DNA of 64,000 nt, from assembly GCA_030407315.1 (NCBI GenBank), contig JALQPE010001969.1, forward strand, positions 1-64,000, given 5' to 3'. This document shows, one piece after another, positions 1 through 64,000 of the stretch; position 1 is the stretch's first letter, and the number at the start of each line of letters is the position of its first letter. This DNA is from Asparagopsis taxiformis (Eukaryota > Rhodophyta > Florideophyceae > Bonnemaisoniales > Bonnemaisoniaceae). Position numbers and translations under genes: made by a program. Under the pieces are notes generated by a model, which was not told the origin of the DNA, ran no database searches, and worked only from the letters and a program-made list of their open reading frames with translations.

Positions 1-709
1 AAGTTGATGAAGCCAGGAAGTAAGTCTCCAATCTGACAGAGGAGAAAAACCCCGATCTACTTGCTGAGATCATGACAACTTTTTGCCCCTCCGATGGTTC
101 AGTGATAGATATATATGCTGGGACGTTTACAACAGCATTGCTGCATGATGACACAAGCAGGAAGTGCACTGCAGTAGAGATGGATGCCTCGAGGTTCCGA
201 TAGCGTACAAAAGACTTCAACGAATGGGTTTCCCAATACCATACCCCTCTTAGAACGGCACAGGAAGAGAAGAACGAAAGTCCTTATTTGTCCGAGAGCC
301 AGAAGAAATCCGATCAGAGGCCCCGGCTGGAGTTGAAACCCAAGTCTATACACCCGTTTCGAAGGAAGTTCCGAAATGGATTCAGTTCGTGAGGTTTCAA
401 ACCAGGATGTACCTGTGATGAGTTTATCAATACCTCTGCTGCTGAGACCCTTCCTCAGGAAAAAACCAAAGATTTATTCAATAACCCTATATTCTCCCAA
501 GTTTCGGACTGGACAACAGTCACCCTTTTCTAGAAAGCCGGTTATTGTACTGCTCGACTGGCTCTTCCAAAACCATCGGAGAAGGTGTTCACTGCACACT
601 CCATGGGCATCGACTTCAATGACGGGGCATGGATTACTGAAAAAATATGCGAAAGCAGCCCTCCTTTTCCTGTCGTAATCACCAATTTTGGTCATGTCGG
701 AGATTGAAA
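1..709 (+). pseudogene. Decayed DNA methyltransferase-SET gene fragment
   Basis: One reading frame from about base 3 holds a methyltransferase motif I region: VIDIYAGTFTTALL at about 111-152. It matches in position and spacing the VVDMFAGTFSTAVACL segment of the gene at 6585-10069, and a stretch like the sequence upstream of that motif precedes it (DLLAEIMTTF). Stops interrupt the frame at 21-23, at about 201 and again near 370. Open coding-like stretches then continue in shifted frames to the stop at about 709. The alignment was made by eye and is convincing only for the first 350 bases; the 3' part is assumed to belong to the same gene. It looks like an older, more diverged member of the family, truncated on the left by the window edge. 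Element A1 starts 10 bases after its last stop. Confidence 0.6.
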
Positions 710-718
710 AAAGTAGCA

Positions 719-732
719 CACAGGATAAGCAA
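719..732 (+). repeat. Left terminal inverted repeat of element A1
   Basis: CACAGGATAAGCAA, the exact complement of 23531-23544. The same sequence begins element A3 at 62353. Confidence 0.8.
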
Positions 733-1431
733 TTTTTTGAAAAACCAGTAAATTTATGGTCTGGACCATTAGAAATTAGTGGAATGACAAACCATCAAAA
801 AATCCCAGAAATTACCGGCGCCGTGCCATAGATAAGTAGTGGAAATACCGTAAAGAATATAGTGGAATGAAACTGCGCCGTGGGAGTGGTATAAGCAGCG
901 TGACATGGTGGAATTTTCCACTACTGTACGGAAAAATAACAATGGAAAGGACAAAGACACGTCGCGTTGGTCATGACGGTGACCGGAGGTGGCATATTCC
1001 ACGATTTTTATAATTTTCATGGTGGAATGACGGAACGGGGGAGCCATATGTATGACAGTACCATGTTGGACTCGAACCATGAACTTGGATGGTTACGCCG
1101 GTCTGTAGTACGGATGGCATTCGTAGCAGTGTAGTGAGGCTAGCGTGATGGACTGGTTCCAACGCGCCATACCCTTCGATGGCGTCACGTTTTGGGCGTC
1201 CATGAGGAATATGATATCATATGGAAGAGGCGAAATGCAAAGTGTATGACGTTAACTAGCTAATCTCGATATGGCCATTGTTGTACCATAGGTAGGGTAT
1301 GGTGGAAAGAGTAGACAATTGTACTTGAGTTTAGTTTTTCTAGTATTACTGCGTACAGAATGGAACCATCTATGTTGATTTCTAGCACAGATACTACGGC
1401 ATAGTTATTATCGCGGTCGCTAAAATTTTTA
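733..1431. other. Left subterminal region of element A, no gene seen
   Basis: About 700 bases without a convincing gene. The stretch recurs almost base for base at 62367-63067 in element A3, so it belongs to the element. It is rich in short GTGGAAT-like words and is probably transposase-binding subterminal DNA plus the promoter of the following genes. I see no long palindrome or tandem array in it. Confidence 0.5.
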
Positions 1432-1656
1432 ATGAAGTCACTCCCCGCATGCACAGGATTGACCGGAATAGTGAGTTTCGCCCTGGCTTTAAGCGTGACT
1501 AGTATCTTGAACGCAGTAGTAGTGTGTTTGACAACTTGTATGGCAGTAGGGAACATGGTAGTGATTTCGTATCATACTATAAAAATGAAAAAATTGGACG
1601 TTACAGACATGGGTGAAGTAGTATCTGGTGAAGAAGTTGACGAAGACTTGTCCTGA
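1432..1656 (+). CDS. Small hydrophobic protein with acidic tail, function unknown
   Basis: This is an ATG-to-TGA frame of 74 codons, conserved at 63068-63292. Residues 13-45 are strongly hydrophobic and could form one or two membrane segments; the last 20 residues are acidic (GEEVDEDLS end). It ends 49 bases before the next gene. I do not recognise it. Its conservation between the two copies proves little, because the copies are nearly identical throughout. It could instead be leader sequence of the Tudor-like gene. Confidence 0.3.
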   Translation: MKSLPACTGLTGIVSFALALSVTSILNAVVVCLTTCMAVGNMVVISYHTIKMKKLDVTDMGEVVSGEEVDEDLS

Positions 1657-1705
1657 ACAAAATTGCAGATAGTGCGTTGTAGTATCTTTATTTCGTGGAG
1701 GAACT

Positions 1706-3400
1706 ATGACTAGGCGTGAATCATTGCGAATTAGGCGACAGAGCGAAAAAGCGAAAGCTGGCCGTGAGCGTGAGCGAGCAGCGGCCGTAGATGCACTTCC
1801 CTGTGTCGGAACGCAAATAGACGTGTGGTTCCAAGTGGGTGATGACGCAATATGGTGGAAGGCTACTGTTGTGGAAATCAAACTTCCTGAGCAGTATCCT
1901 GTTTGCAGTGGTAAGCCGTCAGTGGGAGACCGCATCGATGTAGACAGAGGAGATGGCGTGTACACGCCTGGTGTGGTGGAGCACAATAGACAGGATGTGA
2001 GTGATGCAATTGTGAGGTTGACGACAGAGGAAAAGGATATTGCAGTGATGGAAGTATCGAAGTGGCGGTACTCGGATGCTGTGAAGCCAAGGCACGATGA
2101 AATGGTGGTTGCGGAAGGCAGATTGTTATATGATGCTATCTCTGAAAGGAATTACCCTTGTGTTTCCTACGAACATGTAAAATTTCTGATGGGAAGTAAG
2201 TTAATGTCCGGGGGTCAGCCACCGACACAGTGGCGAAGGAGCAACAGAGAGGTTGTGGACTACGAAGCGGTGGGAGTAGAATTTCATGAACAATCAGATG
2301 GAGAATCTGAAGGGATATCACCGCAGAGGAAGAAGCAAAAAGTGGAATCAGCACTTGACGCCAACACATACGGTGGTATGGAGACAAGGCTGAGAACACT
2401 AGAAAATATAATGCTTTCTGGAAATGGTAGCGAGTGTCGGCTTGGTTGGAACGGAATGGTTCGAAATTGTGGATCAACAGTATCAGCTGGTAAGGTTTTA
2501 TTGATGCTCTTACAGCGTGCGGTAGAGAAAGTTGTGGAACAGGTTAATCGAAGCACTTTGTCAAACTCAGGTGGCGGCTACCCACATAGTGAGATTGACG
2601 GTGCCTGTACAAGTGGAACGGCTATTAGCGGACCGGTGCAGATTCCCATCTCATTGAGCACTGAGTTATTCCGGGAAATGCTAAAGGGAACAGCAGAAAT
2701 CTATGGAGGGGGGTATTACAAAGTTTACCCAGGGCTTCACGCGGCAGTGGCTGGAACTGGTGGGGAAGCTTTGAACATTACGTGTTCCAGTTTTGCAACA
2801 CTATCAGATCTGCTAGGATTGGGGCACCGATGGCGAACCGAGTGTCTGGTTCACAGGCGTAATATCAGCAACTCGGAAGAGGAGGACAATGAAGAGTGTA
2901 GTTACATGAACGGTTCGGCGAGGTCATGTGGTTTGCGGTTGTTTGGTACGATATTGTGCTCGGGAATCATGGAAGCACAGTCGACATCTGTTGCAATTGG
3001 CAGTAGCTCATTCTGCACTGTGGAAACAACATCAAACGTGTGGTGTCTAATTCGAAAAAGTAGTTCTGTGGTCCAAGGTGAATACGTGCACGGAATGGAG
3101 CTGCAGAAATGTCCTTTGACATGTGATTTGCACGGGAGGAGCGACGGTGAAGGGAGTCTGGAAGGGTGGAAAAGCGAAGGAAACAAATGTTTCCGTATAG
3201 AATGGGAGCCTGCGATGCAAAGAAAGAGAGGAAAGGCAGGGGATGTATTGTGGGGATCTCTGAGAGTGCATATGCCGTACGTCGTATTCCGTGGTGTGGA
3301 AGAACCTTGTCGTATAGACAAGTTGATAACAGAAGATGTAGTGAACGACGTAGTAGGGTATAGTGCGTCAGAGAAAAAGGCAGAGAAGTACATTAAATGA
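1706..3400 (+). CDS. Tudor/Agenet-like chromatin-reader-type protein
   Basis: This is an uninterrupted 564-codon frame from an ATG at 1706 (context GGAACTATGACT). The N-terminus is basic (RRESLRIRRQSEKAKAGRE). At about residues 34-100 come two short beta-rich repeats, IDVWFQVGDDAIWWKATVVE and RIDVDRGDGVYTPGVVE. Both have the aromatic, glycine and valine pattern of Tudor/Agenet domains of the Royal family, whose members bind methylated histone tails. The middle (about 190-225) is acidic with a nuclear-localisation-like RKKQK. The C-terminal 300 residues match nothing I know. It is the first large gene of element A and lies upstream of the methyltransferase-SET gene. The A3 copy has a one-base deletion near 63634. 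The Tudor assignment rests on pattern alone; the coding call is strong. Confidence 0.7.
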   Translation: MTRRESLRIRRQSEKAKAGRERERAAAVDALPCVGTQIDVWFQVGDDAIWWKATVVEIKLPEQYPVCSGKPSVGDRIDVDRGDGVYTPGVVEHNRQDVSDAIVRLTTEEKDIAVMEVSKWRYSDAVKPRHDEMVVAEGRLLYDAISERNYPCVSYEHVKFLMGSKLMSGGQPPTQWRRSNREVVDYEAVGVEFHEQSDGESEGISPQRKKQKVESALDANTYGGMETRLRTLENIMLSGNGSECRLGWNGMVRNCGSTVSAGKVLLMLLQRAVEKVVEQVNRSTLSNSGGGYPHSEIDGACTSGTAISGPVQIPISLSTELFREMLKGTAEIYGGGYYKVYPGLHAAVAGTGGEALNITCSSFATLSDLLGLGHRWRTECLVHRRNISNSEEEDNEECSYMNGSARSCGLRLFGTILCSGIMEAQSTSVAIGSSSFCTVETTSNVWCLIRKSSSVVQGEYVHGMELQKCPLTCDLHGRSDGEGSLEGWKSEGNKCFRIEWEPAMQRKRGKAGDVLWGSLRVHMPYVVFRGVEEPCRIDKLITEDVVNDVVGYSASEKKAEKYIK

Positions 3401-3543
3401 TGCCAGCAGTTGGATGAATGAGAAATACTTTAATACAGATGATGCATGCATTGCAAAGCATAACTAGTTGAGCGTTGGGAACTTTTCCTAGAACTACTAA
3501 TGAACCATACCGATATAAAGTTTCTAATCAAACTACACATCAA

Positions 3544-4152
3544 TTAGAGAAATACCAAGCTCGTCATCCTCCTGTAGAGGGACGCAATCAGGATTGGAAA
3601 TGCGCCTGTCTGCCGAGTTTTCAAAGGAAGTTCGGTTTGTACGATGCTTGAATCGAAACGTACAGACTCGTATTCTTCAGCAGTGAGATTTCTCTTCTTT
3701 CGGATGATTCCGAACAGGCAATCACCTCCCATGAGGTAGTCCCGCAGCTCTAGATGTCCCCATGAAACTCGCAAAGGGAATCCATCTTTCCCGAACTGAG
3801 GTGTAGGTAACTTGCTGAGGGCCGCATTGAATAAACCTTGGAGACATATTGCTATCCGATAACAAGCTTGAATGGCATGGGGCTCATGACAAAGCATCTC
3901 CAGTTGTGTGCATTGGCAGAAACTGCATAACAATATCATAGCTAAAGTAAGAAAAGAGAATGAACATACAGCCAATTTCTCCACTGGATTCTGCGCAGTT
4001 GTAATGTTTCCATTAACGATACCGCCGCTTACCTGAACTTTGTAAGTAACCTGAACGTGAAGCTCGGGACGACTGAGAATGAAATTTGAGAAGGTAGAAT
4101 CATTTCTTGAATACACTTCTAGAGCGTCTTCTCCTGTTCCGTAAGCTTTCAA
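3544..4152 (-). CDS. Hypothetical protein, element A, minus strand
   Basis: This is a 202-codon open frame on the minus strand, convergent with the Tudor-like gene and 143 bases from its stop. No ATG lies at its 5' end (the frame opens at a TTG), so it is probably the last part of a longer or spliced gene that includes the next one or two minus-strand frames. The middle (about 60-85) is hydrophobic and cysteine-rich; a GTATGT donor-like site lies at the start of that stretch, so part of it may be intronic, although splicing the obvious pairs breaks the frame. I do not recognise a family. Confidence 0.35.
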   Translation of the reverse strand: MKAYGTGEDALEVYSRNDSTFSNFILSRPELHVQVTYKVQVSGGIVNGNITTAQNPVEKLAVCSFSFLTLAMILLCSFCQCTQLEMLCHEPHAIQACYRIAICLQGLFNAALSKLPTPQFGKDGFPLRVSWGHLELRDYLMGGDCLFGIIRKKRNLTAEEYESVRFDSSIVQTELPLKTRQTGAFPILIASLYRRMTSLVFL

Positions 4153-4164
4153 CGTTGTCGGAAT

Positions 4165-4710
4165 TCAGTCAAGTGGACACATGTCCGACGTGGACACATC
4201 AGAGTCAAGTGGAACAGCAATAGTTGCCTTCATATCTCGGTGGATGAGGAAGAATGCTTGCTTGACCAATTCCATTTTCATTTGCTTACGGGAACTGTTG
4301 AAGAACTGGGTGAGCTGCCGTAGAGCAGAGGTAATGATCGGAATGGACTGTATATCCGACGGTGACAGGCTGGGCATACCGGAAGACGAAGAGGAGGACG
4401 TAGATGCACGGCGTGCTTCTCCTTTCGAACCAGACAGTCGCCGACGCTTTGAAGATCCAACCTGCAAACTCGTGGACTGTTCTATGTTGCGTTCCGCCTC
4501 CGTGGGCATCGAAATATCCATGGCATGGAAAAGAGCGCGCTGCGAAATGTGCAGCCAAGATGGTTTATCGATGGGCACAATTGTTGCATTGCGTAGTGCA
4601 TAATCTCTTGAGATAGTATTGCTGTTCAAGTCCTCTTCTTCGCCGGGGTCCAGGATGCCGGCATTCCTGGTGGCCGAGTCCTTCCATCGTACAATTCTGT
4701 CATTCGCCAT
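4165..4710 (-). CDS. Hypothetical nuclear protein, element A, minus strand
   Basis: The open frame runs from an ATG at 4710 (MANDRIVRWKD) to a stop at 4165. The same frame stays open upstream to 4854, but that part contains a good splice donor on the minus strand (GAG|GTAAGA at about 4805) and an acceptor-like GGAACAG at about 4725, so it may be an intron. The protein has a serine-rich tract preceded by a KRRR basic patch, typical of nuclear proteins, and a helical C-terminal half. It lies 12 bases from the next minus-strand frame. It may be the middle exon of one gene spanning 5214 to 3544. Family unknown. Confidence 0.4.
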   Translation of the reverse strand: MANDRIVRWKDSATRNAGILDPGEEEDLNSNTISRDYALRNATIVPIDKPSWLHISQRALFHAMDISMPTEAERNIEQSTSLQVGSSKRRRLSGSKGEARRASTSSSSSSGMPSLSPSDIQSIPIITSALRQLTQFFNSSRKQMKMELVKQAFFLIHRDMKATIAVPLDSDVSTSDMCPLD

Positions 4711-4881
4711 CGAAATAAATGCTGTTCCGACAATAGAGCGTTTTAAGAATATATGCCGTTTCCCAACCGCCGTGCCAATTAGAGATTTCTTGGATTGTCT
4801 TACCTCTGCATTAGAACTGGAAGTATGCGAAAACGACAATGCAGCAAGTAGCAATGTTGTGCAGGACTTCTCTTGCGGGGT

Positions 4882-5214
4882 TTATTCAGACCTTGCATTC
4901 AAGTTCCTGAGCAAACTTGGATCCACTGAAGTTTTGGTAAGCTCTGCAACGGTTCTGAAAGCGACGAATCTAGATGTCACATGCCTATTGTTGAACAAAG
5001 AGGACACTAGAGTGGTAATTTGACCTGATTTTCTTGATCTCTCCTCGAGAACTACTGAAGGTACAGTGTTTGTCCCTGCAGCAGCCGAGGTCATGTACCG
5101 AATGCAAGCAAGCTCCATTTCAATGGACGAAAGGGAGTCGCGCATATACTGTTCGAGGGATGCAAACTGTTCCTCAAACTTTGCAAACCTTGACAATGAT
5201 AATTCATCTCGCAT
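4882..5214 (-). CDS. Short coiled-coil-like protein or first exon, minus strand
   Basis: A 110-codon frame starts at an ATG (5214). The first 45 residues carry a heptad-like pattern of leucine, phenylalanine and methionine among charged residues (MRDELSLSRFAKFEEQFASL), suggesting a coiled coil. It is the first of three consecutive minus-strand frames and could be the first exon of one spliced gene. A member of the palindrome family begins 226 bases upstream. No family recognised. Confidence 0.4.
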   Translation of the reverse strand: MRDELSLSRFAKFEEQFASLEQYMRDSLSSIEMELACIRYMTSAAAGTNTVPSVVLEERSRKSGQITTLVSSLFNNRHVTSRFVAFRTVAELTKTSVDPSLLRNLNARSE

Positions 5215-5439
5215 TTCAGCTCAAAATGATGGGATGTTCCACGTCCGGGAGAGGAGAATTGAGGTGCACGAGCAAATTGATTATCCAACGAGAAAGATAA
5301 ATAGAAAGACTCGAGGGAAATGTCTGTCGTAAGCAGACCAATCATGTAACGGACAAGTGCAATGGTAGTGCCGTTACGAAATATGAGGGCTGTAACGGTC
5401 CTCGGCATACTGAGAAGCAGTGAAACCAGCAATGTAGGC

Positions 5440-5571
5440 TAGAGTTGAAATTTGGTAATTTTTATGGTCTGAAATTGCTGCAGTAAAAAGCGATCTACCA
5501 TTGTGCACTTTGCTAGATCGCTTTTTACTGCAGTAATTTCAGACCGTAAATATTACCAAATTTCAACTCTA
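5440..5571. repeat. Palindrome 1 of the element A hairpin family
   Basis: A long inverted repeat of 132 bp. The arms run from TAGAGTTGAAATTTGGTAAT inward through CTGCAGTAAAAAGCGATCTA to a short loop around GTGCAC. It lies upstream of the minus-strand gene block, in the intergenic spacer before the methyltransferase-SET gene. Confidence 0.93.
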
Positions 5572-6108
5572 CAAACCATGACGGCCAACAATACATGATC
5601 TAGTATTTTACCACCGCTTATTCTGCTCAGAGACTGTGAAGGTGCGGCACTGGGAAACTCGGTGAGCTTTTCGGCCGTATACTTTGGTAATACACGACCG
5701 GGAATTTGTACGTAGCAGAGCACATTGGTGCCCCGCAATGTTAACGACAGCAAAGCTAACTTTTTTGCTCTGTGCATTCCAATATGCGCAGAGTGCAATA
5801 AGCAGAGCAAGTGATAGCCCCCTTACTCTGCAGCACACATGTATAACATTGCGCAATTTTACACACTAGTGCACTTGTCAGCATGCTGAACAGCAGTACG
5901 ACGCCATCATCATGCGCTGGAATGTATCGTAGGACGTCCGCGAAGTTAGTTAAAAGTCTAGACTAGTTTAACGATCGATATCCAAAACTAGGAATTCCCA
6001 GCAAGATTTATTCGTAAAAGAAGAATCTGATGATTATCGTTCCATAAACTAGTCAGACGTTTCAGTTGGTTAGTTCTGGAATAAAGCATGAACGATTAGA
6101 GCGGTGCT
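5572..6108. other. Spacer between two palindromes, no gene seen
   Basis: About 540 bases between palindromes 1 and 2. Only short chance frames are present. It probably holds divergent promoters for the minus-strand block and the methyltransferase-SET gene, but I see no defined motif. Confidence 0.4.
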
Positions 6109-6226
6109 TTAAATTTGGAAATTTTTCATTCTGAAATTACTGCAGCAAAAAGTGATCTAGCCAAGTGCACTTTGCTAGATCACTTTTTACTGCAGTAATT
6201 TCAGAGCGAAAAAATTACCAAATTTC
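6109..6226. repeat. Palindrome 2 of the element A hairpin family
   Basis: An inverted repeat of about 118 bp with the family core (CTGCAG, GATCTAG, GTGCAC loop, CTAGATCACTTTTTACTGCAG). It ends 358 bases upstream of the methyltransferase-SET start codon. The outer arms differ slightly from palindrome 1. Confidence 0.92.
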
Positions 6227-6584
6227 AATTGTGAATCGAGAACGAGTCTTGCTACTATTATTTCTCTACTATCTCCTTGCCATTCGCGCTCGTTGAAGTT
6301 AGTTTACTGGCACAGAGTGCAAGCGACTTACGCACCCCTTCCAAACTAGTACAAACCCCTACTCTAATCCCTGCAATACAACTCTGGCTTCTGTCGCCAT
6401 CCTCACGTCCCCTCGCGAGATATCGGCGGCGTGTCGGTTCCAGAATTTCCGATTTCGAATTTATTGGCGCCGCGTGGACTTTGGAGGGCGTGGACTTCCA
6501 GTCCGCCCTTTGATCGTCGAAAACTTTCCCCACTCATCTTTTTCCATTCTCCCTGCTCTCCCTTTTCTCTTCACCTCACAAGTA

Positions 6585-9500
6585 ATGGCGGAAGTACGAC
6601 GGCGACATGGGCTCGTCGTAACACGCAGCGAAAATGGACCAACAGAACCGCATGATTTGTACGGAGACGGAACAATTCTCTGGGTGGATCCGGCGCGCGT
6701 TGTTTCAATTCCAGCGATTGAAGGGGCTGCCACTCCTGCCTCTGATATTCCCCGCGGAACGCACCTAAACTTCGATGCTCTCTATCTGTACGGTACCATA
6801 GCGGAAAACGGGGACGTTACCCTGGTTGGAGGTATGGACGTGTGCGAAGAGGTATTGTCACGCCCCCGAACCAAGACTTCAAGGTATTTACTCCGCATGT
6901 GCTATGAGTCTATTTCCACGAAACCGCATACGCTTGCCTTGATTCTGTATCACATTCTGGAGAGCGAAAGGACAATTCCGTTCTACGAAAGTGTGTCAAT
7001 TGTAGCTTACATGCGGGACTGCTGGCATAATAGAGAGAAGGACGAAGATAACGTTCCACTCGAAGAACGTTCACTCTCAGCGTTCCGAAGGGCTGTGGGC
7101 AGTCTGTACAGATTCAATCTACCATCTCTAGAAGCCATCGTAATCGTTGACAGGTGGTTTTCATATGCGTACCACCGCCACACGTTTAACATTGTGCAAT
7201 CAGTGCGGAACTTCACGAGTACTGGTGATGATGGCAATACAGAGCTTGATACTAGAGTATGGGATCTGTTTCTTACCAGCTGTGGGATGCAGGATTTGTC
7301 GGTATCGTTCTTTATTCCGGTGTACATCAATGAGCGTGATGAGCCAAGGGGTGTAGAAATTTCAACGAAAACCTCCCAGAGTCCTCGTCCCTCAGGTCCA
7401 GTGTTCTATGAATACCAAAACCATAACACACAGGAAAGGACAGCTATTGGACGAGATGCGTACTCCAGGCAAACTCTGGCTTGTCAATTCTTTGTTTCAC
7501 ACGTTCAGGAAAGGGCTACAGATCATGGTAACTGGGCAACTCCAAGATATTCCCCGTCTTTCCGGAAAGTTGTATTTCTCATGGGATTGATTCAGATGGA
7601 TCGAGACTGGAAGTTGCGAGTAGAAACGCGCCCACGACAACGGACAAGAACCAGGTCTGCGGCTAGATTGACAGCGCTAATCAAAAAGGACAGTCCTTTT
7701 ACGGCACAGCGTCTGGGATATGGGGTTCATCAGGTTCTGGCAGCATGGGATGAGTTGGCAAAATCCTTGGGGTCAGGCGGTGCAGAAGAGCTCCTACAAC
7801 CTTACCTTCTTTACGACCAGAGACTGTTTACGTACCACGTCCTGGACTCGGAAAATAGGGGCTTTTCACCGCTTCGAGAGCTGAAGACCTTGTTGCATGG
7901 CAGAGGAGCTGTTCGAAGAGTGCAACACTCGGCAAGCATTTCAAGTGCTGCTGTCCATCGTACGCTGCTGCAAGACGCTCAGATGCGCCTCTGTGCAAAG
8001 TCATTCTGGGAACACTTAATGGCAATATGTCGCAATGACAAATTGTTCGACCTATCTGTCTCGGCTCCGCAAGATATACCGTTCATACAGAGCTTCCAGC
8101 CGTCCCCCGGTTCCCCGGTTTCCGGGAGGTTCACGACTATTCCGGCACTGGCGATGGTGGAAAGGCAGCTCACAGCGTTCAGCCTCACAGAAGAGCCGCA
8201 ATCAACGCCCGACCCAAATGAGGAGCTGTTCAGAGAAATGGAGACGACAGCTTCTCCAGTGCGGGAATCTTCGGTAACCCGACAGGTGTCGGAAGCCGTG
8301 GCCGCGAACCCGAATAAGCGTAGGCGTCTAGAGGTCAGTACGATCGGTGCAGCAAGCTCAGGGGCTAACCCGGCTAGCAGCAGCACCGGTCCAAACGAAG
8401 CTGATGTGAACTCCATGCGGGTCGAAGAGGAAGTGTTAATTCCTGCGGAACTGGAGAACATGAAAGGATGTTTCCTACATACATTCAACTGTAGTTTCCG
8501 AGACCTTCTGAAAAACTACGACGCCGTTGACAATCCTGGTAAGCCGCAAATCCGGGAAGGTGCTCAGTTGGTCCTCACTGACCCGCCGTACAATACTAGG
8601 CGTATGTCCGGCAGAGGAAACTCTGGTTACGATGTCCTCCGTCAGGAAGAAATCGAAGACACGGTAGCTGAAATTTCCAAGGTGACGCGCAAGGGTGGTC
8701 ATGTTCTCATATTCACATCTGCTGCTCTGTTCTACAATTGGGTTTACGAGCTCCGCAAAGTGAAGTACTCTGCCGGCTATCCTATGTTTGCCGTTGATTC
8801 GCAGCCTATTGTGTGTACTCGGAGTCCGACACATTTCACATCCCCCCGTATCGTATCACGACAAGTTTGTTGAATATGGTGGAGTTGGTCGTACATGCCA
8901 CCAAGCTCGGCAAGGGGAGAGAAGGCTGGGGGATGGTTAATTACCGAAATGCCGGATACATACCTTCTAGATTCAAGGCTTGGACAAATGTCATCGACAA
9001 CATCCCGCGGATCACTGCGTCGGAGACGGTGAAATATATGGACAAGGACAAGAAGAAGGTTACGTTGCGCCCCGAGCAGAAGACCGTCGCTCTCATGCAA
9101 GAGCTCATTGGGCGTTTCTCAAACCAGGGCGACCTGGTTGTTGACATGTTTGCTGGAACTTTCTCCACTGCTGTTGCATGCCTGACAATGCACCATGGTC
9201 AGTACAGGAGGTTTGTCGGGTGTGAGAAGTTCAAGGATTGCTACGAACTGTCTCTTCCTAGAGTCAACGTCGCATTTCTCCACCAGGTCTCTATTGGGAA
9301 CTTTGCCCAGCAGTCCACGACTGCCCTACAGCAGCTGGCTTCTGCTCGTCTGGGAACTTCGGAAGAGAGTTCATCATTGAAGACAACCTCAAAAGTGCCC
9401 ATTTCAACCAAACTTCCGCCCCACCTCATCAGCTTTCTTACTGGCATCTGGTGCATTCCGGACCAGCACAAGGAGTTGACAGACCAACCCATTGATAAGT

Positions 9501-10069
9501 GGCCACAATCGCTGCTGGGTTTGTTGTCTACCGTGGATATTAAAACCCTGCTGTCAATAGACGCGATGGCACACAATGTATACGTCGCAGCGTCAACGAT
9601 TCCTTCGGCTGGTGACGGTCTGTTTGCAAGAGTGGATATTGATCCTGGAGATATCGTAGGGTACTATTTCGGGTCTGTGGTTTACAAGGATTTGTACAAG
9701 GCGAAGTTGAAGACTTTCGGTACTGGACCTACTTCCTTCTCGATTGAGCGTTTCCAGAAGTACGCTGTTCAAATTAAGGATGCAAATGTGAAATGTCTGA
9801 TGCCATCCACGTCTGCAAGTCCAATCTTCATTGTTCCATTCGAGTATTGTGCGGCATCGAAAATCAACGACCCAACGTTTGTGGACCCAGCGGAGGGAAC
9901 TGAGCGTCCGTCGCGTTCTGCTAATGTTAGTTTCTCTTCCCCCATACAAGAAGTTCTTGATGAGACCTCTGTATCAACCTATCAAGTTGTATGCGTCACT
10001 GCCAATGTGCCCATTTCAGCTGGCTCAGAGTTATTCATCGAGTACGGACACGAATACTTTTCCGTATAA
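6585..10069 (+). CDS. Beta-class DNA amino-methyltransferase fused to SET domain (element A)
   Basis: I start at the ATG at 6585 (AAGTAATGGCG), after a pyrimidine-rich leader. The frame gives about 1160 residues if one lesion is discounted: an extra GT in a GTGTGT run near 8812 shifts the frame between motif IV and the target-recognition region. Residues 1-600 form an element-specific N-terminal region also seen, diverged, in the gene at 27351. Motif IV is DPPYN at about 666-670; motif I follows as DMFAGTF at about 853. Motif IV before motif I marks a beta-class amino-methyltransferase (as in CcrM), making N6-methyladenine or N4-methylcytosine. The C-terminal 160 residues resemble a SET domain: GDGLFA, YYFGSVVY, a KINDP segment where classical SET domains have NHxC, and a final FIEYGHE. 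The pairing suggests a protein that methylates DNA and a protein lysine. Palindromes lie on both sides. The frameshift may be real decay or an assembly error. Confidence 0.85.
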
Positions 10070-10232
10070 CCAGTACCCTGTCTGGAGAAATGTTGAGAAG
10101 TAAATGTTTTCCCATCTTCCTTTAAACTCTGTTCATAGAATTGTAGTTCAAGTACGTGTATGTGAGCCAGGAGGGAAATCCTTGCACAGGTCCCCTAAAC
10201 GACGTAAAATACGAGCGTAAAATTTGGTAATT
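9985..10232 (+). repeat. Block A of a local inverted duplication (SET 3' end)
   Basis: The last 80 or so bases of the methyltransferase-SET gene and its 3' flank recur in reverse orientation at about 10840-11085, including the codons for VCVTANVPISAGSELFIEYG. Confidence 0.88.
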
Positions 10233-10339
10233 TTTTTGGCTGTGAAATTACTGCAGTAAAAAGCGATCTAGCTTGTGCACTTAGGTAGATCGCTTTTTAC
10301 TGCAGTAATTTCAGAGCCAAAAAAATTACCAAATTTTAC
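10217..10339. repeat. Palindrome 3 of the element A hairpin family
   Basis: An inverted repeat of 123 bp, GTAAAATTTGG inward to a GTGCAC loop and back out to CCAAATTTTAC. It begins 147 bases after the stop of the methyltransferase-SET gene. Confidence 0.93.
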
Positions 10340-10344
10340 AGTAT

Positions 10345-10500
10345 AGCTTGTGGCGCCTGTGGTGCCTTTTCGGCGACTGCTCTAGTCTGAGCTCTAGTCT
10401 GCACTCAACACGACCGTTGCTTCAATGATGTCATTAAGCAAAATGGTATGGCTTACGTTTACTTTCTACAATAAACGGTCTTTGACGCAGCTCGACTGTG
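10345..10500 (+). repeat. Block B of a local inverted duplication
   Basis: It recurs in reverse orientation at about 11090-11215. Shared words include CTTTTCGGCGACTGCTCTAG and TACAATAAACGGTCTTTGA. Confidence 0.85.
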
Positions 10501-10800
10501 TATGATGGCCTACCACACCTTGTGGGTGTCACGATTGTTTGCTCGCAGGCGCAAGTAGCTCCACTATGGGACAGACCAGAACATGTATTCGTGGTCATGC
10601 TTCGTGCATTACCATACGGTGCATTTAGATTAGTTCATGTACATCCGGGTGAATATAGCGATGGAAAAGTAGAGGAACAACTACATTGCATTGCTCGCTG
10701 GCTTCCGTTCCGATGGTTGAGATGCCCGAAACAGAGGGTATTGGTCCGCGGTATGAGGGGAGATGTGCAAGGCAAGTGCCACAGCCGCCACAAGCTAGAC
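10501..10800 (+). other. Spacer with one open frame, no family recognised
   Basis: About 300 unique bases between the two arms of the local inverted duplication. The plus strand is open across it for about 105 codons (10498-10815), beginning at a GTG. The composition looks protein-like (a WLPFRWLRCPKQR stretch), so it may be a captured gene fragment, but there is no support beyond openness. Confidence 0.25.
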
Positions 10801-10801
10801 T

Positions 10802-10846
10802 GTAAAATTTGGTAATTTTTTTGGCTGTGAAATTACCAAATTTTAC
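10802..10846. repeat. Palindrome 4, internally deleted remnant
   Basis: A 45-bp inverted repeat keeping only the outer arms (GTAAAATTTGGTAATT and its complement) of palindrome 3. The CTGCAG/GATC core is gone, apparently by deletion between AAATTA repeats. Confidence 0.85.
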
Positions 10847-11215
10847 GCTCGGATTTTACGTCGTTTAGGAGACCTGTGAAAGGATTTCCCTCCTGGCTCA
10901 CATACACTTACTTCAACTGCAAGGCTATGAACAGGGTGTAAAGGAAGATGGGAAAAAATTTACTTCTCAACATTTCTCCTGACAGGGTGCTGGTTACACA
11001 GAAAAGTATTTCGTGTCCGTACTCGATGAATAACTCTGAGCCAGCTGAAATGGGCACATTGGCAGTGACGCATACAACTTGATAGACACAGTCAAGCTGC
11101 GTCAAAGACCGTTTATTGTAGAAAGTAAACGTAAGCCATTCTGTTTTGCTCAATAAAATCATCGAAGCAACGGTCGCGTTTAGTGCAGGCTAGAGCAGTC
11201 GCCGAAAAGGCGCCA
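10840..11215 (-). repeat. Inverted copies of blocks A and B
   Basis: Bases 10840-11085 are the reverse complement of 9985-10232, and 11090-11215 the reverse complement of 10345-10500. Each block is flipped, but the order A then B is kept, and the palindrome between them in the forward copy is missing. Confidence 0.85.
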
Positions 11216-11235
11216 CGGGTCAGCTCAAGATGCGC

Positions 11236-11358
11236 TTAAAATTTGGAAATTTTTTTCGCTCTGAAATTACTGCAGTAAAAAGTGATCTACCTAAGTGCAC
11301 AAAGCTAGATCACTTTTTACTGCAGTAATTTCAGAGCGAAAAAAATTACCAAATTTAA
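11236..11358. repeat. Palindrome 5 of the element A hairpin family
   Basis: An inverted repeat of 123 bp with the same core, ending about 505 bases upstream of the ParB-like gene. Confidence 0.93.
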
Positions 11359-11574
11359 TGCCCATCCTCCATTCTCTCCATGACCGTTCAATATGAGTTC
11401 TGATTGATTAGGACGCAACCGGCGGATATTATGCGCATTAGTTGTTATATTGCGCTGTCCCACGGTCCTGTTTGGACAACCTTCAAGTGCATACCTTACA
11501 CGACCATCCACTTCTTCTTTCTCGGCTCCTACTCATCTGCTACTCTCTCTGCTTCTTCTGCACCTGAAAAGCAA

Positions 11575-11863
11575 TCCCGATCGAGGACTTCCCCCTACGA
11601 GACGCACTGTTCCGCTCTCTCTCTCTCTCTCTTTCTCTCTTTCACTCCCTACACCAATCTCTCCACCTCTACCTACCTCTCTCTGCCAACCTTTCAGGGA
11701 TCCTCTCTACCACTTCATTGCCAATCTCTCTGGCACTATCCACCACACTCTCCCTCCCACTGTCTCTCTAAAGCGACAGTCTATCTCTCCTCAACCATCT
11801 CTATTCTCCTATCCCCCTCTCTTTCTCACTACACTTCCGCGCTACCCACTCGGCAAAAACAAC
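11575..11863 (+). promoter_or_regulatory. Pyrimidine-rich leader of the ParB-like gene
   Basis: The plus strand is dominated by CT tracts (CTCTCTCTCTCTCTTTCTCTC near 11620) up to the ATG at 11864. The downstream frame remains open through it, but the encoded sequence is low-complexity serine/leucine/proline, so I take it as an untranslated leader or promoter. A shorter pyrimidine-rich leader precedes the methyltransferase-SET gene. Confidence 0.5.
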
Positions 11864-14254
11864 ATGCCTCCGCGTACTATCCCTCTGTCGACCACCAGTG
11901 CAGCTCGAGAGCTCACCATCCCTGCCATGTCCCGCACTGGCACCTCGCTTTCGAACTACCTGTTCAGGGAAACGAAACTTCCGATCGCTGACATTCATGT
12001 CACGGAAGAAACATCCCGCGAGGTTGATGTCTCTCATGTTGAAGTGCTGTTCCAGAAGATGGTTCTCGAAGGCTTTCAGACCTCTTCTGTGGGCTCCATG
12101 ACTGTGGTAAATCTACCATTTGGGCCCGATGGAACACGCTACTACATAGCGGACGGTCTTCATCGTCGTGGAGCTCTGGTGCGGGCGAAGGAGGAACAGG
12201 TTGAGCGTTTAGCTTCCGTTGTGGACAACGTTCCTGTCCAGGAAGCCTTGAGGCCGGATGGTGCGCCAATGACTATGGAGGATGTCCTTTACCTCAGTCA
12301 GCGGTTGAATGAGCTTGTTCACACTGTTTTGCCAACCACCATCCGGGATCGTATACATGCTATCATTAGCATATACAATTGCAACCTCAAGTACGCTCAA
12401 CCTGGGGATAGGAATCTGGCCAACATGACGGCTTCGCAGCTGTCTAATTGGTTCTTCCAACGTCATTTTTCTGGCATCCTCCGGAAGAGTACCGTGACGT
12501 CCATCGTCAATGTAGCTATGAATATGCGACGTTCGCCTCGCACGTACGCAGCCTACAAGATGGCTTCCGGGAGGAAGGAGAACGAGGTCGGCATCAGCCT
12601 TCTGGTCCTAAAAGACACAGCATTCACGAAGGCTGAAGACCGTGCTAGTGAATTGATGGTCAAATGCCTTCACTACCGGTCTGTGCTGCTGATGCATTCG
12701 TTTGGACGTATCCCAGGTCTCCAGCTCCGTACATATCTCAATTACGTTAGAGATTTCTACGAGGTCATCCGTGAACTAGCACCCATGGTTGACCTCAGTA
12801 CGGAGCAATTGGCAGACCTGGAAGACCTTGAACCGGATGGAAAGGAAATGATCCCGACCTGGAAATCCGTGTTCAAGCGTATGGTTCAGTACGAGGAGGA
12901 GCCGGTGCCGAAGAGAACGGAGAACCAAGATCTTCGTATAGAAGATTTCCGTTCGGTCATCCAGCATCGTTTCAATGTTGCACCGAAGCAACAGAATCCT
13001 CCTCGTACTGAGCCGTTGGACTCTGCTGCGAATACCACTCCCGCCAATGACGTGGTAATGGAGGAGGGTGCGAGGGCTTCAACGAGTGCTCCTCCTGCAC
13101 CTGTCCCTCCGCCAGGATCACCATCGCAAGTGCCTGGCAAGGATCGTTCTCCGACACAGTTCGGAGAAACTATCATCGAGCCTCTCCCTGTCCCCCTTCC
13201 CTCTGAGCCCCTCCCAGAGGATGAAACTGGTCCCTTGGACATTTCTGCTGCTGTTCCACCTGAACAAACGCAGCAGAATGCTCCCGGGTCCTCAGGCAAT
13301 CCCACCACCCCTCCTGCCAAACCCACCACCCCTCCTGCCAATCCTACCACCCCTCCTGCCAATCCCACCACCCCTTCTCCTCATCCCTCTCCTGCTCAGT
13401 CTCCCATGGCTGTCTCAACACCCTCCGCTGCCCGGGCTCCATCTTCTCCCCCCAAGTCTCCTATGGCTGTGTCACCACCCTCCCCTGCTCCAGTTCCCCC
13501 CACTCCTATGGGGGAACAGCAGAACCCCGAAACTGCGGAAGTCTCTGAACCGCTGGGGGGTGGTGCGGAGTATCCCGTTTCGCGTGCCATTCGCATTCCG
13601 GCCGACGAAACTACTCCACGCCCCTTCCCTTGCTCTCTTGGACCGCACTGTCGCTTTCCTGGCTCTGCCGCTGTGCACAAATGCACAGCGTGCAACTCTA
13701 AGCCAGTTCACAACCTGTGCGACTATCCCCGCGTCCACCATCTCATCCCCATCAAGTACCTGAATCAAGGTGAGCGAGACATGGTCTTCGTCTGCTCCCG
13801 TCGGTGCTATGATGGTCGTCAACCCAATGACCCCCCTTCTTGGACCCCTCCTGCAGGGGTCACGTTACAAGAAGCGTGGGATGGGGATGAGTTCAATCCT
13901 TTTCGCAAAGGAGGCTCAACGACCGAGTCGGTGGAACAGGACAAGGGTGAAGCGGGTGTCAAGGACAAGAGGAGCACCGTAGGAGAGAAGACTCCCATAT
14001 CTCTGGGCAAGGTCAAGAAGCCCTCCAAGAGTACCCGCCGAGGGGAAAAGAGGAAAAGGGACGATACCTTTAGTCCGCTTCCGGCCCGTGTTACTCGGTC
14101 GAAGACCAGAAGTGCTGCCGTTGCAGAGCAGCTCATCGCTCTTGGCAGCACTTCTTCCCCTCCTTCCTCCCTTCCGCTTCCTGGTCAACCCCCGTCTTCG
14201 GGTGAGAAGGAGCGTGACAATGAAGGTGAGGAGCAGAGAACCAGATGTACGTGA
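11864..14254 (+). CDS. ParB/Srx-like domain protein with cysteine-rich zinc finger
   Basis: The start is the ATG at 11864 (AACAACATGCC), giving 796 uninterrupted residues. About residues 35-110 resemble the ParB N-terminal/sulfiredoxin-like fold, with YYIADGLHRRGALVRAKEE matching the G-H-R-R box of that family. Bacterial ParB proteins are DNA-binding CTPase clamps; other family members are nucleases. A helical region follows (about 110-370), then a proline-rich linker with TTPPANP repeats (about 480-560), and a cysteine/histidine cluster of treble-clef or PHD-like type (CTACNSKPVHNLC; about 590-650). The basic C-terminus (RRGEKRKRDD) looks like a nuclear localisation signal. The oxygenase-like frame starts 28 bases downstream with no palindrome between, so the two may be one transcription unit or a split fusion. 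The role in the element is unknown. Confidence 0.75.
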   Translation: MPPRTIPLSTTSAARELTIPAMSRTGTSLSNYLFRETKLPIADIHVTEETSREVDVSHVEVLFQKMVLEGFQTSSVGSMTVVNLPFGPDGTRYYIADGLHRRGALVRAKEEQVERLASVVDNVPVQEALRPDGAPMTMEDVLYLSQRLNELVHTVLPTTIRDRIHAIISIYNCNLKYAQPGDRNLANMTASQLSNWFFQRHFSGILRKSTVTSIVNVAMNMRRSPRTYAAYKMASGRKENEVGISLLVLKDTAFTKAEDRASELMVKCLHYRSVLLMHSFGRIPGLQLRTYLNYVRDFYEVIRELAPMVDLSTEQLADLEDLEPDGKEMIPTWKSVFKRMVQYEEEPVPKRTENQDLRIEDFRSVIQHRFNVAPKQQNPPRTEPLDSAANTTPANDVVMEEGARASTSAPPAPVPPPGSPSQVPGKDRSPTQFGETIIEPLPVPLPSEPLPEDETGPLDISAAVPPEQTQQNAPGSSGNPTTPPAKPTTPPANPTTPPANPTTPSPHPSPAQSPMAVSTPSAARAPSSPPKSPMAVSPPSPAPVPPTPMGEQQNPETAEVSEPLGGGAEYPVSRAIRIPADETTPRPFPCSLGPHCRFPGSAAVHKCTACNSKPVHNLCDYPRVHHLIPIKYLNQGERDMVFVCSRRCYDGRQPNDPPSWTPPAGVTLQEAWDGDEFNPFRKGGSTTESVEQDKGEAGVKDKRSTVGEKTPISLGKVKKPSKSTRRGEKRKRDDTFSPLPARVTRSKTRSAAVAEQLIALGSTSSPPSSLPLPGQPPSSGEKERDNEGEEQRTRCT
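13303..13385 (+). repeat. 21-bp tandem repeats coding TTPPANP
   Basis: About four copies of a CCCACCACCCCTCCTGCCAA-like unit inside the ParB-like gene. The unit length keeps the frame and encodes a proline-rich linker. Confidence 0.85.
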
Positions 14255-14282
14255 CTCTACTGTACGCAGAGATACTTAGCCG

Positions 14283-15595
14283 ATGTTCGATGAGCGTCCA
14301 TCTCCCGACTCGGTATCGCTATGCGGCCATCAGCTGAAGATCCGTACATCAGAGATAGGATGCGATCGACAAGGCTTACGAGAGTGAGGAGGAGGAAGAA
14401 ACCCCCACAAAATCGAAGGTGACTTCGAAGGGGTTTCTGGTCCACCGGTACGAGGACGAACAGCCGAGTCCACCTCCCCACCTCCTCGAGAATATTTCCG
14501 CGGCCGAAGCTGAATCGTTCGTCCGTTCAGTTTCGAGCCTACTTCATCCTGAACACCGCTCTGGGTTCTACTTGACGGAAGGGGAGGTGGAGGAACTGAG
14601 GGAGGATATTGACTCCATGGCTGGTTCTTCGTCCATCGAGAGGGCTGTGTATTTCGAGCGGGCAAGGGCTAGTATTGATTCTGATGGATATGTTGTCCTG
14701 GAGAACATACTAGGAGCTAAGGAAGTGCGGTCTAGTATCCACGACCTTCTGGCAGCCTTTGCGAAGAAGTTCTCGGAAACGAGGAAGGTGCGTGGATTTC
14801 GATTCTCAATTCCGGTTCTACAGCCAAGGATGCAGAAGGGGGCCGTCTCGGCAGCGGTACATGACCCCCTGCAAGGCCGTTGTCGAAGACCTGGACACGC
14901 TTGCGTCTGGTCCAATAGCTCACGATAAGGTCTCTGTGGATGTTCTGCTCGCTATTATAGCAGAAAAGCTCCACTTAGAAGATTCCGTTTCGTCATTGAA
15001 GGGATTCAAGGAAGGCTCCAAGCTCAGGTTCGGTAGAACAGGTCTTCGGATGCTGCTCACAGGGTCGGGCTGTGATCGTCAGATACCTCATCTGGACTTC
15101 ACATACCCCGGTCCACCGCCAGGGGAACCCAACCGATACTACGGTAAACCTGCACCAGATCCTGACTATGCATTCATTGCAACTGGTGCAGTGGGTTCCC
15201 CGATTCTGGTACGACCTCGCAGCCATACCTTCCTCAACTCCCCACGCAAGGCCTTCCTGGACGTCTGGCCCCACCTCGTTCCCAAGTTGGTCTGGATACC
15301 TCCGTTCTCTGTTTTTGTCTCTCGTGGAGACTTGGAACATGCAGGTCCAGGATGGCAGGACCACGATTTCGTGAAGACCAGGCTTTCCAACACTGGAATG
15401 CCGTATGGTCACCATATTCGAGTCCACACAATGGCTGCGCGTGTCTCCTCCGAGCTCGTCAACGACCTAGTTTACGCGCCAGGGCTGGGTGACGACCCCA
15501 ATGCTCTGCCGGAGCCCTACGATTTCGATCACGACTACGTGTCGGATAGTGATAAGGAAGAGGAAAGTAGCGAAGAGTATATTACAGTTGAATAG
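14283..15595 (+). pseudogene. 2OG-Fe(II) oxygenase-like protein, frameshifted
   Basis: Open frames cover 14283-15595 but need shifts near 14345-14358 and near 14855 (in GGGCCGTCTCGGCAGCGG), so this copy appears broken. I place the start at the ATG at 14283 (MFDERPSPDS), 28 bases after the ParB-like stop. The 3' part shows a double-stranded beta-helix oxygenase pattern: an HxD iron motif (PHLDF, 15089-15097), then FIATGAVGSPILVRPRSH, a distal histidine (GDLEHAGPGW, 15338-15340), and a basic RVH that could bind 2-oxoglutarate. This fits phytanoyl-CoA/prolyl-hydroxylase-like enzymes; substrates in that superfamily include methylated nucleobases and lysines, but nothing here tells which. The C-terminus is acidic. 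A 50-base 3' remnant survives in copy A2 at 49787-49836. Confidence 0.65.
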
Positions 15596-15820
15596 ATAGC
15601 ATATTAACTATAACATGCTCTAAACTGATATTTCTCTTGTTTCCATGTTCTCCCACATTCCTATAGTCTACTTGTAGTTTGTCAGAATCTCCTTCCGTTG
15701 ATAGTCCTCTGCCCTCTCCCCTTCTCGTGCATGGCAAGGTAAAGAATGGTAGTATACTAGTTGCAACCAGTGTGCCTCCGCAAGTCGCGAAGGGCGCTGG
15801 ACCCCTGGCGTTGAGGTCCT

Positions 15821-15940
15821 AAAATTTGGTAATTTTTTTCGCTCCGAAATTACTGCAGTAAAAAGCGATCTAGCAAAGTGCACCAACCTAGATCACTTTT
15901 TACTGCAGTAATTTCGGAGCGAAAAAAATTACCAATTTTT
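15821..15940. repeat. Palindrome 6 of the element A hairpin family
   Basis: A 120-bp inverted repeat with the CTGCAG/GATC core, 225 bases after the oxygenase stop. It is followed by ACATCTCCCGTTCCATG, which also follows palindrome 7. Confidence 0.92.
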
Positions 15941-16700
15941 TACATCTCCCGTTCCATGGACACCGCGTTGACAGAGGTGCTCAAACCAGGGAACCTGGCC
16001 ACGTAAGCACGGTTGAGCTATCACTGTTTCAACAAAGTTAGTCATGTTGCAGCACTTCACAGAGCACAACATTATTTTGAAATCACTAGTTTGTACAACA
16101 TTCCCATAGGTAAACGACCCATTCCGAATTCTGACTAGACATAGCAGCCACTAAACATACGTGTAAGACTTTTGAATTCCACCTGCGGCTGGAATGCAAT
16201 ATGCACTATCCAAGTCTTTCCAAATAGGGGCTATCCCATACGTAGGGTACATGAAGTGAAGCTTTAAAGAAGTTTGGTATATTTTACCTGGTAGTTTGTC
16301 TCGTCGACTTCACTTCCTAGATCATCTATATATAGACATGTAGTATACCGCGGAATGGGTCCTATGACAATAATACTCCTAATGACCTATTGAGATTACC
16401 CTGTACGTACCTTCCCCTCTCGATATAACACATTAGAGTCGTATACGACTAAAGCGACAACTATGATTACAGAAAAGCATAAATGATGCCCACTGAGTAC
16501 AAAGTACAGCATACACCTTGATGTTAACGCGTTCAATGTGCTCGCATAACTTCCTCTCCAAGGTTGGGAAGTGAACGTGCGTGTATAACAGCCTCCGAGG
16601 AGGTGATGTCCCGAGCGCCCCAGGGAACTCAAGCGCTGCATATGGGGCTAATTCCGGTGCAGGTTGTTGGAAAAGCCCAAGTTCGGCGCCCGGAAGCTCA
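15941..16700. other. Spacer between palindromes 6 and 7, absent from copy A2
   Basis: About 760 bases with no convincing gene. It begins with ACATCTCCC and runs into GGGAGATGT at its right edge, so its ends are inverted relative to each other. Copy A2 lacks it completely. Confidence 0.6.
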
Positions 16701-16840
16701 GGGAGATGTTGAAATTTGATAATTTTTTTCACTCCGAAATTACTGCAGTAAAAAGTGATCTAGCAAAGTGCACCAACCTAGATCACTTTTTACTGCAGTA
16801 ATTTCGGAGCGAAAAAAATTATCAAATTTCAACATCTCCC
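16701..16840. repeat. Palindrome 7 of the element A hairpin family
   Basis: The longest member at 140 bp, with GGGAGATGTTGAAATTTGAT outer arms. It ends 216 bases before the transposase start codon. Confidence 0.93.
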
Positions 16841-17055
16841 GTTCCATGAATGATTTCTGTTTATGGGTAGTATAGTCGTATGTTCAACTGAGCAAGGTCA
16901 TAGTTAAACTATTAGACTGTAACGGTCGACTTATTCATGTTCTCCCTTTCTACAGCTTTACATCTGTGTGTTTCGTTTCTATGCTCACTACAGCAAGGCC
17001 TACACGCGGTCCCTCACACACATATCAGAGCCTGCATATTGTCTGTCATCGAGAC

Positions 17056-20000
17056 ATGGCAAGACCGAGAAAGTCTAGGACTGGCCTACGACTACGATAC
17101 AACAATGTATACCCTGGTCGTAATCGGGCTCGGCGTTCGACTACCAGAACAGTTTCTGACCCTTTCTCCGTCCATCACATGGGCTGGAGACCAATGCAAA
17201 ACCCTCTTACTCCCCCACAAATAGACCATGACAGCACTTTGAACATTCCCCAGAATCCAAATGCTATCAACCACCGGCTCCCAGATGCAACACCCCCTTC
17301 CTCTCCTGTCCTGGATACGTCTACAACTGGGAACAATAGCTTGCATTCTATTGCTCTGGTACCCATGGATACCACCGTCTCTATGGAGTACGCCAAAAGC
17401 GAAGAGGGAAACACCCTGCCACCTCCAGCAGTTGAAAACCTATCCACCATTCCCGACCATTGTGATATGATACTTCCTTCTAGGAGTGAACCTGCTTCTG
17501 CTGTTGCGACAGTTCCTACTGAATTCCATCACGATAGTTCTGACGAACCCGATGATGTATTCTCAGAACATGATACCGTGTCGAATGATAAAGACCTGCT
17601 ACTACAGGAGGAGGCAGAAGCGAAGCTCCTAATCTCTTCTCCCTTTATCATGAACACGTCCAATCCAGACAAAGCTCGCAATTACATGACACAATGGACT
17701 ACGCTGTATACTGTCGCAAAGCTGACAGGCTCCACAAAAAGTACTGCCGCTAGCTTGCAGGAAGATCGTGTTTTGTTCGATTTCGCGAGAAAAGGCTCAA
17801 CGAATAAACATGTTCAGCAAGGTCTGCCTCATTATTCGACAATAGTGCGTAAGGTGAGACCGTGGCTATTCTACAATGCATGGTTGCGTTCAGAAACCGT
17901 TTATTTTCCTGTAAACGTAGAGCGCAGTGCAGCCCGTGTAGCTTCCTCCGCAATTCTACGAAGAAGCCGCGTCGAACGAGCAACAACAGGCCAATCAGCA
18001 CCTGTACTTATCGTTCCACCAAGCGAATATGCACGAGCAGACATTACTACGCCACAAATATTCGACCTTGCGTGGCGTGATAACACACAATTGGATGCTT
18101 CCGACTCGGATGAGTTACTAAGTTTCCATGGTAATGTGTGTACATCCAGGATAGGAAAATTCAGAGAGTACTCTCTGAAAGGACAAAACTATACTCTAAG
18201 GGCAGAAGATAAGGATGGCTCTCCGGTTCCTGCTTTCGGGGGTAGTATTGTGGAGCTTCGCGTGATATCTGGGCGGCACGCCTCTCCTCTAGATCCTACT
18301 CTCAGTTCCCTTTTCCAACAGGAATCACTATCTTCCAGCCATGAGTCGTTCAAAGCTCTCACATCTTCTTCGTGGATTAACTCTGGTGCCGCATTTCATA
18401 GCAGGCTTTCGGTCTCCCCGCATTCATATGGGTCCGCCTTCATCCTTCAGAAAGAGTCGTTCCGGGAATATGCTCGGCCGGGTGATCACCTGACAGTTTT
18501 ATCACCCAGTCCTGAGTGCAACCCTACTCAAAATTGTGGTATACAGTTCTTCATTGGGCTTGTCGTCAGCTCTCCCGGACCGCCAGGCCCATCACAAAAA
18601 CTGCTCTTTCTCGTCAACTCTGAAGGGCATTACAAAGTTGTCGGCGGAACTCGTGCAATCAATAATGTCAAGTTATTGAAACCAGGCACGAGCTCCAGCC
18701 CCTTTCATCCTACACATCTCCGTGGGGTTCTCAGCTGCGGTACCATATACTACGTCTATCCATTTCTTTTATACTGCGATGACTTCAATGAAGCCTCTGG
18801 TAAGAAAGGGAGTGCTGGAGGATGCTATATGCTCCCAATGGGTCTTCCGCTGGACTGTCGCCGGAACAGTTCTGCTGTGCGCGTTATCGGTGTCACAGGT
18901 CCTGGTGTTAGTACAAACCATATCCTTCGACATATCTCTAGAGACATTATTCAAGGATGTACGTCGGGGTTTCGTGATGTCGATCCAGACGGCAATGAAT
19001 GTCTAATTTTCCTGGACTTTATTGGTTTCGTATCGGATTATCCTGCCTGTTCTCATGTGCTGGATGTCATGGGGCACAACGCAGACTGCCCATGCCATTT
19101 GTGTTTCTTTGTAAGAGGGGGGAAATATGGGAAGAACTCGCAGTTTGGCTACGACACCCGTTTACATTCGAGCTCTGATACACACTTTCGCACATCCGAG
19201 CGAACAGCTGCTGTTCAGTCATCGGAAAGTTCTGCAAACATCTTGAAGTATCTGGGTTTGAGAACAGTGCAAAATATCACAGACACTCCATTGCATCTCA
19301 TTGAAAGACTACTTCATGAAGCTAGGTCCAAAGGGCTGGTTCCAACCGGGACACCACTCGGAAACGATGGTCTACGAATCCCTGTCGTACCTGCTATTCT
19401 GGACCCATACCGTTCGACGTTTGTTGGAATTGACCATCTCCTCCACGGACTGGCAAAGGATGCTCTGGACAATGCTTTTTCAAGCTTGCCTAATGATGGT
19501 GTGAGAAGGCTGGCTGACAGGTTCATGGTGGATGCCCTCCTTGTATTGGGTCTCGCAAATCAGAACAAGATATATAACTTCAACGCAGGTGAAACTCATA
19601 CAATGGGAATCTCGGACAGATTTGCAGTTCTCCTCGTCGCCGAACACTGCTTCAGGTCTTCTCTGAAATTCCAATCGCAGACTACAAGGTCATCCGAAGG
19701 TAGCGGTTCAAGGTCACTCCAGGCTTCTGAAGAGCAACGCCATCTGTCTCTCGAACTTGTTCGTCTCCTGTCCTCTATATCTGCAGCTACATACTTCCTA
19801 CCACGAAAAAATATCGACGGTTCTGAGGCAGTACAGAGAGCTACAGGGAATTCTGCGCACAACAGTCTCCGTCGTCTGCAGCAGCTATCGAAAGAATATG
19901 CTACTCTAGTGGATGACCTGCTCAAGACTGTTCCTACAAGACAGCGGAGCACAGCGGTCTCGAAGAAACGGAAGATGCAGACAGAAGGTATAGTAACGAA

Positions 20001-21117
20001 TGATAATGACCACATTGAGATGGAAAACAAGACTGCTGGATTCCGGGCAAGGAAGATTCTTGACAATAAGCCAAACTTGCACCGTCTCATTAAGGCATTT
20101 GAACACACTGTTCCTCTGCTCGGACACGCTCGCCAGGTAGCTGAGCTATCATTCGAAGCAACACATCAACAAATGAAACGAGGTCTAGAGCATTCCGGAG
20201 GTGCTGACAGACAGTTGGATGCTATGTTAGCGGCACTCGGAAACTATTGGAAAGGAAGCCTCCATCTTGCTTTGAAAAGTTTCTCCAATTCTACTCCAGC
20301 ATCTGTGGAGAGAGAACGTTCTAAACGGTTTCTCCTTCGTGTTCTATTCGGACGGGAGCACTGTAAATCCATGGAGAACCTCCCGGCTAGTACGCTGCAT
20401 GACCTCTGTCAAGAACCCCTTCTCGAACATTTGAATAGGTCTTCTTTACCATTCTTCTCTTCTCCATATTCATATTACTCGTGGACAGGAGTTCCCTCTT
20501 CATTACCACAGCAGGATTTTTCCTGTGGGCAGAATTCGGATGCAGTCATGCTTCGTGGAAAACCTTGCAAGGGAGCACGTCTCAGTTCTGCCCACCCTGC
20601 CTTTGCAGCTTCGCCCTCTGCTGCGTCTCGGGACTTTTCAAAGCCACAAGAAATAGCTTCTGGCTGTGTAGTACAAGCTTGCTACTCAGCTTCCCCGTCT
20701 TCTAGAATTCTACAGAAGACCTGTTCACCTTCTTTTTGGGCTGTTACCACTGTATTTGACCTGACTATTGATGGAAACATTGCTTCACCTGGAAACGTTT
20801 GCATAGACGAATCTCACCAGGAAAACCTGTCTCCACCACACGCTACTGTTCTTCCAGTTATCAAGCAGAAGTCCTCCCCCACTACGTTTGCTCCGAACAC
20901 CGATTCCGGCTCCTGGTTTCTCCCTCTCATTTCAGGGGTTCGTAAGGTTGGTCTCCTCCACAATTGTAGCCCTTCATTATGTTCTGTGGAGCAACTTCGA
21001 ATGGAGGAATTACGCATGGAGGTCCTTCGTTTATGGATGGTGGTTCCTTCTCTATTTTTGCAAGAGCAGATGGATATCCGCCAAGGACTGCATGATACTC
21101 TAGGGTCTAGTACATAA
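17056..21117 (+). CDS. Element A transposase, CACTA/Plavaka-like DDE type
   Basis: The chosen ATG at 17056 opens MARPRKSRTGLRLR, an AT-hook-like basic start, giving 1353 residues; another ATG lies in frame at 16981. The order of motifs matches CACTA/Plavaka (Tnp2-like) transposases: LLYCDDFNE near residue 575 (first catalytic Asp), SDYPACSH near 661 followed by a CPCHLC knuckle at 678-683, then LDPYRSTFVGIDHLLHGLAK, the region of the third acidic residue that in this family reads PVExLHxxLLG, and a late SFEATHQQMKRGLEHS segment like the ETFEAFN box. It should cut and join the CACAGG ends. The first 250 residues are acidic and disordered. An inverted copy lies at 45164-49210. Of the large genes in element A, this one and the Tudor-like and ParB-like genes are uninterrupted. 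Confidence 0.8.
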   Translation: MARPRKSRTGLRLRYNNVYPGRNRARRSTTRTVSDPFSVHHMGWRPMQNPLTPPQIDHDSTLNIPQNPNAINHRLPDATPPSSPVLDTSTTGNNSLHSIALVPMDTTVSMEYAKSEEGNTLPPPAVENLSTIPDHCDMILPSRSEPASAVATVPTEFHHDSSDEPDDVFSEHDTVSNDKDLLLQEEAEAKLLISSPFIMNTSNPDKARNYMTQWTTLYTVAKLTGSTKSTAASLQEDRVLFDFARKGSTNKHVQQGLPHYSTIVRKVRPWLFYNAWLRSETVYFPVNVERSAARVASSAILRRSRVERATTGQSAPVLIVPPSEYARADITTPQIFDLAWRDNTQLDASDSDELLSFHGNVCTSRIGKFREYSLKGQNYTLRAEDKDGSPVPAFGGSIVELRVISGRHASPLDPTLSSLFQQESLSSSHESFKALTSSSWINSGAAFHSRLSVSPHSYGSAFILQKESFREYARPGDHLTVLSPSPECNPTQNCGIQFFIGLVVSSPGPPGPSQKLLFLVNSEGHYKVVGGTRAINNVKLLKPGTSSSPFHPTHLRGVLSCGTIYYVYPFLLYCDDFNEASGKKGSAGGCYMLPMGLPLDCRRNSSAVRVIGVTGPGVSTNHILRHISRDIIQGCTSGFRDVDPDGNECLIFLDFIGFVSDYPACSHVLDVMGHNADCPCHLCFFVRGGKYGKNSQFGYDTRLHSSSDTHFRTSERTAAVQSSESSANILKYLGLRTVQNITDTPLHLIERLLHEARSKGLVPTGTPLGNDGLRIPVVPAILDPYRSTFVGIDHLLHGLAKDALDNAFSSLPNDGVRRLADRFMVDALLVLGLANQNKIYNFNAGETHTMGISDRFAVLLVAEHCFRSSLKFQSQTTRSSEGSGSRSLQASEEQRHLSLELVRLLSSISAATYFLPRKNIDGSEAVQRATGNSAHNSLRRLQQLSKEYATLVDDLLKTVPTRQRSTAVSKKRKMQTEGIVTNDNDHIEMENKTAGFRARKILDNKPNLHRLIKAFEHTVPLLGHARQVAELSFEATHQQMKRGLEHSGGADRQLDAMLAALGNYWKGSLHLALKSFSNSTPASVERERSKRFLLRVLFGREHCKSMENLPASTLHDLCQEPLLEHLNRSSLPFFSSPYSYYSWTGVPSSLPQQDFSCGQNSDAVMLRGKPCKGARLSSAHPAFAASPSAASRDFSKPQEIASGCVVQACYSASPSSRILQKTCSPSFWAVTTVFDLTIDGNIASPGNVCIDESHQENLSPPHATVLPVIKQKSSPTTFAPNTDSGSWFLPLISGVRKVGLLHNCSPSLCSVEQLRMEELRMEVLRLWMVVPSLFLQEQMDIRQGLHDTLGSST

Positions 21118-21376
21118 GCTTTTCTACCATATTACTTCCCGTAAACAAACTTCCTCATATTGTAGCGTTTCCGTCACATACATCCACCTTGACATTGGCC
21201 ATACTTATGTCCCTTGTCCCAAAACCTGTGAGACACTATGTTCTATTCTATGTAACCATCTCTAATTCCTCGTCTATACCTTTCATGCTTCTTCCAGAGC
21301 TTATCCTTTCCTTGAACTGCCTCAAGCATGAACCAGCATCCTCAGGGCGGAACGTACCACAATAAAATTAAAGTAA

Positions 21377-21475
21377 AATTAGGTTTCTTTTACTGCAGTA
21401 AAAACTGATCTACCAAATGCATCTTCCTAGATCACTTTTTACTGCAGTAACTAGTCATTTTTTTCTAATTTTTCA
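21377..21475. repeat. Palindrome 8, diverged member of the family
   Basis: An imperfect inverted repeat keeping the core (TTTTACTGCAGTAAAAACTGATCTA and complement) but with an ATGCAT-type loop and different outer arms. It lies 260 bases after the transposase stop, just beyond an AATAAA near 21361. Confidence 0.85.
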
Positions 21476-21537
21476 TCATTGGCTCCTCAGCCTGCAATAC
21501 ACGTTTCCGCTCACACGCGTGCAGCTCCACGCCAGCT

Positions 21538-21577
21538 GTAATGAAATAGAACACTACCTAGTGTTCTATTTCATTAC
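21538..21577. repeat. 40-bp near-perfect palindrome
   Basis: GTAATGAAATAGAACACTA, two bases, then the exact complement. It is conserved in copy A2 at 44680-44719. Confidence 0.93.
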
Positions 21578-21581
21578 GTTT

Positions 21582-21642
21582 TCATGACGAGTCCATCTCG
21601 AGTCCATGACGTGTCCATGACGTGTTCATAGATCATCGATGA
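21582..21642 (+). promoter_or_regulatory. CATGACG-repeat cluster upstream of TATA-like box
   Basis: Several CATGACG and TCCATGACGTG words occur within 60 bases, resembling paired CRE/bZIP-type sites. The block recurs inverted at about 44630-44680. It lies about 90 bases upstream of the TATA-like box. Confidence 0.4.
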
Positions 21643-21727
21643 TTTGTTTCTGATTTGTCAGTACGAAAAGCGCGCGCTTTCTCACTACGCAAGTGAAATA
21701 CGCGACCTCTGGGCTCACTCTGCAGCA

Positions 21728-21737
21728 GTATTTAAGG
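21728..21737 (+). promoter_or_regulatory. TATA-like box (GTATTTAAGG)
   Basis: An AT core in GC-rich surroundings, conserved in copy A2 at 44519-44529. A long stem-loop begins about 55 bases downstream, close to where a transcript would start. Confidence 0.4.
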
Positions 21738-21790
21738 CTTGCGTCACGCTAAGCGCCATCGTCATCGCCTGTCGCATAGAGCACACCACC

Positions 21791-21864
21791 TACGCAGGAT
21801 GGGGCGGCGGAGTGCAACCACATCCCTGCGGATGTGATTGTGCCCCGCCGCCTCCATCCTACGA
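21791..21864 (+). ncRNA. Possible structured RNA: 74-nt stem-loop
   Basis: Arms of about 33 bp (CGCAGGATGGGGCGGCGG ... CCGCCGCCTCCATCCTACG) around a short loop. Copy A2 (44394-44466) differs at several arm positions yet still folds into the same stem. It could be a structured leader, a small-RNA precursor, or simply a palindromic DNA site. Confidence 0.4.
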
Positions 21865-22069
21865 TAAGGTTTTCCAGCTCATTTAGTCTTTTAGCCATTC
21901 CTCCCATTGTCTTTTTCTGCGGTTCTTCGTTGTTCTTCTGCTAACATACTTTTCTGCCTTTCCTACTTTCTGTTTGGTCTTTCTCCAGGGCTACTGTCAT
22001 TACTACGTTTTCTCACTTCTAATCGAGCTTTTGGCATACCGTTTCCAGCACTAACCACTGTGTCATCCA

Positions 22070-23356
22070 CTTCTTTCCATCTCTGTGCCAGCAGAAGTTT
22101 CTGGGTTCTCTACAATCCGCTTACTCAAGCTCTGGCTCCACTATCAACGGTATGTTCTCTCCCTTCTAGTCATGCTTCTAGCGTTGATGAAATTACATTC
22201 CTAGCACTAACCATTGATTCATCTATTCTTTTCCTTCCAGGTGCCAACAGAAATTTCTGGCTTCCCCTCACCTCTCTTTTCATGCCTATATGTATTTGTA
22301 GTTACTTTATGTAGAGCTGGTGTTTTGCCGTTTAGTATCTGCCATGGTGGCATAGTTCATAGTTCCGTAGTGCAGTGTACAGATGATCTTCATGTCGTTA
22401 AACTTTTGGCGTTAGCTGCCCATTTACCTATTCCATATCCACTACACCATATCGTAAATCTTGCGTACCCGGCACTGGCTGCAACCTAGTCTAATTCATC
22501 GTCCCTATGCCGATTTCCATTCTACCTAGATATCGTTTCAGTCAGACCTATCCGTCCTGCAGTTTCTCCGCAAAAGTGCGATGTGCCGCCCATTCTACCT
22601 TTCAGTTTCTACCCAGAGCACCCACCGGTGCAACCACTCTACCCAGTGGACATGGTCCACGCCCACTCGACGGTACAACCACTCTACCCAGTGGACATGG
22701 ACCACGCCCACCCGACGTTACAAATACTCTACCCAGTGAACATGGTCCACGCCAACCCGACGGTACAACCACTACATCCAGTGGAAGTGAACCGTACCCA
22801 TTACAGTGCTCCACGGTGGAATAATACCAGTGTCACGAGCAGGTGTTATAATAGAATATATCCGGGCTTTACACAGTACTGTAGTTTGGAAACTAACCGC
22901 GCTTTGCCTTGGGCCGTACATGCCCAGTCAATGGTCTCTTTCCAGATTATCGTTTGGCCAGTTCCACAAGTCAGCTTGGTCACGTCCCATAAGCAAAAAG
23001 TCACCTACTCTGGAATTGTTCCAATGAATACAATAATTATAGTTTGGTCACCGTCCATTCAGCGAGTGCTGCTTACGCCTGGTTTCAGACACCGGACCGT
23101 CACGGTGTGCCCATTATATTTTATAGTTTATTTCTACGAATCGCTCTGCACCTTCCACCACATATCGCAGTCACGGTGCACCCCATATCTAACTATACCC
23201 ATATACAGTACTGGTTCCATTCCAACAGTCCGTGCCTGCGTGACTTGGCCCGTTCTAGTCAACCCGCCGTCCTGCTCATATATGGACGTGGTTCATTTCC
23301 ATCCCTACGTGTCCTTCCGTACATGGTTCAGCCATCACCTCACGGCCACACCATAG
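22070..23356 (+). CDS. Short spliced gene of unknown function (3' part)
   Basis: The plus strand shows tandem exon-like units, PAEVSGFSTIRLLKLW and VPTEISGFPSPLFS, each preceded by CACTAAC, a pyrimidine tract and CAG. One clean intron is 22150-22240. The downstream 257-codon frame (22583-23356) is open to the element's right subterminal region, encodes three to four YPVDMVHAH-type repeats from 45-bp DNA repeats, and ends with aromatic-rich sequence. In copy A2 this frame is interrupted by a TGG-to-TGA change. The exon borders other than the intron given are not certain. The DNA may serve mainly as subterminal transposase-binding sites, with coding a by-product. Confidence 0.35.
22150..22240 (+). 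other. Spliceosomal intron, 91 bp
   Basis: Donor GTATGT, branch-like CACTAAC, pyrimidine tract and acceptor TTCCTTCCAG. The same 91-bp structure is kept in copy A2 at 44005-44095 on the minus strand. Confidence 0.6.
22626..22800 (+). repeat. 45-bp tandem repeats, about 3.9 units
   Basis: Units start CGGTACAACCACTCTACCCA and begin at 22626, 22671, 22716 and 22761. Copy A2 has only about two units (about 43543-43620). Confidence 0.92.
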
Positions 23357-23530
23357 TTCTGCCTGGTTCCTGCCTACTGTAAAACAAAATCGCCGTGCTG
23401 GTCTCAGCCCATGATTTTTTACATTTTTTTCGATGGGCCTTATCCAAACCTTGGGGATGGGCGTTCCGCTAAAATATGGTGACTAGTTCTACTGTACAAT
23501 ACGGCATTTTCCATGGAATATTCTCTATTT

Positions 23531-23544
23531 TTGCTTATCCTGTG
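23531..23544 (-). repeat. Right terminal inverted repeat of element A1
   Basis: TTGCTTATCCTGTG, the exact complement of 719-732. The A2 copy at 42792 has one change (GATAACC for GATAAGC). Confidence 0.8.
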
Positions 23545-26150
23545 CAAGTACCCCTACGTGTGTCCTGGTCCAGAAGGCTCACCTGAGACATTTGGAGATA
23601 TGTTCAAGGCTGGTCTATATGTTTGGGATGTTCGGTGCATGGAACCAATGAAGGACTCCTCTCAGACTGTGATGATGTAGATGGAAGTAGAACGTTTCAA
23701 CTGGAAGATTACGTAAATTCAATGTTCGACCGTTTAGTTTCGTGAGTTTAATGGTACTAGCTAGTAGGTACAAGAAGAGGCAGCATTTCTGTTTGGAACC
23801 CCGATCTCCGCAATGTTCATGACCATGCAGCAGCGTAAGCAAAAATTCCGCTGTAGTTGCTGGAAATATCTATCGTGGTGGAAACCTCTACATCAAATGT
23901 GGCTTTGCTTTTCTACAGTGCTTTACTCCATCGGTTTAGTACTAATAAGACGTCTTATTCATGAAAAAATACACGGTTGAGCTCATCTGTGCCATAAACC
24001 AGTGTGGCAGTGTAGGCGTGGTATAGACTCGAATCGCTTGTCTAAGACTCTTTCTAGGTCGCTCATTGTCTCATGTAACGTATTCAAATTGACGCTCATT
24101 GCCCTGTACGTCAGACGTATGTGCAAAGCAAGTATACTCTGCTTGAAATGATTGGTAAAACTTGTACAAGCACAATTCATGTACGTACATATCGTAGACG
24201 TGTTCAATAGATTAAACCATAGCCTATGGATGAATTTTCTCTCTCCATTGCCATGGCGTGTTCACAATTGTGCTCTCAAGCGATTGATCGCTTACGTGAG
24301 ATTATCGCCACCCACGCCGCACGTATCTCATGCCGTTGTCTAGCCCTATCCCTCACGCTCCGTCACCCAGCATCTTTTACCAGCGTTAAACAACAGAAAC
24401 CATATCCACACAACCCTTCATCCTCCATGGTGTTTACCATCACCATCCCTTCCAGGTTAGTAATCATCAACATCATCATACCTGTGTCATGCGCAGCCAT
24501 GCCGAGTCGTGGCGCCAATTTGAAACACATGCGACCAGCCATCTGCGATGTGCAGGCCATTCAAATCGCCATATACATATCCGTCATAGGTTCCAATCAG
24601 CCGCGATTCAAACAGCAGATCGTCAGATTTTCCAGGGCTTCTGTGGAGAATTGCTTGTCCGACACTACCTGTACCGGTACATACGTCTGTATCAGTTTTG
24701 ATGACGGTATAGGACCGTACTCATTGGCCACTCGCAGTACATGCGCCTGCCTTCCTACCAACCTGGACGATTTGCAATCAGCAACATTAATGTTCCTGTG
24801 CAAATCCTATCTGTCTACCTGGCGACTTATGCTTCGACTTTAGCGACGTCACCGCATCGCTTGGCCTCCCATCGGCCCAATGAGTTTCTGATTCATCGGT
24901 GAACACGAACAGAAATGGTCTCACAGGCGCGCAGTGTAGAACTAATGATGATTGTCTGGGTGCGCATGTCTCGCGAATGAGGATGTTGAATCAGCCAATG
25001 TTACGCGATGTTCGGATGCGCATGTTGCTTGTCTGTGTGTCCCCACTGTGAGCTAGGTTTCTTGCGATTGCGACAATGACAAAAGTACAGATGGATAGGT
25101 CTGTGCCGCTGGCGCGGAATCTCCCTTTGTGTCCCGCCTGGAACTGACGCTTTTTTCTACACGAGTATGTTTCGCTGGTACCAACGCCGTCTGAAATTTA
25201 TTAATTTATTTTCATCCATCGCTATTTTCCGAAATGTAGTTCACCGACATGCATACAACGGTACATGTTGACATCGAGTTCTCTACATTCAGAGTGGTAT
25301 AGGCGAATGCGTCCAACAGAAAAGACATACAAGATTGTGTATATCATGCTGCACATCAAGATCTCCTCAGTGTCAGTGGAACAGGAGAGACAGGTGTCCT
25401 TATGTCTCTTTCGTGTCAAACGCAACTGTGCTTCCGACAAAACCCCAAAATTCTCTCCGAGACAGCTGTCCCAATTCTGAATCACACTCAGCACTGAAAA
25501 AGTGTCCAAAAAATGTCCAAGCAACCATATTTATGCTCTGAACAGTCCTATTCGTAATCGAAATCACCGAAAACCCAAAGCACAGCGTGTTCTAAGGAAT
25601 AGAAAATATTCTGTTAAAAAAAATAAATTCTGAATTTCTCGAAATCAGTGTTAATTTCTGGGCTGGCCAGTAATGCATTAGCTATCTGCTCTAAACCGAT
25701 TCTAACAAGCAGAAAGAATCCTCTCCTTCATGACGATGCTCTCGAATTGAGTGCAATGCAACGGACTCCCTCCAGGAGAACGACAAAGCATCGTCTTTTG
25801 CAAGGCATTTCCGTACGAAAAATAATCGAAAAACATATTTGACTTTAACCTAACAGCTATCGCGAGCACCGTACTCAGCTATATTTCCTCTGTAATTTCC
25901 TTCCTCCAACCAATCAATAGCCGCTTGGTCACAGGCTTAAAAGCCTTCCACTATCTGTCCTATCCATCGAAGACCCTCGGAGGGTTCGATCCAGGCCTTC
26001 ATCACCCATGATGGGTGTGCAACCCGAGAAATTGAAAATGGAACATATTGCGACAGGGACGAGATATCATTCAATGAAAGAGAAGTTCTCTTTCGTTTAC
26101 TTTTTTCTAACAAGATTCTAAACGTCTACAAACCCTATGTCGTCCGTCCG
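23545..26150. other. Region between elements, little recognisable
   Basis: About 2.6 kb with no supported gene. The first 120 bases read as a protein-like frame (KYPYVCPGPEGSPETFGDMF) that joins in frame to the DNA left of element A1 if the element and one CA are removed. A 205-codon ATG frame at 24226-24843 is open but matches nothing. Near 25650-25680 a short piece of the unit M terminal repeat is present (TTTCTGGGCTGGCCAG). Confidence 0.4.
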
Positions 26151-26214
26151 TTTTCATCCCGGAGAGATGTGGGTGTGAGGTAAGACGCAGTGGTGATGTT
26201 GTGTTGATTCCCAC

Positions 26215-26530
26215 AGACGGAGGTGGAGGAGGTGGCTACGGAGGAAGCCTGGAGAACTTCTCCGGTACTGACATCTCACATGTTGAACATGTGAGATGTC
26301 AGTACCCATGGATGAGAAGAAAAACATGTTGAGGTCCGGTTCGGATATTGTTGCCATTAACGGAGGCGGAGGAGGCGGCTACGGTGGAAGCCTGCAGAAC
26401 ATGTGACTCACATCTCGGAGATGTCAGTACCCATGGATGAGAAGAAAAGCATGTTGAGGTGCGGTTCGGATATTCGATCCATTAACGGAGGTGGTGGAGG
26501 AGGCTATGGTGGAAGCCTGGAGAAGAATAG
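26215..26530 (+). repeat. Glycine-rich coding tandem repeat, about 2.5 units
   Basis: Units of about 130 bp encode SVPMDEKKxML...GSDI...NGGGGGGYGGSLE. The most complete lies within a 65-codon frame at 26403-26600. A TTCCCACAG acceptor-like site precedes the first glycine block, and a palindrome (ACATCTCACATGTTGAACATGTGAGATGT) sits between units. It may be the remains of a gene for a glycine-rich protein with duplicated exons; family unknown. Confidence 0.45.
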
Positions 26531-26820
26531 AATAGTCCTATACCCATGGATCACAAGAAAACGTTGTTGGGCTCCTTTTCGAAGCCCATTCGTCTCTTGA
26601 ATAAATTTAGCACCCAAATCATATACGATTGCCGAGTTGACACCCCGTATGTCTCGTTGGTAGAAATAGCAGGGGTTCCACCACTCAGCTGACGGGAAGT
26701 AGTTACTGATTATATGAGATATGGCTTAGCTCCCGCCAAAACCGATAGCTCTGGGCTCAGGTTCTCCAAATGTGGTTATACGAATGTGTTCTGACAATGC
26801 TAGAAGGCGAATATCTGCAT

Positions 26821-27000
26821 CCTGATTTGAATTAAAATTTGGGCTATTCTCAAAAACATGCACATGTGAACATGTTTTTGAGATGGGGGTGTGCCGTACG
26901 GCACAATTGACCGCCCAAATCGATGTTTTTTGCAATATTTTTTCTGCCCGAAATATTACAATTTCTGGGCTGGCCAGCAATGCATCTGAGCTGGACATCC
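26821..27000 (+). repeat. Unit M left inverted repeat
   Basis: Complement of 30800-30981 with scattered mismatches. It includes CTCAAAAACATGCACATGTG (arm of an inner hairpin) and GTGCCGTACGGCAC. Confidence 0.9.
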
Positions 27001-27350
27001 CCATGTCCAGTGGCCGTCCGGATGTCGCTCACCTGGTAAGCGTGATGCACCTGTGACAACCTATGTGACTGCAGTCACAGCCGCCATGGCGGCCGTGCAG
27101 TACAACACTCAAAGACAGGGAATCACAATCTTTTTAAAATTTTTCTCTACCACGTATCCGTCACAACTTATTACCTACACCGGTTACGGGTTTCAAGACC
27201 TTTCCATTGCTGTGTACCCGTATACTCTGTTCCGTTCGATATCAACCAGTGTTCCTCACGAAAGAGTGCAAACGTCACGAGATACGTCGTCAAATTTGAC
27301 TGTCTCGCCGAGCGGTCGCCATCCTGTACCGAATTTCCACTCATTCCATT

Positions 27351-30300
27351 ATGACGAATAAGCGCAGGCGCAACAGCAATCCGATCGTTGACGACGCAAC
27401 CGTGCCAATTCTGCGCGAACCCGCTAGCCCTTGGGAGGATTCTAGTGACATGGGTACACGTCGAAACGTAGGTCGCGCCGCCCGCGAAACTACTCTCGCT
27501 GGCAAAGACTTCCTCCGCCTCTTGCTAGATTTGTTCGCCCACTCAAGTTTCGCAGACTTGACGGACAAGCCGGGAGGTTTCACATACGCGGACCTTGGCG
27601 CTTGGGTTGCGCAGGGCACGGAAGAACAATTTGCGGCGCTGCAAGGTCGACTCAGCATGGCCTTCAGCGGTCGTTCGAAGAATGCTGGAGTCGAGGCGGA
27701 TGTTGCCGAAATCGTCATGGCAGAGATGAACGTTGAGCGAGCCAAGCAGATTGTTCGTCTGGCATTACCGATTGCCGAGTTTTCAAGACAGGATGAGCGT
27801 ATCGGGCAATGGGTTGAGCACTGCATCCTTTCTGGGATCGTGCCGCAGACCTTCCTTATTGGATGTAACATGCTTCCTTCGCCACTACAGGCGCCGCAGC
27901 GCGTGGAACCAAGCGCCTTCGGTCTTGCTCCACCGGAAACGTTCGAGGTATTGATGTATTTCCAAGCGTTGTCTATCATCCGAAATCACAACAAGAACCT
28001 GCCGCGTCGCCGAATAGGCGACGCGGCCGAAGAGGGGAACGAAGCCGCACGCGTCCCAGCCCATCGGAAAAGCACTAATCGAGCTTGTTACGTGGTTCAA
28101 GTTTTATACCATGCTTGGACCGATGTGGCCTTCGCCGCAAAGTTTTCCAGCTTCGAAGAGTTGATGGCGCCGTACATCATTTTCGACAGCAGTGAGCATT
28201 GGTTTGACGTGCTCGATGAAGGTCTATTCGCACCGATGGAGCAGAAGCTAGATCTCTACCACGACAAAACTCCCCTATCTCATCCTGATGGATATGGTGG
28301 AAAAGTAGAGACAAGAACCAGTGCGCAGCACAGTGCATTTAGGGACCTTGTGAGGAAGTTCTTCGACCAGTTGCAGTTTCTTATCGTCAACCCGGACCTG
28401 TACACCTGGCCGGAGTCCGACCGCTGGGGGGCGCTGGAAATATACTTGTCAAGCGGAAATCCGGACAAGCTGCCAGCGTACTTTGACACCCTCGACGAAG
28501 AAGTTATGGCTGTCCTCCGCCCGGCACCACAAGCCGCGGACGCATAAAAGGTCCCCAAGCCGGTTGATGACACTCCCACTCGTCGCAACACAGGAGGGAG
28601 AGGTTTGGTTCCGTCGACAAGACACACAACCAAGCTTGAACTTGAGCCTGGGAGGACCAGTCTTACTGCCCAAGGGCCGTCTCCCCCGTCACCGTCACCC
28701 CATGCGACAGAAGAGCAGGAAAGTGAAGGGCAGGCTCTCGCAAAGGGCTTTCTTTCGAAAATGAGTCAGTATTGCCGGGTGTACGACGTCCCTTTCGAAG
28801 ATTTGGTCAGTGCCGACGAGAGCCGAGAACACGTGCCCATCACGGGCAACGTTCAGCTCATTCTGACTGATCCGCCCTACAATGTTCGTCGGAAGAGGAA
28901 CGATTCCAACTCTTCGTACGACAGGCTAACTGCAGAAGATATGCAGGCTAGCATCGAAGTGTTTGACGAGCTGTTGCGCCCCGGTGGCCACGGCATCGTG
29001 TTCTGCTCCGTTTTGCAGTTCTACGAATGGTTCCATTACTTGGAAACGTACAAAGGACCGCAGTCAGAATGCCCAACCGATGCTGCTGCCAGTGATGACG
29101 GGTCGGATGAAGAAGAGGTTACGTCCATGAATTCGGACTCCGAAGCATCGCAGCACAGTGGCGAAGAAAGTGCGGATGAGGAGGAGGAGGAGGACGAGGA
29201 GGAGGAGGACGTCGCTCGGAATTCAGTTTTCTTCGTTGACGAGGTACCTCTGTTGTTTGTCCGACTACCTGGGCACCTCTATCAAATGCCGGGGCGGAAG
29301 AGGTACCAACGCATGAAGATGGCAGAGGTCGCTATCCACTTCTGGAAGCGAGGTGTTCCGTTCAAGACTGGAAGCGAGATGGTGGCCTATAGGAACCACG
29401 GATACATGGACGGCACGTACCCGGCGTGGTGCAACGTCACCATCAATATGCCCGCCATCGATTCGAATGAGATGGTGTGGCGAACAAGGAGCACAACCGG
29501 TGCTACGGTCAGAGTTCGTGCAGAGCAGAAGAGCGTCGCTCTCATGATGGAGTTGATCAGCCAGCATTCACAGCCTGGTGATATTGTTGTCGATCCATTC
29601 TCTGGCACTTTCGCAACGGGAAAAGCAGCTATGAGCTTGCCTGAGCACCGTGTTTTCGTCGGCAGTGACATGGACAAATTGTGTGTGGCACGATCGCTTC
29701 CAAAGCTGTGTGCTCTCATGTCACGTGTAATTCTTTCAAACAACACTGACATGAGGGTCACGACAGAAGCGAAACAGAGTGCTGAGAAGTTCTTGGCGTC
29801 CCCCTCTGTCACGATGCGTACACAGAGGGAACGGAGGATCATCGAACCCCCACCTGGCCTTCCCCTGTACCAGAGGTTCCCGAAATATATTCGGCAGTAC
29901 CTCTGGCAGCTGTGCCCAGAGTCGATTGCGTCGCACGAGCACATGGAAAAACCGGTACATTATTGGCCACCTTCCCTGCGCCGCTGGTTGCAAACTGAAA
30001 ACCCTCGCGTGATGCGGGCACACGATTGTGTTACGAAAAAATTGAGCGTTCGACCATCGCTGATTAAGCATCCAAATGCAGGAAGAGGGCTCTTCGCTGA
30101 ACAGACATTTAATGTTGGCGACGAAGTATGTGCATACTACGGAACTGTTGTGTACTCTGATATGAGCAAGGAGTCGATGAGGTTCGCGTACGGAGAGGGT
30201 CACATGGCGATAACGAAGGAAACATTCTTGATGTATGCCATCAAGCTGTATGCAACAGCGGAGGACGACGAAAACATCGAGCATCCAATTTGGATTGTTC

Positions 30301-30554
30301 CGGCTCCGTTCTGTTCGGCGCAGTTCATCAACGACCCGCGGTATTTGCGAGGTGAGGACACTCCGGCGGAAGACACCAGGCGGATGGCCAACGTCGAGTT
30401 TGTCGAGAACTACAGCAGCGGTTCGACGGGGAAGAAGCTCAAGGCGAAGGACCTAGAAAATCCGAAGATCATTGTAGTACGTGCAATCCGCGATATCTGT
30501 CCGGGGCAGGAGCTCTACGTTCATTATGGGACAGCGTTTAGAGCATGGAATTAG
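27351..30554 (+). CDS. Beta-class DNA methyltransferase-SET fusion (unit M, copy 1)
   Basis: From the ATG at 27351 one frame runs 1067 residues with a single stop, TAA at 28545-28547 (codon 399), where the inverted copy reads GAC; so this copy has a nonsense lesion. Residues 50-430 match the N-terminal region of the element A protein. Motif IV is DPPYN at 507-511, then an acidic insert (about 580-620), the target-recognition region, and motif I DPFSGTF near 748. Motif IV before I places it in the beta class, like CcrM. The SET domain covers about 895-1060: GRGLFAEQTF, VCAYYGTVVY, FINDPR in place of NHxC, and ELYVHYG at the end. Amino-methyltransferase plus SET suggests coupled DNA and histone marking. 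The protein is clearly diverged from the element A version, so the two lineages separated long before the recent duplications. Confidence 0.85.
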
Positions 30555-30585
30555 GGTCACGAAAGATGTTTTCATTTCGACTACA

Positions 30586-30591
30586 AATAAA
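30586..30591 (+). terminator. AATAAA polyadenylation signal
   Basis: AATAAA lies 32 bases after the stop of the methyltransferase-SET gene and is conserved in the inverted copy near 59351-59356. Confidence 0.5.
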
Positions 30592-30799
30592 GCTACGTTC
30601 CAGAGTTGAAGTATATCATATAATGCAGCATGTCCAGCCACCATTAGTCCAGGGTGAAACCTATTGAGCAGTACTCGCCTGTCAAAAACCAATCGTTCAC
30701 ACTCTAGGTGCACTTCGTCCGAGCAGTGAACCTGACTGCTTGGTTGCTGTTATGCGTGCAGATGCAAAATACAAGACCAAGTTGAAATGGACGCCCGGT

Positions 30800-30981
30800 G
30801 GATGTCCAGCTCAGTTGCATTGCTGTCCAGCCCAGAAATTCTACAATTCAGGGCAGAAAAAAATATTGCAAAAAACATCGATTTCAGCGGGTCGATTGTG
30901 CCGTACGGCACACCCCCATCTCAAAAACATGTTCACATGTGCATGTTTTTGAGAATAGCCCAAATTTTAATTCAAATCAGG
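30800..30981 (-). repeat. Unit M right inverted repeat
   Basis: Complement of 26821-27000. It ends in AATCAGG, directly followed by ACGTCTTCCGG, the start of unit P. Confidence 0.9.
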
Positions 30982-31214
30982 ACGTCTTCCGGACATAGGG
31001 GTGCTCGCGGCCTAGCTCGACAGCTGTAATTGTACCTCATTAAATACTGTTGATGACTGCCTACCGTATACAATCTGGGCTGTTGGCGTATTCTCCGGTA
31101 CTTGACCTGACCTGAACGTTCATCGCAGACCGTTGTGGTTACCGACACTATACAGCAATCTTTTTTGTATCTCGTGCAACTCAATCCTTCCATCGCTTCC
31201 GGGAAGGCTTCATT

Positions 31215-33498
31215 ATGCCGCCGCGTATTGCGAAGAAAGCTCCAAAGCCTCCGGGCCTCCAGAAAAACCGGTCAGCAGCTGCTGTATCGAGTGCCCGACA
31301 ATCCCGTGCGAAGAAGCGGTGTGGGCCTACCGGCAGCATTGAACCGCGGTCCGGTAGTCGCAAGACGGACCGGCGCAGAACTGGGGATCCGCAGCGAGAA
31401 AGTGAGGAAGGAGGAACGGCGCGGAGAGAGATGGGGCTTGACCGAGGCAAGCGTGCTCGCAGGGACAGTGAACATGATGATGATGACATGATAGTGGCTC
31501 AAAACATGTTGGAATTGCGGCAGAGTGCTATGGCAAAGGTAGTTCCTCCCGGGTTGGCAGATGCGGAGGTGCTGCAGACGGAGTCCCAGCCGGGGGTTCG
31601 CGAGACACTGGAGGCTGTGACCCCCACTGCGCCAACTATGCCGAGTACATCAGCCCCAGCAGGTAATGCAGTCAGGGACCCGAGGATAGCGGCAAGGGAT
31701 GTTGTTTCTGAGCAACGTTCACAGGATGCCAACTATCATCGGCGGTCAGGTGGTACTGAGGGGAGAGAGCAGCCGGAGTGCGGGCCTCGTCACAACAGAC
31801 TGTCATTGGTGCCAAATATGCGCGTAACGCCCCCGCGACGTCAGGCTATTGCCGATGGAGGACATCATATTCCCGATAGCGTGCGAGATGGGGGGACGGT
31901 GAGGGCAGAGAGGTTGCATCCGCCGGAATCCATCGATTTAATGGCGAGTCGCATCAATGCGCAGAAGAAGAAGATCGCGGAGCTGGAAAAAAAGTGTTTA
32001 GCCAGGACATAGCAAACAAGGCGCTCACCACGGAGATAGTTGCGTTGGAGGCTAAGGTGAAGACTCTGCAGGCGGAAAATGCCAGCCTTACTGCAATTGC
32101 GAGAACAGGTAGAATCAGTGATCACGGTGGCGGTAAGTCGAAAATACAGAAAGCCATTCCTGTGAAATACCTTGGAGTTCTTAGGGCGGTTGAGGAAAAC
32201 CTGACAAAGTGGTGCAAGAACGAGACTATGGAGCTGGACCCTATAGCGGAACAAACGCAGAGACGTTGGACTGGACGTACCATCGAGGTAGAGCCGGTAG
32301 AAGGGACACTTTGGAGCGAAAACGGTGTAGGATATATTGCTACCCCTCCGGGCTACATCATCAAGAATCTGCAGTGGTATACACCTTCGTACAGAGACGA
32401 GAGTGATCTGCTGAATGACTTGGTGCGACACGTACTGCGTCAAAGTCCGTGGTGTGATGTGTTTTCCGATGAGGAGCAGCGTGTGTGCTGTCAAGAGGCT
32501 GTGGCGGGGAGCAAGGAATTGAAAGTGAAGGTGACGCAGAAACTGTCCGACGTGATGAGTGCACGGAAGCGTAATGCGAGGGACAGATTGTTCGGTTCGC
32601 TGGGGTACACGAAATTAATGTCTAGATGCACGATGCTGACGACGCGAGCTGAGATGGACGAGCGAGAGGATCAAAAGCGCGAAGCGTCTGAGAAGCTTTT
32701 GAAACGGGAAAGCAACGGTGATTTGGATATGGGGAGGTGGCGAACGGCACCGTTCTCAGAGCTGCGATACAGCAAAGGCTTGGTTCCTGACAGCTTCGAA
32801 ATGGAAGTGAATGGTGATGCATGGTTTAACAACCGAGTAGCTGTGAATGTGCTGGACATCTTCAGGGGTTATTCGATACGACCAGAACAAGTAATGGACA
32901 TAGAGACGAGCATACTAACGCTGGCGCGCCTGGATGCTTGGCTAGTGACTACTGTGGAGTGTTTGGATGAACCGAAGGGGAAAGGAGGTGCACGGCAGAA
33001 GGAGTTTACAAGGCGGTACAGTCAATATGTGGGGGTAGCTTTTCAGCAATTAGTTGGTATGGTGGTGTACTGCATGTCTTGTCTCCAAGGCTCGCAAGCA
33101 AGGGAACAAACGGACGTTGTCGAGAGCGAACAGCGGACTAGTGCACAGTCACGGCATGTGTTTGCAAGCCGTACTGTGACAGAGAGACTGTTGAAGTGTG
33201 GCAAAGCGGAGAGGGGTCTGGAATTGTTCATGTCGTTGATGATGTAAACCGCTGCTCATCACTTGTTCTAGTGTCCGAGGATTGGATTCAATCGCATATT
33301 ACGTCAAACCTCGGTGCTGTAATGGATTGTGTGATTGCGCAAGGACTAATTGGCGCAGAACTTTTCGTCGTTGACCCATATGCTGGACACCTGAGTGCAA
33401 ACCTGAATGTCGAAATCAATGCCCCACAGTATGGGGGCATGGAGCGGCGCCATGCAGCCACTGCTGATAACGGTTTTGGCGTAATGGAGGATGGTTGA
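31215..33498 (+). pseudogene. Basic coiled-coil protein of unit P, copy 1, frameshifted
   Basis: The ATG at 31215 opens a strongly basic N-terminus (MPPRIAKKAPKPPGLQKNR), followed by an acidic patch and, at about residues 240-300, a coiled coil (INAQKKKIAELEKK, IVALEAKVKTLQAENASL). The remainder, to the stop near 33498, is a globular region I cannot place. This copy is broken twice by single-base losses: in the poly-A of GAAAAAAAG near 31995, and near 33181. The inverted copy is open at both places and has its own lesions elsewhere, so the ancestral gene encoded about 760 residues. It is convergent with the transposase. A DNA-binding accessory protein, comparable to the second protein of CACTA elements, is one possibility. 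Confidence 0.6.
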
Positions 33499-33575
33499 AA
33501 TTAGTGCAGTAAATGTTACGTTGGCTAGAAGGCTTATCATGTAGTACATTATCAATAGAGTGCTGCGATTTAGAT

Positions 33576-36500
33576 TTATTCTTCTTCATTATCATCTGTG
33601 AACTGGTAATCAGTGTTGGTGTAGAAGCGGTTGAGATAGAAACGGTGGTCCGACCAGTGCATTTGTTTCGTAAATGGCTTGACTGGAAAGTTACTTCGTA
33701 CGATGTGCACGGTGACAGATATAGTAGATGCAGGAATGAGGTCAAACCAAGGACCACCTGCACTGTGGGATGCAGTGTCATTGCTGTCAACGGATCCGTT
33801 GTCCGGGTCCCATGTGGACCACTTTAAACAAATGCACCCAAGTGATTTTTCCACAGCGGTTTTTGGGGCAAAGCAGGTCATATACTGCACGAAAGCGAGT
33901 TCTACAGGTTGAAACAGGTTTGGAGACTGCAGGCGTACCAGGGCCAGGACGCGCCCTACCCATATGGTTCTGTAGTCATCGGCAGTTCCGGAGATGACGA
34001 CAAAGGAGTACTGCGATCTCTATGCGGGGCCGAATGATGAAGTTGCAAAGACGCGCTGCTGCTTGTGCCTCGACACGTTTGTGGGGCGAAGCATGCCACT
34101 GTGCGGGTCAAAGTCGTCGGCATCTGGGACGTACCCTCCCATGACGTAGGCGGACTTTACCGCGGTGACGGAAATGTCCATGTCATTTATTGGAGGGCCT
34201 TCTGCCGTGGCGCGCAGTCTAGCGAGGGTGAACGCTTGTGCAGCTGTGTCACCGAGTTGCTGGAATAGCGTTATGGTGCCAGACGGGAACGAGGAGTTGT
34301 GCAGAGGCAAAAGAGTGGCAGGATCGGGCTGTCCGTCGATATCTGCAACGAGGAGGGTTGCATCGGGCAGCAGGGAGGCAAAGTCGTGCAGTGCAACGGT
34401 GAATCCGTCGCGAACGAGTACTGCACCGTCTGTGGGCGATATCATGCGTGGGTTTCCCAATGTGTTCGATGGGGTGTGACCAGTTGGAGTGGCCAAGGAG
34501 AATTCCATGTGGCGAATAGTCTCTTCCATGGCTGTGGAGCGCCTTCGAGAGGTTTTCCTATAACTCTGTTTGAACAGAAGATGCGAGTGTTCGTAGGGGC
34601 CTGCATCGATGTGTTCCAGGGCGCCATATCTCTGCAAGTCACCGGGAAGATGGTCTAGAAGATGGAACTTTAAAGTTTTGAGACCTGTGGTGTGGAATGG
34701 GCCGAGGGTGGAGAGCATTGATTGTTTGAAATAGGAAATGGAGTTCTGGAGGCTTTCGAGTTCGGCGGCAGTCCAGTGCTTGATGCGACCGCGTTTCATG
34801 ACCCATGCGACGAGGTCAGAGTATTGCGTGCAGATGGAAGTGAGGGGGGCTGTCTCTACTTCGTCACAGCATGTGTCAATGAATGCTGCGATGAAAGGGA
34901 ACACCATGTCGACATGGTGATAGTCTTTGGCTGCGAGCATGCCGCGTATGCCGTCCTCCGTGAAGAGGCCGTTCAAATTGGTGCCCTTCTCACCCTTGGA
35001 GAAGTCGACATGAAGACCGGTGATGTAGTAGTCGCGTTCGATAGCGGACAGAATGCTGTTTGAGCCGGCGAGGATGGATTTTTTCACCTTCTTGAAGGTG
35101 CGAGGTGTCCCGGAATGGGAGGCAGTGGTGGTGGTGAGGTCTGGGGAGCTGAGGCGGTGGACAATGCACTGTTTGATGAGCTTTGAGATGCCGAGGTGGA
35201 GATTGTGCAGAGGCTCGAAGGAGAAAATGTTGTAGGGGTCTAGGGACTGTTGGTGGGTAAAAGAGCGGTCGATTCGAGGACAGAGTGTTGTTCGAGGAGG
35301 GAGAGAGCTTCGAGCGGAGCAGTTGTATGCTCCTGAGCGCTCTCTTGGCGTGCAGAGCGTGTATCATCGAGGGAGCGGGGCTGGTGTGGCGCGGTGGATT
35401 CAAGTTGAGTGGCGGGGATGTAGCAGCGGTGGCAGGGATGTGTGGTGGTAGTGCTGTTGCGAGTGCATGACAGCTCTTTGGCCTCTGGAAAGTCGCAGCA
35501 ATAATTGGCTAGGATGGGAAAGCATTGGCTGGCAGTTGCAGTGGAGTCTGTGCAGGGGAACCCGGAAGAGAACGCGGTGGATAGGGACGAAAACACTTTT
35601 TCGAGTGCTTTATGAAGAATATCAATTTTGCGAGCGCGACTAGCAGAACTAGAGGTTGTCGGCATTTCATCACCGAACAAGGCGTTGGACGAAGGGTTAA
35701 CAATGTACGGAAGACACCCGACGATGGTGAGGCCGGTACGGATGCAGTGGCGACGGAGGGGGGCGGAGAAGTTGAGCAGTGTGACGTGTATGGGGTATGC
35801 GACGATTGCGGAGCTCTTGAGGCTTGTGCTGCTCTTGTCGGAGTACACTTGGAGGAGGCCGGCAAAGGAGGAAGGTGTGGGATCAGTTTCCTCTGCCCAT
35901 ACGACCTGTGGATCTTCCGAGAGCTTCACGCGCTGTCTAGTAACCTGGTGCAGCGTTTTCGCGAATTCTGTGTGTAGGGGATGAGAAAATATTGCGGTGC
36001 CGTCTGGGGCGGTCTGTGGGGAGGGGTGGAAGAGAGTATTTTGGTCGTTAGCCAGTGCTAACTGCCTGCGGAGCATGTCGACTGGGTCGCGGAGGTACAG
36101 CTGTGCCGAGTACTTACCAGTTTTGTCTGGAATGATGTGGCTCTTGTAACCTTCGGTGCGGAAATGTGATTCGACCATGGAAGCGGTAACGTGGCGACAT
36201 TCTTCTACGGTGCGAACGGCGCTGTTGAACTTTTCTAGGGAGAATGCGGGGTCTTGTAGGATGGTGATGACTTCGCTCACGCGGCCAGCGCCGGCCTTGT
36301 ACTCGAGGGTTGTGAGACTGGCGGCGAGGGATTGCACGAGGAGGTCTGCGCGGGAGGGGGTTGAGGTTGGTGGCAGTGGAGCGTCACAGGGTGAGTCGCT
36401 GGAGGAACCACGACCAGATTCTGGGTCTGGGGAGCTGGGTTGCGGGGAATCATGGTCGCCGTTTCGAGCAGGCTCATGGGTGACGGCAGGGACACGAGCG

Positions 36501-36613
36501 TTGTTGAAATGTTGGGGAGAGGGGTTGAAACGGTAGCGACACGTTCGCTCATGCAGCGCGAGCGCATAAGCATCTACGCAGTAGTAGAAGCATCCTTCAT
36601 ACTTGCATTCCAT
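33576..36613 (-). pseudogene. Plavaka-like transposase of unit P, copy 1
   Basis: The ATG at 36613 opens a C-x4-C-x12-H-x3-C zinc finger (CKYEGC...HERTC). Then come a linker, the first catalytic region (YSDKSSTSLKSSAIVAYPIH, matching the DKT...GYPV box of Plavaka proteins), PLHNLHLGISKLI, and the family box AGPYEHSHLLFKQSYRKTSR. One base is missing from a C run at about 35242 relative to the other copy. An in-frame TAG lies at 34020-34022; beyond it the same frame stays open and protein-like for 148 codons to 33576 (YSFVVISGTADDYRTIWVGR). The TAG is in both copies, so it is either an old nonsense mutation or a site of readthrough. An AATAAA on the minus strand lies near 33575. Copy 2 is at 52484-56363. 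Confidence 0.75.
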
Positions 36614-37190
36614 GTCGAGTTTTGACGCAAAACGGAGGATTGCGAGCTGAACAGGGGAGACTGTGCCGTCCAGATGCGACCAATTTTATTTTTGTGGTGC
36701 TTTCGAGACTTGGAATGTAACGTGTTCGTAGTTTTGTGGGTAGTAGTTTTGTGCTCACTCCAGCTGACATCCCAACGGTGGAATTTAACCGAGAGTTCAA
36801 TCATTTCCAACTGTTACATCACATTGCGTGCTGGCAACGTGTGCATGGAAGGACGAACGACTGCCTGGGACATGAATTTTCAATTAATTCATTTGTAATA
36901 ATAAACTTTTTTATTTCCGAACTTCGTGGAATCTGAATGTGGTTTACAGCGGATATGCCACGGATCATGTAAGGAAAGCAAATGGATTCTCATATATATG
37001 ATTATATGTTTATATTCGTTGTTCTCGATCCGGATCTCATTGTTCGGGGATTCAGAGACCATGGCTTGGGCCATACTCAATCTCACTGCCGGCGATGATT
37101 TCGAGTATGCACAGCAAGACTTAAGCGGACGCTGAAAGCTGTCCGGTCGATGCCGCAGGCTCCACTCCCCCCTCATCACCGACTGAGATT
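36614..37190. other. Leader region of the Plavaka-like gene
   Basis: About 580 bases upstream of the minus-strand transposase. I see no gene. The ATATATATG-rich stretch near 37000 is the best TATA-like candidate. It is repeated faithfully in Z2 (about 51900-52483). Confidence 0.35.
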
Positions 37191-37199
37191 CTTTGACCG

Positions 37200-38350
37200 C
37201 CTTTGCTTTGTACGTGTGCGAATCTTGATCAAGATTCGCGCACGTACCTTCGTTCCATCCTCTACCCTCGAGGGTATGCATTGAGGTAAGCGTGGGTTTT
37301 GAGTTTGACTATTTCCGTTGATGCGATATTTTTCATTGGAAGCCTGTTGACTCATGGTGTGTATTGAGCGGAGGATGGAAGAGAGGTACGTGAAGTTTTG
37401 AAAGTGTGCTGCGAGGGAAGGTTGGTTTTGAGTCTGACTGTTGTAGTTGATTCCGATGTTGTGTAGATGATGCAGGAATGTTGATGACGGAAGGTAAGTT
37501 TCATTGAGTGCCAAGATGTGCTTTGCGAAGATATGGACTGCTGACTATGATTATTACTCATTGCAAGGTTTTTGGATCATGGTTTGTATTGTGTGTAGGA
37601 TGGATGAGAGGTACATTTGCGAGTTCTCAGGGTATGTAGCGAGGGAAACGTTGGTTTTCAATCTGACTGTTGCGATTGATTCCGATGTTGCGTAGGTGAT
37701 GGAGGAATAGTGATGACGGAAGGTAAGTCACATTGGGCGCCCAGACCGGTTGTGCGAAGATGCGGAATGCTGACTACTTTTCTTGGCTACACGATTACGT
37801 GATTTATGGTTTTTATTGTGTGCAGGATGGAACAGGTAAGGTAAGTGTGCGAGTTTTGAAAGTAAGCAGCGAGGGAAGGTTGGTTTTGAGTCTGACTATT
37901 TCCGTTGATGCGATATTTTTCATTGGAAGCCTATTGAGTCATGGTGTGTATTGTGTGGAGCGAAGGTAAGTGTGCGAGTTTTGAAAGTAAGCAGCGAGGG
38001 AAGGTTGGTTTTGGGTCTGACTGTTGTGGTTGATTCCGATGTTGTGTAGATGGTGCAGGAATGTTGATGACAGAAGGTAAGTTTCACTGAGCACCAAGAC
38101 TTGTTTTGCGAAGATATGGACTGCTGACTTTGATTATTCATTGCAAGGTTTTTGGATCATGGTTTGTATTTTGTGTAGGATGGATGATTCACTCATCCTC
38201 TCGGAGAGGTAAGTAAGGGAGTTTCTAGGATATCTGTCGTGGTAAGCGTTGCTTTTGAATCTGACTGTTGGGGTTGATGTTTTGGATGTGATGCAGGAGT
38301 GGTGAAGCAGGAACGGCAGGACTGAAGGAGAGTGAAGAAGGGATCTAGGA
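37200..38350. repeat. Degenerate tandem repeats upstream of the Plavaka-like gene
   Basis: At least three full units and several half units share TCTGACTGTTG, GATTCCGATGTTG, GATGACGGAAGGTAAGT and GCGAAGATATGGACTGCTGAC (starts near 37427, 37660 and 38013). Each unit carries a GGTAAGT donor-like word on the plus strand. Repeat spacing is irregular, about 230-350 bp. No coding frame is sustained. It is copied inverted at about 50780-51910. Confidence 0.8.
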
Positions 38351-38650
38351 AGATGGGGAATGAAGCTGTGAAGTGTTTCTGGTATGTGTATATTTTCGGG
38401 CATACGATAGAAGTGAGAGTCGTTTCAAGTGGTGTAAGATTTTGCTGACCATGTTCGTGTTTGATGTCTTGATGATTTAATGGGCTGGGGTGGTGTCGAG
38501 GAAAGCGGGATGGAATTGGGAAGGAGCGGATTTTTTGTAATCAAGGTCGTGAGGGTTCTTGAAGTATGTGCGGATGGTGGTGCATGGCGTTCGGATGGTA
38601 GGGAGAACGCGATAGTGAGGGAGATGGGTGATCGACGATATGCTGACAGG

Positions 38651-38830
38651 TATTTTGTATTCTGGCTGGATACGTATTTCGTATTCTGGCAGGATACATA
38701 TTCCGTATTCTGGCTGGATACGTATTTCGTATTCTGGCTGGATACATATTCCGTATTCTGGCTGGATACGTATTTCCTATTCTAACCGGGTATTTATTTC
38801 CTATTCTGACCAGATATGTATTCCCTATTC
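38651..38830 (+). repeat. 24-bp tandem repeats
   Basis: About seven units of TATTTCGTATTCTGGCTGGA followed by TACG. The length divides by three, so both strands stay open, which explains the repetitive frames here. Inverted copy at about 50270-50450. Confidence 0.93.
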
Positions 38831-38948
38831 TAGAGAGACGTATTGTATACGAGCAGTTTCCTAAATGAGAGAATAAAATACGGTCCGATATGGGCCCTGA
38901 ATTTACCATCCGCTGTAATTTCTTCCCTCCCGCTGATATATTGTATAC

Positions 38949-39240
38949 TGGATGTCGGGTCCTAGTATTCCGCCATATGTACTAGAGAAAGTGGATGTCG
39001 GGTCCTAGTATTCCGCCATATGTACTAGAGAAAGTGGATGTCGGGTCCTAGTATTCCGCCATATGTACTAGAGAAAGTGGATGTCGGGCCCTAGTATTCC
39101 GTACTAGAGAAAGTGGATGTCGGGCGCCATATGTACTAGAGAAAGTGGACGTCCGCATCCAAAAATTTTTTATTTTTTTTGGACGCGGACGTTCATTTGT
39201 TCTAGTAAATCTCGGGGCCGACTAGGACCCGTACTAGAGA
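38949..39240 (+). repeat. 43-bp subterminal tandem repeats of unit P
   Basis: Units of GTGGATGTCGGGTCCTAGTA plus TTCCGCCATATGTACTAGAGAAA, about four, followed by partial units and a GGACGCGGACGTCC-type inverted motif. Their position at the element end suggests transposase-binding sites. Inverted copy at 49860-50150. Confidence 0.9.
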
Positions 39241-39278
39241 GACTGGACGTCCGCGTCCACTTCCGAAAACACAGACGT

Positions 39279-40045
39279 GCGAAGCATTACGGCTTACCAT
39301 GTGGCAGTAGCCTTCTGTACACATTGGGTGTTCAAGTATGGTCCCCCACGGACATTATTATCCGATAACGGTCCGCAATTTGCGTCGAAGTTCTTCCAGG
39401 CTGTCTGCCTCCAGTTAGGAACGAAAAACGTCTTCACGACGGCATACCACCCCCAGACAAATGGGCAAGTCGAACGGTATAACCGTACTCTATTGAGCAT
39501 GCTACGTAATTATGTCAATGATAACCAGGACGACTGGGATGTCTACGCAGCAGCGTTAACCTATGCGTACAATACGCACGTGCATCGCACAACGCGTACC
39601 ACACCCTTCGACCTAATCCTAAGCCGACCTCCACCGCCATATGCGACACACCATTCGGTGAAAAGGAGGGCAACGCCAGACGCGTTCACGAAGCAAGACT
39701 TCTTACGCCGTATTACGGATACCATTGATATGGCAGGTAAACGCCTTCACAGCGCGCAAGCACGCTACAAACGTAACTTCGACCGGTCAATCCGGAAGTC
39801 TAAACGACTCATCACGACTGATGATTATGTCTACCTGGAAAATCCAGAAGTCCGTGAACGGAACAAGCTAACGCCAATAGCCCAAGGTCCCTACGGTTAT
39901 CCGTGCAGGACGGCGAACAGTATACATCGACCGCGATGGTATCACCGAAAAGGTTAGCCTCGACAGAGTTGCACTCGCCCCCGGCCGAACGAACAACTAT
40001 CCCCCCGGACACAACCTTCCGCTAGCGCGCCACAAACACCATTAG
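39279..40045 (+). pseudogene. Ty3/gypsy integrase, 5'-truncated and frameshifted
   Basis: The frame starts at the edge of unit P with RSITAYHVAVAF, followed by LLSDNGPQFASKFF (catalytic Asp) and TAYHPQTNGQVERYNRT (catalytic Glu), the core of a retroviral-type integrase of Ty3/gypsy elements. A one-base shift near 39895 (CCCTACGGTTATCC) moves the reading to VIRAGRRTVYIDRDGI, the usual integrase C-terminal barrel. It ends at TAG 40043-40045. Protease, reverse transcriptase and RNase H are absent; they were upstream of the unit P insertion. Confidence 0.85.
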
Positions 40046-40047
40046 GT

Positions 40048-41154
40048 ATGGACGCACCGTCGTCAAACACGAAATACCACCAACCACCGGGCGACGGTCA
40101 ACAAAACGCACAAAGCGAGTCACCTCCACCAAGTCCTACTCGGGAACTACCCACCACGGGTCATCCACCGCTTTCGCAGCAACCTGCAATTAGGACAAAC
40201 CAAGAAGGTAGTGGTTTGGGACAAACCACCCTTCAGGAGGGGGCCCCAGACGCTATGCGCGTAAGCCAAAATTTTGCAACTCCCTCTCGGGATGAACCTA
40301 GTAGCCGTACCCCTTTCGGTAACTCACCCATAATTGGGAGCGACGCACACGACCCAAGTCGTTCACCCATGCACCAGGTGCCAACCAACCGCGACCGCAC
40401 ACAATTGCGAAGAAACCTACGAAGTAGAGACGCACGCGCTGCCCAGGCAGATGCGGGCCAAAGTCCCAACCCCGACAGGGCTCATCCATCGCACAGGCGA
40501 ACAACTCGCAAGAGTGTTGCAGGCACTGACGCCACAGACCAAGCCCAAAGGCATCCGACTCGCGGAAACACGAACAAGCGACGCTTAAGTGAAGCACGCG
40601 TACAGACGCCGAGTTCTCCACAACGAGATGTGGACCCTCCATCGGGAGCCGAACTTCGCATAGAGAATCAAGCAAGTCAAGCACCCGCCCATGTGGCAAA
40701 ACCCAAACCGGGTCGACACACTCGCTCAAGCGCGAAGAAGAAGATAGCCACGGCAAACCCCGTAAGGTCCTTGGAAACCACCCCCAATGGGGAACAAGAG
40801 AAAGCGCCACAGGGCACGCAGCCGAACTCGGAACGAGTAGCTCTCCCTGAAGGGACGAAGGAAACCCCAGAGGGAAGTAGCGACGCCGAACGCGCAACCT
40901 CAGAGGAGGAATATCCAATCGATGATCTCATCGATTACGTCACTGACGACGATGGGGAACAATGGTTCCTTGTGAAATGGTATGGCTACCGCAAGCCAAC
41001 ATGGACGCAACGAGCGAATGTTCCCCCTGAATGGGCATCAAGGTACTTCCGTCGAAGACAATACCGCGAAGGTGACCGGCAACCGCGCCGAGCGCGCACG
41101 CTCAAACCGAAGAGAGGGAAGAAGTTGCGTAACCCCACAGGGATAAGAACCTAA
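40048..41154 (+). CDS. Ty3/gypsy polyprotein tail with chromodomain
   Basis: A 368-codon frame from an ATG two bases after the integrase stop, in a different phase. The first 280 residues are hydrophilic and disordered (proline, arginine, serine). At about 290-345 is a chromodomain: YPIDDLIDYVTDDDGEQWFL, then VKWYGY, W and the final aromatic. Chromodomains at the end of integrases direct Ty3/gypsy elements to heterochromatin marked by methylated histone H3. It probably continued the integrase frame before a shift, rather than being a separate gene. Confidence 0.7.
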   Translation: MDAPSSNTKYHQPPGDGQQNAQSESPPPSPTRELPTTGHPPLSQQPAIRTNQEGSGLGQTTLQEGAPDAMRVSQNFATPSRDEPSSRTPFGNSPIIGSDAHDPSRSPMHQVPTNRDRTQLRRNLRSRDARAAQADAGQSPNPDRAHPSHRRTTRKSVAGTDATDQAQRHPTRGNTNKRRLSEARVQTPSSPQRDVDPPSGAELRIENQASQAPAHVAKPKPGRHTRSSAKKKIATANPVRSLETTPNGEQEKAPQGTQPNSERVALPEGTKETPEGSSDAERATSEEEYPIDDLIDYVTDDDGEQWFLVKWYGYRKPTWTQRANVPPEWASRYFRRRQYREGDRQPRRARTLKPKRGKKLRNPTGIRT

Positions 41155-41397
41155 CAAGGTATCCACGGGGTGGAACTACCGAGCCTCGGAAGGTCAAGCC
41201 AGAAAGGGCGCACTTTATCACCGCCAACCGGAGCCAGTGTGGAAATTAAGATTTTTTCGAAAATGACATTTGGCCAATAGGGTTTCAACAAACAAGTTCA
41301 CACGTCATCGTGACGATGCATCTTTAATGTACCTCAGAGGTGCCTCAGGGCTACCTGATTAACAAAGGCGCAACGCAAAAGCGTGTTCAAACTACCC
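41155..41397. other. Retroelement 3' region, possible LTR start
   Basis: No gene. TGTGGAAATT at 41236 has the form of an LTR 5' end and is placed correctly after the chromodomain gene, but no second LTR copy lies in the window to confirm it. Confidence 0.25.
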
Positions 41398-42753
41398 TTA
41401 GAGGTTTATGCGGAGGGAACTGCCTGTCCCTAGCGACGATAATGGCTCGAAGGCCGAGGCCGCTGGGATGCGGAAGGTGCCGTAGGGGCAAACGCATGCA
41501 CGTTCGTCGATGGACGAGGATGACGAGGTGGGATTGCGACGCAAGCCGCGCTGCGGAATAGCACCGCTACCCCGACGACGGGCAGGCACAGGACCATGCG
41601 AAGGCGCGACTGAAGGTGCGGGTAACCCAACTCCAGGGACGGACGCGGAACGCGGAGAAACATCTGGCGACTCAGGCGACCCTAGTCGGGCATCCAATTG
41701 CACAAGCAAAGGATTACGAGCCACAGTGGCACCCTCAGGGGAATGAAGACGAGTACACACATTGCGATCGGGAAGACCCTCATCGGGAGACCTGGCACGA
41801 CGACGTGAGTAACCAGGCTGAGTCGCCTCTTCGCCACGCTCTCCGGGAATATCGCGCGTGACTGAAACCGCTTGCACCAGCAGACGCCTAGTGTCATCCA
41901 ATTCGCCTTCCAACTCCCCAATCCGGGTACGCAATTCTGCGGCTTCCAGGCGTGCGGCCTCTACCTCCTTATCCGCCACGCGGCGTCGCCCTCGCTCCTC
42001 GCGGAAGCGCGCGGGCGGCATTACGCTGCTCGCGTCCCTGCTTGTAGCGATTAGCCAACGTGACACACGTAACAGCGAGCGTGTCCAGCACAGAATCCAC
42101 AAGGAAACGCCCATTGGCCGATGCGAAAACGGAAGCCACCGTACCATCCCCGATCTCATTGGCCAACCGCCGAACCTCTGGAAGTGACATCAACTCCCGA
42201 CCGGATAATTCCCCACGTAGGATGTTCACAGCGGGAGGCTGACGCGGAGTACCGTCATCACCGTTTACGGATGGCTCAGAGCCTTTGTCGGACGTTAGAA
42301 ACGCCTCCACGGCAGGACCCATCTGGGATGACGGAGCAGCGACAAGCTGAGGGGCTGATGCGGTAGGCGTGTTATCCATTGGGACCGAACTTTCATACAA
42401 GTCATCAGAACCACCGGAAGGTAGGGGAGCAACAGGAGCGAAACTCCTTCCTGCATAAGGAGAGCGACCGCTCGGGCCTCCCATCTCGGAATTCCACCAC
42501 GGACGCGGCACAAATGCCTCGCCAACAGGCTGATGCTTGTAATAATCGGGATCACCGTCAGAGTAACTGTCAGGCTCCAAGCCGTAATAACCATCTTCGG
42601 TGAATTCATCATCCCTGCGATAAGGAGGCAGCTCTGCGGTCGAACCCTCTCGGTGGTTTAAAACGTTAATACGTAACGCCCTCTTCGGCAAGTCCACCGT
42701 CGTATAGACAACCACCTTCTCCGGTGCCACTCCTGTGATGTTGGTACTAACCA
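41398..42753 (-). pseudogene. Gag-like protein, frameshifted, opposite strand
   Basis: The minus strand encodes from ATG 42753 (MVSTNITGV) a hydrophilic protein with a YGLEPDSYSDGDPDYY segment. After a frameshift near 42000 in GC-rich DNA it continues as a coiled coil (VADKEVEAARLEAAELRTRI) and a serine/arginine-rich C-terminus ending at 41398. This layout suits a Ty3/gypsy Gag without a zinc knuckle, but no diagnostic motif is present. It lies tail to tail with the integrase fragment, so two retroelement pieces, or one rearranged element, are joined here. The right end of element A2 lies 38 bases upstream. Confidence 0.4.
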
Positions 42754-42978
42754 TTTTTTGAGGATAGTCATCACCCCCAAGGGCTACCTTCCACAGGATA
42801 ACCAAAAATAGAGAATATTCCATGGAAAATGCCATATCGTACAGTAGAACTAGTCACCATATTTTAGCGGAACGCCCATCCCCAACGTTTGGATAAGGCC
42901 CATCGAAAAAATGTAAAAAATCATGGGCTGAGACCAGCACGGCGATTTTGTTTTACAGTAGGCAGGAACCAAGCAGAA

Positions 42979-44185
42979 CTATGGTGTGGCCGTGAGGTGA
43001 TGGCTGAACCATGTACGGAAGGACACGTAGGGATGGAAATGAACCACGTCCATATATGAGCAGGACGGTGGGTAGACTAGAACGGGCCAAGTCACGCAGA
43101 CACGGACTGTTGGAATGGAACCAGTACTGTATATGGGTATAGTTAGATATGGGGTGCACCGTGACTGCGATATGTGGTGGAAGGTGCAGAGCGATTCGTA
43201 GAAATAAACTATAAAATATAATGGGCACACCGTGACGGTCCGGTGTCTGAAACCAGGCGTAACCAGCACTCGCTGAATGGACGGTGACCAAAGTATGATT
43301 ATTGTATTCATTGGAATAATTCCAGAGTAGGTGACTTTTTGCTCATGGGACGTGACCAAGGTGACTTGTGGAACTGGCCAAACGATAATCTGGAAAGGGA
43401 CCATTGACTGGGCATGTACGGCTCAAGGCAAAGCGCGGTTAGTTTCCAAACTACAGTACTGTGTAAAGCCCGGATATATTCTATTATCACACCTGCTCGT
43501 GACACTGGAATTATTCCACCGTGGAGCACTGTAATGGGTACGGTTCAATTCCACTGGATGTAGTGGTTGTACCGTCGGGTGGGTGTGGACCATGTCCACT
43601 GGGTAGAGTGGTTGCACCGGTGGGCGCTCTGGGTAGAAACTGAAAGGTAGAATGGGCGGCACATCGCACTTTTGCGGAGAAACTGCAGGACGGATAGGTC
43701 TGACTGAAACGATATCTAGGAATAATGGAAGTCGGCATAGGGACAATGAATTAGACTAGGGTGCAGCCAGTAGCGGGTATGCAAGATTTACGATATGGTG
43801 TAGTGGATATGGAATAGGTAAATGGGCAGCTAACGCCAAAAGTTTAACGACATGAAGATCATCTGTACACTGCACTAAGGAACTATGAACTATGCTACCA
43901 TGGTATATACCAAACGACAAAACAGTAGCTCTACATAAAGTAACTACAAATACATATAGGCATGAAAAGAGAGGTGAGGGGAAGCCAGAAATTTCTGTTG
44001 GCACCTGGAAGGAAAAGAATAGATGAATCAATGGTTAGTGCTAGGAATGTAATTTCATCAACGCTAGAAGCATGATTAGAAGCGAGAGAACATACCGTGG
44101 ATAGTGGAGCCAGAGCTTGAGTAAGCGGATTGTAGAGAACCCAGAAACTTCTGCTGGCACATAGATGGAAAGAAGTGGATGACAC
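42979..44185 (-). pseudogene. A2 copy of the short spliced gene
   Basis: It has the same exons and 91-bp intron as 22070-23356. The main frame is interrupted by TGA at about 43421 (NRALP then stop, where A1 reads tryptophan) and has two fewer 45-bp units. Confidence 0.35.
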
Positions 44186-44393
44186 AGTGGTCAGTGCTAG
44201 AAACGGTATGCCAAAAGCTCGATTAGACGTGAGAAAACGAATACGTTACTATAGTAATGACAGTAGCCCTGGAGAAAGACGAAACACAAAGTAGGAAAGG
44301 CAGAAAAGTATGTTAGCAGAAGAACAACGAAGAACCGCAGTAAAAGGAAATGGGAGGAATGGATTAAAGACTAAATGGGCTGGAAAACCTTAT

Positions 44394-44466
44394 CGTAGGA
44401 TGGAGGCGGCGGGCACAACCACATCTGTAGGGATGCGCTTGCACACCGCCGCCTCCATCCTGCGTA
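44394..44466 (-). ncRNA. A2 copy of the 74-nt stem-loop
   Basis: The same stem as 21791-21864 with several substitutions in arms and loop; pairing is kept. Confidence 0.4.
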
Positions 44467-44679
44467 CGTGGTGTGCTCCGAGCGACAGGTGATGGCGATG
44501 TTGCCCGGCGTGACGCAAGCCTTAAATACTGCTGCAGAGTGAGCCCAGAGGTCGCGTATTTCACTTGCGTAGTGAGAAAGCGCCCGCTTTTCGAGCTGAC
44601 AAATCAGAGACAAATCATCGATGATCCATGAACACATCATGGACACGTCATGGACTCGAGATGAACTCGTCATGAACAC

Positions 44680-44719
44680 GTAATGAAATAGAACACTAGG
44701 TAGTGTTCTATTTCATTAC
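44680..44719. repeat. A2 copy of the 40-bp palindrome
   Basis: GTAATGAAATAGAACACTA, GG, then the complement. Confidence 0.93.
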
Positions 44720-44783
44720 AGCTGGCGTGCAGCTCCACGCTTGGGAGCGGAAACGTGTATTGCAGGCTGAGGAGCCAATGATG

Positions 44784-44885
44784 AAAAATTAGAAAAAAAT
44801 GACTAGTTACTGCAGTAAAAAGTGATCTAGGAAGATGCATTTGGTAGATCATCGTTTTTACTGCAGTAAAAGAAACCTAATTTTA
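44784..44885. repeat. A2 copy of palindrome 8
   Basis: The inverted counterpart of 21377-21475, with an extra base in one arm (ATCATCGTTTTTACTGCAG). Confidence 0.85.
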
Positions 44886-45163
44886 CTTTAATTTTATTGT
44901 GGTACGTTCCGCCCTGAGGAAGCTGGTTCAGGCTTGAGGCAGTTCAAGGAAAGGATAAGCTCTGGAAGAAGCATGAATGGTATAGACGAGGAATTAGAGA
45001 TGGTTACATAGAATAGAACATAGTGTCTAACAGGTTTTGGGACAAGGGACATAAGTATGGCCAATGTCAAGGTGGATGTATATGACGGAAACGCTACAAT
45101 ATGAGGAAGTTTGTTTACGGGAAGTAATATGGCAGAGAAGCTTATGTACTAGACCCTAGAGTA

Positions 45164-48100
45164 TCATGCAGTCCTTGGCGGATATCCATCTGCTCTTGCA
45201 AAAATAGAGAAGGAACCACCATCCATAAACGAAGGACCTCCATGCGTAATTCCTCCATTCGAAGTGCTTTGCTCCACAGAACATAATGAATGGTTACAAT
45301 TGTGGAGGAGACCAACCTTACGAACCCCTGAAGTGAGAGGGAGAAACCAGGAGCCGGAATCGGTGTTCGGAGCAAACGTAGTGGGGGAGGACTTCTGCTT
45401 GATAACTGGAAGAACAATAGCGTGTGGTGGAGACAGGTATTCCTGGTGAGATTCGTCTATGCAAACGTTTCCAGGTGATGCAATGTTTCCATCAATAGTC
45501 AGGTCAAACACGGCGGTAACAGCCCAAAAAGAAGGCGAACAGGTCTTCTGTAGAATTCTAGAAGACGGGGAAGCTGAGTAGCAAGCTTGTACTACACAGC
45601 CAGAAGCTATTTCTTGTGGCTTTGAAAAGTCCCGAGACGCAGCAGAGGGCGAAGCTGCACAGGCAGGGTGGGCAGAACTGAGACGTGCTCCCTTGCAAGG
45701 TTTTCCACGAAGCATGACTGCATCCGAATTCTGCCCACAGGAAAAATCCTGCTGTGGTAATGAAGAGGGGACTCCTGTCCACGAGTAATATGAATATGGA
45801 GAAGAGAAGAATGGTAAAGAAGACCTATTCAAATGTTCGAGAAGGGGTTCTTGACAGAGGTCAGGCAGCGTACTAGCCGGGAGGTTCTCCATGGATTTAC
45901 AGTGCTCCCGTCCGAATAGAACACGAAGGAGAAACCGTTTAGAACGTTCTCTCTCCACAGATGCTGGAGTAGAATTGGAGAAAATTTTCAAAGCAAGATG
46001 GAGGCTTCCTTTCCAATAGTTTCCGAGTGCCGCTAACATAGCATCCAACTGTCTGTCAGCACCTCCGGAATGCTCTAGACCTCGTTTCATTTGCTGATGT
46101 GTTGCTTCGAAAGATAGCTCAGCTACCTGGCGAGTGTGTCCGAGCAGAGGAACAGTGTGTTCAAATGGCTCAATGAGACGGTGCAAGTTTGGCTTATTGT
46201 CAAGAATCTTCCTTGCCCGGAATCCAGCAGTCTTGTTTTCCATCTCAATGTGGTCATTATTATTCGTTACTATACCTTCGGTCTGCATCTTCCGTTTCTT
46301 CGAGACCGCTGTGCTCCGCTGTCTGGTAGGAACAGTGTTGAGCAGGTCATCCATTAGAGTAGCATATTCTTTCGATAGCTGCTGCAGACGACGGAGACTG
46401 TTGTGCGCAGAAATCCCTGTAGCTCTCTGTACTGCCTCAGAACCGTCGATATTGTTTCGTGGTAGGAAGTATGTAGCTACAGATATAGAGGACAGGAGAC
46501 GAACAAGTTCGAGAGACAGATGGCGTTGCTGTTCAGAAGCCTGGAGTGATCTTGAACCGCTACCTTCGGATGACCTTGTAGTCTGCGACTGGAATTTCAG
46601 AGAAGACCTGAAGCAGTGTGCGGCGACGAGGAGAACTGCAAATCTGTCCGAGATTCCCATTGTATGAGTTTCACCTGCGTTGAAGTTATATATCTTGTTC
46701 TGATTTGCCAGACCCAATACACGGAGGGCATCCACCATGAACCTGTCGGCCAGCCTTCTCACACCATCATTAGGCAAGCTTGAAAAAGCATTGTCCAGAG
46801 CATCCTTTGCCAGTCCGTGGAGGAGATGGTCAATTCCAACAAACGTCGAACGGTATGGGTCCAGAATAGCGGGCACGACAGGGATTCGTAGACCATCGTT
46901 TCCGAGTGGTGTCCCGGTTGGAACCAGCCCTTTGGACCTAGCTTCATGAAGTAGTCTTTCAATGAGATGCAATGGAGTGTCTGTGATATTTTGCACTGTT
47001 CTCAAACCCAGATACTTCAAGATGTTTGCAGAACTTTCCGATGAATGAACAGCTGCAGCTGTTCGCTCGGATGTGCGAAAGTGTGTATCAGAGCTCGAAT
47101 GTAAACGGGTGTCGTAGCCAAACTGCAAGTTCTTCCCATATTTCCCCCCTCTTACAAAGAAACACAAATGGCATGGGCAGTCTGCGTTGTGCCCCATGAC
47201 ATCCAGCACATGAGAACAGGCAGGATAATCCGATACGAAACCAATAAAGTCCAGGAAAATTAGACATTCATTGCCGTCTGGATCGACATCACGAAACCCC
47301 GACGTACATCCTTGAATAATGTCTCTAGAGATATGTCGAAGGATATGGTTTGTACTAACACCGGGACCTGTGAAACCGATGACGCGCACAGCAGAACTGT
47401 TCCGGCGACAGTCCAGCGGAAGACCCATTGAGAGCGTATAGCATCCTCCAGCACTCCCTTTCTTACCAGAGGCTTCATTGAAGTCATCGCAGTATAAAAG
47501 AAATGGATAGACGTAGTATGTGGTACCGCAGCTGAGAACCCCACGGAGATGTGTAGGATGAAAGGGGCTGGAGCTCGTGCCTGGTTTCAATAACTTGACA
47601 TTATTGATTGCACGAGTTCCGCCGACAACTTTGTAATGCCCTTCAGAGTTGACGAGAAAGAGCAGTTTTTGCGATGGGCCTGGCGGTCCGGGAGAGCTGA
47701 CGACAAGCCCAATGAAGAACTGTACACCATACTTTTGAGTAGAGTTGCATTCAGGACTGGGCGATAAAACTGTCAGGTGATCACCCGGCCGAGCATATTC
47801 CCTGAACGACTCTTTCTGAAGGATGACGGCGGACCCATATGAATTCGGGGAGACCGAAAGCCTACTATGAAATGCGGCACCAGAGTTAATCCACGAAGAA
47901 GATGTGAAAGCTTTGAACGACTCATAGCTGGAAGGTAGTGATTCCTGTTGGAAAAGGGAACTGAGAGTAGGATCTAGAGGAGAGGCGTGCCGCCCAGATA
48001 TCACGCGAAGCTCCACAATACTACCCCCGAAAGCAGGAACCGGAGAGCCATCCTTATCTTCTGCCCTTAGAGTATAGTTTTGTCCTTTCAGAGAGTACTC

Positions 48101-49210
48101 TCTGAATTTTCCTATCCTGGATGTACACACATTACCATGTAAACTTAGTAACTCATCCGAGTCGGAAGCATCCAATTGTGTGTTATCACGCCACGCAAGG
48201 TCGAATATTTGTGGCGTAGCAATGTCTGCTCGTGCATATTCGCTTGGTGGAACGATAAGTACAGGTGTTGATTGGCCTGTGGTTGCTCGTTCGACGCGGC
48301 TTCTTCGTAGAATTGCGGAGGAAGCTACACGGGCTGCACTGCGCTCTACGTTTACAGGAAAATAAACGGTTTCTGAACGCAACCATGCATTGTAGAATAG
48401 CCACGGTCTCACCTTACGCACTATTGTCGAATAATGAGGCAGACCTTGCTGAACGTGTTTATTCGTTGAGCCTTTTCTCGCGAAATCGAACAAAACACGA
48501 TCTTCCTGCAGGCTAGCGGCAGTACTTTTTGTGGAACCTGTCAGCTTTGCGACAGCATACAGCGTAGTACATTGTGTCATGTAATTGCGAGCTTTGGCTG
48601 GATTGGACGTATTGAGGATGAAAGGAGAAGAGATGAGAAGTTTAGCCTCTATCTCCTCCTGCAGTAGCAGGTCTTTATCATTCGACGCGGTATCATGTTC
48701 TGAGAATACATCATCGGGTTCGTCAGAACTATCGTGATGGAATTCAGTAGGAACTGTCGCAACAGCAGAAGCAGGTTCAGTCCTAGAAGGAAGTATCATA
48801 TCACAACCGTCGGGAATGGTGGATAGTTTTTCAACTGCTGGAGGTGGCAGGGTGTTTCCCTCTTCGCTTTTGGCGCACTCCAGAGAGACAGTGGTATCCA
48901 TGGGTACCAGAGCAATAGCATGCAAGCTATTGCTCCCAGTTGTAGACATATCCAGGACAGGCGAGGAAGGGGGTGTTGGATCTGGGAGCCGGTGGTTGAT
49001 AGCATTTGGATTCTGGGGAATGTTCAAAGTGCTGTCATGGTCTATTTGTGGGGGAGGAAGAGGGTTTTGCATTGGTCTCCAGCCCATGTGATGGACGGAG
49101 AAAGGGTCAGAAACTGTTCTGGTAGTCGAACGCCTAGCCCGACTACGACCAGGTTATACATTGTTGTATCGTAGTCGTAGGCCAGTCCTAGACTTTCTCG
49201 GTCTTGCCAT
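45164..49210 (-). pseudogene. A2 copy of the element A transposase
   Basis: The ATG at 49210 opens the same AT-hook-like start, but codon 20 is TAA where A1 has TAC. A 1307-codon frame is open from a later ATG (49087). Near the 3' end AAAG-type extra bases after GTGGAGCA change the last 40 residues relative to A1. All transposase motifs of 17056-21117 are present (CDDFNE, SDYPACSH, CPCHLC, GIDHLLHGLAK). A product from the internal ATG would lack only the basic N-terminus. Confidence 0.75.
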
Positions 49211-49430
49211 GTCTCGATGACAGACAATTTGCAGGCTCTGATATTTGTGTGACGGACCGCGTGTAGGCCTTGCCGTAGTGAGCATAGAAACGAAACACAC
49301 AGATGTGATGTAAAGCTGTAGAAAGGGAGAACATGAATAAGTCGACCGTTACAGTCTAATAGTTTAACTATGACCTTGCTCAGTTGCACATACGACTATA
49401 CTACCCATAAACAGCAATCATTCATGGAAC

Positions 49431-49558
49431 GGGAGATGTTGAAATTTGATAATTTTTTTCGCTCCGAAATTACTGTAGTAATAAGTGATCTAGGTTGATG
49501 CACTTTGCTAGATCGCTTTTTACTGCAGTAATTTCGGAGCGAAAAAAATTACCAAATT
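49431..49558. repeat. Hybrid palindrome of A2 (6/7 recombinant)
   Basis: One arm has the outer sequence of palindrome 7 (GGGAGATGTTGAAATTTGAT), the other that of palindrome 6 (ACCAAATTCTAGGACCTCAACG). The product fits recombination between the two with loss of the DNA between them. Confidence 0.88.
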
Positions 49559-49786
49559 CTAGGACCTCAACGCCAGGGGTCCAGCGCCCTTTGCGACTTA
49601 CGAATGCACACTGGTTGCAACTAGCATACTACCATTCTTTACCTTGCCATGCACCAGAACGGGCGAGGGCAGAGGACCATCAACGGAAGGAGATTCTGAC
49701 AAACTACAAGTAGACTATAGGAATGTGGGAGAACATGGAAACAAGAGAAATATAAGTTTAGAGCAAGTTATAGTTCATATGCTATC

Positions 49787-49836
49787 TATTCAACTGTAAT
49801 ATACTCTTCGCTACTACTTTCCTCTTCCTTATCACT
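49787..49836 (-). pseudogene. 3' remnant of the oxygenase-like gene
   Basis: The last 16 codons and stop of the gene at 14283-15595 (EEESSEEYITVE), cut by the end of Z2 at 49837. Confidence 0.85.
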
Positions 49837-49859
49837 ACGTCTGTGTTTTCGGAAGTGGA

Positions 49860-50150
49860 CGCGGACGTCCAGTCTCTCTAGTACGGGTCCTAGTCGGCCC
49901 CGAGATTTACTAGAACAAATGAACGTCCGCGTCCAAAAAAAATAAAAAATTTTTGGATGCGGACGTCCACTCTCTCTAGTACATATGGCGGAATACTAGG
50001 GCCCGACATCCACTTTCTCTAGTACATATGGCGGAATACTAGGGCCCGACATCCACTTTCTCTAGTACATATGGCGGAATACTAGGACCCGACATCCACT
50101 TTCTCTAGTACATATGGCGGAATACTAGGACCCGACATCCAGTATACAAT
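49860..50150 (-). repeat. Z2 subterminal 43-bp repeats
   Basis: Inverted copy of 38949-39240; the order of degenerate units differs slightly. Confidence 0.88.
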
Positions 50151-50269
50151 ATATCAGCGAAAACCGGGAGGGAAGAAATTACAGCGGATGGTAAATTCAG
50201 GGCCCATATCGGACCGTATTTTATTCTCTCATTTAGGAAACTGCTCGTATACAATACGTCTCTCTAGAA

Positions 50270-50450
50270 TAGGGAATACATATCTGGTCAGAATAGGAAA
50301 TAAATACCCGGTTAGAATAGGAAATACGTATCCAGCCAGAATACGGAATATGTATCCAGCCAGAATACGAAATACGTATCCAGCCAGAATACGGAATATG
50401 TATCCTGCCAGAATACGAAATACGTATCCAGCCAGAATACAAAATACCTG
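50270..50450 (-). repeat. Z2 24-bp repeats
   Basis: Inverted copy of 38651-38830 with the same number of units by eye. Confidence 0.9.
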
Positions 50451-50779
50451 TCAGCATATCGTCGATCACCCATCTCCCTCACTATCGCGTTCTCCCTACC
50501 ATCCGAACGCCATGCACCACCATCCGCACATACTTCAAGAACCCTCACGACCTTGATTACAAAAAATCCGCTCCTTCCCAATTCCATCCCGCTTTCCTCG
50601 ACACCACCCCAGCCCATTAAATCATCAAGACATCAAACACGAACATGGTCAGCAAAATCTTACACCACTTGAAACGACTCTCACTTCTATCGTATGCCCG
50701 AAAATATACACATACCAGAAACACTTCACAGCTTCATTCCCCATCTTCCTAGATCCCTTCTTCACTCTCCTTCAGTCCT

Positions 50780-51910
50780 GCCGTTCCTGCTTCACCACTC
50801 CTGCATCACATCCAAAACATCAACCCCAACAGTCAGATTCAAAAGCAACGCTTACCACGACAGATATCCTAGAAACTCCCTTACTTACCTCTCCGAGAGG
50901 ATGAGTGAATCATCCATCCTACACAAAATACAAACCATGATCCAAAAACCTTGCAATGAATAATCAAAGTCAGCAGTCCATATCTTCGCAAAACAAGTCT
51001 TGGTGCTCAGTGAAACTTACCTTCTGTCATCAACATTCCTGCACCATCTACACAACATCGGAATCAACCACAACAGTCAGACCCAAAACCAACCTTCCCT
51101 CGCTGCTTACTTTCAAAACTCGCACACTTACCTTCGCTCCACACAATACACACCATGACTCAATAGGCTTCCAATGAAAAATATCGCATCAACGGAAATA
51201 GTCAGACTCAAAACCAACCTTCCCTCGCTGCTTACTTTCAAAACTCGCACACTTACCTTACCTGTTCCATCCTGCACACAATAAAAACCATAAATCACGT
51301 AATCGTGTAGCCAAGAAAAGTAGTCAGCATTCCGCATCTTCGCACAACCGGTCTGGGCGCCCAATGTGACTTACCTTCCGTCATCACTATTCCTCCATCA
51401 CCTACGCAACATCGGAATCAATCGCAACAGTCAGATTGAAAACCAACGTTTCCCTCGCTACATACCCTGAGAACTCGCAAATGTACCTCTCATCCATCCT
51501 ACACACAATACAAACCATGATCCAAAAACCTTGCAATGAGTAATAATCATAGTCAGCAGTCCATATCTTCGCAAAGCACATCTTGGCACTCAATGAAACT
51601 TACCTTCCGTCATCAACATTCCTGCATCATCTACACAACATCGGAATCAACTACAACAGTCAGACTCAAAACCAACCTTCCCTCGCAGCACACTTTCAAA
51701 ACTTCACGTACCTCTCTTCCATCCTCCGCTCAATACACACCATGAGTCAACAGGCTTCCAATGAAAAATATCGCATCAACGGAAATAGTCAAACTCAAAA
51801 CCCACGCTTACCTCAATGCATACCCTCGAGGGTAGAGGATGGAACGAAGGTACGTGCGCGAATCTTGATCAAGATTCGCACACGTACAAAGCAAAGGCGG
51901 TCAAAGAATC
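50780..51910. repeat. Z2 copy of the degenerate tandem repeats
   Basis: Inverted copy of 37200-38350. Confidence 0.8.
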
Positions 51911-54900
51911 TCAGTCGGTGATGAGGGGGGAGTGGAGCCTGCGGCATCGACCGGACAGCTTTCAGCGTCCGCTTAAGTCTTGCTGTGCATACTCGAAATC
52001 ATCGCCGGCAGTGAGATTGAGTATGGCCCAAGCCATGGTCTCTGAATCCCCGAACAATGAGATCCGGATCGAGAACAACGAATATAAACATATAATCATA
52101 TATATGAGAATCCATTTGCTTTCCTTACATGATCCGTGGCATATCCGCTGTAAACCACATTCAGATTCCACGAAGTTCGGAAATAAAAAAGTTTATTATT
52201 ACAAATGAATTAATTGAAAATTCATGTCCCAGGCAGTCGTTCGTCCTTCCATGCACACGTTGCCAGCACGCAATGTGATGTAACAGTTGGAAATGATTGA
52301 ACTCTCGGTTAAATTCCACCGTTGGGATGTCAGCTGGAGTGAGCACAAAACTACTACCCACAAAACTACGAACACGTTACATTCCAAGTCTCGAAAGCAC
52401 CACAAAAATAAAATTGGTCGCATCTGGACGGCACAGTCTCCCCTGTTCAGCTCGCAATCCTCCGTTTTGCGTCAAAACTCGACATGGAATGCAAGTATGA
52501 AGGATGCTTCTACTACTGCGTAGATGCTTATGCGCTCGCGCTGCATGAGCGAACGTGTCGCTACCGTTTCAACCCCTCTCCCCAACATTTCAACAACGCT
52601 CGTGTCCCTGCCGTCACCCATGAGCCTGCTCGAAACGGCGACCATGATTCCCCGCAACCCAGCTCCCCAGACCCAGAATCTGGTCGTGGTTCCTCCAGCG
52701 ACTCACCCTGTGACGCTCCACTGCCACCAACCTCAACCCCCTCCCGCGCAGACCTCCTCGTGCAATCCCTCGCCGCCAGTCTCACAACCCTCGAGTACAA
52801 GGCCGGCGCTGGCCGCGTGAGCGAAGTCATCACCATCCTACAAGACCCCGCATTCTCCCTAGAAAAGTTCAACAGCGCCGTTCGCACTGTAGAAGAATGT
52901 CGCCACGTTACCGCTTCCATGGTCGAATCACATTTCCGCACCGAAGGTTACAAGAGCCACATCATTCCAGACAAAACTGGTAAGTACTCGGCACAGCTGT
53001 ACCTCCGCGACCCAGTCGACATGCTCCACAGGCAGTTAGCACTGGCTAACGACCAAAATACTCTCTTCCACCCCTCCCCACAGACCGCCCCAGACGGCAC
53101 CGCAATATTTTCTCATCCCCTACACACAGAATTCGCGAAAACGCTGCACCAGGTTACTAGACAGCGCGTGAAGCTCTCGGAAGATCCACAGGTCGTATGG
53201 GCAGAGGAAACTGATCCCACACCTTCCTCCTTTGCCGGCCTCCTCCAAGTGTACTCCGACAAGAGCAGCACAAGCCTCAAGAGCTCCGCAATCGTCGCAT
53301 ACCCCATACACGTCACACTGCTCAACTTCTCCGCCCCCCTCCGTCGCCACTGCATCCGTACCGGCCTCACCATCGTCGGGTGTCTTCCGTACATTGTTAA
53401 CCCTTCGTCCAACGCCTTGTTCGGTGATGAAATGCCGACAACCTCTAGTTCTGCTAGTCGCGCTCGCAAAATTGATATTCTTCATAAAGCACTCGAAAAA
53501 GTGTTTTCGTCCCTATCCACCGCGTTCTCTTCCGGGTTCCCCTGCACAGACTCCACTGCAACTGCCAGCCAATGCTTTCCCATCCTAGCCAATTATTGCT
53601 GCGACTTTCCAGAGGCCAAAGAGCTGTCATGCACTCGCAACAGCACTACCACCACACATCCCTGCCAACGCTGCTACATCCCCGCCACTCAACTTGAATC
53701 CACCGCGCCACACCAGCCCCCGCTCCCTCGATGATACACGCTCTGCACGCCAAGAGAGCGCTCAGGAGCATACAACTGCTCCGCTCGAAGCTCTCTCCCT
53801 CCTCGAACAACACTCTGTCCTCGAATCGACCGCTCTTTTACCCACCAACAGTCCCCTAGACCCCTACAACATTTTCTCCTTCGAGCCTCTGCACAATCTC
53901 CACCTCGGCATCTCAAAGCTCATCAAACAGTGCATTGTCCACCGCCTCAGCTCCCCAGACCTCACCACCACCACTGCCTCCCATTCCGGGACACCTCCCA
54001 CCTTCAAGAAGGTGAAAAAATCCATCCTCGCCGGCTCAAACAGCATTCTGTCCGCTATCGAACGCGACTACTACATCACCGGTCTTCATGTCGACTTCTC
54101 CAAGGGTGAGAAGGGCACCAATTTGAACGGCCTCTTCACGGAGGACGGCATACGCGGCATGCTCGCAGCCAAAGACTATCACCATGTCGACATGGTGTTC
54201 CCTTTCATCGCAGCATTCATTGACACATGCTGTGACGAAGTAGAGACAGCCCCCCTCACTTCCATCTGCACGCAATACTCTGACCTCGTCGCATGGGTCA
54301 TGAAACGCGGTCGCATCAAGCACTGGACTGCCGCCGAACTCGAAAGCCTCCAGAACTCCATTTCCTATTTCAAACAATCAATGCTCTCCACCCTCGGCCC
54401 ATTCCACACCACAGGTCTCAAAACTTTAAAGTTCCATCTTCTAGACCATCTTCCCGGTGACTTGCAGAGATATGGCGCCCTGGAACACATCGATGCAGGC
54501 CCCTACGAACACTCGCATCTTCTGTTCAAACAGAGTTATAGGAAAACCTCTCGAAGGCGCTCCACAGCCATGGAAGAGACTATTCGCCACATGGAATTCT
54601 CCTTGGCCACTCCAACTGGTCACACCCCATCCAACACATTGGGAAACCCACGGATGATATCGCCCACAGACGGTGCAGTACTCGTTCGCGACGGATTCAC
54701 CGTTGCACTGCACGACTTTGCCTCCCTGCTGCCCGATGCAACCCTCCTCGTTGCAGATATCGACGGACAGCCCGATCCTGCCACTCTTTTGCCTCTGCAC
54801 AACTCCTCGTTCCCGTCTGGCACCATAACGCTATTCCAGCAACTCGGTGACACAGCTGCACAAGCGTTCACCCTCGCTAGACTGCGCGCCACGGCAGAAG

Positions 54901-55340
54901 GCCCTCCAATACATGACATGGACATTTCCGTCACCGTGGTAAAGACCGCCTACGTCATGGGAGGGTACGTCCCAGATGCCGACGACTTTGACCCGCACAG
55001 TGACATGCTTCGCCCCACAAACGTGTCGAGGCACAAGCAGCAGCGCGTCTTTGCAACTTCATCATTCGGCCCCGCATAGAGATCGCAGTACTCCTTTGTC
55101 GTCATCTCCGGAACTGCCGATGACTACAGAACCATATGGGTAGGGCGCGTCCTGGCCCTGGTACGCCTGCAGTCTCCAAACCTGTTTCAACCTGTAGAAC
55201 TCGCTTTCGTGCAGTATATGACCTGCTTTGCCCCAAAAACCGCTGTGGAAAAATCACTTGGGCGCATTTGTTTAAAGTGGTCCACATGGGACCCGGACAA
55301 CGGATCCGTTGACAGCAATGACACTGCATCCCACAGTGCA

Positions 55341-55345
55341 GGTGG
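55341..55345 (+). repeat. 5-bp target duplication, left
   Basis: GGTGG, repeated at 56180-56184. Copy 1 has this site once (near 33750). Confidence 0.88.
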
Positions 55346-56179
55346 TGTAGGACTTAACTGGCGTTTAGACGTAATGACTTGGGTAGTCGTCCAAACGTCT
55401 CGAGTAGTCGCCGGAGAGGCGGCTTCGCACTCCTGGCTTTTGTTAACCCGAAGCGGTAAAGCGTAGTCGCACTGCCGACGACCGTCCACTGGCCTCGACT
55501 CGGTAGGTGGTAGAGCGGTTTGAATCGGAAGGATCTTGATCACCCTTAGAGGAAAATCCACCAGGGCGACACACGAGCCAACGGTGGCTAGGTCGGATCA
55601 CGGAAACAGGCGGGCGTTTTAGCGGTTAGTCAACTCAGAACGGACGGCGCGACACACAGTGTATGTCGGTTCCGAGCACTCACGCTTAGACGAAACCGTT
55701 GACCTTGATCAGCCTCACACGCGTAGACGTCGTGTTGGCGTTCCGTGGTAACCCGGGGACCACGGTACGTTACGCACCCACGCCGTGATGCGGAACGGAA
55801 CAATCCCTAAGACGGAAACGATAGACACAAGTGTCGAAAACAATGCGTCACCTCTAGGATTGACTTGGATCGGTACCTTAGAGGGGGTTTGTTACCTTTT
55901 ACTAATTGGAGAAGGGTCACTACTTGTAATTGCGTACCGGGGCCGAGTGGTCCGTCCCGAGGGCCCAATGGGGCGGGCCGCGCCGGCGGCCGCGGTGGTA
56001 TTGCAATACGTGTACTACGACCAATAACCCTACACGTGGCGCTCGCCATGCTCGCATGTGCGCCCGCCAATTCTACATAATTTCGAAAATTTCCAAATTA
56101 CGCATGGAAACTGCTGGTTTCGAAACGATAGCTACTGGCGGATGCATTGAGTGCTCGCCCGTTTCAGCTCTTGTCCCAC
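55346..56179. mobile_element. Solo LTR, 834 bp
   Basis: It begins TGTAGGAC and ends GTCCCACA, a near-perfect inverted pair of LTR type, and is flanked by GGTGG on both sides. The other copy of unit P has the empty site, so this is a clean insertion followed by LTR-LTR recombination. It contains no real gene. It has no obvious similarity to the retroelement pieces at 39279-42753. Confidence 0.88.
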
Positions 56180-56440
56180 AGGTGGTCCTTGGTTTGACCT
56201 CATTCCTGCATCTACTATATCTGGCACCGTGCACATCGTACGAAGTAACTTTCCAGTCAAGCCATTTACAAAACAAATGCACTGGTCGGACCACCGTTTC
56301 TATCTCAACCGCTTCTACACCAACACTGATTACCAGTTCACAGATGATAAAGAAGAAGAATAAATCTAAATCGCAGCACTCTATTGATAATGTACTACAT
56401 GATAAGCCTTCTAGCCAACGTCACATTTACTGCACTAATT

Positions 56441-58727
56441 TCAACCATCCTCCATTACGCCAAAACCGTTATCAGCAGTGGCTGCATGGCGCCGCTCCAT
56501 GCCCCCATACTGTGGGGCATTGATTTCGACATTCAGGTTTGCACTCAGGTGTCCAGCATATGGGTCAACGACGAAAAGTTCTGCGCCAATTAGTCCTTGC
56601 GCAATCACACAATCCATTACAGCACCGAGGTTTGACGTAATATGCGATTGAATCCAATCCTCGGACACTAGAACAAGTGATGAGCAGCGGTTTACATCAT
56701 CAACGACATGAACAATTCCAGACCCCTCTCCGCTTTGCCACACTTCAACAGTCTCTCTTGTCACAGTACGGCTTGCAAACACATGCCGTGACTGTGCACT
56801 AGTCCGCTGTTCGCTCTCGACAACGTCCGTTTGTTCCCTTGCTTGCGAGCCTTGGAGACAAGACATGCAGTACACCACCATACCAACTAATTGCTGAAAA
56901 GCTACCCCCACATATTGACTGTACCGCCTTGTAAACTCCTTCTGCCGTGCACCTCCTTTCCCCTTCGGTTCATCCAAACACTCCACAGTAGTCACTAGCC
57001 AAGCATCCAGGCGCGCCAGCGTTAGTATGCTCGTCTCTATGTCCATTACTTGTTCTGGTCGTATCGAATAACCCCTGAAGATGTCCAGCACATTCACAGC
57101 TACTCGGTTGTTAAACCATGCATCACCATTCACTTCCATTTCGAAGCTGTCAGGAACCAAGCCTTTGCTGTATCGCAGCTCTGAGAACGGTGCCGTTCGC
57201 CACCTCCCCATATCCAAATCACCGTTGCTTTCCCGTTTCAAAAGCTTCTCAGACGCTTCGCGCTTTTGATCCTCTCGCTCGTCCATCTCAGCTCGCGTCG
57301 TCAGCATCGTGCATCTAGACATTAATTTCGTGTACCCCAGCGAACCGAACAATCTGTCCCTCGCATTACGCTTCCGTGCACTCATCACGTCGGACAGTTT
57401 CTGCGTCACCTTCACTTTCAATTCCTTGCTCCCCGCCACAGCCTCTTGACAGCACACACGCTGCTCCTCATCGGAAAACACATCACACCACGGACTTTGA
57501 CGCAGTACGTGTCGCACCAAGTCATTCAGCAGATCACTCTCGTCTCTGTACGAAGGTGTATACCACTGCAGATTCTTGATGATGTAGCCCGGAGGGGTAG
57601 CAATATATCCTACACCGTTTTCGCTCCAAAGTGTCCCTTCTACCGGCTCTACCTCGATGGTACGTCCAGTCCAACGTCTCTGCGTTTGTTCCGCTATAGG
57701 GTCCAGCTCCATAGTCTCGTTCTTGCACCACTTTGTCAGGTTTTCCTCAACCGCCCTAAGAACTCCAAGGTATTTCACAGGAATGGCTTTCTGTATTTTC
57801 GACTTACCGCCACCGTGATCACTGATTCTACCTGTTCTCGCAATTGCAGTAAGGCTGGCATTTTCCGCCTGCAGAGTCTTCACCTTAGCCTCCAACGCAA
57901 CTATCTCTGTGGTGAGCGCCTTGTTTGCTACGTCCTGGCTAAAAACTTTTTTTTCCAGCTCCGCGATCTTCTTCTTCTGCGCATTGATGCGACTCGCCAT
58001 TAAATCGATGGATTCCGGCGGATGCAACCTCTCTGCCCTCACCGTCCCCCCCATCTCGCACGCTATCGGGAATATGATGTCCTCCATCGGCAATAGCCTG
58101 ACGTCGCGCGGGCGCTACGCGCATATTTGGCACCAATGACGGTCTGTTGTGACGAGGCCCGCACTCCGGCTGCTCTCTCCCCTCAGTACCACCTGACCGC
58201 CGATGATAGTTGGCATCCTGTGAACGTTACTCAGAAACAACATCCCTTGCCGCTATCCTCGGGTCCCTGACTGCATTACCTGCTGGGGCTGATCTACTCG
58301 GCATAGTTGGCGCAGTGGGGGTCACAGCCTCCAGTGTCTCGCGAACCCCCGGCTGGGACTCCGTCTGCAGCACCTCCGCATCTGCCAACCCGGGAGGAAC
58401 TACCTTTGCCATAGCACTCTGCCGCAATTCCAACATGTTTTGAGCCACTATCATGTCATCATCATCATGTTCACTGTCCCTGCGAGCACGCTTGCCTCGG
58501 TCAAGCCCCATCTCTCTCCGCGCCGTTCCTCCTTCCTCACTTTCTCGCTGCGGATCCCCAGTTCTGCGCCGGTCCGTCTTGCGACTACCGGACCGCGGTT
58601 CAATGCTGCCGGTAGGCCCACACCGCTTCTTCGCACGGGATTGTCGGGCACTCGATACAGCAGCTGCTGACCGGTTTTTCTGGAGGCCCGGAGGCTTTGG
58701 AGCTTTCTTCGCAATACGCGGCGGCAT
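56441..58727 (-). pseudogene. Basic coiled-coil protein of unit P, copy 2
   Basis: The ATG at 58727 opens the same basic N-terminus. A C-to-T change makes TAA after ARDVVSE (near 58227), and an extra G in a G run near 58050 shifts the frame. From 58093 on, 550 codons are open to 56441, including the coiled coil and the complete C-terminus that copy 1 lacks. Confidence 0.6.
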
Positions 58728-58960
58728 AATGAAGCCTTCCCGGAAGCGATGGAAGGATTGAGTTGCACGAGATACAAAAAAAATTGCTGTATAGTGTCGG
58801 TAACCACAACGGTCTGCGATGAACGTTCAGGTCAGGTCAAGTACCGGAGAATACGCCAACAGCCCAGATTGTATACGGTAGGCAGTCATCAACAGTATTT
58901 AATGAGGTACAATTACAGTTGTCGAGCTAGGCCGCGAGCACCCCTATGTCCGGAAGACGT

Positions 58961-59142
58961 CCTGATTTGAATTAAAATTTGGGCTATTCTCAAAAACATG
59001 CACATGTGAACATGTTTTTGAGATGGGGGTGTGCCGTACGGCACAATCGACCCGCTGAAATCGATGTTTTTTGCAATATTTTTTTCTGCCCTGAATTGTA
59101 GAATTTCTGGGCTGGACAGCAATGCAACTGAGCTGGACATCC
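58961..59142 (+). repeat. Z2 copy of the unit M right inverted repeat
   Basis: Inverted counterpart of 30800-30981, downstream of the methyltransferase-SET gene of Z2. Confidence 0.9.
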
Positions 59143-59387
59143 ACCGGGCGTCCATTTCAACTTGGTCTTGTATTTTGCATCTGCACGCATAACAGCAACC
59201 AAGCAGTCAGGTTCACTGCTCGGACGAAGTGCACCTAGAGTGTGAACGATTGGTTTTTGACAGGCGAGTACTGCTCAATAGGTTTCACCCTGGACTAATG
59301 GTGGCTGGACATGCTGCATTATATGATATACTTCAACTCTGGAACGTAGCTTTATTTGTAGTCGAAATGAAAACATCTTTCGTGACC

Positions 59388-62352
59388 CTAATTCCATGCT
59401 CTAAACGCTGTCCCATAATGAACGTAGAGCTCCTGCCCCGGACAGATATCGCGGATTGCACGTACTACAATGATCTTCGGATTTTCTAGGTCCTTCGCCT
59501 TGAGCTTCTTCCCCGTCGAACCGCTGCTGTAGTTCTCGACAAACTCGACGTTGGCCATCCGCCTGGTGTCTTCCGCCGGAGTGTCCTCACCTCGCAAATA
59601 CCGCGGGTCGTTGATGAACTGCGCCGAACAGAACGGAGCCGGAACAATCCAAATTGGATGCTCGATGTTTTCGTCGTCCTCCGCTGTTGCATACAGCTTG
59701 ATGGCATACATCAAGAATGTTTCCTTCGTTATCGCCATGTGACCCTCTCCGTACGCGAACCTCATCGACTCCTTGCTCATATCAGAGTACACAACAGTTC
59801 TGTAGTATGCACATACTTCGTCGCCAACATTAAATGTCTGTTCAGCGAAGAGCCCTCTTCCTGCATTTGGATGCTTAATCAGCGATGGTCGAACGCTCAA
59901 TTTTTTCGTAACACAATCGTGTGCCCGCATCACGCGAGGGTTTTCAGTTTGCAACCAGCGGCGCAGGGAAGGTGGCCAATAATGTACCGGTTTTTCCATG
60001 TGCTCGTGCGACGCAATCGACTCTGGGCACAGCTGCCAGAGGTACTGCCGAATATATTTCGGGAACCTCTGGTACAGGGGAAGGCCAGGTGGGGGTTCGA
60101 TGATCCTCCGTTCCCTCTGTGTACGCATCGTGACAGAGGGGGACGCCAAGAACTTCTCAGCACTCTGTTTCGCTTCTGTCGTGACCCTCATGTCAGTGTT
60201 GTTTGAAAGAATTACACGTGACATGAGAGCACACAGCTTTGGAAGCGATCGTGCCACACACAATTTGTCCATGTCACTGCCGACGAAAACACGGTGCTCA
60301 GGCAAGCTCATAGCTGCTTTTCCCGTTGCGAAAGTGCCAGAGAATGGATCGACAACAATATCACCAGGCTGTGAATGCTGGCTGATCAACTCCATCATGA
60401 GAGCGACGCTCTTCTGCTCTGCACGAACTCTGACCGTAGCACCGGTTGTGCTCCTTGTTCGCCACACCATCTCATTCGAATCGATGGCGGGCATATTGAT
60501 GGTGACGTTGCACCACGCCGGGTACGTGCCGTCCATGTATCCGTGGTTCCTATAGGCCACCATCTCGCTTCCAGTCTTGAACGGAACACCTCGCTTCCAG
60601 AAGTGGATAGCGACCTCTGCCATGTTCATGCGTTGGTACCTCTTCCGCCCGGGCATTTGATAGAGGTGCCCAGGTAGTCGGACAAACAACAGAGGTACCT
60701 CGTCAACGAAGAAAACTGAATTCCGAACGACGTCCTCCTCCTCATCCTCCCCCTCATCCGCACTTTCTTCGCCACTGTGCTGCGATGCTTCGGAATCCGA
60801 ATTCATGGACGTAACCTCTTCTTCATCCGACCCGTCATCACTGGCAGCAGCATCGGTTGGGCCTTCTGACTGCGGTCCTTTGTACGTTTCCAAGTAATGG
60901 AACCATTCGTAGAACTGCAAAACGGAGCAGAACACGATGCCGTGGCCACCGGGGCGCAACAGCTCGTCAAACACTTCGATGCTAGCCTGCATATCTTCTG
61001 CAGTTAGCCTGTCGTACGAAGAGTTGGAATCGTTCCTCTTCCGACGAACATTGTAGGGCGGATCAGTCAGAATGAGCTGAACGTTGCCCGTGATGGGCAC
61101 GTGTTCTCGGCTCTCGTCGGCACTGACCAAATCTTCGAAAGGGACGTCGTACACCCGGCAATACTGACTCATTTTCGAAAGAAAGTCCTTTACGAGAGCT
61201 TGCCCTTCACTTTCCTGCTCTTCTGTCGCATGGGGTGACGGTGATGGGGGAGACGGCCCTTGGGCAGTAAGACTGGTCTTCCCAGGTCCAAGTTGAAGCC
61301 TGGTTGTGTGTCTTGTCGACGGAACCAAACCTCTCCCTCCTGTGTTGCGACGAGTGGGAGTGTCATCAACCGGCTTGGGGACCTTGTCTGCGTCCGCGGC
61401 TTGTGGTGCCGGGCGGAGGACAGCCATAACGTATTCGTCGAGGGTGTCAAAGTACGCTGGCAGCTTGTCCGGATTTCCGCTTGACAAGTATATTTCCAGC
61501 GCCCCCCAGCGGTCGGACTCCGGCCAGGTGTACAGGTCCGGGTTGACGATAAGAAACTGCAACCGTTCGAAGAACTTCCTCACAAGGTCCCTAAATGCAC
61601 TGTGCTGCGCACTGGTTCTTGTCTCTACTTTTCCACCATATCCATCAGGATGAGATAGGGGAGCTTTGTCGTGGTAGAGATCTAGCTTCTGCTCCATCGG
61701 CGCGAATAGACCTTCATCGAGCACGTCAAACCAATGCTCACTGCTGTCGAAAATGATGTACGGCGCCATCAACTCTTCGAAGCTGGAAAACTTTGCGGCG
61801 AAGGCCACATCGGTCCAAGCATGGTATAAAACTTGAACCACATAACAAGCTCGATTAGTGCTTTTCCGATGGGCTGGGACGCGTGCGGCTTCGTTCCCCT
61901 CTTCGGCCGCGTCGCCTATTCGGCGACGCGGCAGGTTCTTGTTGTGATTTCGGATGATAGACAACGCTTGGAAATACATCAATACCTCGAACGTTTCCGG
62001 TGGAGCAAGACCGAAGGCGCTTGGTTCCACGCGCTGCGGCGCCTGTAGTGGCGAAGGAAGCATGTTACATCCAATAAGGAAGGTCTGCGGCACGATCCCA
62101 GAAAGGATGCAGTGCTCAACCCATTGCCCGATACGCTCATCCTGTCTTGAAAACTCGGCAATGGGTAATGCCAGACGAACAATCTGCTTGGCTCGCTCAA
62201 CGTTCATCTCTGCCATGACGATTTCGGCAACATCCGCCTCGACTCCAGCATTCTTCGAACGACCGCTGAAGGACATGCTGAGTCGACCTTGCAGCGCCAC
62301 AAATTGTTCTTCCGTGCCCTGCGCAACCCAAGCGCCAAGGTCCGCGTATGTG
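59388..62352 (-). pseudogene. Methyltransferase-SET fusion (unit M, copy 2), 5' truncated
   Basis: Element A3 has replaced the first 80 or so codons; the remaining 988 are open without a stop, including the codon that is TAA in copy 1 (GAC here). DPPYN, DPFSGTF and the SET motifs are all present. The acidic insert is shorter than in copy 1, and the SET YYG motif reads YYR. A product could be made only if transcription started in A3 or at an internal site. Confidence 0.85.
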
Positions 62353-63067
62353 CACAGGATAAGCAATTTTTTGAAAAACCAGCAAATTTCATGGTCTGGA
62401 CCATTAGAAATTAGTGGAATGACAAACCATCAAAAAATCCCAGAAATTACCGGCGCCGTGCCATAGATAAGTAGTGGAAATACCGTAAAGAATATAGTGG
62501 AATGAAACTGCGCCGTGGGAGTGGGTATAAGCAGCGTGACATGGTGAAATTCTCCACTACTGTACGGAAAAATAACAATGGAAAGGACAAAGACACGTCG
62601 CGTTGGTCATGACGGTGACCGGAGGTGGCATATTCCACGATTTTTATAATTTTCATGCTGGAATGACGGAACGGGGGAACCATATGTATGACAGTACCAT
62701 GTTGGACTCGAACCATGAACTTGGATGGTTACGCCGGTCTGTAGTACGGATGGCATTCGTAGCAGTGTAGTGAGGCTAGCGTGATGGACTGGTTCCAACG
62801 CGCCATACCCTTCGATGGCGTCACGTTTTGGGCGTCCATGAGGAATATGATATCATATGGAAGAGGCGAAATGCAAAGTGTATGACGTTAACTAGCTAAT
62901 CTCGATATAGCCATTGTTGTACCATAGGTAGGGTATGGTGGAAAGAGTAGACAATTGTACTTGAGTTTAGTTTTTCTAGTATTACCTAGTACAGAATGGA
63001 ACCATCTATGTAGATTTTTAGCACAGATGCTACGGCATAGTTATTATCGCGGTCGCTAAAATTTTTA

Positions 63068-63292
63068 ATGAAGTCACTCCCCGCATACACAGGATTGACC
63101 GGAATAGTGAGTTTCGCCCTGGCTTTAAGCGTGACTAGTATCTTGAACGCAGTAGTAGTGTGTTTGACAACTTGTATGGCAGTAGGGAACAAGGTAGTGA
63201 TTTCGTATCATACTATAAAAATGAAAAAATTGGACGTTACAGACATGGGTGAAGTAGTATCTGGTGAAGAAGTTGACGAAGACTTGTCCTGA
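63068..63292 (+). CDS. A3 copy of the small hydrophobic protein
   Basis: 74 codons, differing from 1432-1656 at two residues by eye (Cys to Tyr and Met to Lys). Confidence 0.3.
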   Translation: MKSLPAYTGLTGIVSFALALSVTSILNAVVVCLTTCMAVGNKVVISYHTIKMKKLDVTDMGEVVSGEEVDEDLS

Positions 63293-63341
63293 ACAAAATT
63301 GCAGATAGTGCGTTGTAGTATCTTTATTTCGTGGAGGAACT

Positions 63342-64000
63342 ATGACTAGGCGTGAATCATTGCGAATTAGGCGACAGAGCGAAAAAGCGAAAGCTGGCCG
63401 TGAGCGTGAGCGATCAGCGGCCGTAGATGCACTTCCCTGTGTCGGAACGCAAATAGACGTGTGGTTCCAAGTGGGTGATGACGCAATATGGTGGAAGGCT
63501 ACTGTTGTGGAAATCAAACTTCCTGAGCAGTATCCTGTTTGCAGTGGTAAGCCGTCAGTGGGAGACCGTATCGATGTAGACAGAGGAGATGGCGTGTACA
63601 CGCCTGGTGTGGTGGAGCACAATGGACAGGATGTGGTGATGCAATTGTGAGGTTGACGACGGAGGAAAAGGATATTGCAGTGATGGAAGTATCGAAGTGG
63701 CGGTACTCGGATGCTGTGAAGCCAAGGTACGACGAAATGGTGGTTGCGGAAGGCAGATTGTTATATGATGCTATCCCTGAAAGGAATTACCCTTGTGTTT
63801 CCTACGAACATGTAAAATTTCTGATGGGAAGTAAGTTAATGTCCGGGGGTCAGCCACCGACACAGTGGCGAAGGAGCAACAGAGAGGTTGTGGACTACGA
63901 AGCGGTGGGAGTAGAATTTCATGAACAATCAGATGGAGAATCTCAAGGGATATCACAGCAGAGGAAGAAGCAAAAAGTGGAATCAGCACTTGACGCCAAC
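63342..64000 (+). pseudogene. A3 copy of the Tudor-like gene, frameshifted, partial
   Basis: The same ATG and Tudor-like repeats as 1706-3400. A single base is missing near 63634 (GATGTGGTGATG for GATGTGAGTGATG), giving a stop at 63648-63650. The rest of the frame continues to the window edge. Confidence 0.7.

What the first reader, a model, noticed from the sequence alone, without database searches (positions are those of the whole stretch)
719..23544. A 22.8-kb DNA transposon carrying a chromatin-modifying gene set
Between 14-bp inverted ends lie a Tudor-like protein, a DNA methyltransferase-SET fusion, a ParB-like protein with a zinc finger, an iron/2-oxoglutarate oxygenase-like protein and a CACTA/Plavaka-like transposase. 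Seen: the ends, the ORFs and the motifs. Known: CACTA-group elements usually carry one or two proteins. Inferred: the cargo marks or unmarks DNA and histones at the element, as anti-silencing or as part of transposition. I know of no described element with this combination.
Basis: partly seen in the sequence, partly recalled or inferred. Interest (0 to 1): 0.88.

Follow-up and report, generated by a model that had tools for sequence, protein, structure and literature searches.

The report
Giant transposon family carrying chromatin-modifying genes
A roughly 22-kilobase jumping gene in what is probably a mushroom-forming fungus regularly carries genes for writing, and perhaps reading and erasing, chemical marks on DNA and histones, so it may manage its own chromatin state.

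Summary
The element is real. Window 719-23544 has exact 14-bp inverted ends and a 2-bp target duplication. The end sequence occurs 225 times in the host genome, its reversed control never. Three subfamilies carry the same genes at fixed spacing wherever partners were scored together: a Tudor-like protein, a DNA-methyltransferase-SET fusion and a ParB/zinc-finger/oxygenase-like protein, plus the transposase in two subfamilies. Strands differ between subfamilies, and the two regions tested look under purifying selection. Corrections: the ParB-like and oxygenase-like proteins are one polypeptide; this copy's two chromatin genes are frame-broken; Plavaka membership of this transposase is not shown; 'Tudor' and 'oxygenase' rest on motifs. 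The window also holds two copies of a second element pairing a true Plavaka transposase with a related methyltransferase-SET protein (66 matches, 55 in frames of at least 1084 aa). PF01555 gave 150 scored matches. Best explanation: self-marking against silencing, inferred and untested. Transposons with TET or SET genes are known; this combination was not found in six literature searches. New variant of a known kind.

The parts
717..718 (.). target-site duplication, CA (left)
   Evidence: equals 23545-23546
719..732 (+). left terminal inverted repeat CACAGGATAAGCAA
1673..3400 (+). 575-aa 'Tudor-like' protein (stop-to-stop frame); conserved component, fold unproved
   Evidence: 76 scored matches in genome (32 A, 29 A', 15 C), constant spacing to MTase-SET where paired; no profile support
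3544..4881 (-). open frames of 206 and 238 aa, unknown protein, possibly two exons
6303..10069 (+). MTase-SET gene in two overlapping frames (6303-8873 and 8798-10069): N-terminal region, beta-class amino-MTase (DPPY, then FAGT motif) and SET domain; frame-broken in this copy
11408..15595 (+). ParB-like / zinc-finger-like / oxygenase-like gene; one polypeptide in P0065, split here
14228..14379 (.). 152-bp insertion in the ParB-oxygenase gene, absent from four other copies compared
16876..21117 (+). transposase (stop-to-stop frame), CMC-like by conserved acidic motifs, not classed by Pfam
22626..22773 (.). 45-bp tandem repeat, 3.3 copies, near right end
23531..23544 (-). right terminal inverted repeat
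23545..23546 (.). target-site duplication, CA (right)
27300..39278 (+). element B1 (left limit not found): MTase-SET gene 27300-30554 with one in-frame stop, frames of unknown function 31116-33247, Plavaka-type transposase 34020-36685 on the minus strand
42792..49837 (-). A2: 3' part of an A element (equivalent of A1 15547-23544; end sequence with one mismatch), joined to B2 at 49837
49838..62352 (-). element B2, joined to the oxygenase-like end of A2 (one junction seen); MTase-SET frame 59388-62429 cut by A3; Plavaka transposase 52412-55079 (+)
62353..64000 (+). A3: another A element, inserted in the MTase-SET gene of B2 (one junction seen); matches A1 on to contig position 69864 only

Best explanation
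An autonomous cut-and-paste DNA transposon of about 22 kb (A family), with a core of four genes. SHOWN: inverted ends, 2-bp target duplication, near-identical and nested copies, a recurring gene set in three subfamilies, and sequence conservation of the two cargo regions tested. INFERRED: the MTase-SET protein deposits an amino-methyl mark on the element's DNA (6mA the likelier, since motif IV is DPPY and the best solved matches are DpnA, CcrM and RsrI) and a histone-lysine mark on the same chromatin. The ParB-like domain would load and spread the second protein on element DNA, so that its oxygenase-like domain can remove host silencing marks. The Tudor-like protein would read methylated tails. 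Net effect: the element keeps itself expressed and mobile in a host that silences repeats.
For: Ends, TSD and insertions. Gene pairing: oxygenase-like near MTase-SET in A 26 of 43, A' 28 of 34, C 11 of 22; every pair found has the matching subfamily, strand and spacing. Tudor-like near MTase-SET in A 17 of 32, A' 15 of 29, C 10 of 15, likewise. Transposase with oxygenase-like gene within 6 kb in A 16 of 22 and A' 10 of 11. Four A' contigs (C134, C1726, C2078, C2263) show all four genes in long open frames. Selection: oxygenase region dN/dS 0.12-0.16 in three comparisons; MTase-SET pN 0.14 against saturated pS 0.77. MTase profile hits DpnA, CcrM, RsrI; SET part hits KMT2, EZH2 and KMT5A. A second element type (B, Plavaka) carries a related MTase-SET protein: 66 scored matches, 55 in frames of 1084 aa or more. 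Precedent for transposon-borne chromatin enzymes: PMC12730594.
Against: No expression, methylation or histone data. The MTase-SET frame is broken in this copy and in the 28 other A loci aligned, though these were picked by their match to the broken frame; 7 of 43 A matches begin where open copies do. If the break is real the protein is not needed in cis. The oxygenase and Tudor names have no profile support, and both structure predictions failed (pLDDT 29 and 43). No oxygenase-like or ParB-like frame was recognised in B1 or B2, so that protein is not general. Many rows are unpaired, and one interval with facing ends, C1000, showed only MTase-SET. Selection tests used single sequences with synonymous sites near saturation.
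Confidence: 0.5

Rival explanations
1. The marks control transposition itself rather than expression: amino-methylation separates newly replicated (hemimethylated) from old element DNA, or labels the ends for the transposase, as Dam methylation does for bacterial IS10 (recalled). The SET and ParB parts help assemble the transposition complex.
For: The best solved matches of the MTase are bacterial adenine MTases. Cargo and transposase are tied together in A and A'.
Against: SET and oxygenase-like domains are not explained by this. No methylation-site pattern at the ends was tested.
Confidence: 0.2
2. Self-limitation or competition: the element deposits repressive marks on its own or rival copies and so limits copy number. 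Bdelloid N4CMT, a PF01555 enzyme, is reported to mark transposons as part of silencing (PMC8885841).
For: N4CMT abstract and passages. EZH2 entries among SET matches. Several families coexist in one genome.
Against: Many near-identical copies argue against effective self-repression. KMT2C entries rank above EZH2.
Confidence: 0.12
3. Passive cargo: host genes trapped between the ends by chance, with no role for the element.
For: Large transposons do pick up genes (general knowledge).
Against: The same gene set in three diverged subfamilies, despite different strand arrangements, and purifying selection.
Confidence: 0.04
4. The gene set descends from a virus or bacterial invader (ParB, PF01555 MTase and multidomain proteins occur in phages and conjugative elements: the 'polyvalent proteins' of PMC5512222) and was joined to a eukaryotic transposase. 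This is a rival about origin, not about function.
For: PHROG hits for ParB and MTase. PMC5512222 passages mention a ParB-adenine-methylase fusion.
Against: No viral structural or replication gene was recognised in the frames scanned with Pfam. SET is of eukaryotic character.
Confidence: 0.14

Closest known systems
TET/JBP-carrying fungal DNA transposons (Kyakuja, Zisupton, EnSpm, Plavaka and others; Kojima 2025, PMC12730594; abstract, sections 3.2 and 4.2 and passages read)
   Same: Fungal DNA transposons with an added DNA-modifying oxygenase, proposed to escape silencing; PlavakaA has 2-bp TSDs.
   Different: Here the added proteins are a PF01555 amino-MTase fused to SET, a ParB-oxygenase-like fusion and a Tudor-like protein. 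End sequences differ (CACAGG, against TGT or CATCA for Plavaka). A TET/JBP relation of the oxygenase-like part is not shown.
SET-carrying transposons HarbingerS and oomycete MuDR (as cited in PMC12730594, passage read)
   Same: Transposon-borne SET gene.
   Different: Other superfamilies; no DNA MTase fusion mentioned in the passage seen.
Bdelloid N4CMT (PMC8885841; abstract and passages read)
   Same: PF01555 beta-class amino-MTase in a eukaryote, fused to a chromatin domain and linked to transposons.
   Different: N4CMT is a host gene with a chromodomain; here the enzyme is transposon-borne, fused to SET and multicopy. That paper states that the bdelloid enzyme has no eukaryotic homologs.
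CACTA/EnSpm and Plavaka (CMC) elements
   Same: Inverted ends beginning CAC, 2-bp TSD, transposase with a similar order of conserved acidic and Cys motifs (by eye).
   Different: Transposase A scores below cut-off with PF02992 and PF18759; cargo unlike any described in the parts of papers read.
Giant Plavaka repeats of Amoebidium (PMC11244446; passages read)
   Same: Large gene-bearing repeats flanked by Plavaka transposases.
   Different: The cargo named in the passages is tyrosine recombinases.

Membership tests
CMC / CACTA (EnSpm) DNA transposon | terminal inverted repeats beginning CACTA/CACTG or a similar CAC (recalled) | tested here: met
   CACAGG...CCTGTG, exact 14 bp; it is CACAG, not CACTA or CACTG
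CMC / CACTA (EnSpm) DNA transposon | short target-site duplication, 2-3 bp | tested here: met
   matching dinucleotide at 4 of 5 loci (A1 CA; C86 TG, C635 TC, C1000 TG); no match at the C384/C98 locus, seen on two contigs
CMC / CACTA (EnSpm) DNA transposon | transposase homologous to Transposase_21 / TNPD | tested here: inconclusive
   PF02992 E 0.022, below cut-off, in 1 of 8 aligned sequences; none in the window's own protein
Plavaka (A element) | PF18759 transposase domain | tested here: not met
   no hit for the window protein; best 0.19 in 1 of 8 aligned sequences; hhalign to the B transposase not significant (template of 2 near-identical sequences)
Plavaka (A element) | termini TGT..ACA or CATCA..TGATG (PMC12730594) | tested here: not met
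   CACAGG..CCTGTG
Plavaka (B element) | PF18759 transposase domain | tested here: met
   E 6.6e-17, over cut-off; 96 scored matches of that protein in the genome
beta-class DNA amino-methyltransferase | PF01555, motif IV DPPY before the SAM motif | tested here: met
   activity and base (6mA or 4mC) not testable here
SET histone lysine methyltransferase | PF00856 profile and conserved motifs | tested here: met
   9e-6 (A) and 8.7e-7 (B), over cut-off; the usual NHS motif is replaced by an INDP...N pattern (motif names recalled)
ParB/Srx superfamily | ParB N-terminal domain profile | tested here: met
   PHROG 1033, 7.8e-5 in P0065 and 0.0052 in the window protein; PHROG 3264, 0.063; no Pfam, NCBIfam or PDB-sequence hit
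2OG-Fe(II) oxygenase | HxD...H...R in a cupin fold (recalled) | tested here: inconclusive
   residues invariant in the 4 sequences aligned, from 3 subfamilies; no profile or structure support
TET/JBP dioxygenase | sequence or fold match to TET/JBP | tested here: inconclusive
   no Pfam or PDB-sequence match; fold prediction failed
Tudor/Agenet | profile match | tested here: not met
   no Tudor hit in Pfam, NCBIfam, PHROGs or PDB sequences

The most novel reading that the evidence does not exclude
These elements carry a self-contained mobile chromatin kit: a writer of both a DNA amino-methyl mark and a histone mark, an eraser and a reader. The genome has been colonised by many such families, so a bacterial-type DNA mark supplied by transposons is a real, abundant layer of this host's epigenome. 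It would be a third route to DNA amino-methylation in fungi, besides MT-A70 and MetB.
Probability: 0.3. Interest if true: 0.92.

Novelty: new variant of a known kind. Interest (0 to 1): 0.78.

Why it matters
If the enzymes are active, a transposon supplies both DNA and histone marks from one protein and probably removes others with a second. How mobile DNA escapes silencing, and whether 6mA or 4mC exists in such fungi, then become directly testable. The 2026 review of fungal DNA methylation (PMC13297926, passages seen) names MT-A70 and MetB as 6mA writers and mentions transposon-encoded TET/JBP; no PF01555-SET enzyme appeared in the passages seen. Three subfamilies, two transposase types and many copies make a system in which the work of the cargo can be told from that of the transposase.

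Tried and rejected
Structure prediction of the ParB-oxygenase protein P0065 (pLDDT 29) and of the transposase P0066 (43) was too poor to use; Foldseek on the latter gave 0 matches at E <= 0.001. Profile-profile comparison of transposase A with the B Plavaka transposase was not significant. An intron explanation for the broken MTase-SET frame was considered and dropped: the open copy is colinear there and the stretch aligns with homologs. A search for the left end of B1 by inverted match to its right end found none. 'Passive cargo' was rejected on recurrence and selection. ParB itself was not searched in the genome; the query was the oxygenase-like part.

Counting limits. Only the best candidates are scored per search: MTase-SET 99 of 3083, oxygenase-like 134 of 2991, transposase A 33 of 2002, Tudor-like 76 of 456, B MTase-SET 66 of 3710, Plavaka 96 of 2075, PF01555 150 of 2605. 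Counts are lower bounds, yet inflated where alleles are both assembled (C384/C98 share both flanks). In one search, 132 of 138 oxygenase rows were used (the last 6, all partial, dropped); without a partner were 17 of 43 A, 6 of 34 A' and 11 of 22 C rows. In one search, 100 of the 225 end sequences were listed, and 46 of 99 MTase and 67 of 138 oxygenase rows (contigs up to C1725) were entered; besides the regular distances it gave longer ones (for example C384 21.8 kb, C635 21.2 kb, C1017 19.7 kb) that I read as nested inserts without checking. In one search unpaired rows were 15 A, 14 A' and 5 C. In one search two pieces in C75 were merged (33 entries from 34 rows).

Literature. Answered searches bearing on this combination: in one open-access library; nothing found. 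Timed out: searches; papers (Iyer 2014, recalled, not read); the bdelloid paper was reached later.
Full report
WHAT IS THERE. The window lies in contig C1844 of a 141-Mb assembly of an unnamed organism, probably an agaricomycete fungus (inferred from the Plavaka elements, not tested). At 719-732 and 23531-23544 stand exact inverted copies of CACAGGATAAGCAA, flanked on both sides by CA. The 14-mer occurs 96 + 129 times in the genome; read backwards it occurs 0 times. In the eight end loci fetched from that list, nine right ends match A1 from the first base of the end sequence inward, and none of their flanks matched A1's flanks. A second copy, C86:15616-37391 (21.8 kb), has TSD TG/TG and contains the Tudor-like gene, MTase-SET sequence (200 of 200 sampled bases identical to A1; this gene is missing from the capped list), the oxygenase-like gene and the transposase. 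Longer intervals with facing ends are C635 (TC/TC, 35.7 kb; MTase-SET, oxygenase-like gene and transposase scored inside) and C1000 (TG/TG, 25.8 kb; only MTase-SET scored inside). One locus seen on two contigs (C384, C98) has no matching dinucleotides.

NESTING. B2 is joined to the oxygenase-like end of A2, and A3 sits in the MTase-SET gene of B2; one junction of each is visible. B1 gives the empty site for A3: the match between B1 and B2 stops exactly at the A3 end (27581 and 62352). A3 matches A1 only to A1 position 8233, and its far end is not on the contig.

GENE SET. Four genes recur. (1) A 575-aa 'Tudor-like' protein, 76 scored matches, 95-100, 81-84 and 71 percent identical in three subfamilies called here A, A' and C. 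(2) The MTase-SET protein, 99 scored matches at 93-100, 85-87 and 75 percent (query is its C-terminal 423 aa). (3) The ParB/zinc-finger/oxygenase-like protein, searched by its oxygenase-like part: 138 matches, mostly 93-100, 71-78 and 59 percent, 37 of them in open frames over 1200 aa. (4) The transposase, 34 matches, 93-100 percent in A and 87-88 percent in A'.

Pairing is strict where both genes were scored near each other. Oxygenase-like gene within 15 kb of MTase-SET: A 26 of 43, all same strand, 5.0-6.0 kb downstream; A' 28 of 34, all same strand, 4.1-5.4 kb upstream; C 11 of 22, all opposite strand, 7.1-8.0 kb; subfamilies never mixed. Tudor-like near MTase-SET: A 17 of 32 (same strand), A' 15 of 29 and C 10 of 15 (opposite strand), gaps nearly constant within each subfamily, no mixing. 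Transposase within 6 kb of the oxygenase-like gene: A 16 of 22 (same strand), A' 10 of 11 (opposite strand); with MTase-SET as well: 6 and 6. Unpaired rows may reflect unscored partners, contig ends or real loss. Distances to end sequences: A left end 8.08-8.13 kb upstream of the MTase frame in 8 of 9 cases within 10 kb; A' end 6.82-6.84 kb downstream in 6 of 7 cases; C end 8.8-8.9 kb from the oxygenase-like gene in 3 of 3 (partial lists). From this I deduce the same order of genes between left and right end in A and A', with different strands; for C the type of its ends was not read.

STATE OF THIS COPY. In A1 it is split by a 152-bp insertion and small frame changes. The MTase-SET frame is broken in A1 and in the 28 other A loci aligned (29 of 29 placed; L034 not placed), but open in C1956 and in the A' copy C1726. 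Those loci were fetched as the best matches to the broken frame, so the proportion is biased; 7 of 43 A matches begin at residue 12, as the open copies do. The difference lies in a single-base run, so an assembly error is possible. If it is real, copies with a broken MTase-SET gene have amplified, which would mean the protein acts in trans. Intact sets exist: in contigs C134, C1726, C2078 and C2263 all four genes show long open frames.

SELECTION. Between subfamilies the oxygenase-like region gives dN/dS of 0.12, 0.16 and 0.15 (pS 0.61-0.71). The MTase-SET C-terminal half, A against C, gives pN 0.14 with pS 0.77, saturated. These are Nei-Gojobori values on one sequence per subfamily. They indicate conservation of protein function through the divergence of the subfamilies.

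DOMAINS. MTase: PF01555 over cut-off. The profile of 39 sequences finds DpnA (2.5e-14), CcrM and RsrI, and weakly a DNA cytosine-N4 methyltransferase (0.0052); the SET part finds KMT2C, EZH2 and KMT5A. Motif IV is DPPYN and precedes the SAM motif, the permuted order that PMC8885841 describes for subtype beta. ParB: PHROG 1033, 7.8e-5. Oxygenase-like: invariant HLD, H and R in four sequences of three subfamilies, no profile support. Tudor: none. Transposase: conserved acidic motifs in an 8-sequence alignment, sub-threshold hits to Transposase_21 (0.022) and Plavaka (0.19) in single relatives; CMC-like is the best guess, membership unproved.

RELATIVES. Among about 5.8 billion proteins, the B-type MTase-SET query (residues 400-1013) found 63; only four carry a name, two of them from Pyropia yezoensis, a red alga. 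The ParB query found 2 and the transposase query 6. In this genome element B pairs a true Plavaka transposase with MTase-SET in convergent order, 4.82-4.86 kb apart, on all 9 contigs where both were scored. The PF01555 search scored 150 matches of 2605 candidates, all over cut-off, in open frames of several recurrent lengths (943, 1106, 1161, 1186 aa and others), so more families probably exist than those studied here. Its control rang in 11 of 14 genomes, all 11 prokaryotes; the other three are not named in the output.

INTERPRETATION. Recurrence of the gene set, selection, and the presence of MTase-SET with two transposase types make a role for the element likely. Self-marking against silencing is the most economical role for a DNA and histone writer plus a DNA-spreading, oxygenase-like protein, and it matches the role proposed for TET-carrying transposons (PMC12730594). 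It is not shown here. Licensing of transposition and self-limitation remain open.

NOVELTY. Known: TET/JBP-carrying Plavaka, EnSpm, Kyakuja and Zisupton elements, and SET-carrying Harbinger and MuDR elements (PMC12730594, abstract, two sections and passages). Known: a captured PF01555 enzyme in bdelloids that marks transposons (PMC8885841, abstract and passages). Not found in my searches: a transposon encoding a PF01555-SET fusion, or one with ParB-oxygenase and Tudor-like partners. I therefore call it a new variant of a known kind, with high interest.

Noticed in passing
window 27300-39278 and 49838-62352: Two copies of a second transposon (B) with a PF18759 Plavaka transposase and an MTase-SET gene; 66 scored matches of that MTase-SET protein in the genome, 55 in frames of 1084 aa or more. 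This may be the more active family.
   Followed up: partly
G000 whole genome: 150 scored PF01555 matches of 2605 candidates, in several further open-frame classes (943, 1106, 1161, 1186 aa), not assigned to transposases.
   Followed up: no
window 42792-64000, on to contig position 69864: Nested insertions A3 in B2 in A2, each interrupting a chromatin-enzyme gene of the other element type.
   Followed up: partly
C86:15616 and C730:16194: Both have the same 20-base flank and an outward-facing end 555 bases away, yet the oxygenase-like gene inside is A-type in C86 and A'-type in C730. Different alleles, recombination between elements or misassembly: unexplained.
   Followed up: no
P0060, P0061: Relatives of the MTase in Pyropia yezoensis, on chromosome-size contigs; P0061 also aligns over the start of the SET region. 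Whether they are transposon-borne was not checked.
   Followed up: no
window 3544-4881, minus strand: Open frames of an unknown protein between the Tudor-like and MTase-SET genes.
   Followed up: no
window 5441-5562, 10220-10336, 11234-11359, 15822-15939, 16701-16832: Short related repeats of about 120 bp matching in both orientations, between or near the genes of A1, perhaps small inverted-repeat elements or regulatory sites.
   Followed up: no
C384 and C98: Same two flanks in opposite orientation on two contigs: the assembly holds both alleles of some loci, so copy counts are inflated.
   Followed up: partly
window 39238-39957: Integrase core (PF00665, below cut-off) of a retrotransposon right at the end of B1.
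   Followed up: no
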